Source: Pegea sp. RAD2-039 (taxonomy: Eukaryota; Chordata; Thaliacea; Salpida; Salpidae). From it: a DNA stretch of 64,000 nt. Positions 1 through 64,000 of the stretch are shown here, in pieces (position 1 is the stretch's first letter; every line of letters starts with the position of its first letter). Where the stretch lies: the NCBI GenBank assembly GCA_034620365.1, contig JAQGEQ010000189.1, positions 1 to 64,000 on the forward strand, in the 5' to 3' direction. Under the pieces are notes generated by a model that searched no databases, had not been told where the DNA came from, and saw only the letters and a program-made list of their open reading frames with translations. The position numbers and the translations under genes were made by a program.

Positions 1-221
1 ATTTAAAACCGGAGTAGGAACCTCGTAGGCAGTTTGTCGCTGTGCTCAGTGTCTTTCCAGAAGCTCCTACGACGCCAGTTGCATCAGTCCTTCTGTTCCG
101 CTTCACACCTAGATGGCGTAGAGAGTGGAATCCTGCTGCATTGGCAACAACTAGATATTCACTTCTTCTTTTGCTTACAGCAAAGAAGGCCCATAATATT
201 ATTATTATTAAGTTATCTAAT
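1..221. other. unassigned sequence before LINE tail
   Basis: This stretch is less AT-rich than its surroundings. It is open in two forward frames (34-237 and 42-242), but I recognise no protein in either. It runs directly into a diverged LINE 3' tail, so it may be an older part of that element or the end of a gene lying to the left. No splice signals or protein motifs let me decide. Confidence 0.25.
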
Positions 222-375
222 ATCATTGGTTACATGATTTGAGGACTACTGAAATGTCACGTGTCACATCTTTTGCTTTCTAGATTTCTAACTTAATAGA
301 TATTATTTGTGAGAATGTGTGTTACCGAGAGGTGCTCTCTTCAGGCACCCTCTTTAACGTTTATTGAAATATATA
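222..375 (+). mobile_element. LINE 3' end, diverged
   Basis: The segment reading 'gaggactactgaaatg' and then 'gagaatgtgtgtta' matches, with substitutions, the 3' tail of the copies at about 2770-2930 (+) and, reverse-complemented, at 2127-2215 and 8310-8450. The copy at 8.3-9.15 kb carries reverse-transcriptase C-terminal coding sequence in front of the same tail, which identifies the family as a non-LTR retrotransposon. Only the tail survives here. Confidence 0.7.
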
Positions 376-519
376 AATTAATTATTAAGTGATATCATCT
401 TAATAATATTTATCTAACTTTGAATGCATAATTATTATTATTGAAACAATAATAAAGTTTAAACAAATAAAATTTGCTGGTAAAATTTCTAAAATAATTT
501 TTTTCGAACTTCTTTATAG

Positions 520-1573
520 ACCAACTAAAGATATTTGGACTGAATTAAAGAAGAGATTATATGATAAAGATTTCCTTGATTCTTTTGAAAATCTTTTTAA
601 GGCGTATGATCAAAACAAACAACCAACAAATTATTTGATTGACGAATTCATGGGTAGATTCCTGAAAACAAAAGTTGGAAAAAAACTGGAAGTTTACTTG
701 CGGCAAACTTTGGGCAACCAAATAAGTGCTTTACATTCTTACCTTTATGTTTCCTTCTTGACAAATTTATCAAAAAGTTTGTTTTTAGAAAGTGGGCACG
801 ATGCTGTTAGGACTTATATCAAAAAAATTTGGTTTGAACGATATCCAGATATAACTACAAGTCATAGGTAAATAAATTTGTATTAATTAAGTTCAAGCGT
901 TAATTTATTATTTCAGTTTTAAGCATGTGTTTTATGGTTCCATTAATACGACCCTGGAAATAGTTAATGGGATGCATAACTGGATTCAATTCAATCGATT
1001 AAATGGAGAAAAAAATATAACCAACATTAAATTAACTAACAGCAAAGTGAATGGCGCAAAGCATAAAGTAAGTTTTGATAAACATTTTTGGCTATTAACT
1101 ATTAATTAGTTTAATTTTTGGTTTATGTTGTAATCAAAATAGTTTAATTAATTTAAATGTTTTCAGCCACTTTTGTGCAAAGTTGATTTCTATTGGAAAC
1201 AAGCTAAAAAATTATATGATTCAATTATGGTTGGCCTAGACCCTGCATATGAATTTGCTATTTATACTTATTGTTTTAGCCATATGAAAAAAGAAAAAGA
1301 AGAAGAAGAAGAAACGTAAGTTATTATGTAAAATTATTTATTTGAGAATAATTTTTATACTGTTTTTTAAGTTTATAAATATTTTTTTGTATTAAAAATG
1401 AAGTTTATTACGTTTAATTTTTTGTTATTAACCAAAAGTTAATATCAGTTTTTTTATTTATTAGTTGTGCAGTTACTTTGGAGAAAAAAGTTGCTATAAT
1501 CAAAATTATCAAAAAAAAATTTAATAGAAATAAACAAAAAACTAAAAGTGCATTTTTCGTGGAGTATGAATGA
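520..1573 (+). CDS. EndoU-family endoribonuclease, 3' exons
   Basis: The protein reads through four exons: 520-867, 917-1067, 1167-1315 and 1465-1573. All introns are GT-AG (49, 99 and 149 nt) and all joins keep frame, ending at TGA 1571-1573. Diagnostic EndoU (XendoU/placental protein 11) motifs are present: SFKHVFYG and GMHNWIQF carry the two catalytic-type histidines. Exon 3 has YWKQAKK, with candidate catalytic lysines, and then GLDPAYEFAIYTYCF. Family members are metal-dependent RNases that cut at uridylates. The N-terminal part of the domain is not in this frame: the first visible exon opens at an acceptor (ag before 520), so earlier exons are off-window or lost to the LINE at 222-375. 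The C-terminus is unusual, with a Glu/Lys run before the last intron and a lysine-rich end. No stops or frameshifts occur, so it may be functional if its 5' exons exist. Confidence 0.82.
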
Positions 1574-2096
1574 TTATCATTTAAAAATAAAATAGCTTGC
1601 TAAAGAATTGAGCTTTAATCAAAAGATTAATAAAAAACAATGAAAAATAAATTCTGTTTTTTTTTAGGTTTATTTAGAAATAAGAAGTCAATATTTTGAT
1701 TTTTCAGAAAGATTAAAAAAATTTCGACGATTAATTAAAATTTAAACTTTTTTTTTGTAGCTTCAATGTCCAAAATAATTAAGAAATATTTTATTAGAAA
1801 GAAATTTTTCATGAAATAATTAAAGTCTTTGAAATAAAAACATTTTTATTAAATAAGTGATATAAAACATCTGAGTGTTTAACGAAGTTTTCTACTTTAA
1901 CATAAACTAGATATTTTATTCGTCTTAAAAAATGTTAAAATATCGAAATAACATTTATTGCAACAAATTTATTTATAATTTGATGATGAATTAAAACTAA
2001 GTTATAATAATTAGATAATAGAACAAGCTTATTAAAGATCTGTTTTGATTACAGATACGAAACAGTCACTGCTTAAACTTTAAACTTCTTAATGAA
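1574..2096. other. AT-rich spacer
   Basis: This is very AT-rich sequence after the EndoU stop, with many homopolymer runs. Candidate AATAAA-type polyadenylation hexamers are present but too common in this composition to assign. I see no gene here. Confidence 0.5.
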
Positions 2097-2485
2097 TATT
2101 TATTTATTTATTTATTTATTTATTACAATAAATGTGAAGGAGGGTGCCTAAAGAGAGCACCTCTCGCTAACACACATTCTCACAAATTAGATCTATTTGA
2201 CGTGTAAACGAAAAAGTATATGACAATGAAGAATTGCACAGAATCATAGTATTGTAAAATAGAAAAATTCACAGTTTAGAAATGGCAATGTTGGCGATGT
2301 TATAACAATTCAGCTTTTTCTTGAACAGCATAAGTGATTTTGACATGACAATCTCTGATGGCAGATTGTTCCATGTACTGATTGTGCGGTATGAGAAAAA
2401 ACTTAATCTGGTTAACGTAGCTGGTGGAGTGGGCTTATTAAGATGTAATTTATGTCTTCTAAGTTGATATAACTTAGAAATATTT
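2097..2485 (-). mobile_element. LINE 3' fragment with (TTTA)n tail
   Basis: The segment starts with a TTTA microsatellite at 2097-2126. On the minus strand this is the (TAAA)n terminus of the element. It continues through the conserved tail (reverse complement of gagaatgtgtgttagcgag) into a degenerate version of the reverse-transcriptase C-terminal coding region that is better preserved at 8520-8690. Frameshifts prevent a continuous reading frame. It lies tail to head with the plus-strand copy at 2590-2930. Confidence 0.72.
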
Positions 2486-2589
2486 TAAACTTTATTATGT
2501 TACAGCCAAAATGCTCGATATAATTTATTTATTTTAACTCTATGAAAAAATACATTAAATATTATTTTATAAAATACTATATAAACTAT

Positions 2590-2935
2590 TATTGTTTATA
2601 TATATTATGGAGTACCATATAATATCTGATGTCCAACATGGCTTTGTGAAACGGAGATCTTCCCTGACTCAACATCTCACTTTTCTTAATGAGATTACTG
2701 CCCATTACGAAAGTAATACTCACTGTGACTTTTTGTTTATATTATTAAAATTCTATGTAATTGTTCACTGTTATATGCTTTGAGGACTACTGAAATGCCA
2801 TGTGTTGCATCTTTTATTTTCTATATTTCTAACTAAATAGATGTTATTTGTGAGAATGTGTGTTAGCGAGAGGTAATCTCTTCAGGCACCCTTCTTCGCG
2901 TTTATTGAAATCGATAAATAAATATTACAAAATAC
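2590..2935 (+). mobile_element. internally deleted LINE copy
   Basis: The open frame 2592-2783 begins with a reverse-transcriptase palm/fingers signature (QHGFVKRRSSLTQHLTFLNE, then CD). Without a stop it jumps to the 3'-terminal part of the element (FLFILLKFYVIVHC) that in the 8.3-9.15 kb copy lies next to the tail. The conserved 3' tail follows at 2780-2930. The middle of the element, about the second half of the RT domain and the thumb, is missing. This is a non-autonomous deletion derivative. Confidence 0.75.
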
Positions 2936-4010
2936 TATATAAACTACTATAGTTTATAATATATTCCGTTTAATTTTATAATTTAATTTTATGTAAATCC
3001 TCTTATCAGACTAACTTTCTATGCTTTAAAGATTTTAATCAAAATTAAGCTGTAAAGCTTAAATTGTCAGTTATTTAAATTTAATTCAAGTTTATCTAAA
3101 ATCGTAAAGCTTTTAATTTTTTTCTATAATATGATTTACCGTCTACTGCAGATTAATTTTATTGGATCATATTTAAATAATAATTACTAGTCTTTTTTTT
3201 GCTTGCTTAAGATTAAAAAAATAATACCAAATTTAATTTATAAAAACAATTGAATATCCGTTTGACTTTGAATTTATCTAAAAATTTAATTGGCAACACT
3301 TTTTAACGTTCGTATAGCCTAGAAACACTACAAGCCATTCGGTTAAAATTTGAATAAATAATTTTTATTTTAGAAAATAACTTTTTTTAATAAATTTGCA
3401 ATCACTAAATTTTATTATATTATTGATTAAATAATATATTTATTTCTAATTAAGTATATTATTTAATTATTATTATTTACAAAGTTGTTTTAAATTTACT
3501 AAATAAATTAGAAAATAATTTTTTATTTATAATTTTTGTAATTAAAATATTTATTTTTTACTTTTCAAAATTATACTTTTTTAATTTGTTTTATATTTAA
3601 TAAATATTTTGTAATAAATTTTTTCATTCAAAATTAAATATTTTATTTTGTTTCTAAATTTTAAGTTTTAGATTAGATTTATAAATTTTATTTTTTTGCA
3701 TTTAACTAAATCATTTTTTAAAAAATCTTATTTTTATGATTAAATATTAATTTAATTCAATCTTCTAGAATTTAGTTTTATGAGTTTAAATAGAATAATT
3801 ATTAACTTATTACTTTATAAATTGGTTTTTAAATATTTATTTATCATCAAATTTGTGTTTTAAACAGTTTAATAAAAAAATAATTCTTAAACAAATTATT
3901 TTATTTTTTATAATAATAAATTCAAAACTATTTTTTAAGAAATAATTTTATAAAGTTAACTAAATAATTTCTTTTTATTTTTTATAATCAAAATCTATTC
4001 TTAAATTGTT
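2936..4010. other. AT-rich upstream region of STK36
   Basis: About 1.1 kb of extremely AT-rich sequence contains no ORF, repeat family or motif that I can recognise. It should hold the STK36 promoter and perhaps a 5' UTR intron, but the composition hides any individual element. Confidence 0.5.
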
Positions 4011-4016
4011 TTTCAG
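4005..4016 (+). promoter_or_regulatory. candidate splice acceptor before STK36 start
   Basis: The sequence 'ttgtttttcag' ends at 4016, 52 nt before the STK36 ATG. It is the only strong pyrimidine-tract acceptor close upstream and could end a 5' UTR intron or serve as a trans-splice site. This is inference from sequence shape alone. Confidence 0.4.
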
Positions 4017-4068
4017 ATTTATACAACTTGCTCATGTAATGTAAATTATTTTGATCTTCAAAATCACA

Positions 4069-7000
4069 ATGGAAAGTTATCATGTCTTAGATGTTATTGG
4101 TGAAGGGTCTTTTGGGAAAGTCTATAAAGGTCGCAAACGTTATACAGGTCACGTGGTTGCTCTAAAGTTCATTCCCAAGGCTGGTAAATCCCCTAAAGAC
4201 TTAAAAAACTTAAAAAAAGAAATTGAAATAATGTCAGATTTAAAACATCCAAATATCATTGAGATGTTAGATAGTTATGAAACAGATAAAGAAGTTGTTG
4301 TTGTAACTGAATTTGCAGAAGGAGAACTCTTCCAAATTCTTGAAGATGATGGAAAGCTTTCAGAAGATCAAGTCAATGACATCACTTGCCAATTACTTTC
4401 AGCCCTTTTTTATCTCCATTCTCATAGAATACTTCATAGAGATATGAAACCACAAAATGTCTTGATTGGAAAAGGTGGTGTCGTAAAGTTATGTGATTTT
4501 GGATTTGCTCGCGCTATGAGTGTCAACACCCTTGTACTCACGTCTATTAAAGGTACTCCCTTGTATATGTCACCTGAACTCGTAGAGGAAAAACCATATG
4601 ATCATAACGCAGATTTATGGTCACTTGGTTGTATCTTATATGAGTTATATACAGGCAAACCACCTTTCTACACTAATAGTATCTTTCAATTAGTTAGTCT
4701 TATCATAAAAGATGATATTAAATGGCCGAAATCAATGAGTGAAGATTTCAGAAGTTTTCTGAGGGGTCTGCTTACAAAAGATCCTCGTAAAAGACTCACT
4801 TGGCCTTATCTTTTAAATCATCCTTTTGTTAGAGGTAAAGTTGTGGTGGTCGATGAAAATCCAGGAGTTGATCCTTTTACAGAAGAACCGACGCCTGAAG
4901 TGACGGAAGCAAAACAAAAAGTCTTCCTTAAAGCAACATCTAAAGGTAGTGGATCAAAAATCTTACGAAAAGCTAGACAGAAGATGACTTCAAGTGCCCA
5001 GAAAACTAAACCTAAAGAAGTTACCAGCACGACACGCCCTTCAAAAGATAGAAAGAATCTTTCAAAGTCTTTATCAAATGGATCTAGAAATCAGGGAACA
5101 AAACACAATCATGGTGATGAAGATAAAACAGGGTCAGAAGATGACTGGCAAGAAATTATAGAAGCAACAGATCCTAATAGTATGCAGCTAACTACTCCGA
5201 TGGTTCTTCTATCAGATGAAGATTTTAAAAAACGTCTTCTTCAACAGATTAACTCCTCGAAAAATCAACTTCTTAGCGGTAAACTTAGTGGTGTGTCTCG
5301 TATGAGATCTTTGCTAAAAGTAATTGCAAATCTACTTACTACTAAATGTGATGTTGTTATGTTATGGGATTTTTGCTGTCACTTACATATTCCTTCTCGT
5401 TTTATTGATCTTCTTCATGAAATTCTTCAACAAGACTCAATCACTAGAAGACCCTGGTTCGCGCAAATCGTCACTGACGTCATAGCTATGCTGACTGCAT
5501 GGGCAGCTAGTGATTTTAACATCACAAACATCACCAACAAACAAAACCAAGACACAATGTCAGTTTTTGCCAAGCAAGCAGTTGATCTTCTTCATCTTCT
5601 CGCGAAGATTGTGTCTCATAAATCCCTTGATCAGGTTGCAGTTCACACACAATCTTTACTCTGCATCATCTTCATCTGTGAGAGCTGCGATCATGGTCAA
5701 AACCCTGATTTAGCTCACACAGTTTACAAAGAGCTTTCTAAAAGTCCTTACATCAACTTTGTACTTGAAGAGAGCTGCAAAGACTCACAGGAAGTTGCAG
5801 AACAAACCAATAGCCTCCAAGCAGTCTGCATCTCATGTCTTGCTGCTCTCAGCTACATTCCAGTAGTTGCTCTTCCAATAGAGTCCCACAAAAACCAAAC
5901 CTCCTCTAAGATCATAGACTTCTTCACGACAAATAAATCATTTTTTAATCAAATTATTCAATCCACCACAAACCCAAAAACCCAACTAAATGCTCTCAAA
6001 GTGATGACGTCATGCTGCCAAGGAAACCCACTGTTAACCAATCAACTGATGACGAAGAACAACATCCAGTTGTTGATGAAGACACTAAATCAACTGATAG
6101 ATGATCCAGATGAAGCTTCATCACAAACAGTTGACATTATCCTCAACCTTCTCATCACTTCAGTTGATACTTTGAAATCGAAATCAAAGATACCACTAGA
6201 TGGCGTCACAACTTTATTATCGCGCGTTTTATGTGACGCTCATCAACCGACTCATAGTCTCGCGGCCGCTGCGTTGATCTCTGAACTCAGTGATCTTGGT
6301 TTCAACTTTGAACTAGAACTGGACCGCATCCTTGAGGTCCTAAGTTTTGCAGTGGCCAATCTCACTGAGGTGGACACCCTACCACCGCCAGGACGCGGTC
6401 TCTTGGACGGAGCAGTATTTATGGTCAAGCAAATAGTCCTGACCGGCGAGTATGGACCAGTACGTCGCTTCCTGGCCAGCGGTGTATGGATGGCTTTGTG
6501 GTATCGACTGGGCCACACTTTGAGAGTAGAAATCTCAGATGATGCCATGGAAACCGATCGTAATTTATCTGCGCGACCAATAACTGGTCCACAACGTGAC
6601 GTCACAGACGCCTACGATCCGATGCTGATGTCTACGAGAGCGATCCTGCATCTACTCAGCACTACGCGCGCTGTGGTTGCCTGGGAAACCGAAGAATACA
6701 TCACGATGCTGTGTAACGTCAACGGAGTTGCCTTGCCAACGCTTGTACGGTTGCTAACGCCGGAATTCGCCACAGCTTACAACGTTGTCATGGTAACCAA
6801 ACACGCGATGTAGTCGAGAAGTTGATAATTTCAGCAATTAATTGTTTAAATTTTCCTTTTATCTTAGAGATTAGTTCTCATCTTCTAATCCCAATCACTT
6901 CATCATATGCTCAACTTGACTTACTCCCTCTAGTGGTCAATTGTTGTCAAATGATAAATGAAGATCGTTGCTCATCTGCGATCTCTCTCATCACTTCGAT

Positions 7001-7856
7001 TTGCATCCACCATTCCTCATCTCTTTATCGACTCTTCCAACTTTTCTCTGATCCCAAAATCCTCCTCAAATTCCAACATCTTCTCTCATCTTCAAAGACT
7101 TCTTCTTCTTCCCGATCTCAAATCCTTCGTCTCTTCTCACACGCGATGAATATTGACGTCATCGCCGCTGCGCCTCACGTCATCAACATCTTTCTTCATC
7201 CACCTGCTAACGCGACATCTGCGATGACGTCACTTCTCGCTTCTGATGACGTCATCGTGCAGATTGGCTGCATCGAAGTTCTCTGCGCGATCCTATCACT
7301 AGTAGATGCTGAAAAGCGGTTGTCACGTGACCCTGACGAAGCTCTCGATTCTCTAGCGCCCGTTGTCATAGCAGCGTTGCAAATAGGTGCTGACCAATCG
7401 GGTAGATTCGCGCCATCTACTCTGACGTCACTGCATCACGTGATGACGTTGTTGAAGTTGTTGTTAGCGAGTCCAGAGTCACGTGTTCGGATATGTGGCT
7501 GCACTATTTTTAATTATTTGTTGACCATTGATCAGTCCATGCAGCAGTCCGCGACCACTGCTGGTCTGTCAGGTCTTCTCGCGGACACTGTACTTAACGA
7601 CAAACAATTGCCGGTCAAATTAGCGGCCGCTCAAGCACTCGTACATTTTTCTAAATTTCTGCCGGGTAAGGAGACACTTTTTCCCGCCGGAGTTGCTCGC
7701 AGGCTCGATCAGATGTGTCGATCGCTCAAAGAAGGCCCTTATGAGGGCGAAAACCCGCGTCAGTGGCAGGAATTGGTTCTTCGAGCCCACCTGAAGCGAC
7801 TTGTGGTTGATTTAGTACCAGCAAAGTCAGTTGGAAAGTTAAAAACAGGAAAATGA
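4069..7856 (+). CDS. STK36: STK36/Fused serine-threonine kinase
   Basis: Ser/Thr kinase of the Fused family, a regulator of Hedgehog signalling and of motile-cilium central-pair assembly in animals. I chose ATG 4069 ([16 protein letters not shown]) because family members begin this way. Numbering from there, the kinase domain spans about residues 4-256. It has glycine loop GEGSFG 11-16, Lys33 in VALKF, Glu in KEIEIM about 51-53, HRDMKPQN with Asp125, DFG Asp143 and GTPLYMSPE ending at Glu170. All key residues are present. A Lys/Ser-rich linker of about 130 residues follows, then a long helical, armadillo/HEAT-like C-terminal half. The first frame stops at 6811-6813. The C-terminal part continues in another frame to TGA 7854-7856. 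Splicing 6810-6874 gives about 1240 residues, close to the usual length of about 1300. The gene is otherwise intronless, and its base composition becomes markedly more GC-rich toward the 3' end. Confidence 0.93.
6793..6874 (+). other. STK36: small intron or frameshift in STK36
   Basis: The reading frame changes here. The 6814-6867 stretch is AT-rich, unlike its GC-richer flanks, and ends with a pyrimidine tract and 'atcttagag' plus 'attag', as an intron would. Two splice pairs restore frame: donor 6810 (gtagtc) with acceptor 6874, or donor 6793 (gtaacc) with acceptor 6869. Alternatively, a one-base frameshift between about 6780 and 6810 would join the same two frames and keep this segment coding. 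I favour the intron. Confidence 0.55.
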
Positions 7857-8309
7857 AAAAATTTATAAAAAAATAGGAGATTTTTTTGATAGTTTTTGAA
7901 AATTTGAAGCAAATGTTTTGAGGATTTTTTTAGTCGCAGAATTGTTGTGAAGTACTAAATGATTTTTTACCTAAAATTTTGATGATCAGTTTTTTGCACA
8001 ATTTGTTTCTAACACTGTTTATTACTCGTCGATGAAAATAAAATTACTGATTCTACAAACTTTTAATAACAGCTGATCGCTTTAGTTAGTCTCTTGGGAA
8101 ATTTGATGAAAGAATTCTTTGAAAGTAAATAGAGTTGAGATAAATCATTTTTATCAAAAGGTTTTTGTTAGTTATAAAAGCTAACTTACAAACTTTTAAT
8201 TAATTTCTATTTTAGACAATTTATAACATCAAAAGTTTTTTGATATAAGTTTAAATGATTTCTTATTAACAAAACCATTGAATAAACATTTCAACCTTAA
8301 ATGTTATTG
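7857..8309 (+). other. STK36 3' UTR and spacer
   Basis: The region downstream of the STK36 stop contains an AATAAA hexamer at 8037-8042, the likeliest polyadenylation signal. It is followed by AT-rich spacer up to the minus-strand LINE tail. No other gene is seen. Confidence 0.5.
8037..8042 (+). terminator. putative poly(A) signal of STK36
   Basis: This is an AATAAA hexamer 181 nt after the STK36 stop codon. It is reasonably placed, though such hexamers are frequent in AT-rich DNA. Confidence 0.45.
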
Positions 8310-9160
8310 ACTTATTTCAATAAACGCGAAGGAGGGCGCCTGAAGAGAGCACCTCTCGCTAACACACATTCTCACAAATAACATCTATTTAGTCAAAAAT
8401 ATAGAAAGTAAAAGATGTAACACACATGGTATTTCAGTAGTCCTCAAAACATATAACAGTGAACAATTACATAGAATGTTAATAATATAAAAAAGAAAAA
8501 TTCCCAGTTCAGAAATGACAATGTTGGCAATATTATAACGGTTGAACATCTTTTTAAACAACGCGAGTGATTTTGACATGATAATGTCTGATGGCAGCTG
8601 GTTCCAAGTACTAACTGTGCGGTATGATAAAAAATTCGTTCTGATTAACGTACCAGGTGATATGGGCTTATCAAGATGTAATGTGTGTCGTCTGAGCTGA
8701 TATAACTTGAGGGAAGGACTAATGGAAAAGAAATCATCAAACTGAATGTCAATTAAATTGTGGATAATTTTAAAAATAAGAATTTAGTCGTATTTAATCC
8801 GTCGAATTTTCAAAGTATCTAAATTGAAGAAACTGAGACGATGTTTATAACTATCATATTTAATATTAAGTTTCCTGCATACTAATCTTGTAAATGTGGC
8901 CTGAACAGATTCGATTTTTTTGATATCACTAACTTGATATGACATACATGCACTGACATTGTATTCAAGAATTGGACGTACATATAATTTGAAAAGATTG
9001 ATAAAAAAGTATGGATCCTTAGAATTAAAGGTCTTTATAATGAGGAAGACAAGGTTGATTGATTTTCCAAAGATTTTGGAAACATAATTGCGCCATTTAA
9101 AGTCAAATAATGTGTCATTTAAAGTCAGATGATAGAGTAATGCCAACGTCTAGGACCGAA
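8310..9160 (-). mobile_element. LINE 3' part with RT C-terminus
   Basis: This is the best preserved copy of the family in the window. On the minus strand, 9146-8784 encodes the C-terminal region of a LINE reverse transcriptase, including YVRPILEYNVSACMS, DIKKIESVQATFTRL and LDTLKIRRIKYD. Downstream at about 8690-8385, after a frame break, comes the typical end segment (NFLSYRTVSTWNQLPSDII). The tail (reverse complement of gagaatgtgtgttagcgag) ends at about 8310 next to 'tttattgaaataagt'. The pattern resembles CR1/L2/Jockey-type elements. It is 5'-truncated and lacks the catalytic FADD-type core, so it is dead. Confidence 0.8.
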
Positions 9161-9187
9161 GATATTCGTTGAATAATAAATCTATTG

Positions 9188-9361
9188 ATGGAGTATTGGT
9201 TTAGTGAAAGTGCAGCTGGTTTACAGTCTGACTCGTCTTTGGATCGATATATTATCACTAATTCTAAACATTTCGATGGTTATTTTAAAAAACAATATTT
9301 TATAAAAAGAAACTTAATAATTGATTATACCGATGATTTTATAGAAGATAAATTGAGTTGA
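9188..9361 (+). CDS. orphan 57-codon ORF, possible terminal exon
   Basis: The ORF runs from ATG 9188 to TGA 9359-9361 and starts MEYWFSESAAGLQ. Unlike neighbouring AT-rich ORFs, it has mixed, protein-like composition (Trp, Asp, Ser, Gln, His) and an acidic end (DYTDDFIEDKLS). In-frame stops lie just upstream, so it is either a tiny gene or a last exon cut off from its gene by the adjacent LINE at 8310-9160. I do not recognise the family. Confidence 0.35.
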   Translation: MEYWFSESAAGLQSDSSLDRYIITNSKHFDGYFKKQYFIKRNLIIDYTDDFIEDKLS

Positions 9362-12190
9362 TTAATTGGTAATTGATTAATGAAGTTTCTTGTGGAATAT
9401 TTTCTTTAATATTTAAATAGTATCTGATCTTGTTTACTACAAAAACTTTTAAAAAATAAATTTAAAAGTTTCTAAATGATTTAAATCATGTAAAGTATTA
9501 AGCTTTGTAATTAAGAAATATTAAATTAAGGTTACAGCTGTTCAATTGTAAACTTTTAAAAGAGCTTAAATAACGATTTATCTCAATAATTTTCCCAAAG
9601 TTATAAACTGAAAGTAAAGCTAAAGAAAGAAATTATTAATTCAAGCTTATTAGCTGATGATTTTTGATAAGTATAACTTTAGTTTTAACCTTAAAATTTG
9701 TAGCTTGTAGCTCTTTTGTGAAATCTAGCGTTTGTTAAAAAATTATTTGACTTAATTTTGTAAACTATAAAAAATTATTTGTAAACTATAAAGAATATTT
9801 TCTATAACATTAAAAATCAAAACCTTTTTACAATAATAAAAGTTTTTTTCAAACATTCGAAATGTTTTAATAACCTTTAAAAAGGAATACCTTTAAATAA
9901 AATTGTTTAAACTTAACTAGAAAGTTTTTAACTCATTTAAAAAGACAAAGAATATAATATACAAATTGGATAACAAACTTTTTTAGCATTTAGATATTTA
10001 GAATTAAAAAAAAAACATTTAAATTTTATTCATTTTTAGCTACAAACAAACTTTATTTCATTGATTAATTTTTAAATTTTTATTATTTGTATTTATAGGT
10101 TTACAGCTTATAAGGCAAAGAAAATATTTGCTTAAAATGAAAAAGTAAATAATTCTTTAAAATTGTTCAAACATTAGGATTTAAGAAATATATTTATCTA
10201 GTGTGTGACTTGATATGAAATAAATTTATTCTTTTATTGCTTAGTTTATTGATTTTTGGTAAATTTTACCTCAAAATTAAATGTAAGTCTTAAGGTTTAA
10301 TCAATCATAAAAAAATTACGTCAAACTAAAAAAAAATTACTAAAATTTTCCACAGTCAATTTACAGCTAAAATATTTTAAAAACTTTTTTATTAAAGTAT
10401 TCATAAAGTTTACTCGAAAAAAAAAATATTTTTAGATATCGTTGGTATGATAATATTATTGGTAATTAAAAAAAACTTGATACAAATTCTTTATCAGTTC
10501 GTTTTAGTTTATGTTTTGTTAGCTACTTTTCAAGAATTTGAATATTTCATATTAAACGTAAATAAATCATACTTTTCATATGATCATGTCTAAAATGTTT
10601 TCAAAAATATTTATAACAGACCAAACGTTACGTAGGCAAGCATACTTTGCACACGGCACGTGGTTCTTGACATTTATAACCTAAAAATGCTGAAATTTAA
10701 CATTTCTTAAATAAAACGTCATAAATATGAAGAAAAACAATAAAAGCATTCCTAGAATTTATAAACTGAATTTTTGTAAATTTAAAAAGATTTAATTATT
10801 AATTATTTAATGGATTTTTGATTTTGAATAATTATATGAATATTTTGAAATAAACAATTTTAGTATTTTATAATGTTTTTAAGTTTACTAATTTAAGTTC
10901 CTTATAAAGCTTATAGAATTATTTCTTATAGAAATTTACAAATTGAATTCTGTGTTTTATTGTCACTAAAAAAGCTTTTAAACAATAAATAAGCTAAATA
11001 AAGATTAAAGGTCAGATGAGAAATAAAAACGCTTTTAAATTATGCAAATTTATATTTCCTATCAGAAACTTCTTTTTTAAAATTTTATTCAACTATTTTA
11101 TAAATAAAGGTCACTGGTTCGCTAATAAATTGTAAAAAAGCTGACTTAGATGTTTTAAATTCCAATAAAATGCCAATCAAAACTTTTGACAAAAATATTT
11201 CAGATTTATTGAAAAAAATTTAATTAATAATTGTAAGAGAACTTCACATCTAAAGAAGTTTTGATGAAATATTTCAAAGTTTTTCAGCATCAAAATAACT
11301 TTCTACTTCAAAATTGATTTAATTAAAAACATAGAAACTAAATCTGATTAAATTATTTGAAGAAATCATTATTGAAATAATTAAGTTTTCCAATTCGGTT
11401 TTGGCGTTATTGGAACTTAGCAACAGATAGTTTTAATTAAAAATATTTTGAAATAAACAAAATTGGAAAGAAATCGTTTCTTAACTTTATAAAGAATTTG
11501 TTTATTTCTCAAGCAAACTTATTAAAGTTATGAAACTCTAAAAACTTGAATTTATATCAAATCGTTTTTTTAAAGGTAGTAGTCGAAAAATTTGTTGAAA
11601 GTTTAAAAGTATTTTTAACTTGAAGTGAAATCAGAATAATATTCCCTGAAGCATTTTGTAGTTTCCAGTATTAGTGGAAATATCATTTAATTTTTTCCAT
11701 AAAACAAAAAAGATTATTTACAAAAATTCAAATCTCACAAACTCTCTTATCAAACAAAACCATAAATAAAACATTATTTTTTCGCTTTTAAATTTTATTT
11801 TAAAATAGCAATTTTACAAATTTTTAGTTTTTAAACTTCCCTGTCAATGATAAAACTAAAATTCTTTAAATGAAGTTACAAAACATCTTTTTATTAATAT
11901 TTATTGATATTGCAAATAGTTTAAGAGTTAAAAATATTCAAAAAATCCTTTCACAGTTAAAAGTGTTAATTAAATTGATTGCATCAACTGATTACTGATT
12001 AAAAAATCCTTATTTTTATTGTCTAAACTGAATACAATAGAGTATATTTCACTTTTATTGAATAGATGCTTAGAAAGAAACATAGAAAGCAAAAAATAAA
12101 GATTTCGACAAAATTTTAAAAAGAATCTAACATTTATTCATGGTTAATAAAACATCAAACTTATTTACAACATATAATTTACAAGAATTC
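9362..12190. other. featureless AT-rich interval
   Basis: This is about 2.8 kb of AT-rich DNA with no recognisable ORF, RNA gene or member of the repeat families seen on either side. It separates the conventional gene region from the duplicated field. Confidence 0.5.
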
Positions 12191-12196
12191 CACTTT

Positions 12197-12406
12197 CTAA
12201 GAACGCTTACAAATGGCGATAAGATGCTTACATTTGGGACATAGATGGTGGACATCTTTAAGGTCATTAATGCAAAATGGGATCAGACATAAACAAAAAA
12301 ATATATTTAGATAATTCAAATAAAAACTTTTAAGTAAAAAGTAGCTAAAAGAAGTCATTACAGAAAAATTCTTTGACGACAATTTATTAGCAAATTCACA
12401 CCACAA
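12197..12406 (-). pseudogene. LITAF C-terminal half fused to box A
   Basis: A 69-codon frame on the minus strand. Its last 33 codons (12295-12197) are the second half of a LITAF domain: CLCLIPFC, then HHLCPKCKHLIAICKRS. LITAF proteins are membrane-associated endosomal zinc-binding proteins with two CxxC halves bracketing a hydrophobic segment. The first CxxC half is missing. The N-terminal part of the frame (MWCEFANKLSS...) is simply translated box A repeat. A second copy lies at 31253-31462 (+). The two differ at a few amino-acid-changing positions, so constraint is not evident. I treat both as captured gene fragments. Confidence 0.6.
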
Positions 12407-14179
12407 ACACTAAACTACTAGAAATTTATATAAAAGAACAAATCAGCGCACAATCGATTTTGAAATTTTTATTAGCGATATATATTTCAATTTTTGTAGT
12501 TGAACAAGTTTCAACAAACTAATTCAAGATTAAACTTAAATTATCTTCCTTTATTTAAAAGATTGGATTATTTGCTAAATCAATATTCAGTAATTTTTAA
12601 TTGTTACGTTTACACAACGTTTAACGATAAAATAATATTTTCTTTAAATTTTTAATCTTTAGTAAAAGTTAGAATTAGTTTGATTGATTTAAAAAAAATT
12701 AAAGTTAAATAAAAAAGTTAGATAATTAAAAAATATTTTAAATATTTTAAATGAAAAAAAACTATTTTCTATTCTATATAATAACTATTTAGATATTTCA
12801 TAAAACCAGAAGAATTAAAGTAAACAGACAAATTGTCACTAAGTATTGATAACCAACTATCTAACATCCCTCTTATGACTCTTATGAGCTTTAACTACCT
12901 CTTTTATTTTATATCTAATTTACAAGTTTAATTTATATGAATATCAAAATAAATACAAATAAAATACAAGTAAATTCTAACTATTCAAAATTTCAAAATT
13001 CAATATTCCAAAATTTTTGACGTAAAACAAAAAATAATTAAAAAGCTTAAAATTATACTTTTTAGGAAACCGATTGCAGAGAAACCAACAATAATTTTGT
13101 GAATCTAGTTTTGGTAAATATTAATTTGATTCTAAACTTAAATTCTTTTGTTTTATCAAGTATCTAAATAGTTATTCTATAGAAAACGAAATACTTTTTT
13201 TCACTTCAAACATTTGAAATAATTTGTACAGATCTTACTTTTTTATTTAACTTTGTTGTTAAATCAATCAAACTAATTTTAATTTTTACTAAAGATTTAA
13301 AAATTTAAAGAAAATATTATTTTATTGTTAAATGCTATGTAAAAACGTACAAATTAAAATCCAAATATTTATTCAACAAACAATCCTTTCTAGCAAATAA
13401 ACAAAAATAATTTAGGTTTAATCTTAAATTGATGAGTTGAAACTTGTTCAACTCCAAAATTTAAGAAAATTTATATATTTATTGATCGCTTAAGTCGCTG
13501 ACGTTTTACTTTATATAAATTTCTAGTAGTTTAGTGCTTGTAATGTAAAATTGCTAATAAATTAGTTGGTCAAAGGAAAATTTTCTGAATTTCTTTCAAT
13601 TAGATACGTTTTTCTTTAAAGTTTCTATATAAGTCATCTAAATATCAAAAGACACAAATTAAAAACTAATAAATTTTTTATTTCAAAACAGAAAAAGATA
13701 CTTTTGATTTAATAATTGAAATAGTCTGTTGAGTCGTATTCAACTTTAAAAATAACAACTTATTTAAGTGAAGAAGACGCTTTTACGCTGATTTGTTTCT
13801 TTATACAACATTTTATTAGTTTAGTGTTTGTGGTGTAGAATTGCTAATAAATTATTTCGTCAAAAAATTTTTCTGAATTGACTCCTGTTAACTACTTTTG
13901 ACTTTAAAGTTTTTATTTGTATAATCTAAATAAGACTTTTTAATCAATTTTCTTACTTAATAGAATAGAAGAGATAGGAAAATATCAGAATGTGCAACTT
14001 TGAGACAAGTGAATAGAGAGTTTGAAGATAAAATTTATATTATATTATAAATTATATTTGAATCTTTAAATTGAGAGATGTTTATAATCTTAATAAAGGC
14101 ACTAAACAAATCTAGCAACACATTTACGTATGCGGTAAAAATTTTAATAGATTTAGTTTCCTGCTTTACTACTTGTTCG

Positions 14180-14910
14180 TCAATCAAACAAACAACTAGC
14201 GTAGCAATACCCAACATAATGGCCTTTTTAAAAAGTTACTTTACTTTTATTGTTACTTTTTTAATATTAGTCAATATAAGGTGATTACACCCTTTCAATT
14301 TCAAAGTTAAAAGGTTTTAAAAAAAGATATTATAAGGAACGATTGGAAAAACTTATAGAAGAAATTTTAAATAGAATTTTGTAATAACTTTCAAAGAAAT
14401 TTTATTTAGTATTAAACATAATTTCAAAATTACTAATAATTATTGAAATTTAAGTCATTTCAACATAAACTTTTGACATTTCAAACAAACAAAATAAATA
14501 AATTTTTAATAGTACTTTATTTAAAAAAACATTTTATAAATTCAACTTACAAAAACTGTAAATAATAAATATGAATTATAATATCTAATTATTTCAAATC
14601 AATAAGCCTATCCAAATAAAAAAGATATTTAAACTATAGAATTGAAAAGAACTAAAATAGTAAAATATCAAGAAGAACATCAAAGTCAGAAATAAATTTG
14701 AACTTAAATAAAAATATATCCTGTATGTCTGCATAAAAAAAGATTTCATTTGAAACTATTATATAAAAACTGTTCTTTAAAAGAATTGTTAAAAAAACAT
14801 TTAGAATTGAGAAAATAAATATTTCGGCCAATTTTGGTCTTTCTCTAGAACTGCGCATAATTTTTTAAAGCTTCCAAAAAAAAAAGAGAAATTTTCAACA
14901 AGAATTAAAC
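14180..14910 (-). repeat. Z segment after RAD54 fragment
   Basis: This roughly 0.9-kb segment follows the truncated RAD54 exon B in copies R1, R2, R4 and R8. On its sense strand it starts attctttttgaaaatttc and includes gcgcagttctagagaaag. It ends near gacgaacaagtagtaaagc, where an 18-nt match to the RAD54 SSKAGG codons occurs. Here that match is interrupted by two substitutions (ggaaac for ggaggc). Confidence 0.6.
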
Positions 14911-15159
14911 AATTCGTTCTACGATGTTATATCTTTTTTTAATAGTCATATCTATCTAATCTTACATATCCGTATCTGACAACAAAATGTTGATTGAAAT
15001 TCATCATCAACAAGTTCTCTACCTCCTCATACGGCACAATTTTTCACATAAATCGAGCGTTTGCGTGTAATTTGATACAATCACGTATTTATCATCATTT
15101 ATTGAACGAGTTGCTGCCATCAATGAATTCACTAACATCATTTTACCAGATAAATCCGG
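14911..15159 (-). pseudogene. RAD54 fragment R1
   Basis: Exon 'A' of RAD54 (15159-15023: LSGKMMLV..., [17 protein letters not shown]) and the 5' part of exon 'B' (from 14975) survive, separated by an approximately 47-nt intron. The acceptor before exon A has lost its AG (reads ...tat before CCGG). Exon B carries a small deletion and is cut off after the VER codons. A 15-nt remnant of a tRNA-Glu 3' end lies just upstream. R1 is the inverted partner of R8 (57154-57400). Confidence 0.75.
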
Positions 15160-16644
15160 ATAAAAAAAAATTGTGTAAAAAAAAAGTTCCCAGACCGGAA
15201 TATCAAAAGTGTATTTTACCGCATACGTAAATGTGTTGCTAAATTATTTTAGTGCCCTTCTTATAAATATAAATCTCTTGATATAAAGATTCAAATATAA
15301 TTTTATCATCTTGTTACTTTGATCTTCAAACTCTCTAACCACTTGTCTCAAAGTTGCATCATTCTGATATTTTCCCATCTCTTCAATTATATTAAATCAT
15401 AAATTTAATATAAAAATATTTTTAGATAATTTAGATAAAAACGTTTAAGTAAAAAGTAGCTAGCAGAAATCAATTCAGAAAATTTTTTTTGACGAAATAA
15501 TTTTGTAGCAAATCTTCACCACAAACACTAAACTAATACAAATGTATATAATGAAACAAATCCGCGTAAAATTATTCGATGTAATCATTGACTTCTATAA
15601 GATTTGAATTTTAGAGTTGAATAAGATTCAACAGACTATTTCAAAATAAAACTTAAATTTTCCTCCTTTATTTGTTAGAAAGGATGATTCATCAAATTAA
15701 CACTTGTTAGTTTTTTATTTGTGCTTTTACACAGAACTTTAAAACTTTTAACTGCTTCCAGCAAAATAGTGAAATTGTTAAACGATTTTTAAATCAATGT
15801 TTTGTTGAGGGTAATCTAGTTAGGTTTTGGATCATAATATCGATTCAATATACAACAACTCCTTCTATTACTAACTGAGGTTTTATTTAGAGACATTTTA
15901 AGTAAAGTGATTTAACTTTTAAATATTAAATTAAAAAATATAAACAAATTTTTCATAATAATTATTAGTAAAGACAAAACTAATAATGTGTTTACAAACA
16001 GTTAGTTAAAGAGCTTACCTCTAATTTTAAGGTTGCTGGTTTTCAAAATTTGATAATCAGTCTCTAGGCTCTCTTGAAATACTTTTAGTATAAATAAATT
16101 AGCATAAACTGCTCACGCACAGTGAAGCACCTATATGAGTAGTAAATGAAAGTTTGTTTGAAAACAGTTGCTGATAATTTTATTAATAACTTTTAGATTT
16201 TCAAAATTATATAACACCAGTAAGTAAATACAAACAGCAACAATTTGGTAAAATCATGATAGTTTAAAGCTATTAAACATTTAATACTACGTTTTATAAA
16301 CAGGCGTCCACCATTCTATCAAAGTAGGTCATTAGTTGGGTCCTGCTAGCAGTAAAGTTGGTTTGTAAATGCAAGTTTTTCTATAGTTGATGCTACTCAG
16401 CTTAAAGAATACTCTAAAAGCATATTTGTTTGTTTCTACATTAAAGATATTGTCCGTTTTTTTCTCATTTATTTATGATTTTAGAATATAAAAAAGAGAT
16501 TATAAATAAACTTATTTCAATGAGTTTAATTCTGGTGACATTTGGCTGACTGCTAGTTGTAAAGAAAGTATTTTTCGAACAACAACTACTAGTAAGCTAC
16601 AACTTTTATGTTAAGTCTATTAATATGTTGATGATTAATTCTAG

Positions 16645-17081
16645 AAATTGTGTAAAAGTGTAAAGTACGCCAGAAGAAGAAAGGTTATTGTTGTAAAACC
16701 AAAACATGTGGACTCAGTAAAACAAAACAAGAGGTTTAGATGTCGTGTTGTATCTTCATTATAACCTTCCACGATTGTTGAGTTTGTTGAAGAAATAAAA
16801 CATATGAACTGCTGTACAAGGTAAGTTAAGTTGTAATTGATCTATTGTTTGCTTCCATACTAACTTATTTGATTGGTGGATGAAAATATACATTAATTAC
16901 AAACAGAATTCCGACCTATTCCATCTCATTTTCTAATTGTTTTGTTGATTACAATTTGGAAGAAAGTACCAGCCAAGTGACCAATAAAGAAACTGGAAGT
17001 CCGTGTACAGAAGGCATTTTTCAGCAGTTGGTTAAATCGTCAAAATTTTTAATTAGATTGAATAATAAATTTAAAAGTTGA
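16645..17081 (+). pseudogene. unidentified two-exon fragment with cysteines
   Basis: Exon 1 is 16645-16820 (KLCKSVKYARRRKVIVV..., then FRCR), with one in-frame TAA at 16762-16764, then IVEFVEEIKHMNCCTR up to a perfect donor (aag/gtaagt). After an 86-nt intron, exon 2 (16907-17081) continues in phase: IPTYSISFSNCFVDYNLEES..., SPCTEGIFQQLVKSS, to TGA. The phase-consistent splice and protein-like composition argue for a real gene fragment. I do not recognise the family. The cysteines and lack of membrane segments would suit a secreted protein, but that is a guess. Inverted copies lie at 55265-55669 and 62530-62660. Confidence 0.5.
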
Positions 17082-17599
17082 AATTATTTTTTTTTGTAAA
17101 AAATGAGAAATAAATCTGTTGGATTATTAACTTCGTTTAAAAGTAGTTTTTATGTTTTGATTAAAATATCAAACAAGAAATAGATAGAATACTAAACATG
17201 ACTTCATGATGAATATATTTATAAACCTTATTTTCTATAACTATTAGTGGCTTTGATGTTATTTTTTCTTACCAAAAGTGAATTAGAATTGATTACATTC
17301 AGTCAGTTACCCTATTATTGTTGCTTTAACAAGTTTTTTTATCTGTATGCGGTAGAAAACTACGAGCTAAAAACTGATATAAAAATAAATTACAAAAACA
17401 TAATAAGGAAAACAATAACTTTGTTGAAAAAGTAAATTATTAAAATGATGAAATTAAAACTCAATACTATCATCTTACTTAATAAAACATTTGTTTGAAA
17501 AATTACTTATATTAATTACTGAAACAATTTTCACTTTTTTTAAACATTATTTAGATTTATAACAAAATATTATCTTATTTAAACGTTAATTGAATATAT

Positions 17600-18500
17600 A
17601 TCATTAATATAAATATAATTTGACCAATTACTAATAAGCGTATTTAGTGGTTCTATGTTCTTTTTGAAGACTTAATAGTAGTAGTAGTCAAGTCGATTAC
17701 TGAAATTTCTAACAATTTTAAACTAGATGATATATCTTTTTAGACACTTTAATTTTTCAATGAAAATAATTGTTGATTTTTTATATAATATTGAGGCCAA
17801 TTACATTTAATTCATGTTTGAGTATTTGTAAGGTAGTTAAAAACTGAGTAACTGTTTATAATTTTTATTATTTATATTTTATAAATTTTCACGAAAGTAA
17901 GGCTTCCAAATTTAAATATTATTAAGATAAGTAAATCATATAAAAAATAAACTTTTAATTTACATTTTCTAACGCATCCAAAAGTAAAAACTCGAATAAG
18001 AAAGTTTATAATTATCTTCTCATTCAGCAAAAAATTATATTCTGAATATTGTTTGACTTATTTTAAGGTATAAAAGCCAATATTGTTAATTTAATAAAAA
18101 GAAATTCAGAGAAATCAAAATATTGTTGAAATTTTAATTGCTTTAATTTTCTTTAATTTATATTTAACATCATGTATTAGTATCAAGTTTTATTGTATAG
18201 TGTGGTATTCAATATTTTAATTTATATTTAACATCATGTATTAGTCTTCATTTACAGATAGTTTTGATTGTGGTGTGAATTTGCTAATAAATTATCTCGT
18301 CATAAAAATTTTCTGAGTTGACTTCTGTTAGCTACTTTTGACTTTAAGTTTTTACTCTAGAGTATCTTGATATCCTTTTATTAGCAATTTGTTTTTGTTT
18401 TTAAATGTTTAAAAATAATAAATATATATATATAATATTTAATATATATATTTTTATCGAATCATATAATTCTCAAACCAGACATTCATTTGTTTTGTAT
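17600..18500 (+). repeat. AT-rich duplicated segment with (TA)n
   Basis: This segment recurs directly at about 31860-32480 and inverted at about 61750-62400 and, in part, at 54430-54680. It includes the phrase aacatcatgtattagt twice and a short (TA)n run at 18421-18450. No coding content is recognised. Confidence 0.6.
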
Positions 18501-19191
18501 TTATTTGTATCAAAATTTTTAACATAAAAGAAAACATAATTAAAAAGCTTAAAATTATATTTTTAGAAAACCGATTGCGGAGAAACCAACAATAATTTTG
18601 TAAATCCAGTTTTGGTAAATATTAATTTGATCTTAAACTTAATTTCGTTTGTTTTTATGAAATAGCTAAATAGTTATTCTATAGAATACTAAATAGTATT
18701 TTTTCACTTGAAACATTAAAAAGAATTTGTACAGATCTTACTTTTTTATTTAACTTTAATTTTGTTGCTAAATCAATCAAACTAATTCTAGCTTTTACTA
18801 AAGATTAAAAATTTAAAAGAAACATTATTTTATTGTTAAATGTTGTGTAAATGTACAAAATAAAGACTATTAAATGTTGATACAGCAAATAAGCCATTCT
18901 TTTAAATAAAGGAAAATAATTTATGCTTAATTTTGAAATAGCTTGTTGAAACTTGTTCAACTCCAAAAATTTTAAAGTTCACAATGTGGTTGATAAACAA
19001 TTTTACGCTGATTTGTTTCTTTATATAAGTTTTACTAGTTTAGTGTTTGTGGTGTAAATTTGCTAAAAAATTATTTCGTAAAAAAAATTATCTGAATTGA
19101 TTTCTGCTAGCTACTTTTTACTTAAACGTTTTTATCTAAATTATCTAAAAATATTTTTATAATAGATTTATGATTTAATATAATCGAAGAG

Positions 19192-19287
19192 ATGGGAAAA
19201 TATCAGAATGATGCAACTTTGAGACAAGTGGTTAGAGAGTTTGAAGATCAAAATAACAAGATGATAAAATTATATTTGAATCTTTAA
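19192..19287 (+). other. 31-codon micro-ORF, intact
   Basis: This begins MGKYQNDATLRQVV and ends YLNL before TAA. It lies about 160 nt downstream of box A, after a pyrimidine-rich stretch. It is the same reading as copies elsewhere in the field. Differences between copies are mostly amino-acid-changing, so translation is not shown. Confidence 0.4.
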
Positions 19288-19364
19288 ATCAAGAGATTTA
19301 TATTTAAAAGAAAGGCACTAAAATAATTTAGCAGCACATTTACGTATGCGGTAAAATACACTTT

Positions 19365-19380
19365 TGATATTCCCGGTCTG
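19365..19380 (+). pseudogene. tRNA-Glu 3' end remnant
   Basis: The sequence cccggtctgggaa, with flanks, is the T-arm/acceptor end of the tRNA-Glu gene seen complete at 49944-50015. It is joined abruptly to 'acacttttgat'. The same join occurs at about 15185-15205 (-), 28203-28220 (+), 34424-34445 (-) and 57112-57126 (+). Confidence 0.6.
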
Positions 19381-19408
19381 GGAACTTTGTTTTAACAATT
19401 TTTTTCAG

Positions 19409-19653
19409 CCCGATTTATCTGGTAAAATGATGTTAGTGGATTTATTGATGGAAGCAACTCGTTCAATAAATGATGATAAAAACGTGATTGTATCAAATTA
19501 CACGCTCGATTTATGTGAAAAATTGTGCTGTATGAGGAGGTAGAGAACTTGATGATGATGAATTTCAATCAACATTTTGTTGTCAGATATGGATATGTAA
19601 GATTAGATGGAAGTATGACTATCAAAAAAAGATCTAACATCGTAGAACGATTT
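19409..19653 (+). pseudogene. RAD54 fragment R2
   Basis: Exon A (19409-19539) starts right after a good acceptor (tttttcag). It has an in-frame 6-nt loss that turns NYTQTLDL into NYTLDL, and an Arg-to-Cys change before MRR. After an approximately 47-nt intron, exon B starts at 19587 ([14 protein letters not shown]...) and stops matching after the VERF codons at 19653, where the Z segment begins. No helicase motif VI exon follows, so this cannot encode an active RAD54 ATPase. Confidence 0.8.
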
Positions 19654-20560
19654 GTATAATTCTTTTTGAAAATTTCTGTTTTTTATTTGGAAGCTTTAAA
19701 AAGATTCTGCGCAGTTCTAGAGAAAGACCAAAATTGGCCGAAATAATTATTTTCTCAATTCTAAATGTTTTTTTAACAATTCCTTTAAAAATCAGTTTTT
19801 ATATAATAGTTTCAAATTAATTCTTTTTTATGCAGACAAACAGGATATATTTTTATTTAAAGTCAAATTTATTTTTAACTTTGATGTTCTTCTTGATATT
19901 TTTTTTCAGTTCTTTTCAATTCTATAGTTTAAATATCTTTTTTATTTTAATAAGTTTTTGATTTGAAATTTTTAGATATTATAATTTATATTTATTATTT
20001 ACAGTTTTTGTAAGTTGAATTTATAAAATGTTTTTATAAATAAATTACCATTAAAAATTTATTTATTTTTTTTACTTAAAATTTCAAAAGTTTACTTTGA
20101 AATGACTTCAATTTCAATAATTATTAGTAATTTTGAAATTATGTTTCATACTAAATAAAATTTCTTTGAAAGTTATTACAAAATTCTATTTAAAATTTCT
20201 TCTTATAAGTTTTTCCAAGCGTTCCTTACAATATCTTTTTTTAAAAGCTTTTAACTTTGAAATTGAAAGGATGTAATCACTTTATATTGACTAATATTAA
20301 GAAAATTTAAGGTATTGTCAACTAATTATTTGAAAACCTTACCGTATAGTTATGAGAAAGTTTGCGTTGCGTAATTTTTCATTAATTCCATTTTTAAATT
20401 ATGTATGAATTGAAAGCTGCTTACAAAGTAAATGTTGAAATGTTTTGAATTATTATTTATTTTAATAAGTAACTTTTTAAAAAAGCCATTTTGTTGGGTG
20501 TTGCTACACTAGTTGTTTGTTTGTTTGACGAACAAGTAGTAAAGCAGGAGGCTAAATCTA
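19654..20560 (+). repeat. Z segment after RAD54 fragment R2
   Basis: The segment starts at the break in RAD54 exon B. It ends with gacgaac followed by the 18-nt aagtagtaaagcaggagg, which also encodes the SSKAGG end of RAD54 exon B. It looks like replacement of 36 nt of exon B by about 0.9 kb, although a deletion history would give the same picture. Related copies are at 28496-29400, 57401-58320 and 14180-14910 (-). Its 3' part alone also follows the RAD54 3' UTR at 25740-26540, 39630-40430 and 50840-51290. Confidence 0.55.
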
Positions 20561-21379
20561 TTAGAATTTTACCGCATACGTAAATTTGTTGCTAAGTTTA
20601 TTTAGTGCCTTTATTAATACTATAAACATCTCATTATTTAAAGATTCAAATATAAGTTTATCCATTCAATTGTATCAATTGTCAATTCAGAAATTTTTTT
20701 TTGACGAAATAATTTATTAACAAATTTACAAAACAAACACTAAACTAATAGAAATCTTTATAAAGGAACAAATCTGCGTAACGGTGTTTTAAAATGTTTC
20801 AAACAATTTAATTTTTGGAGTTGAACAAGTTTCAACAGACTATATGTTCATTAAACTTAAATTATCTTTCTTTATTTTAGAAAAGAATATTCGTAGAATC
20901 AACATTTAGTAGTTTTCAATTTGTAACTTTCACAGCACTTTAAAACTTTTAACTGTTTCCAGTAAATGATATAAGTTATTTTTTCAATCAATGTTTGATT
21001 GATGGTAATCTAGTCAGGGTTTGGTTCATAATATCGGCTCCATATCCAGCTGCTCCTTCTACTACTAACTGAGGCTTTATTTGGCGACATTTTAGGTAAA
21101 GTGATTTAACTCCTAAAAATTTACTATCCAAACATCAATTATAGTGTTGCCCACAGCAGCTTTTTATTGGCTCTTTTCTTCATTTACACCACAGGTATGA
21201 TTCAGACTATTAACAGTTAAGGAGTTCAAACTGTTATGAGTTTCATTCACTAATTTCTAAATACTTTTCTTATGAAAACAATTTTTATATTATATAAACA
21301 AGTTTACTTCATAATCTACCGACCAATTTCTCTTGTAGCTTCTATTGAATCTTCAAATGATTATTTTTTTTATTTTCAG

Positions 21380-21673
21380 ACTCCATCTACCAATATTTTT
21401 CTTTTTTCCCATCAATTTGAATTTCTTTTTCAAAAATCTCCCAGTGATCAGCTGTTGTCCTATCTCCATCAGTGGTTGTATTTCTCAATCAAGTCTTATA
21501 AACATCCTGATACAACAGATAAATATGAAACGCAGATGTGTCTTGAAAGATGCATAGATGATGATCAACAATCAGATGACTACAATACAAATTTGGATTT
21601 AGAAACAGATCTTGATGTGTGCTTACATAAAACAAGAAAAAATTTAATTACAAGAATTATTCACCCTACTTAG
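21380..21673 (+). pseudogene. unidentified exon U1, copy a
   Basis: It opens after acceptor ttttcag (21379) and reads TPSTNIFLF..., LLSYLHQWLYFSIKSYKH, CLERCIDDD, LDLETDLDVCLHKTR, ITRIIHPT, to a stop at 21671-21673. Composition is clearly protein-like, and the frame is kept in copies b, c and d. No donor is obvious at the end. The next coding-looking piece is the 17-codon exon at 21858-21908. I do not recognise the protein. Confidence 0.5.
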
Positions 21674-21857
21674 CTAAATGGATAAAGCCAAAATTATCGT
21701 TTATCATGAAAACTGATTATTTCAATTTCTTCTTTTATCTAAATTTTAATTTAATTTGGTTTTAAGTTTTAGACTAAAGTATTTATTATAATATAGAATT
21801 GATTATTTAAGATCTAAATACCAGTTACTGATGTAATTATTTAATAAAATTTTGCAG

Positions 21858-21908
21858 GATTTAGAAGATTATTGGATTGAAACTGGTTTGATTGCTTTCA
21901 GACAAAGA
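21858..21908 (+). pseudogene. 17-codon exon (DLEDYWIETGLIAFRQR)
   Basis: A 51-nt exon with acceptor tttgcag and donor gtaaac, phase 0 at both ends. It follows U1 in every block that has U1: also 46660-46710 (+), about 37657-37707 (-) and a degraded version near 52700-52750 (-). It is probably from the same unidentified gene. Confidence 0.5.
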
Positions 21909-23599
21909 GTAAACCATTTTAATTTATTTTTAAGAACTTGCTAAACTGTCAGATTTATATACAAGAAGATAAAATACTTTATTCATTTAAAAGATTTGAA
22001 ATAAGTTTTACAGATTTAGAATTTTTTATTTAACTTTGATTTTTACTCAAACTATTAAAACAAACTTTCATTTATACAAAAGTTTTAACATAAGAGAAAA
22101 CATAATTTAAAAACTTAAAATTATCTTTTTAGGAAACCGATTGCAGAGAAACCAACAATAATTTTGTGAATCTAGTTTTGGTAAATATTAATTTGATCTT
22201 AAACTTAATTTCGTTTGTTTTTATGAAATATCTAAATTGTTATTCTATAGAATACAAATTACTTTTTTTTCACTTGAAACATTTTATGAAATTTGTACAG
22301 ATCTAACTTTTTTATTTAACTTTAATTTTGTTGTTAAATCAATCAAACTAATTTTAATTTTCATTAAAAATTTTAAAATTTAAAGAAAATATTATTTTAT
22401 TGTTAAATGCTGTGTAAAAACGTACAAATTAAGAAGTTCCAAATGTTGATTCAGGTAATATTCATTTCTTAAAAATAAAAAGAGATAATTTAGGTTCAAC
22501 CTTGAATTTGTTTGTTGAAACTTGTTCAATCTCAAAAATTTAATTGAAAAAATCTTGAATAAAACCTTTACGCAGATTTTTTAGTCTATAAAAATTTCTA
22601 CTAGTTTAGTGTTTGTGGTGTAGATTTGCTAATAGATTTTCATCAAAAAAATAAATAAAAATAAATTGTGTTGTTCGAACTGCATATCAGAAGTGTATTT
22701 TACCGCATACGTAAATGTGTTGCTAAATTATTATAGTGTCCTTCTTAATACTATAAACATCTCGTGATTTAAAGATTCAAATATAATTTTATCTTCATGT
22801 TATTTAGATCTTCAAGCTCTCTAACCGCTTGTCTCAAGGTTGCTTCATCTTGCTATTTTCCAATCTTTTATCCATTTATATTATATCAAATATTTTTAAA
22901 AAAAATGGTATTTAGATAATTTAAATAAAAACTTTTATGTAAAAAGTAGCTAACAGGAGTCAATTCAGAAAATATTTTTATAACGAAATGATTTATTAGC
23001 AAATTTATACCGCAAACACTAAACTAATAGAAATTTATATAAAGGAACAAATCAGCGTAAAATTGTATTTCATATGAGTAGCTATTACTATAATTTTTAG
23101 AGTTGAACAAGTTTCAACAGACTATTTCAATAATTATTCTAACTTTCTTCTTTAATTCGATTACAATGATTATTTGGTGAATCAAACTTTAGTAGTTTTC
23201 AATTTGTACCTTTACACATTATCAATATTATTGCTAATTCTTATGAAACCATTACAATCTTCAGTAAACTGAAATGTTTAGAATTTAACAAGTATCAGTC
23301 AAACAAAACGAAAACTTTGAACTTAAAACCATTAAATCTGCTTGAAAAGGTTTTGAATAAAGTTATAAAAAAAAATTGGAATACTTTTTAGTAATAAGAA
23401 ACAGAATAAAATAAGCTTTAAAATTATAAATTAATAAAATAGATTGTCTCAATAATATAAAGATATCTACTTCATATAAAGTATGTAATTATTTAACCTA
23501 TAATTCTTTATTTATGTCATTTAAAAATATATTAAATTGAATAAAATCAGAGAATTCAAGAAAACAATTTCTATTTTTCCATTTAATTTCATAGAAAGA

Positions 23600-23930
23600 A
23601 AAAGTTTCAAATAAAAATAAAAATATTTGGAATAAATAACAAATTTGAGATGTTGCTGAGTTTCTTTTTTGTGTTGAAGATTAAATATTTTCCAGTGAAT
23701 TAAGGATAGACAGATTTAGACAACTTAAACAGATTTGCTTGAACAAATTATTGACAACATTATCTAATACACTATCATTATGTTCAAATAGTTTACATAA
23801 ACTACAATTCATTTTCAGATCAATAACCTAAGTATTGTATAAACGAAATTTTTTTATATATTTGTTATAGTCATTTATCACTTTCATTATTATCTCTTTT
23901 TGTATTAGTGATTTCAAAAACCCCATAAAC
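23600..23930 (-). pseudogene. CxxC-pair fragment Q, copy a
   Basis: The minus strand reads IDLKMNCSLCKLFEHNDSVL, then NNLFKQICLSCLNLS and ENI before a stop. Two CxxC pairs about 27 residues apart could bind zinc. An in-frame stop lies upstream of IDLK in this copy. Other copies: 41230-41500 (+) and 48477-48773 (-). The family is not recognised. Confidence 0.4.
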
Positions 23931-24616
23931 AAATTCCTGTGTATCAAGAAAATCACTTTAACTTTTGTTATGTTTTATAAAGCTGTCTTTTGAAAGATGA
24001 ATTATGAGTCATAAGAGGGATGTTAGATAGTTGGTTATCAATACTTAGTGGCAATTTGTCTGTTTACTTTATTTCTTCTGGTCTTATGAAATATCTAAAT
24101 AATTATTATATAGAATAGAAAAAAAAATTTTTTTCTTAAAATATTTAAAATCAATTTTATTGATCGAACTTTTTTATTTAACTTTAACTTTTGTTAAATC
24201 AATCAAACTAATTATAATTTTTATTAAAAAATTTAAAATTTAAAGAAAATATTATTTGATTGTTAAATGTTGTGTAAACGTAACAATTAAAAACTACTAA
24301 ATGTTGATTCAGCAAATAATCCTTTCTTTTAAATAAAAGAAGAAAATTTAAGTTTAATCTTGAATTAGTTTGTTGAAACTTGTTCAACTCTAAAAATTAA
24401 AAGACGTTTTGCCAAATTCAAAATAAATTGTACACTGATTTGTTGTTTTATATAAATTTCTTGTAGTTTAGTGTTTGTGGTGTGAATTTGCCAATAAATT
24501 GTCGTCAAAGAATTTTTCTGTAATGACTTCTTTTAGCTACTTTTTACATAAAAGTTTTTATTTAAATTATTTAAATACATTTTTTTGCAAATATATGATT
24601 TAATATAATTGAAAAG

Positions 24617-24712
24617 ATGGAAAAATATCGGAATGATGCAACTTTGAGACAAGCGGTTACAGAGTTTGAAGATCAAAATAACAAGAAGATACAATTAAAT
24701 TTGAATCTTTAA
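24617..24712 (+). other. 31-codon micro-ORF, intact
   Basis: This is a diverged version: MEKYRNDATLRQAVTEFED, then LNLNL before TAA. It keeps length and frame, with several non-synonymous differences from the 19192 copy. Confidence 0.35.
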
Positions 24713-24908
24713 ATCAAGCGATGTTTATGGTATTAATAAACGCACTATAATAATTTAGCAACACATTTACGTATGCGGTAAAAAACATTTCTGATATGTA
24801 GTTCAAACAACACAGCTTTTCATCTATTTTAAGATTGAAAAAGTTCAATCTAAGATACAAGGATAATAATGGTCTAGTAGTTCATCTTTATCCTCACAAA
24901 TATTCACG

Positions 24909-24937
24909 GTGCCCGGGTTCGATTCCCGGTCTGGGAA
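24909..24937 (+). pseudogene. tRNA-Glu 3' half
   Basis: This has T-arm and acceptor strand only, with intact GGGTTCGATTCCC. The 5' half is gone: upstream sequence (cctcacaaatattca) joins directly into the anticodon stem. The duplicate at 49681-50015 keeps the intervening about 270 nt and the whole tRNA, so this copy suffered a deletion. Confidence 0.8.
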
Positions 24938-24967
24938 CATTTCTTTTATAACAATTTTTTTTCTCAG

Positions 24968-25641
24968 CCGGATTTATCTGGTAAAATGATGTTAGTGGAT
25001 TTATTAATTTATTATAAAATTTTTAGATATGGTTTAAATTTGATTGGTGCAAATCGGTTAGTTATGTTTAATCCTGATTGGAACCCTGCTAACGACGAAC
25101 AAGCCATGGCTAGAGATGGGCAAAAAAAACCTTGTTACATTTACAGATTAAAAATTTATTAAAAAGTCAATTGGAAACACTGAAAATTAAAGTGACCGAA
25201 AATGGCTTCTTGCAGATTACTCGCAACTTCAAGTATTGAAGAGAAAATATTTCAGCGCCAAGCTCATAAAAAGGCACTTTCGTCGTGTGTAGTGGACCGT
25301 GAAGAAGATGTAGCCAGACATTTCTCATGTGATCAGCTACTTCAGTTGTTTTCACCACTCGACGACACGATGAAGTCATGTGGAAGCGACACTCATTCAA
25401 CACAAAGGTAATTACGTCTGTTGGTATCGCGTCAATGACGTCATCAACGCGTCACAGATGCGTCAATTGTGTGCAAGTGCGCCCTCCACCGGCTACTGCT
25501 GATTGTAATTCAGATTTATCGGATTGGAATCACTCATATTCAGTGAGACACATTCCGAATTACATTTGCGTCTGGGACTCTTCTGGGGCAAGTTTCGCCT
25601 TTCATCAGGTCTCGCATATCATGCAACGAAAACCAGTTTGA
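24968..25641 (+). pseudogene. RAD54 fragment R3, C-terminal exons
   Basis: The first codons of exon A ([11 protein letters not shown]) run into exon C (from about 25030) by a deletion that removes the rest of A and all of B. Exon C reads [20 protein letters not shown]... but lacks three codons where RAD54 has VWR (AMARDGQKK). Its donor is mutated from GT to AT at about 25147. Exon D (25216-25407, [19 protein letters not shown]...) and exon E (25458-25641, CVNCVQVRPPP..., stop TGA) are open and correctly spliced in phase. This is the C-terminal third of a RAD54 recombination ATPase, without motifs I-IV. Confidence 0.85.
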
Positions 25642-27424
25642 TGACGTCATCATCTCGCGATATTTTTGTCTTTATTTTTTGATATTAAAATAAAAAATGA
25701 AAAAAGTTGTAAACACTGTCTTACAATAATTTTTTTACGATAATAGTTTACGATTTTTAACAATTTTTTTAAAGAACAGTTTTTATATAATAGTTTCAAA
25801 TGAAATCTTTTTTTATGCAGACAAACAGGATATATTTTTATTTAAAGTCAAATTTACTTTTAACTTTGATGTTCTTCTTGATATTTTACTTTATTAGTAA
25901 TTTTCAATTCTATAGTTTAAATATATTTTTTATTTTAATAGTTTTTCGATTTGAAATATTTAGATATTATAATTTATATTTATTATTTACAGTTTTTGTA
26001 AGTTGAATTTATAAAAAGTTTTTTTAAATAAAGTATCATTAAAAATTATTGATTTTTTTGTCTTAAAATGTCAAAAGTTTATGTTGAAATGACTTCAATT
26101 TCAATAATTATTTGTAATTTTGAAATTATGTTTAATACTAAATAAAATTTCTTTGAAAGTTATTACAAAATTCTATTTAAAATTTCTTCTATAAGTTTTT
26201 CCAATCGTACTTTACAATATATTTCTTAAAAGCTTTTAACTTTGAGATTGAAAAGATGTAATCACTTTATATTGACTAATATTAATAAAATTTAAGGTAT
26301 TGTCAAAGAATTATTTGAAAAACTTACCGTATAGTTATGAGAAAGTTTGCGTTGCGTAATTTTTCATTAATTCCATTTTTAAATTATGTATGAATTGAAA
26401 GCTGCTTACTAAGTAAATGTTGAAATGTTTTGAATTATTATTTATTTCAATAAGTAACTTTTAAAAAAAGCCATTTTGTTGGATGTTGCTACGCTAGTTG
26501 TTTGTTTGGTTGACGAACAAGTAGTAAGGCAGGAGGTTAAATCTAGTAAGTTTTAACCGCATACGTAAATATGTTGCTAAATTTTTATAATGCCATTCTT
26601 AATACTGTTAATATATATAGATTTAAACATCATGTACTAGTATCAAGTTTTATTGTATAGTATTAGTATTAATTATTTTAACTTATAGTTAACATCATGT
26701 ATTAGTCTTCATTTACAGATATTTTTTTGGTGAAGTTTTGATATGATAGAATATATTAATTTATTGTTTAAGGTTAAATGCTGTGAAAAAGTACAAATTT
26801 AAAAGTACAAAATGTAGATTTATTGAATAATCCGTTCTATCTGATTTAGGAAGATAATTTAGGTTTAATCATGAAATGGTTTGTTGAAACTTGTTCAACT
26901 CAAAAATTATAAATTGAATTCTTTCATTGATAATCAAACGCTGATTTTTTCCTTTATATAAATATCTAGTAGTTTAGTGTTTGTGGTGTAGATTTTTTAA
27001 TAAATTAATTCGTCAGAAAAAAATTTCAGGTTGAGTATTGTAAGGTAGTTAAATACTTAGTAAATGTTTATAACTTTATATGACCTTTATAATATGATCA
27101 AAAGTTGTCAAGTCGAAGTCATGACATCATATTAACTAATAAAGATTGAGATCTAAAAGCAAATTTAACCTATTAAAATTAATCTTGTCTCTAATATTGA
27201 ACATTTTCAATCTAAAAATAGATAAAAAGATGAGCTGTTTCAACTACACATCAGAAGTGTATCTTACCGCATACGTAAATGTGTTGCTAAATTATTGTAA
27301 TGCATTTCTTAATACTATAAACATCTCTTGATTTAACGATTCAAATATAATTTTTTCCTCTTAGAAAATATAACTTAAAAGCTTAAAATTATATTTTTTA
27401 GGAAACCGATTGCAGAGAAACCAG

Positions 27425-29400
27425 CAGTAATTTAGTGAATCCAGTTTTGGTAAATATTAATTTGATTCTAAACTTAATTTCTTTTGTTTTTAAGAAATAT
27501 CTAAATTGTTATTTTATAGAATACAAAATATTTTTCTTTCCACATAAAACATCTGAAATAATTTTTACAGATGTAACTTTTTTATTTAACTTTAATTTTG
27601 TTGTTAAATCAATCAAACTAATTTTAATTTTTACTAAAGATTTAAAAATTTAAAGCAAACATTATTTTATTGTTAAAAGTTGTGTAAATGAACAAAATAA
27701 AGACTATTGAATGTTGATACAGCAAATAATCCTTTGTTTTCAATAAAGAAGACAACTTATATTCAATCTTGAATTAGTTTGTTGAAACTTGTTCAACTCA
27801 AAAAATTAAAAAGGATACAGTTGGTTTCTTAAACAATCTTACGATGATTTGTTAATTTATATAAGTTTTAAAAGTTTAGTGTTTGTGGTGTAAATTTGCT
27901 AAAAAATTATTTCGTCAAAAAAAATTTTCTGAATTGATTTCTGCTAGCTACTTTTTACTTAAACGTTTTATCTAAATTATCTTAAAATATTTTTATAATA
28001 AATTTATGATTTAATATAATTGAAGAGATAGGAAAATATCAGAATGATGCAACTTGGAGACAAGTGATTAGAGAGTTTGAAGATCAAAGTAACAAGATGA
28101 TAAAATTATATTTGAATCTTTAAATCAAGAGATTTATATTTATAAGAAGAGCACTAAAATAATTTAGCAACACATTTACGTATGCGGTAAAATACACTTT
28201 GATATTCCCGGTCTGGGAACTTTTTTTTTACACAATTTTTTTCAGCCCGATTTATCTGGTAAAATGATGTTAGTGGATTTATTGATGGCAGCAACTCGTT
28301 CAATAAATGATGATAAATACGTGATTGTATCAAATTACATGCAAACGCTCGATTTATGTGAAAAATTGTGCCGTATGAGGAGGTAGAAAACTTGATGATG
28401 ATGAATTTCAATCAACATTTTGTTGTCAGATACGGATAGGTAAGATTAGATGGAAGTATGACTATTAAAAAAAGATCTAAAATCCTGGAACGGTTTGTAT
28501 AATTCTTTTTGAAAATTTCTGGTTTTTATTGGGAAGCTTTAAAAAGATTCTGCGCAGTTCTAGAGAAAGACCAAAATTGGCCGAAATGATCATTTTCTCA
28601 ACTCTAAATGTTTTTATAACAATTCTTTTAAAAAACAGTTTTTATATAATAGTTTCAAATGAAATCTTTTCTTATGCAAACAAACAGGATATATTTTTAT
28701 TTAAAGTCAATTTTTTTTTAACTTTTATGTTCTTCTTGATATTTCACTTTTTCAGTTCTTTTCAATTCTATTGTTTAAATATCTTTTTTATTTTAATAGG
28801 TTTTTGATTTGAAATTTTTAGATATTATAATTTATATTTATTATTTACAGTTTTTGTAAGTTGAATTTTTAAAATGTTTTTTTAAATAAAGTATCATTAA
28901 AAATTATTGAATTTTTTGTCTTAAAATTTCTAAAGTTAACTTTGAAACGACTTAAATTTCAATAATCATTAGTAATTTTGAAATTATGTTTAATACTAAA
29001 TAAAATTTCTTTGAAAATTATTACAAAATTATATTTAAAATTTCTTCTATAAGTTTTTCAAATCGTTCCTTACAATATCTTCTTTTAAAAGCTTTTAACT
29101 TTGAAATTGAAAAGATGTAATCACTTTATATTGACTAATATTAAGAAAATTAAGGTATTATCACAGAATTATATGAAAAACTTACCGTATAGTTATGAGA
29201 AAGTTTGCGTTGCGTAATTTTTCATTAATTCCATTTTTAAATTATGTATGAATTGAAAGCTGCTTACTAAGTAAATGTTGAAATGTTTTGAATTATTATT
29301 TATTTTAACAAGTAACATTAAAAAAAAGCCATATTGTTGGGTGTTGCTACACTAGTTGTTTGTTTGGTTGACGAACAAGTAGTAAAGCAGGAGGCTAAAT
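27425..29400 (+). repeat. direct duplicate of 18560-20580
   Basis: The order upstream segment, box A (27875), degenerate micro-ORF, tRNA-Glu remnant, RAD54 exon A/B and Z matches 18560-20580 at a near-constant offset of about 8.84 kb. Here the micro-ORF start is ATA, so it is not intact. Confidence 0.75.
28246..28495 (+). pseudogene. RAD54 fragment R4
   Basis: Exon A (28246-28382) is open ([20 protein letters not shown]..., CEKLCRMRR). Exon B starts at 28440 but has TAG in place of the Tyr codon of YGYVRLDG (GY to G-stop), the same change as in R6. It is truncated where the Z segment begins. The tRNA-Glu 3' remnant lies immediately upstream. Confidence 0.8.
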
Positions 29401-29487
29401 CTAGTAAAATTTTACCGCATACGTCAATTTATAAGGACAACAAAATTTAGGTAAACTGATTCAACTTTTAAAAATTTACTATCCAAA

Positions 29488-29590
29488 TCAGATGACTACA
29501 ATAATTTGGATTTAGAACCAGATCTTAATGTGTGCTTACATAAAACAAGATAAGATTTAATTACAAGAATTACTCACGATACTTAGATAA
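29488..29590 (+). pseudogene. exon U1 remnant, copy e
   Basis: This is the end of the U1 exon only: codons for SDDYN, LDLEPDLNVCLHKT, a stop, then LITRITHD. It is diverged from copies a-d, which share a later ancestor. Confidence 0.45.
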
Positions 29591-29843
29591 ACGGATAAAA
29601 CCAAAAAAATTATCGTTTTCTCTGTCTTTGGTGAAGCATTTGTAAAAATCAAAAACTTTTTCAAAAGATCTTGAATAAAGAAATGAATGAAAATTGTAAA
29701 ATGATTTATCAGTTTTTATATTTATTTCACCAAACAAAAGATAATTTAACATTTTTGAAATAAAATTAATTAGAAATTATTTGTAAATTTCAAAACATAA
29801 TTTAATTTAAAAATTATTAGAAAAAAACTTTTAAAATTATTAG

Positions 29844-30095
29844 CAAGAAACTGAGTTTGGATTGACAGCCTTCCATGATTATCTTTATATTGAGAAACAC
29901 AAGAGTCAATTGAAAGTAGTAGAAATGAGAAGTGTTTATACTAAACGTATTGCTGATTTAAAAGTGGATCATTTGAAAGAGCACATTATGTTTGAAAATG
30001 AAGTTGAAGAAGAAACAACTGTTGAAGATGATGAAGGTAATTTGTTGGTTGGAAATTTAACTGATGATTGCAAGAAAGAGAAACTTAAAGAATAA
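29844..30095 (+). CDS. unidentified terminal exon
   Basis: It follows acceptor attattag (29843). The frame starts QETEFGLTAFHDYLYIEKHK and has a basic middle (VYTKRIADLKVDHLKEH). A strongly acidic stretch (NEVEEETTVEDDEGN) precedes KKEKLKE and TAA at 30093-30095. This is the only copy in the window and has no internal stop. The start resembles the 17-codon exon (ETGLIAF versus ETEFGLTAF), so both may come from one unidentified gene. It could be a live last exon or a captured fragment. Confidence 0.45.
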   Translation, partial: QETEFGLTAFHDYLYIEKHKSQLKVVEMRSVYTKRIADLKVDHLKEHIMFENEVEEETTVEDDEGNLLVGNLTDDCKKEKLKE

Positions 30096-30780
30096 TTTTC
30101 TCAATAGCACCTTTTGAAAGTTGTTTGAAAAAGACATCTTAAAAAACCTTCAACGTTTGAAACATTATGGATAAACCTAAGATTAACTTGGGTGAAAGAT
30201 TTAAAAACTTTATATCGTAAAAGTCATTGACCTAAGCCTTTTACTATGATGCCAACGAATAGTAAATATTCTGTTTGGTAAACCTCATATAATTATTATT
30301 TATTCTGAAACAACCACAATGCAGTTGTACTATTCACTCATAATTGAAAAGATGGATTCTGTGCTTATTAAATGGCTTAATATAGCTAGAAATGCCGTAT
30401 CTTTGATGACAAGGTGGGATTTTAACCCATGCCCTCAAAGTTTAATAGATAAGCAGCCAATTATCGTAATTACTCGTCCATCTTGTTGCTAGCATCAACT
30501 TTTATTGTTGAAATAAATGTTAAGCTTTTATAAGTTTAATTCTCATTTAATTACTGGAATATTTAAATTTCTATTCTAATAAATTAAATTTTAAAACCTA
30601 AACTACTTAAAATTATAAATAAAATGTGGCATTTAGTAGTTGTAAAATGATTGTCAACTAAATGAGTTAAATTTTGTTAAGCTACTAGTTATAATTTATA
30701 TGATTTCGTTTTGATGTTTCATATTTATATAAATTAAACTAGTAAACTAGATACAAGAGATAGTTAAAGCTCATAAGAGT
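30096..30780. other. unassigned single-copy stretch
   Basis: This sequence is not repeated elsewhere in the window. It has mixed composition up to about 30490, then AT-rich. The reverse complement of about 30404-30482 vaguely resembles a type II tRNA, but arms do not pair well. No gene is supported. Confidence 0.35.
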
Positions 30781-31252
30781 CATAAGAGGGATGTTAGATA
30801 GTTGGTTATCAATACTTAGTGACAATTTGTCGGTTTACTTTATTTCTTCTGGTTTTATGAAATATCTAAATAGTTATTATATAGAATAGAAATTAGTTTT
30901 TTTTCACTTAAAATATTTAAAATACTTTTCAATTATCTAACTTTTTTATTTAACTTTAATTTTTGTTAAATCAATCAAACTAATTTTAATTTTTATTAAA
31001 AAATTTAAAATTTAAAGAAAATATTATTTTATCGTTAAACGTTGTGTAAACGTACCAATTAAAAACTACTGAATATTGATTTAGCAAATAATCCTATCTT
31101 TTAAATAAAGGATGATAATTTAAGTTTAATCTTGAATTAGATCGTTGAAACTTGTTCAACTCTAAAAATTAAAATATATATCGCCAATAAAAATTTCAAA
31201 ATCGATTGTATGCTGATTTGTTTCTTTATATAAATTTCTTGTAGTTTAGTGT

Positions 31253-31462
31253 TTGTGGTGTGAATTTGCTAATAAATTGTCGTCAAAAAATTGTTCTGTA
31301 ATGACTTCTTTTAGCTACTTTTTACATAAAAGTTTTTATTTGAATTATCTAAATATATTTTTTTGTTTATCTCTGATCCCATTTTGCATTAATGATCTTA
31401 AAGATGTCCACCATCTATGTCCCAAATGTAAGCATCTTATCGCTATTTGTAAGCGTTCTTAG
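31253..31462 (+). pseudogene. LITAF C-terminal half fused to box A, copy 2
   Basis: Codons from 31364 give CLSLIPFCINDLKDVHHLCP and then KCKHLIAICKRS and stop, the second zinc-binding half of a LITAF domain. The preceding half of the 69-codon frame is box A translation. Compared with 12197-12406, Phe-Cys, Leu-His and Cys-Ser changes occur, all non-synonymous. The first CxxC half and its exon are absent. Confidence 0.6.
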
Positions 31463-33488
31463 AAAGTGGAATTTTTATTATTTACCAAAACTAGATTCAC
31501 AAAATTATTGCTGGTTTCTCTGCAATCGGTTGCCTAAAAAATTAGTTTTAAGCTTTTAAGTTATATTTTCTTTCATGTCAAAATTTTCGAAACATATGAA
31601 ATGTATCTAATATGTAAAACGAAATACTTTTTTTTATAATAAGGAAAATAATAAATTTGTTGAAAAATTAAGTTAATAAAATGATGAAATTAAAACTCAA
31701 TATTATCACCTTATTTCATACTTTATATTGAAAAAATACTTAAATTTAATACTGAAACAATTTTAACTTTTTTTAAATATAATATAAATTTATATTTCAA
31801 GATTAATTTTATACAAACGTTAATTTAATTTATATATATCATAATCATAAATAAAATTTGATTATTTACTAATAAGCTTATTTAGTGGTTCGATCTTCTA
31901 TTTGAAGACTTAATAGTAGTAGTCAAGTCGATTACTGAAATTTCTAACAATTTTAAACTAGATGATATATCTTTTAGACAATACAATTTTTCAATGAAAA
32001 TAATTGTTGATTTTTTATATATTATTGAGGCCAATTAAATTTAATTAATGTTTGAGTATTTGTAAGGTAGTTAATAACTGAGTAACTGTTTATATTTTTA
32101 TTATTTATATTTTATAAATTTTTACGAAAGTAAGGCTTTCAAATTTAAATATTATTAAGATAAGTAAATCGTATAAAAAATAAACTTTTAATTTACATTT
32201 TCTTACGCATCCAAAAGTAAAAACTCGAATCAGAAAGTTTATAATTATCTTCTCTTTCAGCAAAAAATTATATTCAGTTTATTATTTGACATATTTCAAG
32301 GTATAAAAGCCAATATTGTTAATTTAATAAAAAGAAATTAAGAGAAATCAAAATGTTGTTGAATAGAAATTTATTGCTTTAATTTTCTTTAATTTAAGTT
32401 TAACATCATGTATTAGTATCAAGGTATATTGTATAGTGTTATTATTAAATATTTTAATTTTTATTTAACATCATGTATTAGCTTTCATTTACAGATAGTT
32501 TTTTTGATGGCATCTTTCTTGATTTTGTTAACTACGTTGGCCTGCATTGAACAATTTACTACATAATTTGAGAAGCATCAAATTTTAATATAAATATTAA
32601 CCTAATAAAAATAATTTCAATCAGTTTTATATGTAATTGATAAACAAAACTTAAATAACTAAACTTACCTGTCTGCTTATTTAGACCTGATTTATTTTGT
32701 TTTTATGAAATATCAACATTGTTATACAACTAATACACAAAATATTTTTTTTCAATTTAAACATTTGAAATAAATTGTTCTGATAAAACTTTTTTATTTA
32801 TCTTCAATTTTTTGTTAAATTGATCAAACTAACTTTCAGTTTTATTAGAAGTTTTGATATAATAGAATATATTAATTTATTGTTAAAGGTTAAATGCTGT
32901 GGAAAAGTACAAATTTAAAAGTACATAATGTTGACTTAGTGAATAATCCGTTCTATCTGATTAAGGAAGATATTTTAGATTTAATCTTGAAATGATCTGT
33001 TGAAAATTTTTCAACTCCAAAAATTAACCAATTATTTGTTTTTATAGATGTTCAAACGCTGATTTTCTCCTTTATATATATATCTAGTAGTTTAGTGTTT
33101 GTGGTGTATATTTGCTAATGAATTAAATTATCAGAAAAAAATTTCCGTTTGAGGGTATTGTAAGGTAGTTAAATACTTAGTAAATATTTATAATTCTATA
33201 TTACCTTTATAATATAATCAAAAGTTGTCAAGTTGACAATGTAAAATATCAAGAAGAACATCAAAGTTAGAAAAAAAATTTGACTTTAAATAAAAATATA
33301 TTCTGTTTGTCTGCATAAAAAAATACTTAATTTAAAACTATTATAAAAAAACTGTTCTTTAAAAGAATTGTAAAAAATCGTAAACTACTATCGTAAAAAA
33401 TTATCCCAAAACAATGTTTACAACTTTTTTCATTTTTTATTTTACTATCAAAAAATAAAGACAAAAATATCGCGAGATGATGACGTCT

Positions 33489-34403
33489 TCAAACTGTTTT
33501 TCGTTGCAAGATATGCGAGACCTGATGAAACGAGAAACTTGCCCCAGAAAGGTCCCAGACGCGACGGAGAATGTCATGCAGAATGTGTCTCGCTGAATAT
33601 GAGTGATTCCAATCCGATAAATCTGAATTACAATCAGCAGTAGCCGGTAGAGGGCGCAAGTGTTGAATGAGTGTCGCTTCTACATGACGTCATCGTGTCG
33701 TCGAGCGGTAAAAACAACTGAAGTAGCTGATCACGTGAGAAATTTCTAGCTACATCTTCTTCACGGTCCACTACACACGACGAAAGTGCCTTTTTATGAG
33801 CTTGGCGCTTAATTTTTTTTCTCTTCAATACTTGAAGTTGCGAGTAATCTGCAAAAAGCCATTTTCCGTCATTTTAATTTTCAGTGTTTCCAATTGATTT
33901 TTTTATAAATTTTTAACCTGTAAATGTAACAAGGTTTTTTTGTCCGTCTTTCGACACTCTAGCGATGGTCTGTTTGTCGTTAGCAGGATTCCAATCAGGA
34001 TCAAACATAACTAACCGATTTGCACCAATCAAATTTAAACCCAAACTAAAAATTTGAATTTTTTTTTAGTTTTTTGTTTGGAAACGCTGTTTTTCGTACC
34101 CTCCTGCTTTACTACTTAACATAAACACATAATCTTGAGATGCTGGATCGTTGAATCGTTCTACGATTTTAGATATTTTTTTAATAGTCATACTTCCATC
34201 TAATCTTACATATCCGTATCTGACAACAAAATGTTGATTGAAATTCATCATCATCAAGTTCTCTACCTCCTCATACGGCACAATTTTTCACATAAATCGA
34301 GCGTTTGCGTGTAATTTGATACAATCAAGTATTTATCATCATTTATTGAACGAGTTGCTGCCATCAATAAATCCACTAACATCATTTTACCAGATAAATC
34401 CGG
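33489..34403 (-). pseudogene. RAD54 fragment R5, five exons
   Basis: All five C-terminal exons are recognisable on the minus strand: A (34403-34267), B (34219-34100, [14 protein letters not shown] to SSKAGG), C (34045-33918), D (from 33848) and E (to 33489). Exons A and B are open with good splice sites. Exon C has seven instead of eight A's in the GQKK codons and a Trp-to-Ser change (ARVSKDGQ). Exon D has an insertion in the EEK region. A deletion fuses D to E, removing the intron. R5 and R6 (38521-39519) form an inverted pair sharing the exon C defects. Confidence 0.85.
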
Positions 34404-34524
34404 CTGAAAAAAATTGTTAAAACAAAGTTCCCAGACCGGGAATATCAAAAGTGTATTTTACCGCATACGTAAATGTGCTGCTAAATTATTTTAGTGCCTT
34501 TCTTATAAATATAAATTTCTTGAT

Positions 34525-34620
34525 TTAAAGATTCAAATATAATTTTATCATCTTGTTATCTTGATCTTCAAACTCTCTAACCACTTGTCTCAAAGTTGAA
34601 TCATTCTGATATTTTCCCAT
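34525..34620 (-). other. 31-codon micro-ORF, intact
   Basis: This reads MGKYQNDSTLRQVVREFEDQ and ends YLNL. It is minus-strand, between a box A at 34764 and the RAD54 fragment R5. Confidence 0.35.
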
Positions 34621-35591
34621 CTCTTATCCATTTATATTAAATCAAATATAAAAAAAAAAATGGTATTTAGATAATTTAGATAAAAACTGTTAAGTAAAAA
34701 ATAGCTAATAGGAGAAAATTTCAGAGAAAATGTTTTTGACGAAATAATATATCAGCAAATCTACACCATAAACACTAAACTAATCGAAATAAATATATCG
34801 AAACAAATCAGCGTGAAATTATCCACTTTATTTCTCTACGGTTTAATTTTTAGAGTTTAATAAGATTCAACATACTAATTTAAATTAAACTTAAATTATC
34901 CTACTTTATTTGTTAGACAGGATTATCCATCAAATCAACACTTGTAATTTTTTTATTTGTGCTTTTAAACAGAACTTTAAAACTTTTAACTGCTTCCAGC
35001 AAAATAGTGAAATTGTTAAACAATTTTTCATTTAATGTTTTGTTGATGTTAATCTAGTCAGCATTTGGTTCTTAATATTGATTCCATATACAACAGCTCC
35101 TTCTACTACTACTAACTGAGGTTTTAGTTGGCGACATTTTAAGTAAAGTGATTTAACTTTTAAATATTTAATTAATAAATTTAAATAAATTTTTCATAAT
35201 AATAATTAGTAAAGACAAAACTAATAATGTGTTTACAAACAGTAGGTTAAAGAGCTTACATCTTACTGATAAAACGATTTGACAAATTAACAACAAAATT
35301 TCTATATCTATAAAGCAGTTATACGAATTAAATTTGTAGTTATTGCAAATTGTAGGTTTCCCATAAAAGTAAATTGTTAATAAATAAAATCCACTAAAAG
35401 AACAAGAGTTATTAACAAATTATAAGAAGGAAATACAATAAATAAGTATTTGAAGTAAAATATAAATAATTTTTTGAAAAGAATTAAAATCATCCACAAA
35501 TACATCAATAAAATAACTAAAAATCAAATAAATTACTCTAAAAAATATCTTTACTATTAACAATGATGCGATTTTAAGTTGCCAAAATAAA

Positions 35592-35663
35592 CTCCCCGTC
35601 GGGGAATCGAACCCCGGTCTCCCGCGTGACAGGCGGGGATACTCACCACTATACTAACGAGGA
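35592..35663 (-). tRNA. tRNA-Asp (GTC)
   Basis: 72 nt; 5' TCCTCGTTAG... with anticodon loop CTGTCAC (GTC) and T-arm GGGGTTCGATTCCCC. All seven acceptor pairs form, with G-U-type pairing at position 4, so this is the best-preserved tRNA of the window. A tRNA-Ile lies 9 nt upstream of it on the same strand. Confidence 0.9.
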
Positions 35664-35672
35664 CACTGGACA

Positions 35673-35746
35673 TGGTCAGTACGGGGATCGAATCCGAGAC
35701 ATTTGCGTTATTAGCACGACGCTCTAACCAACTGAGCTAACCGGCC
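35673..35746 (-). tRNA. tRNA-Ile (AAT), T-stem weakened
   Basis: 74 nt; GGCCGGTTAGCTCAG 5' end and anticodon loop CTAATAA (AAT). The T-stem has two mismatches (T49-T65 and A53-C61) and the acceptor has C3-A70, so function is doubtful. It is paired with tRNA-Asp just below it. Confidence 0.75.
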
Positions 35747-36694
35747 ACGAGAGATGACCTCAAATTTGTTATTTATTCCAAATATTTTTACTTTTATTTG
35801 AAACTTTTTCTTTCTAGGAAATTAAATGGAAACGTAGAAATAGTTTTCTTGAATTCTCTGATTTTATTAAATTTAATATATTTTTAAGTGACATTTACAA
35901 AGATTTATAGGTTTAATAATTACATATATTTTATATGAAGTAGATATCTTAATATTGTTGAGACAATCTATTTCATTAATTTCTAATTTTAAGGCTTATC
36001 TTATTCTGTTTCTTATTACTAAAAATATTTCAATTTTTTTTTATAACTTTTTTCATAACCTTTTCAAGCAGATTTAATGGTTTTAAGTTCATAATTTTCG
36101 TTTTGTTTGACTGATTCTTGTTAAATTTCAAACATTTCAGTTTACTGAAGATTGTAATGGTTTCATCAATATTAGCAATAATATTAATAATATTTTTGAA
36201 TTGTTATTGAGCTGTTGTATTTGGAGTCGACATTATGAACCAAACTCTGACTAGATTATTATCAACAAAATATTAATTAAAAAAATGTTTAAAACATTTC
36301 AATCAACTACTAGAAACAGTTAACAGTTTTAAACTTCTGTGTAAAGGTACAAATTGAAAACTACTAAATTTTGATTCAGCAAATAAACTGTGCCATCGAA
36401 TTAAAGAAGAAAAAATTAGAATAAATATTGAAATAGTTTGTTGAAACTTGTTCAACTCTAAAAGTTATAGTAATAGCTACTCATATGAAATACAATATTA
36501 CGCTGATTTGTTCCTTTATATAAATTTCTATTAGTTTAGTGTTTGTGGTGTAAATTTGCTAATAAATTATTTCGTTATAAAAATATTTTCTGAATTGACT
36601 CCTGTTAGCTACTGTTTACATAAAAGTTTTTATTTAAATTATCTAAGTACTATTTTTTTTAGCAAATATTTGATGTAATATAAATGGATAAGAG

Positions 36695-36790
36695 ATGGGA
36701 ACAAAGGAAGATGAAGCAACTTTGGGACAAGTGGTTAGAGAGCTTGAAGATCAAAATAACAAGAAGATAAAATTATATTTGAATCTTTAA
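36695..36790 (+). other. 31-codon micro-ORF, variant
   Basis: It reads MGTKEDEATLGQVVRELEDQ and ends YLNL before TAA. It keeps length despite a different N-terminus. Confidence 0.3.
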
Positions 36791-37885
36791 ATCAAGAGAT
36801 GTTTATAGTATTAAGAAGGGCACTATAATACTTTAGCAACACATTTACGTATGCGGTAAAATACACTTCTGATATGCAGTTCGAACAACACAATTTATTT
36901 TTATTTATTTTTTTGATGAAAATCTATTAGCAAATCTACACCACAAACACTAAACTAGTATAAATTTTTATAGACTAAAAAATCTGCGTAAAGGTGTTAT
37001 TCAAGATTTTTTCATTTAATTTTTGAGATTGAACAAGTTTCAACAAACAAATTCAAGATTGAACCTAAATTATCTCTTTTTATTTTTAAGAAATGAATAT
37101 TCCCTGAATAAATATTTAGTAGTTTTTAATTTGTACGTTTTTACACAGCATTTAACAATAAAATAATATTTTCTTTAAATTTTAAAATTTTTAATGAAAA
37201 TTAAAATTAGTTTGATTGATTTAACAACAAAGTTAAAGTTAAATAAAAAAGTAAGATCTGTACAAATTATTTCAAATGTTTGAAGTGAAAAAAAAAGTAT
37301 TTTGTATTCTATAGAATAACTATTTAGATATTTCATAAAAACCAAAGAATTTAAGTTTAGGATCAAATTAAGATTTACCAAAACTGGATTCACAAAATCA
37401 TTGTTGGTTTCTTAACAATCGGTTTCCTAAAAATATAATTTTAAGCTTTTAAATTATGTTTTCTCTTATGTTAAAACTTTTGTATAAATGAAAGTTTGTT
37501 TTAATAGTTTAAGTAAAAATCAAAGTTAAATCAAAAATTCGCAATCAGTAAAACTTACTTCAAATCTTTTAAATGAATAAAATATTTTATCTTCTTGTGT
37601 ATAAATCTGACAGTTTAGTAAGTTCTTAAAAATAAATTAAAATGGTTTAGTCTTTGTCTGAAAGCAATCAAATTAGTTTCAATCCAATCCTCTTCTAAAT
37701 CCTGCAAAATTTTCTTAAATAATTACATCAGTAACTGGTATTTAGATCTTAAATAATCAATTCTATATTATAATAAATACTTTAGTCTAAAACTTAAAAC
37801 CAAATTAAATTAAACTTTAGATAAAAGAAGAAATAGAAATAATCAGTTTTCATGAAAAACGATAATTTTGGTTTTATCCATTTAG

Positions 37886-38140
37886 CTAAGTAGGGTGAGT
37901 AATTCTTGTAATTAAATTTTTTCCTGTTTTATGTAAGCACACATCAAGAGCTGTTTCTAAATCCAAATTTGTATTGTAGTCATCTGATTGTTGATCATCA
38001 TCTATGCATCTTTCAAGACACATCGGCGTTTCATATTTATCTGTTGTATGAGGATGTTTATAAGACTTGATTGAGAAATACAACCACTGATGGAGATAGG
38101 ACAACAACTGATCACTGGCAGATTTTTGAAAAAGAAATTC
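37886..38140 (-). pseudogene. exon U1, copy b
   Basis: Open from LLSYLHQWLYFSIKSYKH through CLERCIDDDQQSDDYN and LDLETALDVCLHKTGKN to ITHPT and stop at 37886. Upstream, SPSDQ has become ASDQ, with a substitution in the Pro codon. Confidence 0.5.
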
Positions 38141-38420
38141 AAATTGATGTGAAAAAAAATTTTGAAGAATGGAGTCTGAGATTAAAAAAAATAATCATTT
38201 GAAGATTCAATAGAAGCTACTACAAGAAAAATTGGTCGGTAGAATATAAAGTAAGCTTGTTTATATAATGTAAAAATTGTTTTTAGAAAAAATTATTTAG
38301 AAATAAGTGAATGAACCTCATAACCGTTTGAACCCCTTAACTGTTAATAGTCTGAATCATACCTGTGGTGTAAACGAAGAAACTAACGGAACTATAAGGA
38401 ACTATAAATTGTAGCTAGAC

Positions 38421-38492
38421 CCCCAGGTGGTCTAGAGGTTAGGATTCGTGGCTCTCGCCCATGCGGCCCGGGTTCGATTCCCGCTCTGGGAA
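38421..38492 (+). tRNA. tRNA-Glu (CTC), near-intact
   Basis: 72 nt; D-arm GGTCTAGAGGTTAGGATT, anticodon stem-loop CGTGG-CTCTCGC-CCATG (CTC), T-loop TTCGATT. Defects: C1-A72 and C49-C65 mismatches. It ends 28 nt before RAD54 exon A of copy R6, i.e. inside the presumed intron. Confidence 0.75.
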
Positions 38493-38520
38493 CTTCTTTT
38501 TTCACGCAATTTTTTTTCAG

Positions 38521-39519
38521 CTGGATTTATCTGGTAAAATGATGTTAGTGGATCTATTGATAGCAGCAACTCGTTCAATAAATGATGATAAATACGTGAT
38601 TGTATCAAATTACACGCAAACGCTCGATTTATGTGAAAAATTGTGCCGTATGAGGAGGTAGAGAACTTGATGATGATGATGAATTTCAATCAACATTTTG
38701 TTGTTAGATACGGATAGGTAAGATTAGATGGAAGTATGACTATTAAAAAAATATATAACATCGTAGAACGATTCAACGATCCAGCATCTCAAGATTATGC
38801 GTTTATGCTAAGTAGTAAAGCAGGAGGGTACGATAAACAGTGTTTCCAAACAAAAAATTTTAAAAAAATTCAAATTTTTAGATGCAGTTTAAATTTGATT
38901 GGTGCAAATCGGTTAGTTATGTTTGATCCTGATTGGAATCCTGCTAACGACGAACAGACCATCGCTAGAGTGTCGAAAGACGGACAAAAAAACCTTGTTA
39001 CATTTACAGGTTAAAAATTTATAAAAAAATCAATTGAAAATTCTGAAAATTAAAATGACCGAGAATGGCTTCTTGCAGATTACTCGCAACTTCAAGTATT
39101 GAAGAGAAATTAATTCAGCGCCAAGCTCATAAAAAGGCACTTTCCTCGTGTGTAGTGGACCGTGAAAAAGATGTAGCTAGAAATTTCTCACGTGATCAGC
39201 TACTTCAGTTGTTTTCACCGCTCGACGACACGATGACGTCATGTAGAAGCGACACTCATTCAACACTTAAGTGCAAAAGGTAATTACGTCTGTTCGTATC
39301 GCATCAATGACGTCATCAACGCGTTACAGATGCGTCAATTGTGTGCAAGTGCGCCCTCCACCGGCTACTGCTGATTGTAATTCAGATTTATCGGATTTGA
39401 AACACTCATATTCAGCGAGACACATTCCGGATGACATTCTCCGCCGCGTCTGGGACCCTTCTGGGGCAAGTTTCGCCTTTTACCAGGTCTCACATATCCT
39501 GCAACGAAAAACAGTTTGA
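38521..39519 (+). pseudogene. RAD54 fragment R6, most complete copy
   Basis: Five C-terminal exons lie in order with small introns: A 38521-38657, B 38708-38827, C 38882-39009, D 39079-39279 and E 39330-39519 (TGA). Helicase motifs V/VI appear as YTQTLDL, RLDGSM, SSKAGG, LIGANRL and [14 protein letters not shown]54 is the Swi2/Snf2 translocase of homologous recombination. The copy is dead: TAG 38715-38717 in exon B, one A missing in the GQKK run of exon C, and Trp-to-Ser in ARVW. Exons D and E, with the zinc-type CVNC segment, are open. A 3' UTR with aataaa follows. The N-terminal two-thirds of RAD54 is absent upstream. Confidence 0.9.
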
Positions 39520-40503
39520 TGACGTCATCATTTCGCGATATTTTTGTCTTTATTGTTTGATAGTAAAATAAAAAATGAAAAAAGTTGTAAACACTGTTTT
39601 GGGATAATTTTTTTACGATAATAGTTTACGATTACTTACAATTTTTTTATAGAACAGTTATTTTATAATAGTTTCAAATGAAATATTTTTTTATGCAGAT
39701 AAACAGGATATATTTTTATTTAAAGTCAAATTTTTTTTAACTTTTATGTTCTTCTTGATATTTTACCTTTTTTTAGTTCTTTTCAATTCTATAGTTTAAA
39801 TATCTTTTTTATTTTAATAGGTTTTTGATTTGAAATTTTTAGATATTATAATTTATATTTATTATTTACAGTTTTTGTAAATTAAATTTATAAAAAGTTT
39901 TTTTAAATAAATTACCATTAAAAATTTATTTAATTTTCTAACTTAAAACTTCAAAAGTTTATTTTGAAATGACTTAAATTTCAATAATTATTTGTAATTT
40001 TGAAATTTTGTTTAATACTAAATAAAATTTCTTTGAAAGTTATTACAAAATTCTATTTAAAATTTCGTCTAAAAATTTTTCAAATCGTTCCTTACAATAT
40101 CTTCTTTTAAAAGCTTTTAACTTTGAAATTAAAATGGTGTAATCACTTTATATTGATTAATATTAAAAAAAATTAAGGTATTGTCAAAGAATTATTTAAA
40201 AAACTTACTGTATAGTTATGAGAAAGTTTGTGTTGCGTAATTTTTCATTAATTCCATTTTTAAATTATGTATGAATTGAAAGCTGCTTACTAAGTAAATG
40301 TTGAAATGTTTTGAATTATTATTTATTTTAATAAGTAACTTTTAGGAAAAGCCATTTTGTTAGGTGTTGCTACACTAGTTGTTTGTTTGTTTGACGAACA
40401 AGTAGTAAAGTAGGAGGCTAAATCTAGTAGAATTTTACCGCATTCGTAAATATGTTGCTAGATTTTTATAGTGCCATTCTTAATACTATAAATATTTCTT
40501 GGT

Positions 40504-40599
40504 TTAAAGATTCAAATATAATTTTATCATCTTGTTATTTTGATCTTCAAACTCTCTAACCACTTGTCTCAAAGTTGCATCATTCTGATATTTTCCCAT
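40504..40599 (-). other. 31-codon micro-ORF, intact
   Basis: This is a minus-strand copy, MGKYQNDATLRQVVREFEDQ, ending YLNL. It codes the same residues as 19192-19287. Confidence 0.4.
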
Positions 40600-41229
40600 C
40601 TCTTCAATTATATTAAATCATAAATTTGCTGAAAAATTAAATTTAGATAATTTAAATAAAATTTTAAAGTCAAAAGTAGCTAACAGGAGTAAATTCAAAA
40701 ATATTTTACGAAATAATTTTTTAGCAAATCTACACCACAAACACTAAACTAATCGAAATTTATATAAAGTGAAAAATCAGCGTTCAAGAAATACTTTATA
40801 TGTTCATATATGTTTTCAATTTTTAGAGTTGAACAAGTTTCAACGATCTAATTCAAGATTAAACTTAAATTATCTTCCTTTATTTGAAAGAAAGGTTTAT
40901 TTGCTGAATCAACATTTAGTAGTTTTTAATTGTTACGTTTACACAACATTTAACAATAAAATAATATTTTCTTTAAATTTTTTAACAAAAATTAAAGTTA
41001 AATAAAAAAGTTTGATTAATAAATTTGATTTTATATATTTTAAGTGAAAAAAAAAACTATTTTCTTTTTATATAATAACTATTTATATATTTCATAAAAC
41101 CAGAAGAAATAAAGTAAACAGACAAATTGTCACTAAGTATTGATAACCAACTATCTAACATCCCTCTTATGACTCATAATTCATCTTTCAAAAGAAAGCT
41201 TTATGAAACATAACAAAAGTTAAAGTGAT

Positions 41230-41500
41230 TTTTTTGATACACAGGAATTCGTTTATGGGGTTTTTGAAATCACTAATACAAAAAGAGATAGCAATAAAAG
41301 TAATAAAATTCTATATATAATATAAAAAAATTTCGTCTATACAATACTGAAGATATTGATCTGAAAATGAATTGTATTTTATATAAACTAATTGAAAATA
41401 ATGATAGTGTATTAGATAATGTTGTCAATAATTTGTTCAAGCAAATCTGTTTAAGTTGTCTAAATCTATCTAACCTTAATTCACTGGAAAATATTTAATC
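41230..41500 (+). pseudogene. CxxC-pair fragment Q, copy b
   Basis: The frame reads RLYNTEDIDLKMNC, YKLIENNDSVLDN, KQICLSCLNLSNLNSLENI and stop. The first CxxC has become CILY, so the putative zinc site is broken. Confidence 0.4.
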
Positions 41501-41849
41501 TTCAACACAAAAAATAAACTCAGCAGTTTGTAAAATATAAATTTTGATTGTTCTAGAAGAGAATAGATTTTAGAATCAAATAATCCACCAAAGAAATTGA
41601 GATTTTTTTCAAAAAAAAGTATAATTAACCTAAGACAAGAAAATATACGTAAAAAAATTACAATCGATTTTCTCAATTTGCAAATAGAAACTTTCTTGTT
41701 ATGAATTATTTGACTTGAAGATAATTATTTTTTGTTATTTCTTGCAATTGCTTCAAAAAATATCGCTTAGAGCAGGATACAGCTTTAACAGGAAAGTTTT
41801 CTGGGATAAAACGTGATTTTGGCTGTTTTCATGATCCTCGTCTAGTTAC

Positions 41850-42060
41850 TTGCACGATTGCTTTTCGTGATTCTGTAAAAATCTTGTCACCACACGAACG
41901 AATCTCTTTTTCATCCACACAATTAAGTAATTTCAAGAGTACAGGTATCTTAGCAGACAACAAACTGTTCCTGTAAGCTACGTTATGGCTCATGTCATAC
42001 AAAGATGTCATCATGATAGACTTGGATATGGGTTGGCTGGTTGCCAAACTCGTATAAGAG
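41850..42060 (-). pseudogene. helical-repeat-like exon fragment
   Basis: The minus strand reads ATSQPISKSIMMTSLYDMSH, then NVAYRNSLLSAKIPVLLKLL, and SRKAIVQ up to a good donor (caa/gtaact) at 41849-41850. It looks helical and armadillo-like, but I cannot name it. It lies just downstream, same strand, of the LRR fragment and may belong to the same gene. Confidence 0.4.
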
Positions 42061-42143
42061 ATTTTTTAAAAAACTACTCAGTTTCAGAATCAATAAATTC
42101 AATATGCCGGGTGGCAAATATATTAGTTAATTAGAATAGGTAG

Positions 42144-42330
42144 TTATTCTTCGGTGCTCAAACAATTGATTTCATTAGAGAGATGCTTCAGTTTATTATT
42201 AGAAATATTAACTTGTTCAAGATTTATTAAACTGAAGAAACTGCGAAGGAACCACATGGTTGAACTACCTATATCTTGAATTACATTGTTATTAAGATAC
42301 AAATATCTTACGGAAGTGTGTAATCCTGAA
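42144..42330 (-). pseudogene. leucine-rich-repeat remnant
   Basis: The minus strand reads VRYLYLNNNVIQDI, LINLEQVNISNNKLKHLSNE and INCL, then a TAA at 42146-42144. Two LRR units with the LxxLxLxxNxI pattern are recognisable. Further stops follow before the next coding-looking stretch, so this is a decayed gene piece. It is single copy in the window. Confidence 0.55.
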
Positions 42331-42989
42331 TTGAAATTAAATTCGTCATTTGCTTATGTCATACAAAGATGGTACGTGCTTTGACTTTAATCTTATTTAT
42401 AAAAAGGTTTAACAAATCATCAACAAAATTTCTATATCTATAAAGCAGTTATACGAATTAAATTTGTAGATTTTGCAAATTGTAGGTTTCCCATAAAAGT
42501 AAAATGTTGATAAATAAAACCCACTAAAACAACAAGAGTTATTAACAAGTTATAAGAAGGAAATACAATAAATAAGTATTTGAAGTAAAATATAATTGAT
42601 TTTTTGAAAAGAGAAAATTTTACAGAAATAAGTTTGTAGAAAAATAGGCCATATCTAATTAAAATATTAGTGAATGAAGTAAAAAGCATCTCACCAACAT
42701 TTACTAATAATCAAACAAGGTAAAAGATGGAAAAATATTTCATGGCAATAAAGATTTGCTTATGATGGGATGTATATGATGTGGATAAAATTATAAAGTG
42801 AAAGTTGGCAACATTGTTTTCTGATTGACTTGGTAAGTTGTTGACTTACCAACCATAAAATGCTGAAAGTTAGACTCATTTTTTGAAGGCCACCACGTAA
42901 GTGCCCACCCCAAAAATTACTGCAAGGAAAATAGTTTTTATTTTCAAATTAATTTGATAAATGATGAAATTTTAAGTTGACAAAATAAA

Positions 42990-43061
42990 CTCTCCGTCGG
43001 GGAATCGAACCCCGGTCTCCCGCGTGACAGGCGGGGATACTCACCACTATACTAACAAGGA
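42990..43061 (-). tRNA. tRNA-Asp (GTC), second copy
   Basis: This differs from 35592-35663 by acceptor changes (TCCTTGT with ACGGAGA), which leave a C3-A70 mismatch. The anticodon arm is unchanged. It is likely a duplicate in decay. Confidence 0.75.
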
Positions 43062-43070
43062 TACAGAACA

Positions 43071-43144
43071 TGGTCAGTACGGGGATCGAACCCGCGACAT
43101 TCGCGTTATTTGCACGACGCTCTAACCAACTGAGCTAAGCGGCC
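43071..43144 (-). pseudogene. tRNA-Ile (AAT) with U33 lost
   Basis: The anticodon loop reads CAAATAA instead of CTAATAA, so the universally conserved U33 is A. Acceptor mismatches are C3-A70 and C6-C67. The T-arm is better than in the 35673 copy. This duplicate is unlikely to work in translation. Confidence 0.75.
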
Positions 43145-43599
43145 ACGAGAGATCCTCTCAAATTTGTTATTTATTCCAAATATTTTTATTTTTATTTGAA
43201 ACTTTTTCTTTCTAGGAAATTAAATGGAAAAGTAGAAATTGTTTTCTTGAATTCTCTGATTTTATTCAATTTAAAATATTTTTAAGTGACATAACTAAAC
43301 AATTATTGGTTTAATAATTACTTACTTTATATGAAGTAGATAATTTTATATTATTAAGACAATCTATGTTATAAATTTCTAATTTTATTGCTTATTTTAT
43401 TCTGTTTCTTAATACTAAAAATATTTCAATCTTTTGTTATATTTTTATTCAAAACCTTTTCAAGCAGATGTAATGGTTTTAAGTTCAATATTTCGTTTTG
43501 TTTGACTGATTCTTGTTAAATTTTAAACATTTTAGTTTAATGAAGATTGTAATGGTTTCATCAAAATTAGCAATAATATTGATAATATTTTTGAATTGT

Positions 43600-45190
43600 T
43601 ATTGAGCTGTTGTATTTGGAGTCGACATTATGAACCAAACTCTGACTAGATTATTATCAACAAAATATTAATTAAAAAAATGTTTAAAACATTTCAATCA
43701 ATTACTAGAAACAGTTAAAAGTTTTAAAGTTCTGTGTAAAGGTACAAATTGAAAACTACTACATTTTGAATCAGCAATTAATCTGTGCTATCGAAGTAAA
43801 GATGACAAATTTGAATAAATATTGAAATAGTTTGTTGAAACTTATTCAACTCTAAAAATAAGCTATTTATACCATATATGAAATACAATCTTACGCTGAT
43901 TTGTTCCTTTATATAAATTTCTATTAGTTTAGTGTTTGTGGTGTAAATTTGCTAATAAATTATTTCGTTATAAAAATATTTTCTGAATTGACTCCTGTTA
44001 GCTACTGTTTACATAAAAGTTTTTATCTAAATTATCTAAGTACTATTTTTTAGCAAATATTTGATGTAATATAAATCGATAAGAGATGGGAAAATAGCAA
44101 GATGAAGCAACTTTGGGACAAGTGGTTAGAGAGTTTGAAGATCTAAGTAACAAGAAGATAAAATTATATTTGAAACTTTAAATCAAGAGATGTTTATAGT
44201 ATTAAGAAGGACACTATAATAATTTAGCAACACATTTACTTATGCGGTAAAATACACTTCTGATATGCAGTTCAAACAACACAATTTATTTTTATTTATT
44301 TTTTTGATGAAATCTATTAGCAAATCTACACCACAAACACTAAACTAGTAGAAATTTTTATAGACTAAAAAATCTGTGTAAAGGTGTTATTGAAGATATT
44401 TTCATTTAATTTTTGAGATTGAACAAGTTTCAACAAACAAATTCAAGATTGAACCTAAATTATCTCTTTTTATTTTTAAGAAATGAATATTCCCTGAATA
44501 AATATTTGGTAGTTTTTAAATTGTACGTTTTTACACAGCATTTAACAATAAAATAATGTTTGCTTTAAATTTTTAAATCTTTAGTAAAAGTTAAAATTAG
44601 TTTGATTGATTTAACAACAAAATTAAAGTTGAATAAAAAATTTACATCTGTAAAAATTATTTCAAATGTTTTATGTGGAAAGAAAAATATTTAGTATTCT
44701 ATAAAATTACAATTTAGATATTTCATAAAAACAAAAGAAATTAAGTTTAGAATCAAATTAATATTTACCAAAACTAGATTTACCAAATTATTGCTGGTTT
44801 CTCTGCAATCGGTTTCCTAAAAAATATAATTTTAAGCTTTTTAATTAATTTTTGTTTCACGTCAAAAATTTTGTTACAAATAAAAGTTTGTTTTAATAGT
44901 TAATTTAAAAATCAAAATTAAATTTAAAAGTTTAAAATCTGTAAAATTTATTTCAAATCTTCTTAATGAATAAACTATTTTATCTTCTAATGTATAAGAT
45001 TGACAATTTAGTAAGTTCATGAAAAGATATTAATGGGTTTACTCTTTGTCCGAAAGCAATGAAACCAGTTTCAATCTAATCATCTTCTATATCCTGCAAA
45101 ATTGTATTAAATAATAACATCAGTAACTGGTATTTAGTTCTTAAATAACTATAATTATACAAAAATTATTATACTAAAAATATATAAAAA
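43600..45190 (-). repeat. block X3 (head-to-head box A block, truncated)
   Basis: Direct copy of X2 at an offset of about 7.39 kb, with the tRNA pair at the same end. It lacks U1: homology stops near 45180, where a different box A unit begins. The junction is at about 44265-44320. The micro-ORF at about 44086 has an internal TAG. Confidence 0.7.
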
Positions 45191-45699
45191 GATGTGGAGT
45201 TTGAACTGCATATCAGAAGTGTATTTTACCGCATACGTAAATGTGTTGCTAAATTTTTATAGTGCCTTTCTTAATATTATAAATCCCTTGATTTAAACAT
45301 TCAAATATAATTTTATCATCTTGTTAATTTGATCTTCAAACTCTCTAACCACTTATCTCAAAGACGCATCATTTTGATGTTTTCCCATCTTTTCATTTAA
45401 ATTAAATCATCTATTTACTAAAAGAATATTTTTAGATAATTTTAATAAAAACTTTTAAGTAAAAAGTAGCTAACAGCAATCAATTCAGAAAATTATTTTT
45501 TGACGAAATAATTTATTAGCAAATTTACACCACAAACACTAAACTAATAGAAATTTATATAATGAAAAAAATCTGAGTTATACTACAATTAAAGCACATT
45601 TCTATAATGCTAATTTTTGAAGTTGAACAAGTTTCAACAAACTATTTCAATATTTATTCTAAATTTCTTCTTTAGTTCCATAGCAAAGATTATTTGCTG

Positions 45700-48170
45700 A
45701 AACAAAATTCAGTAGTTTTCTTTTTGTACCTTTACACAGAACTTTAAAACTTTTAACTGCTTTCAGTAAATGAATTAAGTTTTATTTTTTAATCAATGTT
45801 TTGTTGATAGTAATCTAGTCAGGGTTTGGTTCATAATATCGGCTCCATATCCAGCAGATCCTTCTACTACTAACTGAGGTTTTAGTTGGCGACAATTTAG
45901 GTAAAATGATTTAACTCTTAACAATTTACTATCCAAAGATCAATTATAGTGTTGCCCACAGCAGCTTTTTATTGGGTCTTTTCTTCCTTTACACCACAGG
46001 TATGATTCAGACTATTAACAGTTAAGGGTTTCAAACGGTTATGAGTTTCATTCACTTATTTCTAAATACTTTTTTCTAAAAACAATTATTATATTATATA
46101 AACAAGTTTAATATATAATCTACCGGCAAATATTTCTTGTAGTAGCTTCTATCGAACCTTCAAATGAGTTTTTTTTAATTTCAGACTCCATCTTTCAAAA
46201 TTTTCTTTTTTCCACATCAATTTGAATTTCTTTTTCAATAATCTCCCAGTGATCAGTTGTTGTCCTATCTCCATCAGTGGTTGTATTTCTCAATCAAGTC
46301 TTATAAACATTCTAATACAACAGATAAATATGAAACACCGATGTGTCTTGAAAGATGCATAGATGATGATCAACATTCAGATGACTACAATATAAATTTG
46401 GATTTAGAAACAGCTCTTGATGTGTGCTTACATAAAACAGGAAAAAATTTAATTATAAGAATTACTCACCCTACTTAGCTAAATGGATAAAACCAAAATT
46501 ATCGTTTATCAAGAAAACTGATTATTTCTATTTCTTCTTTTATCTAAAATTTAATTTAATTTGGTTTTAAGTTTTAGACTAAAGTATTTATCATAATATA
46601 GAATTGATTATTTAAGATCTAAATACCAGTTACTGATGTAATTATTTAATAAAATTTTGCAGGATTTAGAAGATTATTGGATTGAAACTGGTTTGATTGC
46701 TTTCAGTCAAAGAGTAAACCATTTTAATTTATTTTTAAGAACTTACTAAATTGTCAGATTTATATACAAGAAGATAAATTATTTTATTCATTTAAAAGAT
46801 TTGAAATAAGTTTTACAGATTTAGAATTTTTGATTTAACTTTGATTTTTACTTAAACTATTAAAACAAACTTTCATTTATACAAAAGTTTTAACATAAGA
46901 GAAAACATAATTTAAAAACTTAAAATTATATTTTTAGGAAACCGATTGCAGAGAAACCAACAATAATTTTGTGAATCTAGTTTTGGTAAATATTAATTTG
47001 ATCTTAAACTTAATTTCGTTTGTTTTTATGAAATATCTAAATTGTTATTCTATAGAATACAAATTACTTTTTTTTCACTTGAAACATTTGAAATAATTTT
47101 TACAGATCTTTTCTTTTTTATTTAACTTTAATTTTGTTGTTAAATCAATCAAACTATTTTTAATTTTCATTAAAAATTTTACAATTTAAAGAAAATATTA
47201 TTTTATTGTAAAATGCTGTGTAAAAACGTACATATTAAAAACTACCAAATGTTGAATCAGGGAATATTCATTTCTTAAAAATACAAAGAGATATTTTAGG
47301 TTCAATCTTGAATTTGTTTGTTGAAACTTGTTCAATCTCAAAAATTAAATGAAAATATCTTCAATAATACCTTTACGCAGATTTTTTTAGTCTATAAAAA
47401 TTTCTACTAGTTTAGTGTTTGTGGTGTAGATTTGCTAATAGATTTTCGTCAAAAAAATAAATAAAAATATGTTGTGTTGTTCGAACTGCATATCAGAAGT
47501 GTATTTTACCGCATACGTAAATGTGTTGCTAAATTATTATAGTGTCCTTCTTAATACTATAAACATCTCTTGATTTAAAGATTCAAATATAATTTTATCT
47601 TCATGTTATTTTGATCTTCAAGCTCTCTAACCGCTTGTCTCAAAGTTGCTTCATCTTGCTATTTTCCAATCTTTTATCCATTTATATTATATCAAATATT
47701 TTCTAAAAAAATGGTATTTAGATAATTTAAATAAAAACTTTTATGTAAAAAGTAGCTAACAGGAGTCAATTCAGAAAATATTTTTATAACGAAATGATTT
47801 ATTAGCAAATTTATACCACAAACACTAAACTAATCGAAATTTATATAGAGGAACAAATCAGCGTAAAATTGTATTTCATGTGAGTTGCTATTACTATAAT
47901 TTTTAGAGTTGAACAAGTTTCAACAGACTATTTCAGTAATTATTCTAGCTTTCTTCTTTAATTCGATAGCAAAGATTATTTGGTGAATCAAACTTTAGTA
48001 GTTTTCAATTTGTACCTTTACACAGAACTTTAAAACTTTTAACTGTTTCCAGTAAATGATTGAAATGTTTTAAACATTTTTTTCAATCAATATTTTGTTG
48101 ATGGTAATCTAGTCAGAGTTTGGTTCATAATATCGACTCCAAATACAACAGCTCAATAGCAATAATTCAA
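45700..48170 (+). repeat. block X4 (head-to-head box A block)
   Basis: Same order as X1: U1 copy c, 17-codon exon (46660-46710), box A at 47410 (+), junction about 47440-47490, box A at 47814 (-). Confidence 0.75.
46200..46478 (+). pseudogene. exon U1, copy c
   Basis: Open from LSYLHQWLYFSIKSYKH to ITHPT and stop at 46476-46478, with a frame break just upstream near NNLPVIS/SPSDQ. It is followed by the 17-codon exon with donor gtaaac. Confidence 0.5.
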
Positions 48171-48476
48171 AAATATTATCAATATTATTGCTAATTCTTA
48201 TGAAACCATTACAATCTTCAGTAAACTGAAATGTTTAGAATTTAACAAGAATCAGTCAAACAAAACGAAAATATTGAACTTAAAACCATTAAATCTGCTT
48301 GAAAAGGTTTTGAATAAAGTTATAAAAAAAAATTGGAATATTTTTAGTATTAAGAAACAGAATAAGATAAGCTTTAAAATTAGAAATCATTAAAATAGAT
48401 TGTCTTAATAATATAAAGATATCTACTTCATATAAAGTATGTAATTATTTAACCTATAATTCTTTATTTATGTCAT

Positions 48477-48773
48477 TTAAAAATATATTAAATTGAATAA
48501 AATCAGAGAATTCAAGAAAACGATTTCTATTTTTCCATTTAATTTCCTAGAAAGAAAAACTTTCAAATAAAAATAAAAATATTTAGACAACTTAAACAGA
48601 TTTAAACAACTTAAACAGATTTGCTTGAACAAATTATTGACAGCATTATCTAATACACTATCATTATTTTCAAATAGTTTACATAAACTACAATTCATTT
48701 TCAGATCAATAGCCTCAGTATTGTATAAACGAGAGTTTTTTATATATTTTTTATAGTCATTTATTACTTTCAT
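48477..48773 (-). pseudogene. CxxC-pair fragment Q, copy c
   Basis: This is the best open copy of the family: MKVINDYKKYIKNSRLYNTE, IDLKMNCSLCKLFENND, NNLFKQICLSCLNL. A short duplication and a deletion (acttaaacagattt repeated) remove the SLENI end present in copies a and b. Confidence 0.4.
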
Positions 48774-49943
48774 TATTATCTGTTTTCTATTAGTGATTTC
48801 AAAAACCCCATAAACAAATTCCTGTGTGTATCAAAAAAATCACTTTAACTTTCATTATGTTTCATAAATCTGTCTTTTGAAAGATGAATTATGTGTCATA
48901 AGAGAAATGTTAGATAGTTGGTTATCAATAGTTAGTGACAATTCGTCTGTTTACTTTATATCTTCTGGTTTTATGAAATATCTAAATAGTTATTATATAG
49001 AATAGAAAATAGTTTTTTTTTCACTTAAAAATTTAAAGGAAATATTATTTTATCGTTAAATGTTGTGTAAATGTACAAAATAAAGACTATTGAATGTTGA
49101 TACAGCAAATAATCCTTTCATTTAAATAAAGGATGATAATTTAAGTTTAATCTTGAATTAGTTTGTTGAAACTTGTTCAACTCCAAAAATTAAAAGATGT
49201 ACATTTTCAAAATAAATTGTGCGCTGATTTGTTCTTTTATATAAATTTTTTGTAGTTTAGTGTTTGTGGTGTGAATTTGCTAATAAATTGTCGTCAAAAA
49301 ATTTTTCTGTAATGACTTCTTTTAGCTACTTTTTACATAAAAGTTTTTATTTAAATTATTTAAATATATTTTTTTAGCTAATATATGATTTAATATATTT
49401 GAAGAGATGGGAAAATATCAGAATGATGCAACTTTGAGACAAGTGATTACAGAGTTTGAAGATTAAAATAACAAGAAGATACAATTAAATTTGAATCTTT
49501 CAATCAAGAGATGTTTATAGTATTAATAAACCCACTATAATAATTTAGCAACACATTTACGTATGCGGTAAAATATACACTTCTGATATCTAGTTCAAAC
49601 AACACAGCTTTTCATCTATTTTAAGATTGAAAAAGTTCAATCTAAGATACAAGAGTAATAATGGTGTAGTAGTTCATCTTTATCCTCACAAATATTCAAA
49701 CAAGATCTTACAGGTATTTATCTGAGATTTCTTTGCAATTATATTTCAATATAAAAATAATTAATTTCTAAAACGTTGATTTTTTGCATTTTTTTTGAGA
49801 CTTTAAAAAGACTTTTTAGAAATGAGTTGAAATTCGCAAAAATTTTAAATAATTTTTTTAGCATCGTTTCATAATTTCTTTATTTTTAAGTTAAATCAAA
49901 ACATTTTCTTAAATAATTTCTCAATAAAAATATCAATCTTAAG

Positions 49944-50015
49944 TCCCAGGTGGTCTAGTGGTTAGGATTCGTGGCTCTCACCCACGCGGCCCGGTTTCGA
50001 TTCCCGGTCTGGGAA
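49944..50015 (+). tRNA. tRNA-Glu (CTC), G53 changed
   Basis: 72 nt; acceptor TCCCAGG pairs with TCTGGGA. The anticodon stem CGTGG/CCACG is perfect around CTCTCAC (CTC). The only defect is T for G at position 53, just before TTCGATT, which opens the last T-stem pair. It lies 30 nt before RAD54 fragment R7. Confidence 0.8.
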
Positions 50016-50045
50016 CATTTCTTTTATAACATTTTTTTTTCTCAG

Positions 50046-50725
50046 CCGGCTTTATGTGGTAAAATTATGTTAGTGCATTTATTAATTTATTATAAAATTT
50101 TTAGATATGGTTTAACTTTGATTGGTGCAAATCGGTTAGTTATGTTTAATCCTGATTGGAACCCTGCTAACGACGTACAAGCCATGGCTAGAGATGGGCA
50201 AAAAAAACCTTGTTACATTTACAGATTAAAAATTTATTAAAAAGTCAATTGGAAACACTGAAAATTAAAGTGACCGAAAATGGCTTCTTGCAGATTACTC
50301 GCAACTTCAAGTATTGAAGAGAAAATATTTCAGCGCCAAGCTCATAAAAAGGCACTTTCGTCGTGTGTAGTGGACCGTGAAGAAGATGTAGCTAGACATT
50401 TCTAATGTGATCAGCAACTTCAGTTCTTTTCACCTCTCGACGACACGATGACGTCATGTGGAAGCGACACTCATTCAACACAAAGGTAATTACTTCTGTT
50501 GGTATCGCGTCAATGACGTCATCAACGCGTTACAGATGCGTCAATTGTGTGCAAGTGCGCCCTCCACCGGCTACTGCTGATTGTAATTCAGATTTATCGG
50601 ATTGGAATCACTCATATTCAGTGAGACACATTCCGGATGACATTCTCAGTCGCGTCTAGGACCCTTCTGTGGCAAGTTTCGCCTTTCATCAGGTCTCGCA
50701 TATCGCGCAACGAAAACCAGTTTGA
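50046..50725 (+). pseudogene. RAD54 fragment R7, C-terminal exons
   Basis: Same structure as R3: exon A start joined to exon C (50105-50224), the same three-codon loss (AMARDGQKK), and the same GT-to-AT donor change. It has decayed further. Exon D (50294-50485) has TAA in place of a Ser codon in RHFS, and exon E (50536-50725) has TAG for Trp in RVWDP. It is a pseudogene. Confidence 0.85.
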
Positions 50726-51499
50726 TGACGTCATCATTTTGCGATAGTTTTGTCTTTATTTTTTGATAGTTAAATAAAAATTGAAAAAAGTTGTAAACAC
50801 TGTTTTGGGATAATTTTTTTACGATAATAGTTTACGATTTCTTACAATTTTTTTATAGAACAGTTTTTATATAATAGTTTCAAATGAATACATAATGAAA
50901 TATGTGATTTTACTGCATACGTAAAATTTTCAAATGAAATATTTTTTTATGCAAACAAACAGGATATATTTTTATTTAAAGTCAAATTTATTTTTAACTT
51001 TGATGTTCTTCTTGATATTTTACTTTTTTTAGTTCTTGTCAATTCTATAGTTTAAATATCTTTTGTAATTGATAGGTTTTTGATTTGAAATATTTAGATA
51101 TTATAATTTATATTTATTATTTACAGTTTTTGTAAGTTGAATTTATAAAAAGTTTTTTTAAATAAAGTATCATTAAAAATTTATTTATTTTTTTTACTTA
51201 AAATGTCAAAAGTTTACTTTGAAATGACTTAAATTTCAATAATTATTTGTAATTTTGAAATTATGTTTAATACTAAATAAAATTTCTTTAATTTTAACTT
51301 TAATTTTTGTTAAATCTATCAAACTAATTTTAATTTTTATTAAAAAATTTAAAGAAAATATTATTTGATTGTTAAACGTTGTGTAAACGTACCAATTAAA
51401 CAATGCTGTGTATTGATTCAGCAAATAATCTTTTCTTTCAAATAAAGGAAGAAAATTTAAGTTTAATCTTGAAATAGTTTGTTGAAACTTGTTCAACTC

Positions 51500-53640
51500 C
51501 AAAATCTAACAAACATATTTGCACATATGAAGGATTTCTTGAACATTTTTACGCTGATTTTTCAGTTTATATAAATTTCGATTAGTTTAGTGTTTGTGGT
51601 GTAAATTTGCTAATAAATTATTTCGTAAAAAATTTTCTGAATTGACTCCTGTTAGCTACTTTTTACATAAAAGTTTTTATCTGAATTATATAAATACCAT
51701 TTTTTTTAGCAAATTTATGATTTAATATAAATGGATAAGAGATAAGAAATTAGGAAGATGAAGCAACTTTGGGACAAGTGGTTAGAGAGTTTGAAGATCT
51801 AAGTAACAAGAAGATAAAATTATATTTGAATCTTTAAATCAAGAGATGTTTACAGTATTAAGAAGGACACTATAATAATTTAGCAACACATTTACATATG
51901 CGGTAAAATACACTTCTGATATACAGTTCGAACAACACAATTTATTTTTATTTATTTTTTTGATGAAAATCTATTAGCAAATCTACACCACAAACACTAA
52001 ACTAGTAGAAATTTTTATAGACTAAAAAAAATCTGCGTAAAGGTATTATTGAAGATATTTTCATTTTATTTTTGAGATTGAACAAGTTTCAACGAACAAA
52101 TTCAAGATTGAACCTAAATTATCTCTTTTTAGTTTTAAGAAATGAATATTCCCTGAATAAACATTTGGTAGTTTTTAATTTGTACGTTTTTACACAGCAT
52201 TTAACAATAAAATAATATTTTCTTTAAATTTTAGATTTTTAATAAAAATTAAAATTAGTTTGATTGATTTAACAACAAAATTAAAGTTAAATAAAAAAGT
52301 AAGATCTGTTCAAATTTTTTCAAATGTTTGAAGTGAAAAAAAAAGTATTTTGTATTCTATAGAATAATAATTTAGATATTTCATAAAAACAAAAGAAATT
52401 AGGTTTATATCAAACTAATATTTACTAAAACTAGATTCACAAAATTATTGTTGGTTTCTCCGCAATCGGTTTCCTAAAAATATAATTTTAAGCTTTCAAA
52501 TAATGTTTTCTCTTATGTTAAAACTTTTGTATAAATGAAAGTTTGTTTTATTAGTTTAATTAAAAATCAAAGTTAAATCAAAAATTATAAATCTGTAAAA
52601 CTTATTTCAAATTATTTAAATAAATAAACTATTTTATCTTCTTGTGTATAAATCTGACAGTTTAGTAAGTTCTTAAAAATAAATTAAAATGGTTTACTCT
52701 TTGTTTGAAAGCAATCAAACCAGTTTCAATCTAATCATCTTATAAATCCTACAAGATTTTATTAAATAATTACATCATTAACTGGTATTTAGATCTTAAA
52801 TAATCAATTCTATATTATGATAAATACTTTAGTCTAAAACTTAAAACCAAATTAAATTAAAATTTAGATAAAACAAGAAATAGAAATAATCAGTTTTCAT
52901 GATAAACGATAATTTTGGTTTTATCCATTTAGCTAAGTAGGGTGAGTAATTCTTGTAATTAAATTTTTTCCTGTTTTATGTAAGCACACATCAAGAGCTG
53001 TTTCTAAATCCAAATTTGTATTGTAGTCATCTGAATGTTGATCATCATCTATGTATCTTTCAAGACACATCGGCGTTTCATATTTATCTGTTGTATCAGG
53101 ATGTTTATAAGACTTGATTGAGAAATACTTGATGGAGATAGGACAACAACTGATCACTGGGAGATTTTTGAAAAAGAAATTCAAACTGATGTGAAAAAAA
53201 ATTTTGAAGAATGGAGTCTGAGATTAAAAAAAATAATCATTTGAAGATTCAATAGAAGATACTACAAGAGAAATTGGTCGGTAGAATATAAAGTAAACAT
53301 GCTTATATAATATAAAAATTGTTTTTATAAAAAAGTATTTAGAAATAAGTGAATGAACCTCATAACCGTTTGAAACCCTAAACTGTTAATAGTCTGAATC
53401 ATACCTGTGGTGTAAAGGAAGAAAAGACCCAATAAAAAGCTGCTGTGGGCAACACTATAATTGATCTTTGGATGTTAAATCTTTAAAAGTTAAATCAATT
53501 TACCTAAAATGTCGCCAAATAAAACCTCAGTTAGTAGTAGAAGGAACTGCTGGATATGGAGTGGATATTATGAACCAAAACCCTGACTAGATTACCATCA
53601 ACAAAACATTGATTGAAAAATAACTTAAATCATTTACTGG
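51500..53640 (-). repeat. block X5 (head-to-head box A block)
   Basis: Inverted relative to X1/X4. Box A at 51585 (+) and 51984 (-), junction about 51925-51975, degraded 17-codon exon near 52700-52750, U1 copy d at 52933-53184. Confidence 0.75.
52933..53184 (-). pseudogene. exon U1, copy d
   Basis: Open from NLPVISCCPIS to ITHPT, with an internal loss of about 10 codons (HQWL region) compared with copies a-c. The downstream 17-codon exon is damaged (stop and altered acceptor). Confidence 0.45.
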
Positions 53641-54093
53641 AAGCAGTTAAAAGTTTTAAAGTTCTGTGTAAAGGTACAAATAGAAAACTACTAAATGTTG
53701 ATTTGATGAATTATCCTCTCTAACAAATGAATGAGGATAATTAAAGTTTAATCTTGAAATAGTCTGTTGAATATTATTCAACTGTAAAACTTAAATCTTA
53801 TAGAAGTCAATGGTTACATCAAAGATAATTTTAGGCTGATTTGTTCGGTTTTATACATTTGTACAAATTTAGAGTTTGTGGTGTAAATTTGCAAAAAAAA
53901 TTATTTCGTCATAAAAAATTTCTGAGTTGACTTCTGTTAGCTACTTTTGACTTTAATGTTTTAATCTATACTATCTTGATATCGTTTTATTAGCAATTTG
54001 TTTTTATCCAAATTATTTAAATATAATCTTTTTAGTTCTAAAATATCTAAAATTCTTTTTTTAACAAACATATGATTAAATATAATTGAAAAG

Positions 54094-54189
54094 ATGGGAA
54101 ATTATCAGACTGATTCAACCTTGAGACAAGTTGTTAGAGAGTTTGAAGATCAAAATAACAAGATGATAAAATTATATTTGAAGCTTTAA
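54094..54189 (+). other. 31-codon micro-ORF, intact
   Basis: It reads MGNYQTDSTLRQVVREFEDQ and ends YLKL before TAA, about 220 nt after a degenerate box A at 53870. Confidence 0.35.
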
Positions 54190-55264
54190 ATCAAGAGAAA
54201 TTTATAGTATTAAGAAATGCACTAAAATAATTTAGAAGCACATTTACGTATGCGGTAAAATACACTTCTGATATGCAGTTCAAACAACACAGCTTTTTAT
54301 CTATTTTAGATTGAAAATGTTCAATCTAAGAGACAAGATTAGTGTTAAAAGGTTAAATTTGCTTTTTAATCTTCATCTTTATTAGTTAATACGATGACAT
54401 GACTTCAACTTTGGCAACTTTTGATTCTATTATAAAATTAATAAAAAATTATAAACAGTTACTCAGTTTTTAACTACCTTACAAATACTCAAACATTAAT
54501 TAAATGTAATTGGCCTCAATAATATATAAAAAATCAACAATTATTTTCATTGAAAAATTATAGTGTCTAAAAGATATATCACCTAGTTTAAAATTGTTAG
54601 AAATTTCAGTAATCGACTTCACTATTACTATTAAGTCTTCAAATAGAACATAGAACCACTAAATAAGCTTATTAGTAAATAATTAAATTTTATTTATGAT
54701 TTTATTATATATAAATTAAATTAAGGTATATATAAAATTATTATTTAGATATAAATTTAAATTACGTTTAAAAAATGTGAAAATTATTTCAGTAATAAAT
54801 TTAAGTATTTTTTCAAATAAATGTTTTATGAAGTAAGATTATGACAATATTGAGTTTTAATTTCATCATTTTAATAATTTACTTTTTCAACAAAGTTATT
54901 ATTTTCCCTATTATGTTTTTTTAATTTATTTTTTATCAGTTTTTAGGTCGTAGTTTTCTACCGTAAACAGATAAAAAACAACTTATTAAAGCAAAAATAA
55001 TTGGGTAACTGACTTAATGTAATCATTTCTAATTCACTTTTGGTAAGAAATGATAACATCAAAGCCACTAATAGTTATAGAAAACAAGGTTTATAACTCT
55101 ATTCATCATGAAGTCATGTTTAGTATTCTATCTACTTCTTGTTTGATATTTTTAAACAAAACATAAAAACTACTTTTAAACGAAGTTAATAATCCAACAG
55201 ATTTATTTCTCATTTAAAAAAGAAAATTATTTTAACTTTTAAATTTAATATTCAATCTAATTAA

Positions 55265-55669
55265 AAATTTTGACGATTTAACCAACTGCTGATAAAATGC
55301 CTTCTGTACACGGACTTCCAGTTTCTTTATTGATAACTTGGCTAGTACTTTCTTCTAAATTGTAATCAACAAAACAATCAGAAAATGAGATGAAATAGGT
55401 CGGAACTCTGTTTGTAATTAATGTATATTTTCATCCACCAATCATATAAATTAGTATGGAGCAAACAATAGATCAATTACAACTTATTTTACTTTGTACA
55501 GCAGTTCATAAGTTTTATTTCTTCAACAAACTCAACAATCGTGGAAGGTTATTATGAAGATACAAAACGACATCTAAACCTCTTGTTTTGTTTTACTGAG
55601 TCCACATGTTTTGGGTTTTACATCAATAACCTTTCTTTTTCTGGCGTACTTTGCACTTTTACATAATTT
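55265..55669 (-). pseudogene. cysteine-containing two-exon fragment, inverted copy
   Basis: Partner of 16645-17081 in the right inverted-repeat arm. Exon 1 (55669-55493) starts KLCKSAKYARKRKVIDV but then has an extra C that shifts frame. The donor has changed from gtaagt to gtaaaa. Exon 2 starts at 55407. It has decayed independently of the left copy. Confidence 0.5.
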
Positions 55670-57153
55670 CTAGAATTAATCATCAACATATTAATAGACT
55701 TAACGTAAACGTTGTAGCTTACTAGTAGTCGTTGCTCGAAAAAAACTTTCTTTTCAACTAGCAGTCAGCCAAATGTAACCATCATTATACTCATTGAAAT
55801 AAGTTTATTTATAATCTCTTTTTTATATTCTAAAATCATAAATAAATGAGAAAAAAACGGACAATATCTTTAATGTAGAAACAAACAAATATGCTTTTAG
55901 AGTATTCTTTAAGCTGAGTAGCATCAACTATAGAAAAACTTGTATTTACAAACCAACTTTACTGCTAGCAGGACCCAACTAATGACCTACTTTGATAGAA
56001 TGGTGGACGCCTGTTTATAAAACGTAGTATTAAATGTTTAATAGCTTTAAACTATCATGATTTTACCAAATTGTTGCTGTTTGTATTTACTTACTGGTGT
56101 TATATAATTTTGAAAATCTAAAAGTTATTAATAAAATCATCAGCAACTGTTTTCAAACAAGCTTTCATTTACTACTCATATAGGTGCTTCACTGTGCGTG
56201 AGCAGTTTATGCTAATTTATTTATACTAAAAGTATTTCAAGAGAGCCTAGAGACTGATTATCAAATTTTGAGAACCAGCAACCTTAAAATTAGAGGTAAG
56301 CTCTTTAACTAACTGTTTGTAAACACATTATTAGTTTTGTCTTTACTAATTATTATTATGAAAAATTTGTTTAGATTTTTTAATTTAATATTTAAAAGTT
56401 AAATCAGTTTACTTAAAATGTCGCCAACTAAAACCTCAGTTAGTAATAGAAGGAGTTGTTGTATATTGAATCGATATTATGATCCAAAACCTAACTAGAT
56501 TACCCTCAAAAAACATTGATTTAAAAATCGTTTAACAATTTCACTATTTTGCTGGAAGCAGTTAAAAGTTTTAAAGTTCTGTGTAAAAGCACAAATAAAA
56601 AACTAACAAGTGTTAATTTGATGAATAATCCTTTCTAACAAATAAAGGAGGAAAATTTAAGTTTTATTTTGAAATAGTCTGTTGAATCTTATTCAACTCT
56701 AAAATTCAAATCTTACGGAGGTCAATGATTACATCGAATAATTTTACGCGGATTTGTTTCATTCTATACATTTGTATTAGTTTAGTGTTTGTGGTATTAA
56801 TTTACTACAAAATTATTTCGTCAAAAAAAATTTTCTGAATTGATTTCTGCTAGCTACTTTTTACTTAAACGTTTTTATCTAAATTATCTAAAAATATTTT
56901 TATATTAAATTTATGATTTAATATAATTGAAGAGATGGGAAAATATCAGAATGATGCAACTTTGAGACAAGTGGTTAGAGAGTTTGAAGATCAAAGTAAC
57001 AAGATGATAAAATTATATTTGAATCTTTATATCAAGAGATTTATATTTATAACAAGGGCACTAAAATAATTTAGCAACACATTTACCTATGCGGTAAAAT
57101 ACACTTTTGATATTCCGGTCTGGGAACTTTTTTTTTACACAATTTTTTTTTAT

Positions 57154-57400
57154 CCGGATTTATCTGGTAAAATGATGTTAGTGAATTCATTGATGGCAGC
57201 AACTCGTTCAATAAATGATGATAAATACGTGATTGTATCAAATTACACGCAAACGCTCGATTTATGTGAAAAATTGTGCCGTATGAGGAGGTAGAGAACT
57301 TGATGATGATGAATTTCAATCAACATTTTGTTGTCAGATACGGATATGTAAGATTAGATAGATATGACTATTAAAAAAAGATATAACATCGTAGAACGAA
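57154..57400 (+). pseudogene. RAD54 fragment R8
   Basis: Inverted partner of R1. Exon A 57154-57290 is open but the preceding AG acceptor is lost (…tat before CCGG). Exon B from 57338 has the same small deletion after RLD and ends at the Z segment. The matching defects show that R8 and R1 split after these mutations arose. Confidence 0.8.
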
Positions 57401-60222
57401 TTGTTTAATTCTTGTTGAAAATTTCTCTTTTTTATTTGGAAGCTTTAAAAAATTATGCGCAGTTCTAGAGAAAGACCAAAATTGGCCGAAATATTTATTT
57501 TCTCAATTCTAAATGTTTTTTTAACAATTCTTTTAAAGAACAGTTTTTATATAATAGTTTCAAATGAAATCTTTTTTTATGCAGACATACAGGATATATT
57601 TTTATTTAAGTTCAAATTTATTTCTGACTTTGATGTTCTTCTTGATATTTTACTATTTTAGTTCTTTTCAATTCTATAGTTTAAATATCTTTTTTATTTG
57701 GATAGGCTTATTGATTTGAAATAATTAGATATTATAATTCATATTTATTATTTACAGTTTTTGTAAGTTGAATTTATAAAATGTTTTTTTAAATAAATTA
57801 CCATTAAAAATTTATTTATTTTTTTTACTTAAAATTTCAAAAGTTTATTTTGAAATGACTTAAATTTCAATAATTATATGTTATTTTGAAATTATGTTTC
57901 ATACTAAATGAAATTTTTTTAAAAATTATTACAAAATTACATTTAAAATTTCTTCTATAAGTTTTTCCAAGCGTTCCTTACAATATATTTTTTTAAAAGC
58001 TTTTAACTTTGAAATTGAAAGGATGTAATCACTTTATATTGACTAATATTAAGAAAATTAAGGTATTGTCAAAGAATTATTTGAAAAACTGACCGTATAG
58101 TTATGATAAAGTTTGCGTTGCGTAAATTTTTCATTAATTCCATTTTTAAATTATGTATGAATTGAAAGCTGCTTACTAAGTAAATGTTGAAATGTTTTGA
58201 ATTATTATTTATTTTAAAAAGTAACTTTTTAAAAAACGTTTTTAAAAAAAAAAACCATTTTGTTGGGTATTGCTACACTAGTTGTTTGTTTGGTTGATGA
58301 ACAAGTAGTAAAGCAGGAAGCTAAATCTAGTAAAATTTTACCGCATACGAAAATGTGTTGCTAGATTTTTCTAGTGCCTTTATTAAGATTATAAACATCT
58401 CTCAATTTAAAGATTCAAATATAATATATAATATAATATAGATTTTATCTTCAAGCTCTCTATTCACTTGTCTCAAAGTTGCACATTCTGATATTTTCCT
58501 ATCTCTTCTATTTTATTAAGTAAGAAAATTGATTAAAAAATCTTATTTAGATTATTTAAATAAAAACTTTTATGTAAAAAGTCGCTAAAAGCAATCAATT
58601 CAGAAAATATTTTTATGACGAAATAATTTATTAGCAATTCTACACCACAAACACTAAACTAATAGAATTTTTTATAAAGAAACAAATCAGCGTAAAAGCG
58701 TCTTCATCACTTGGACGTGTTGTTATTTTTAGAGTTGAATACATTTCAACAGACTATTTCAATTATTAAATCAAAAGTAACTTTTTCTGTTTAAAATAAA
58801 ACATTTATTAGTTTTTAATTTGTGTCTGTTGATATTTAGATGACTTATATAGAAACTTTAAAGAGAAACGTATCTAATTGAAAGAAATTCAGAAAATTTT
58901 CCTTTGACCAACTAATTTATTAGCAATTTTACACTACAAGCACTAAACTACTAGAAATTTATATAAAGTAAAACGTCAGCGACTTAAGCGATCAATAAAT
59001 ATATAAATTTTCTTAAATTTTGGAGTTGAACAAGTTTCAACTCACTAATTTAAGATTAAACCTAAATTATTTTTGTTTATTTGCTAGAAAGGATTGTTTG
59101 TTGAATAAACATTTGGATTTTAATTTGTACGTTTTTACACAAGATTTAACAATAAATAATATTTCCTTTAAATTTTAAAATCTTTAATAAAAATTAAAAT
59201 TAGTTTGATTGACTTAACAACAAAATTAAAGTTAAATAAAAAAGTAAGATCTGTACAAATTTTTTCAAATGTTGGAAGTGAAAAAAAAAGTATTTTGTAT
59301 TCTATAGAATAACAATTTAGATATTTCATAAAAACAAACGAAATTAAATTTAAGATCAAATTAATATTTACCAAAACTAGATTCACAAAATTATTGTTGG
59401 TTTCTCTGCAATCGGTTTCCTAAAAAATATAATTTTAAGCTTTTTAATTATTTTTTGTTTTACGTCAAAAATTTTGGAATATTGAATTTTGAAATCTTGA
59501 ATAGTTAGAATTTACTTGTATTGTATTTTTATTTATTTTGATATTCATATAAATTAAACATGTAAATTAGATATAAAATAAAAGAGGTAGTTAAAGCTCA
59601 TAAAAGTCATAAGAGGGATGTTAGATAGTTGGTTATCAATACTTAGTGACAATTTGTCTGTTTACTTTATTTCTTCTGGTTTTATGAAATATCTAAATAG
59701 TTATTATATAGAATAGAAAATAGTTTTTTTCACTTAAAATATTTAAAATACTTTTTAATTATCTAACTTTTTTATTTAACTTTAATTTTTGTTAAATCAA
59801 TCAAACTAATTTTAATTTTTATTAAAAAATTTAAAATTTAAAGAAAATATTATTTTATCGTTAAACGTTGTGTAAACGTACCAATTAAAAACTACTGAAT
59901 ACTGATTTAGCAAATAATCCTATCTTTTAAATAAAGGAAGATAATTTAAGTTTAATTTTGAATTAGTTCGTTGAAACTTGTTCAACTCCAAAAATTAAAA
60001 TAAACATCGCCAATAAAAATTTCAAAATCGATTGTACGCTGATTTGTTTCTTTATATAAATTTCTTGTAGTTTAGTGTTTGTGGTGTGAATTTGCTAATA
60101 AATTGTCGTCAAAAAATTTTTCTGTAATGACTTCTTTTAACTACTTTTTACATAAAAGTTTTTATTTAAATTATCTAAATCTATTTTTTTTTGCAAATTT
60201 ATGATTTAATATAATTGAAGAG

Positions 60223-60318
60223 ATGGGAAAATATCAGAATGATGCAATTTTGAGACAAGTGGTTAGAGAGTTTGAAGATCAAAATAACAAGAAGATACAA
60301 TTAAATTTGAATCTTTAA
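60223..60318 (+). other. 31-codon micro-ORF, intact
   Basis: It reads MGKYQNDAILRQVVREFEDQ and ends LNLNL before TAA, about 150 nt after box A at 60067. Confidence 0.35.
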
Positions 60319-60758
60319 ATCAAGAGATGTTTATGGTATTAATAAACGCACTATAATAATTTAGCAACACATTTACGTATGCGGTAAAATACACTTCTGA
60401 TATGTAGTTCAAACAACACAGCTTTTCATCTATTTTAAGATTGAAAATGTTCAATCTAAGATACAAGAGTAATAATGGTTTAGTAGTTCATCTTTATCCT
60501 CACAGATATTCAAACAAGATTTTATAACTTTTTATCTGAGATTTTTTCGCAATTATATTTCAATATAGAAATAATTAATTTATAAAAATTTGATTTTTTG
60601 CATCTTTTTTGACACTTTAAAGTAACTTTTTAGAAATGAGTTGAAATTTGCAACAATTTTAAATTATTTTTTTAGCATCGTTTCATAATTTTTTTTATTT
60701 TTAAGTTAAATTAGAACATTTTGTTGAATAAATTCTCAATAAAAATAGTAAACGCAAG

Positions 60759-60830
60759 TCCCAGGTGTTCTGGTAGGTAGGATTCTTGGCTCTCACGCAC
60801 GCGGCCGGGGTTCGATTCCCGGTCTGGGAG
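60759..60830 (+). pseudogene. tRNA-Glu (CTC), degenerate
   Basis: The acceptor and T-arm are good, but the D-arm is altered (GTTCTGGTAGGTAGG) and the anticodon stem no longer pairs (CTTGG against GCACG). The RAD54 exons that follow tRNA-Glu elsewhere are missing here. Sequence goes straight into another repeat unit. Confidence 0.75.
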
Positions 60831-61149
60831 CTTCTTTTTTTCACAATTTTTTTGTGTTGCTTCTCACAGTGCCTTTCTTAATAATAGGAATATATCTTGA
60901 TTTAAAGATTCAAATTTAATTTTATCTTCTTGTTATTTTGATCTTCAAACTCTCTAACCGCTAGTCTCAAACTTGCATCATCTTCCTAATTTCTTATCTC
61001 TTATCCATTTATATTTAATCAAATATTTGCTAAAAAAAATAGTACTTAGATAATTTAAATAAAAACTTTTATGTAAAAAGTAACTAAAAGGAGTCAATTC
61101 AGAAAATATTTTTATAACGATATAATTTATCAGCAAATTTACACCACAA

Positions 61150-63990
61150 ACACTAAACTAATATAAATCTATATAAAGGAAAATAACTGCGTAAAAGTAC
61201 TCTGCTAATATTTCAAACATTTAATTTTTAGAGTTGAACAAGTTTCAACAAGCTATTTCAAAATTAAGCATAAATTAATTTCCTTTATTTAAAAGGAAGG
61301 ATTATTTGCTGTATCAACATTTAATATTCTTTATTTTGTACATTTACACAACATTTAACAATAAAATAATATTTCCTTTAAATTTTTAATCTTTAGTAAA
61401 AATTAAAATTAGTTTGATTGATTTAACAACAAAATTAAAGTTAAATAAAAAAGTAAGATCTGTACAAATTCTTTTTAATGTTTCAAGTGAAAAAATACTA
61501 TTTTGTATTCTATAGAATAACTATTTAGATATTTCATAAAAACAAACGAAATTAAGTTTAAGATCAAATTAATATTTACCAAATCTAGATCCACAAAATT
61601 ATTGTTGGTTTCTCCGCAATCGGTTTTCTAAAAATATAATTTTAAGCTTTTTAATTATGTTTTCTTTATGTTAAAAATTTTGATACAAATAAATACAAAA
61701 CAAATGAATGTCTGGTTTGAGAATTATATGATTCCATAAATATATATATATATATATTATTTTTAAATATTTAAAAAACAAACAAATTGCTAATAAAAGG
61801 ATATCAAGATACTCTAGAGTAAAAACTTAAAGTCAAAAGTAGCTAACAAAAGTCAACTCAGAAAATTTTTATGACGAGATAATTTATTAGCAAATTCACA
61901 CCACAATCAAAACTATCTGTAAATGAAGACTAATACATGATGTTAAATATAAATCAAAATATTGAATACCACACTATACAATAAAACTTGATACTAATAT
62001 ATGATGTTAAATATAAATTAAAGAAAATTAAAGCAATTAAAATTTCAACAATATTTTGATTTCTCTGAATGTCTTTTTATTAAATTAACAATATTGGCTT
62101 TTATACCTTGAAATAAGTCAAACAATATTCAGAATATAATTTTCTGCTGAAAGAGAAGATAATTATAAACTTTCTTATTCGAGTTTTTACTTTTGGATGC
62201 GTTAGAAAATGTAAATTAAAGTTTATTTTTTATACGATTTACTTATTTTAATAATATTTTAATTTGGAAGCCTTACTTTCGAGAAAATTTATAAAATATA
62301 AATAATAAAAATTATAAACAGTTACTCAGTTTTTAACTACCTTACAAATACTCAAACATTAATTTAATGTAATTGGCCTCAATATTAAATATTAATTATT
62401 ATTAATATATCATTTATTTATTTATTTATTTATTAATATCATTATTAAATAACAGATTTATTTCTAATTTTTTACAAAATAAAAATTAATTTTAACTTTT
62501 AAATTTAATATTCAATCTGATTAAAAACTTAATTATAAAAAACTTTTTCAAAAGACATCTAAACCTCTTGTTTTGTTTTACTGAGTTCACATGTTTTGGT
62601 TTTACAACAATAACCTTTCTTCTTCTGGCGTACTTTGCACTTTTACATAATTTCTAAAATTAATCTTCAACATATTAAAAGATTTATTATAAACATTGTA
62701 GCTTCCTAGTAGTCGTTGTTACACTCGAAAAAACTTTCTTTACAACTAGCAGTCAGCCAAATGTCACCATAATTATACTCATTGAAATAAGTTTATTTAT
62801 AATCTCTTTTTTATATTCTAAAATCATAAACAAATGAGAAAAAAACGGACAATATCTTTAATGTAGAAACAAACAAATATGCTTTTAGAGTATTCTTTAA
62901 GCTGAGTACCATCAACTATAGAAAAACTTGTCTTTACAAACCAACTTTGCTGCTAACAGCACGCAACTAATTACCTACTTTGATAGAATGGTGGACGCTT
63001 GTGTAGAAAAAGTAATCTTAGATGTTTAATAGCTAAAAGCTATCATAATTTTACCAAATTGTTGCTGTTTGTATTTACTCACTAGTTATTTTAATTTTGA
63101 AAATCTAAAAGTTATTAATAAAACTATCACCAACCGTTTTCAAACAAACTTTCATTTACTACTCATATAGGTGCTTCACTGTGCGTGACCGGTTTATGCT
63201 AATTTATTTATACTAAAAGTATTTCAAGAGAGCCTAGAGACTGATTATCAAATTTTGAGAACCAGCAACCTTAAAATTCGAGGTAAGCTCTTTAACCTAC
63301 TGTTTGTAAACACATTATTAGTTTTGTCTTTACTAATTATTATTATGAAAAATTAATTTAAATTTTTTAATTTGATATTTAAAAGTTAAATCACTTTACG
63401 TAAAATGTCACCAACTAAAACCTCAGTTAGTAGTAGTAGAAGGAGCTGTTGTGTATTGAAACGATTTTAAGAAGCAAACCCTGACTAGATTAACATCAAC
63501 AAAACATTGAATGAAAAATTGTTTTAAATTTCACTATTTTGCTGGAAGCAGATAGAAGTTAAGGTTCTATGTAAAGGCACAAATAAAAAAAACGACCAAG
63601 TGTTGAATTGATGACTAATCCTTTCCAACAAATAAAGGAAAATATGTTAAGTTTAATCTAGAAATAGTGTGTTGAATCTTATTCAACTCTAAAAATTAAA
63701 CTTTAGAGAAGTAATGAAGATACTTTTACGCTGATTTATTTCAGTATATAAATTTCGATTAGTTTAGTGTTTGTGGTGTAAATTTGCTAATAAATTATTT
63801 CGTCAAAATATTTTCTCAATTGACTCCTGTTAGCTACTTTTGACTTTAAAATTTTATTTAAGTTATCTAAATATATTTTTTTTTAGCGAATTTATGATTT
63901 AATATAATTGAAGAGATGGGAAGATATCAGAATGATGCAACTTTGAGACAAGTGGTTAGAGAGATTGAAGATCAAGATAACAAGAAGATA
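61150..63990 (-). repeat. further inverted copies of 17-19 kb and 15.4-17.1 kb segments
   Basis: 61150-62400 is inverted relative to about 17800-19070. 62450-63850 is inverted relative to about 15500-17100 and so runs parallel to 55190-56800. A gap of about 280 nt, relative to 55281-55560, removes exon 2 of the cysteine-containing fragment, leaving part of exon 1 at 62530-62660. The boundary is marked by an (ATTT)n run at about 62410. Confidence 0.65.
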
Positions 63991-64000
63991 AATTATATTT

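Follow-up and report, generated by a model that had tools for sequence, protein, structure and literature searches.

A multicopy array of predicted snRNA-type genes with a common 3' module and divergent 5' segments in the salp Pegea sp. RAD2-039

U7 snRNA consists of a free 5' segment, an Sm-type site that differs from the canonical one, and a single 3' stem-loop, and SmY RNAs and the U RNAs of herpesvirus saimiri are small Sm-class RNAs outside the spliceosome. U7 snRNA is given as about 60 nt long (PMC7026596), the GGTA donor of spliced-leader RNA is given as conserved (PMC3795323), and nematode type-I piRNA loci are described as clustered, with a short variable RNA behind a promoter derived from snRNA genes (PMC6436959). 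In this study, we analyzed a repeat field in Pegea sp. RAD2-039 (assembly GCA_034620365.1); the window is the whole stretch of DNA that was analyzed, positions 1 to 64,000 of contig JAQGEQ010000189.1 (hereafter C102; 250,794 bases). Judging from sequence comparison, each copy of the repeated box is probably an snRNA-class RNA gene, and the predicted RNAs have a 3' module in common and strongly different 5' ends. The snRNA-type identity of these genes is well supported, and we infer the start, the end and the production of the RNA together with its Sm ring.

The window contains 34 box copies, 19 on the plus strand and 15 on the minus strand in the polarity of a preliminary description of this DNA, which had counted about 33 in both orientations over more than 50 kb; our count omits a 38-base row at position 3,915 that was judged spurious. 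These snRNA-type gene units span positions 12,306 to 63,871 and are arranged in direct blocks, whose offsets of 24.80, 8.83 and 7.40 kb reproduce the earlier values of about 24.8, 8.84 and 7.39 kb, and in numerous inverted blocks, likewise reported before (for example, one of 3,640 bases with 95.5% identity). The field formerly placed at 12,390 to 63,990 is real and extends beyond 63,990: C102 has 138 boxes, beginning at 12.3 kb and continuing up to its right end, and a second field on contig C247 begins at about 157 kb and reaches at least 294 kb. The exact 17-base core of the box occurs 137 times in the genome (0 times for the reversed control). Orientation switches between adjacent boxes are more frequent than by chance (93 of 135, compared to 67.7 ± 5.8 with shuffled signs; 136 boxes). 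Compared blocks of C102 and C247 are about 1-9% different and colinear only piecewise, and an allelic-haplotype reading was considered.

On the opposite strand, the best-conserved 17 bases of the box, ACCACAAACACTAAACT, are the proximal sequence element (PSE) of the U6 and U2 genes of the same genome. With up to four mismatches in 17 allowed, the PSE CCCACAAACACTAAACT or variants of it precede 19 of 20 fetched U6/U2 genes (the 20 comprising nine of 15 U6 matches and 11 of 19 U2 matches), the snRNA starting 57-64 bases past the PSE start; the sole gene lacking it is a U2 match. PSE-like sites (at most four mismatches) number 159 on C102, L028 and L029, 95 of which are exact. Over 133 boxes, mismatch in the core is below 3% at 11 of the 17 positions and below 10% at 16, compared to block means of 17-30% in the surroundings, and of 126 boxes, 105 have the TATA at a single offset from the PSE and 16 have it displaced by one base. 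Since the same PSE precedes the U6 and U2 genes at constant spacing, the box promoter is shown to be one that would act outward. Thus, the promoter nature ascribed to the box in the preliminary description stands, and its polarity has to be reversed. The PSE-TATA gap is 10 bases in the boxes, 10-12 in the U2 genes and 15-17 in the U6 genes; because it fits U2 and not U6, the box genes appear to be transcribed by RNA polymerase II. No 3' box common to box genes and U2 was recognized by eye. Given the outward snRNA PSE at its core, the field is read as an array of small-RNA genes instead of the non-autonomous element family suggested earlier.

The proposed unit would comprise, in order, an upstream module (module E), the PSE, the 10-base gap, TATATAA, the start (predicted about 31 bases past the TATA), the 5' segment, an Sm-type site, a stem-loop, and a 3' end predicted immediately past it. 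Predicted RNAs in the window measure 51-66 nt. The commonest Sm-type site is AAUUUUUGGA and the 17-base 3' stem-loop is GUUGAACAAGUUUCAAC; the predicted RNAs would carry an Sm ring. All parts are kept in 95 of 117 scored genes on C102 and in 23 of 26 scored in the window; at least one part fails in 22 of the 117, and some copies are therefore probably dead. A strict Sm pattern is satisfied by 94 of 126 boxes, and many of the 32 that fail still have a U-run when inspected by eye. All six hairpin pairs are present in 106 of 117 genes, with weak covariation that mainly involves pair 7/11 (C-U 84, U-A 15, U-U 14). At gathering thresholds, Rfam returned only tRNAs from the window and from 14 of 19 further C102 loci.

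Part scoring in the window placed predicted Sm-class RNAs on the plus strand at 12457-12518 (PSE at 12399), 15575-15635 (PSE at 15517), 20787-20839, 23066-23121, 40791-40847, 45586-45641, 47872-47927, 58701-58753, 58990-59044 and 61200-61252, and on the minus strand at 13725-13777 (PSE at 13835), 24369-24424, 26880-26930, 27778-27833, 31141-31202, 32996-33048, 43831-43885, 49162-49213, 51478-51543, 56678-56738, 59967-60028 and 63668-63720. Another is predicted on the minus strand at 18942-18997, with its PSE at 19054 (core 19038-19054, minus strand).

The box genes resemble multicopy U snRNA genes with PSE promoters in that their PSE/TATA spacing and start distance match those of the genome's U2/U6 genes, they are multicopy, and they have an Sm-type site and a 3' stem-loop. 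However, their predicted RNAs have no Rfam snRNA match, are very short and are hypervariable in the 5' segment, and the array has mixed orientation and trapped gene fragments. The likeness to U7 snRNA lies in the length of about 60 nt, the free 5' segment, the Sm-type site and the single 3' stem-loop, whereas the box RNAs differ from it in their canonical Sm-type site, variable 5' segment and about 200 copies, and the Rfam U7 model had no match up to E=5 in window positions 12200-24600. SmY and herpesvirus saimiri U RNAs are comparable because the box RNAs, too, are predicted small Sm-class RNAs outside the spliceosome, but the latter match no Rfam family; to our knowledge, the copy number and 5' diversity of the former are far below those of the box family. 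Such an array was not described in the open-licence literature searched, and the RNA gene family would be an undescribed one if the RNAs are made.

The 5' segment, 20-48 nt long, is the least conserved part of the unit. In 31 non-overlapping close pairs its divergence is about threefold that of the flanks (0.148 vs 0.049; p=0.002), and between clusters the 5' segments are as unlike as shuffled letters (0.496 vs 0.517). The approximately 200 copies fall into about 29 classes, many with several copies. A search for the 5' segments elsewhere on C102 and in three C247 stretches found further box copies and otherwise short, AT-rich, chance-like matches. Loss of constraint and slippage could account for the hypervariability. 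We propose that in an Sm-RNP the exposed 5' segment would pair with targets in a U7-like manner, that high dosage would be maintained, and that diversification may proceed via duplication and exchange. By analogy, we weakly infer that a guide-like Sm-RNP may be the most likely function. In its full form, this proposal describes an animal RNA guide repertoire of about 200 Sm-class genes with a fixed promoter and a fixed 3' Sm/hairpin module, in which the 5' guides outpace their flanks via mutation and cassette exchange and upstream control regions are swapped at the PSE; we advance it tentatively, as a possible but doubtful reading.

Module E is conserved and has two islands, located about 190 and 300 bases upstream, and each of its 89 matches on C102 lies upstream of the gene closest to it. 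One conserved copy, located by E matches at 19160-19370 (minus strand), is a possible distal element of the gene with its PSE at 19054. In a short ORF of E (MGKYQND...), mismatch hardly differs among the three codon positions (0.067, 0.079 and 0.078). Linkage of upstream and downstream classes is lost at the core, for which we prefer conversion halting at the end of homology over the core acting as a recombination site. The preliminary description had asked for a genome-wide search to tell a confined box from a dispersed one: among the 100 core sites listed of the 137, 92 are on C102 and eight on C247, and the 3' module is also present, with a divergent promoter, on C23, C238, C271, C178 and C237. 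Because the flanks on these five further contigs are unrelated, the family is regarded as dispersed. All 14 fetched loci of this second subfamily have a CCACAA-type PSE, a gap of exactly 10 bases, TATATAA and the identical 17-base hairpin; their flanks appear unrelated in an alignment of seven of the 14, and their PSE was picked up at a loose threshold and has 5-7 differences from the U6 PSE in 17 positions.

The field also contains pieces of other genes, and the gene-fragment trap envisaged earlier is borne out. The RAD54 3' exons with an intronic tRNA-Glu form a trapped copy at 38422-39581 (plus strand; 93.4% identity to the native stretch). A RAD54 exon fragment lies at 14911-15198 (minus strand), and other RAD54 pieces lie at 19369-19653, 24905-25703, 28204-28496, 33427-34443, 49802-50780, 57115-57402 and 60616-60853. 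The last exon of LITAF, truncated by a gene unit, is at 12188-12298 (minus strand; second copy at 31361-31471), an LRR-gene fragment with a tRNA-Ile/Asp block resembling the right flank of the C247 field is at 41526-43051 (plus strand), and tRNA-Asp plus tRNA-Ile are at 35592-35747 (minus strand; second copy at 42990-43145). The sources of these pieces (RAD54 3' exons, the RAD54 intron tRNA-Glu, LITAF, the LRR gene and tRNA-Ile/Asp) are neighbors of the C247 field. Outside the array, a kinase gene in two overlapping frames (4045-7856, plus strand) is read as STK36/Fused. It seems that the field grew beside RAD54-LITAF-STK36-EndoU via repeated direct and inverted duplication, taking up pieces of its neighbors, and the notion of a rearrangement-prone locus describes this growth fairly.

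Two other readings of the trapped RAD54 material were rejected. One was a spliced chimeric gene transcribed from an inward promoter via E into RAD54 exons, which was attractive because splice-like signals line up when inspected by eye. The evidence against it comes from exon a: its within-copy changes comprise 26 non-synonymous and three synonymous ones against an expected ratio of 3.77:1, and exon a therefore shows no coding constraint. Exons b, c and d have a mild synonymous excess (2.1-2.4:1 vs 3.3-4.4:1 expected), with one, one and three stop-making variants, respectively. An initial comparison with the native gene looked more constrained because pairwise differences, with the native branch included, had been counted. 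A dual-strand antisense or hairpin-RNA locus directed at RAD54 was abandoned once the box polarity was reversed.

Several alternative explanations were weighed. The array may be a degenerate one, of former RNA genes or selfish duplicating units that are mostly functionless and whose conservation reflects recent duplication and conversion. The 22 broken copies of 117, the homogenization of upstream modules over unrelated genes with its boundary at the PSE, and the trapped fragments and weak-scoring tRNA copies agree with this. However, the PSE, gap, TATA, Sm-type site and hairpin are invariant between clusters whose 5' segments are as unlike as shuffled sequence, and again in the unlinked subfamily with different flanks; recent local duplication alone is therefore insufficient, and we consider a degenerate array unlikely. 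In piRNA-type loci as in nematodes, the short variable RNA after an snRNA-derived promoter would be the product, and the Sm/hairpin part would serve solely for termination. The box genes are similarly clustered and have a variable stretch of 20-48 nt immediately after the predicted start, and the nematode promoters are described as derived from SNAPc motifs, with precursors of about 28 nt (PMC6436959). A common 3' Sm/hairpin module, which the box genes share, is not mentioned in the text consulted on the nematode loci. Nematodes are reported to have more than 10,000 such loci, compared to about 200 copies here in about 29 classes, fewer and often multi-copy, and the genome is that of a salp and not of a nematode. 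Such loci are quite improbable here.

The high copy number, the snRNA-type promoter and the Sm-type site with a 3' stem-loop behind it are also features of spliced-leader RNA genes, which with many leader variants would make the 5' segment a leader exon plus donor. This is very improbable: a conserved leader or donor is missing, GGTA occurs in only 3 of 29 class examples and 5 of 117 genes, the would-be leader is the least conserved part, and a permissive search with the Rfam SL families matched nothing in window positions 12200-24600. The view of the preliminary description, an inward promoter or terminal-inverted-repeat element capturing gene fragments (a Pack-type transposon), can draw on the 46 of 135 intervals in which the arms flank cargo in inverted orientation, and on cargo that is partly host-gene fragments. 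Nevertheless, the core is an outward-facing U6/U2 PSE, unlinked copies have the promoter parts and RNA 3' module in common and little else, and neither a consistent outer end nor a target-site duplication was seen by eye at the part of the block ends inspected. In line with the earlier remark that no mobilizing enzyme is visible, Pfam matched no transposase among 20 proteins from the longer open frames. We regard a Pack-type element as scarcely credible.

For promoter-like boxes in repeat fields, a comparison of both strands with the genome's own snRNA promoters is needed. If the box RNAs are made, they would form an unannotated Sm-class family with a diversified free 5' end and 192 matches to the 3' module, compared to at least 19 for U2 and at least 15 for U6 in the same genome. 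The array would then lend itself to studying the growth of a small-RNA gene into a field of several hundred kilobases by a mixture of direct and inverted duplication, and to testing whether Sm-RNPs can serve as a guide repertoire.

The nested field of direct and inverted duplications that the preliminary description had proposed was borne out by self-comparison of the AT-rich window, which recovered 34 copies of the box (its repeated promoter-like unit) and the described direct and inverted blocks. The window forms the left quarter of contig C102 in a 105.7-Mb genome of 387 contigs; C102 carries 138 boxes, and the field runs from 12.3 kb to the contig end. A second field, on contig C247, begins at about 157 kb and extends to 294 kb or beyond. 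A 34-letter core pattern (at most three mismatches) matched 191 places in the genome, 121 of them on C102, with none for the reversed control; among the matches listed (about 100 of the 191), only C102 and C247 were represented.

Across 133 boxes, a 17-base core showed mismatches below 3% at 11 positions and below 10% at 16, with means of 17–30% in the surrounding blocks; a TATA motif and a palindromic element, GTTGAAACTTGTTCAAC, are also conserved. The spacing between TATA and core is identical in 99 of the 127 found (standard deviation 1.8, versus 4.5 between TATA and palindrome), and the segment between palindrome and TATA is entirely unlike from cluster to cluster. Among 92 boxes caught, falling into 24 clusters of which those with at least two members were compared, the between-cluster edit distance was 0.496 for this segment, 0.517 for shuffled letters and 0.139 for the promoter part. 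The other strand of the box reads, in order, CACCACAAACACTAAAC, TATATAA, the variable segment, AATTTTTGGA and GTTGAACAAGTTTCAAC, parts that correspond to a proximal sequence element (PSE), a TATA box, the 5' part of a predicted RNA, an Sm site and a 3' stem-loop. The box is predicted, with good confidence, to be an snRNA-type gene.

The genome's own U6 and U2 genes provide a test independent of the field, with at least 15 U6 and at least 19 U2 matches elsewhere in the genome. In the 20 upstream stretches read, the PSE (at most 4 of 17 mismatches) was present in 19 and missing from one U2 match, starting 58–64 bases before U6 genes and 57–58 bases before U2 genes. Where PSE and TATA were both recognised, they are separated by 15–17 bases in nine U6 genes and by 10–12 bases in 8 of 11 U2 genes; the boxes, with a gap of 10 in the same register, are U2-like. 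We consider this shared PSE decisive for the predicted outward, snRNA-type reading of the box. U6 and U2 genes are intermixed in common clusters on five contigs (C32, C39, C49, C81 and C114). Genome-wide, the PSE core (at most two mismatches) gave 391 matches, 126 of them on C102, and its reversed control 46; some of those off C102 may be other PSE-driven genes.

The Sm-type site and 17-base stem-loop that end the predicted RNA (at most three mismatches) matched 192 places in the genome, 100 on C102, with none for the control; among the matches listed, those off C102 lie on C247, C23, C238, C271, C178 and C237. All 14 loci fetched as a second subfamily (seven on C23, four on C238 and one each on C271, C178 and C237) share a CCACAA-type PSE, a TATATAA that follows it after a gap of 10, and the 17-base hairpin in unchanged form. 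This PSE differs from the U6 form by 5–7 mismatches and was detected at a loose threshold. The remainder of these loci looks unrelated to the field in an alignment of 7 of the 14, and their 5' parts are of different kinds, one being truncated and two, identical to each other, consisting of a long AT-rich stretch. The best case for function comes from the conservation of promoter and 3' module between clusters that are unlinked and in other respects dissimilar.

The layout of the field on C102 was examined by painting the contig with 25 modules, which covered 78% of the field. In the polarity of the preliminary description, opposite to that of the predicted genes, box-to-box intervals comprise 46 inward-facing, 47 outward-facing and 18 and 24 tandem ones. 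Module E, a conserved stretch near boxes, occupies 46 inward-facing and 25 tandem intervals and is absent from outward-facing ones. The spacers favour the opposite setting: modules X, Z, L, D and W together fell in outward-facing intervals in 36 of 41 cases, and module Y in 18 outward-facing and 11 tandem intervals. In gene polarity, all 89 module E matches on C102 lie upstream of the nearest gene. Module E (window 19160–19370 and 88 other places on C102) contains two conserved islands, GACAAGTGGTTAGAGAGTTTGAAGAT and TTTACGTATGCGGTAAA, possibly a distal element.

The 5' segment is the most changeable part of the predicted gene. In 99 gene pairs picked solely by close far flanks, mean divergence was 0.196 in the 5' segment versus 0.057 in three nearer flanks not used in picking; the segment was the more divergent in 79 pairs and the less divergent in 20. 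The 31 non-overlapping pairs gave 0.148 and 0.049, respectively (p=0.002), and other flank pieces of the same length 0.046–0.074. Since divergence is continuous from 0 to at least 0.5, small changes and whole replacements both seem to occur, and AT-rich slippage could be an added source. Among 14 units whose RAD54 cargo is the same, two unlike gene classes show no fixed upstream difference up to the PSE, and from the TATA region into and past the gene, between-class divergence exceeds within-class divergence. Upstream regions have therefore been exchanged or converted among genes, and the PSE marks the edge of shared homology.

The cargo can be traced to a neighbourhood on C247 (137–147 kb), where RAD54 with introns, one of which contains a tRNA-Glu, is followed by a complete LITAF frame and then by parts of the STK36 and EndoU blocks; this RAD54 copy looks like the native gene. 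The names RAD54, STK36 and EndoU are our own protein reading; Pfam confirms the helicase C-terminal, protein kinase and LITAF domains, and EndoU was not among the proteins searched. On C102, most of the 3' half of RAD54 is repeated, at depths of about 8–32, and nothing of the 5' half recurs except a short LINE-like stretch. The 900 bases behind RAD54 are present about 10–35 times and the LRR/tRNA block about 4–8 times; of the LITAF end there are up to four copies. Because these neighbouring pieces recur across C102, the field is concluded to have grown by local duplication and inversion. The STK36-like block exists in three copies, at window 2508–10563 (with a frame change near 6,800), at C102:154265–162321 (154–162 kb; 97.6% identical to the window copy) and at about 145–156 kb on C247 (read outside 147–150 kb; 98–99% identity in the stretch read). 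The tRNA-Glu(CTC) gene at C247:140183–140254 (3183–3254 of the stretch L036), within a putative intron of native RAD54, also has field copies; of the 12 stretches of the window that match RAD54, 7 begin inside it, so that it may be a point of breakage or recombination. Variation among RAD54-bearing units on C102 was 0.013 in exon a, 0.006 in its short intron and 0.045 in the adjacent post-RAD54 stretch, and a search for coding constraint in the C102 copies of exon a found none. Pieces of a LINE, so called after visual inspection of an RT-like open frame, lie at window 8385–9149, 2750–2881 and 229–340; one of 121 aa had no Pfam match. No transposase was found among 20 proteins searched with Pfam.

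At gathering thresholds, Rfam returned only tRNAs in the window and at 14 of 19 further C102 loci, and a permissive search of 12.4 kb gave two chance-level matches (E 1.1 and 2). A spliced leader was rejected by the donor criterion, GGTA occurring in 3 of 29 class examples. If the RNA is taken to start at TATA+31 and to stop 3 nt past the hairpin, its predicted length is 51–66 nt in the 23 intact-looking window genes. On C102, 117 PSE matches have both TATA and hairpin recognised, weaker copies having been dropped beforehand; 95 of them retain PSE, gap, Sm-type site (by a looser pattern than the strict one used on boxes) and at least five of six hairpin pairs, and 106 form all six. Hairpin covariation says little because the hairpin hardly varies. 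That the array is largely degenerate we judge improbable. U7 base-pairs with its targets through its free 5' segment, and a small Sm-RNP whose 5' segment is free and variable would point to U7-like pairing with targets. Alternatively, the 5' segment itself may give rise to a product; this would resemble nematode piRNA loci, whose promoters are described as deriving from snRNA promoters (PMC6436959). That the array is a diversified repertoire of guides is a tentative reading, with the odds against it.
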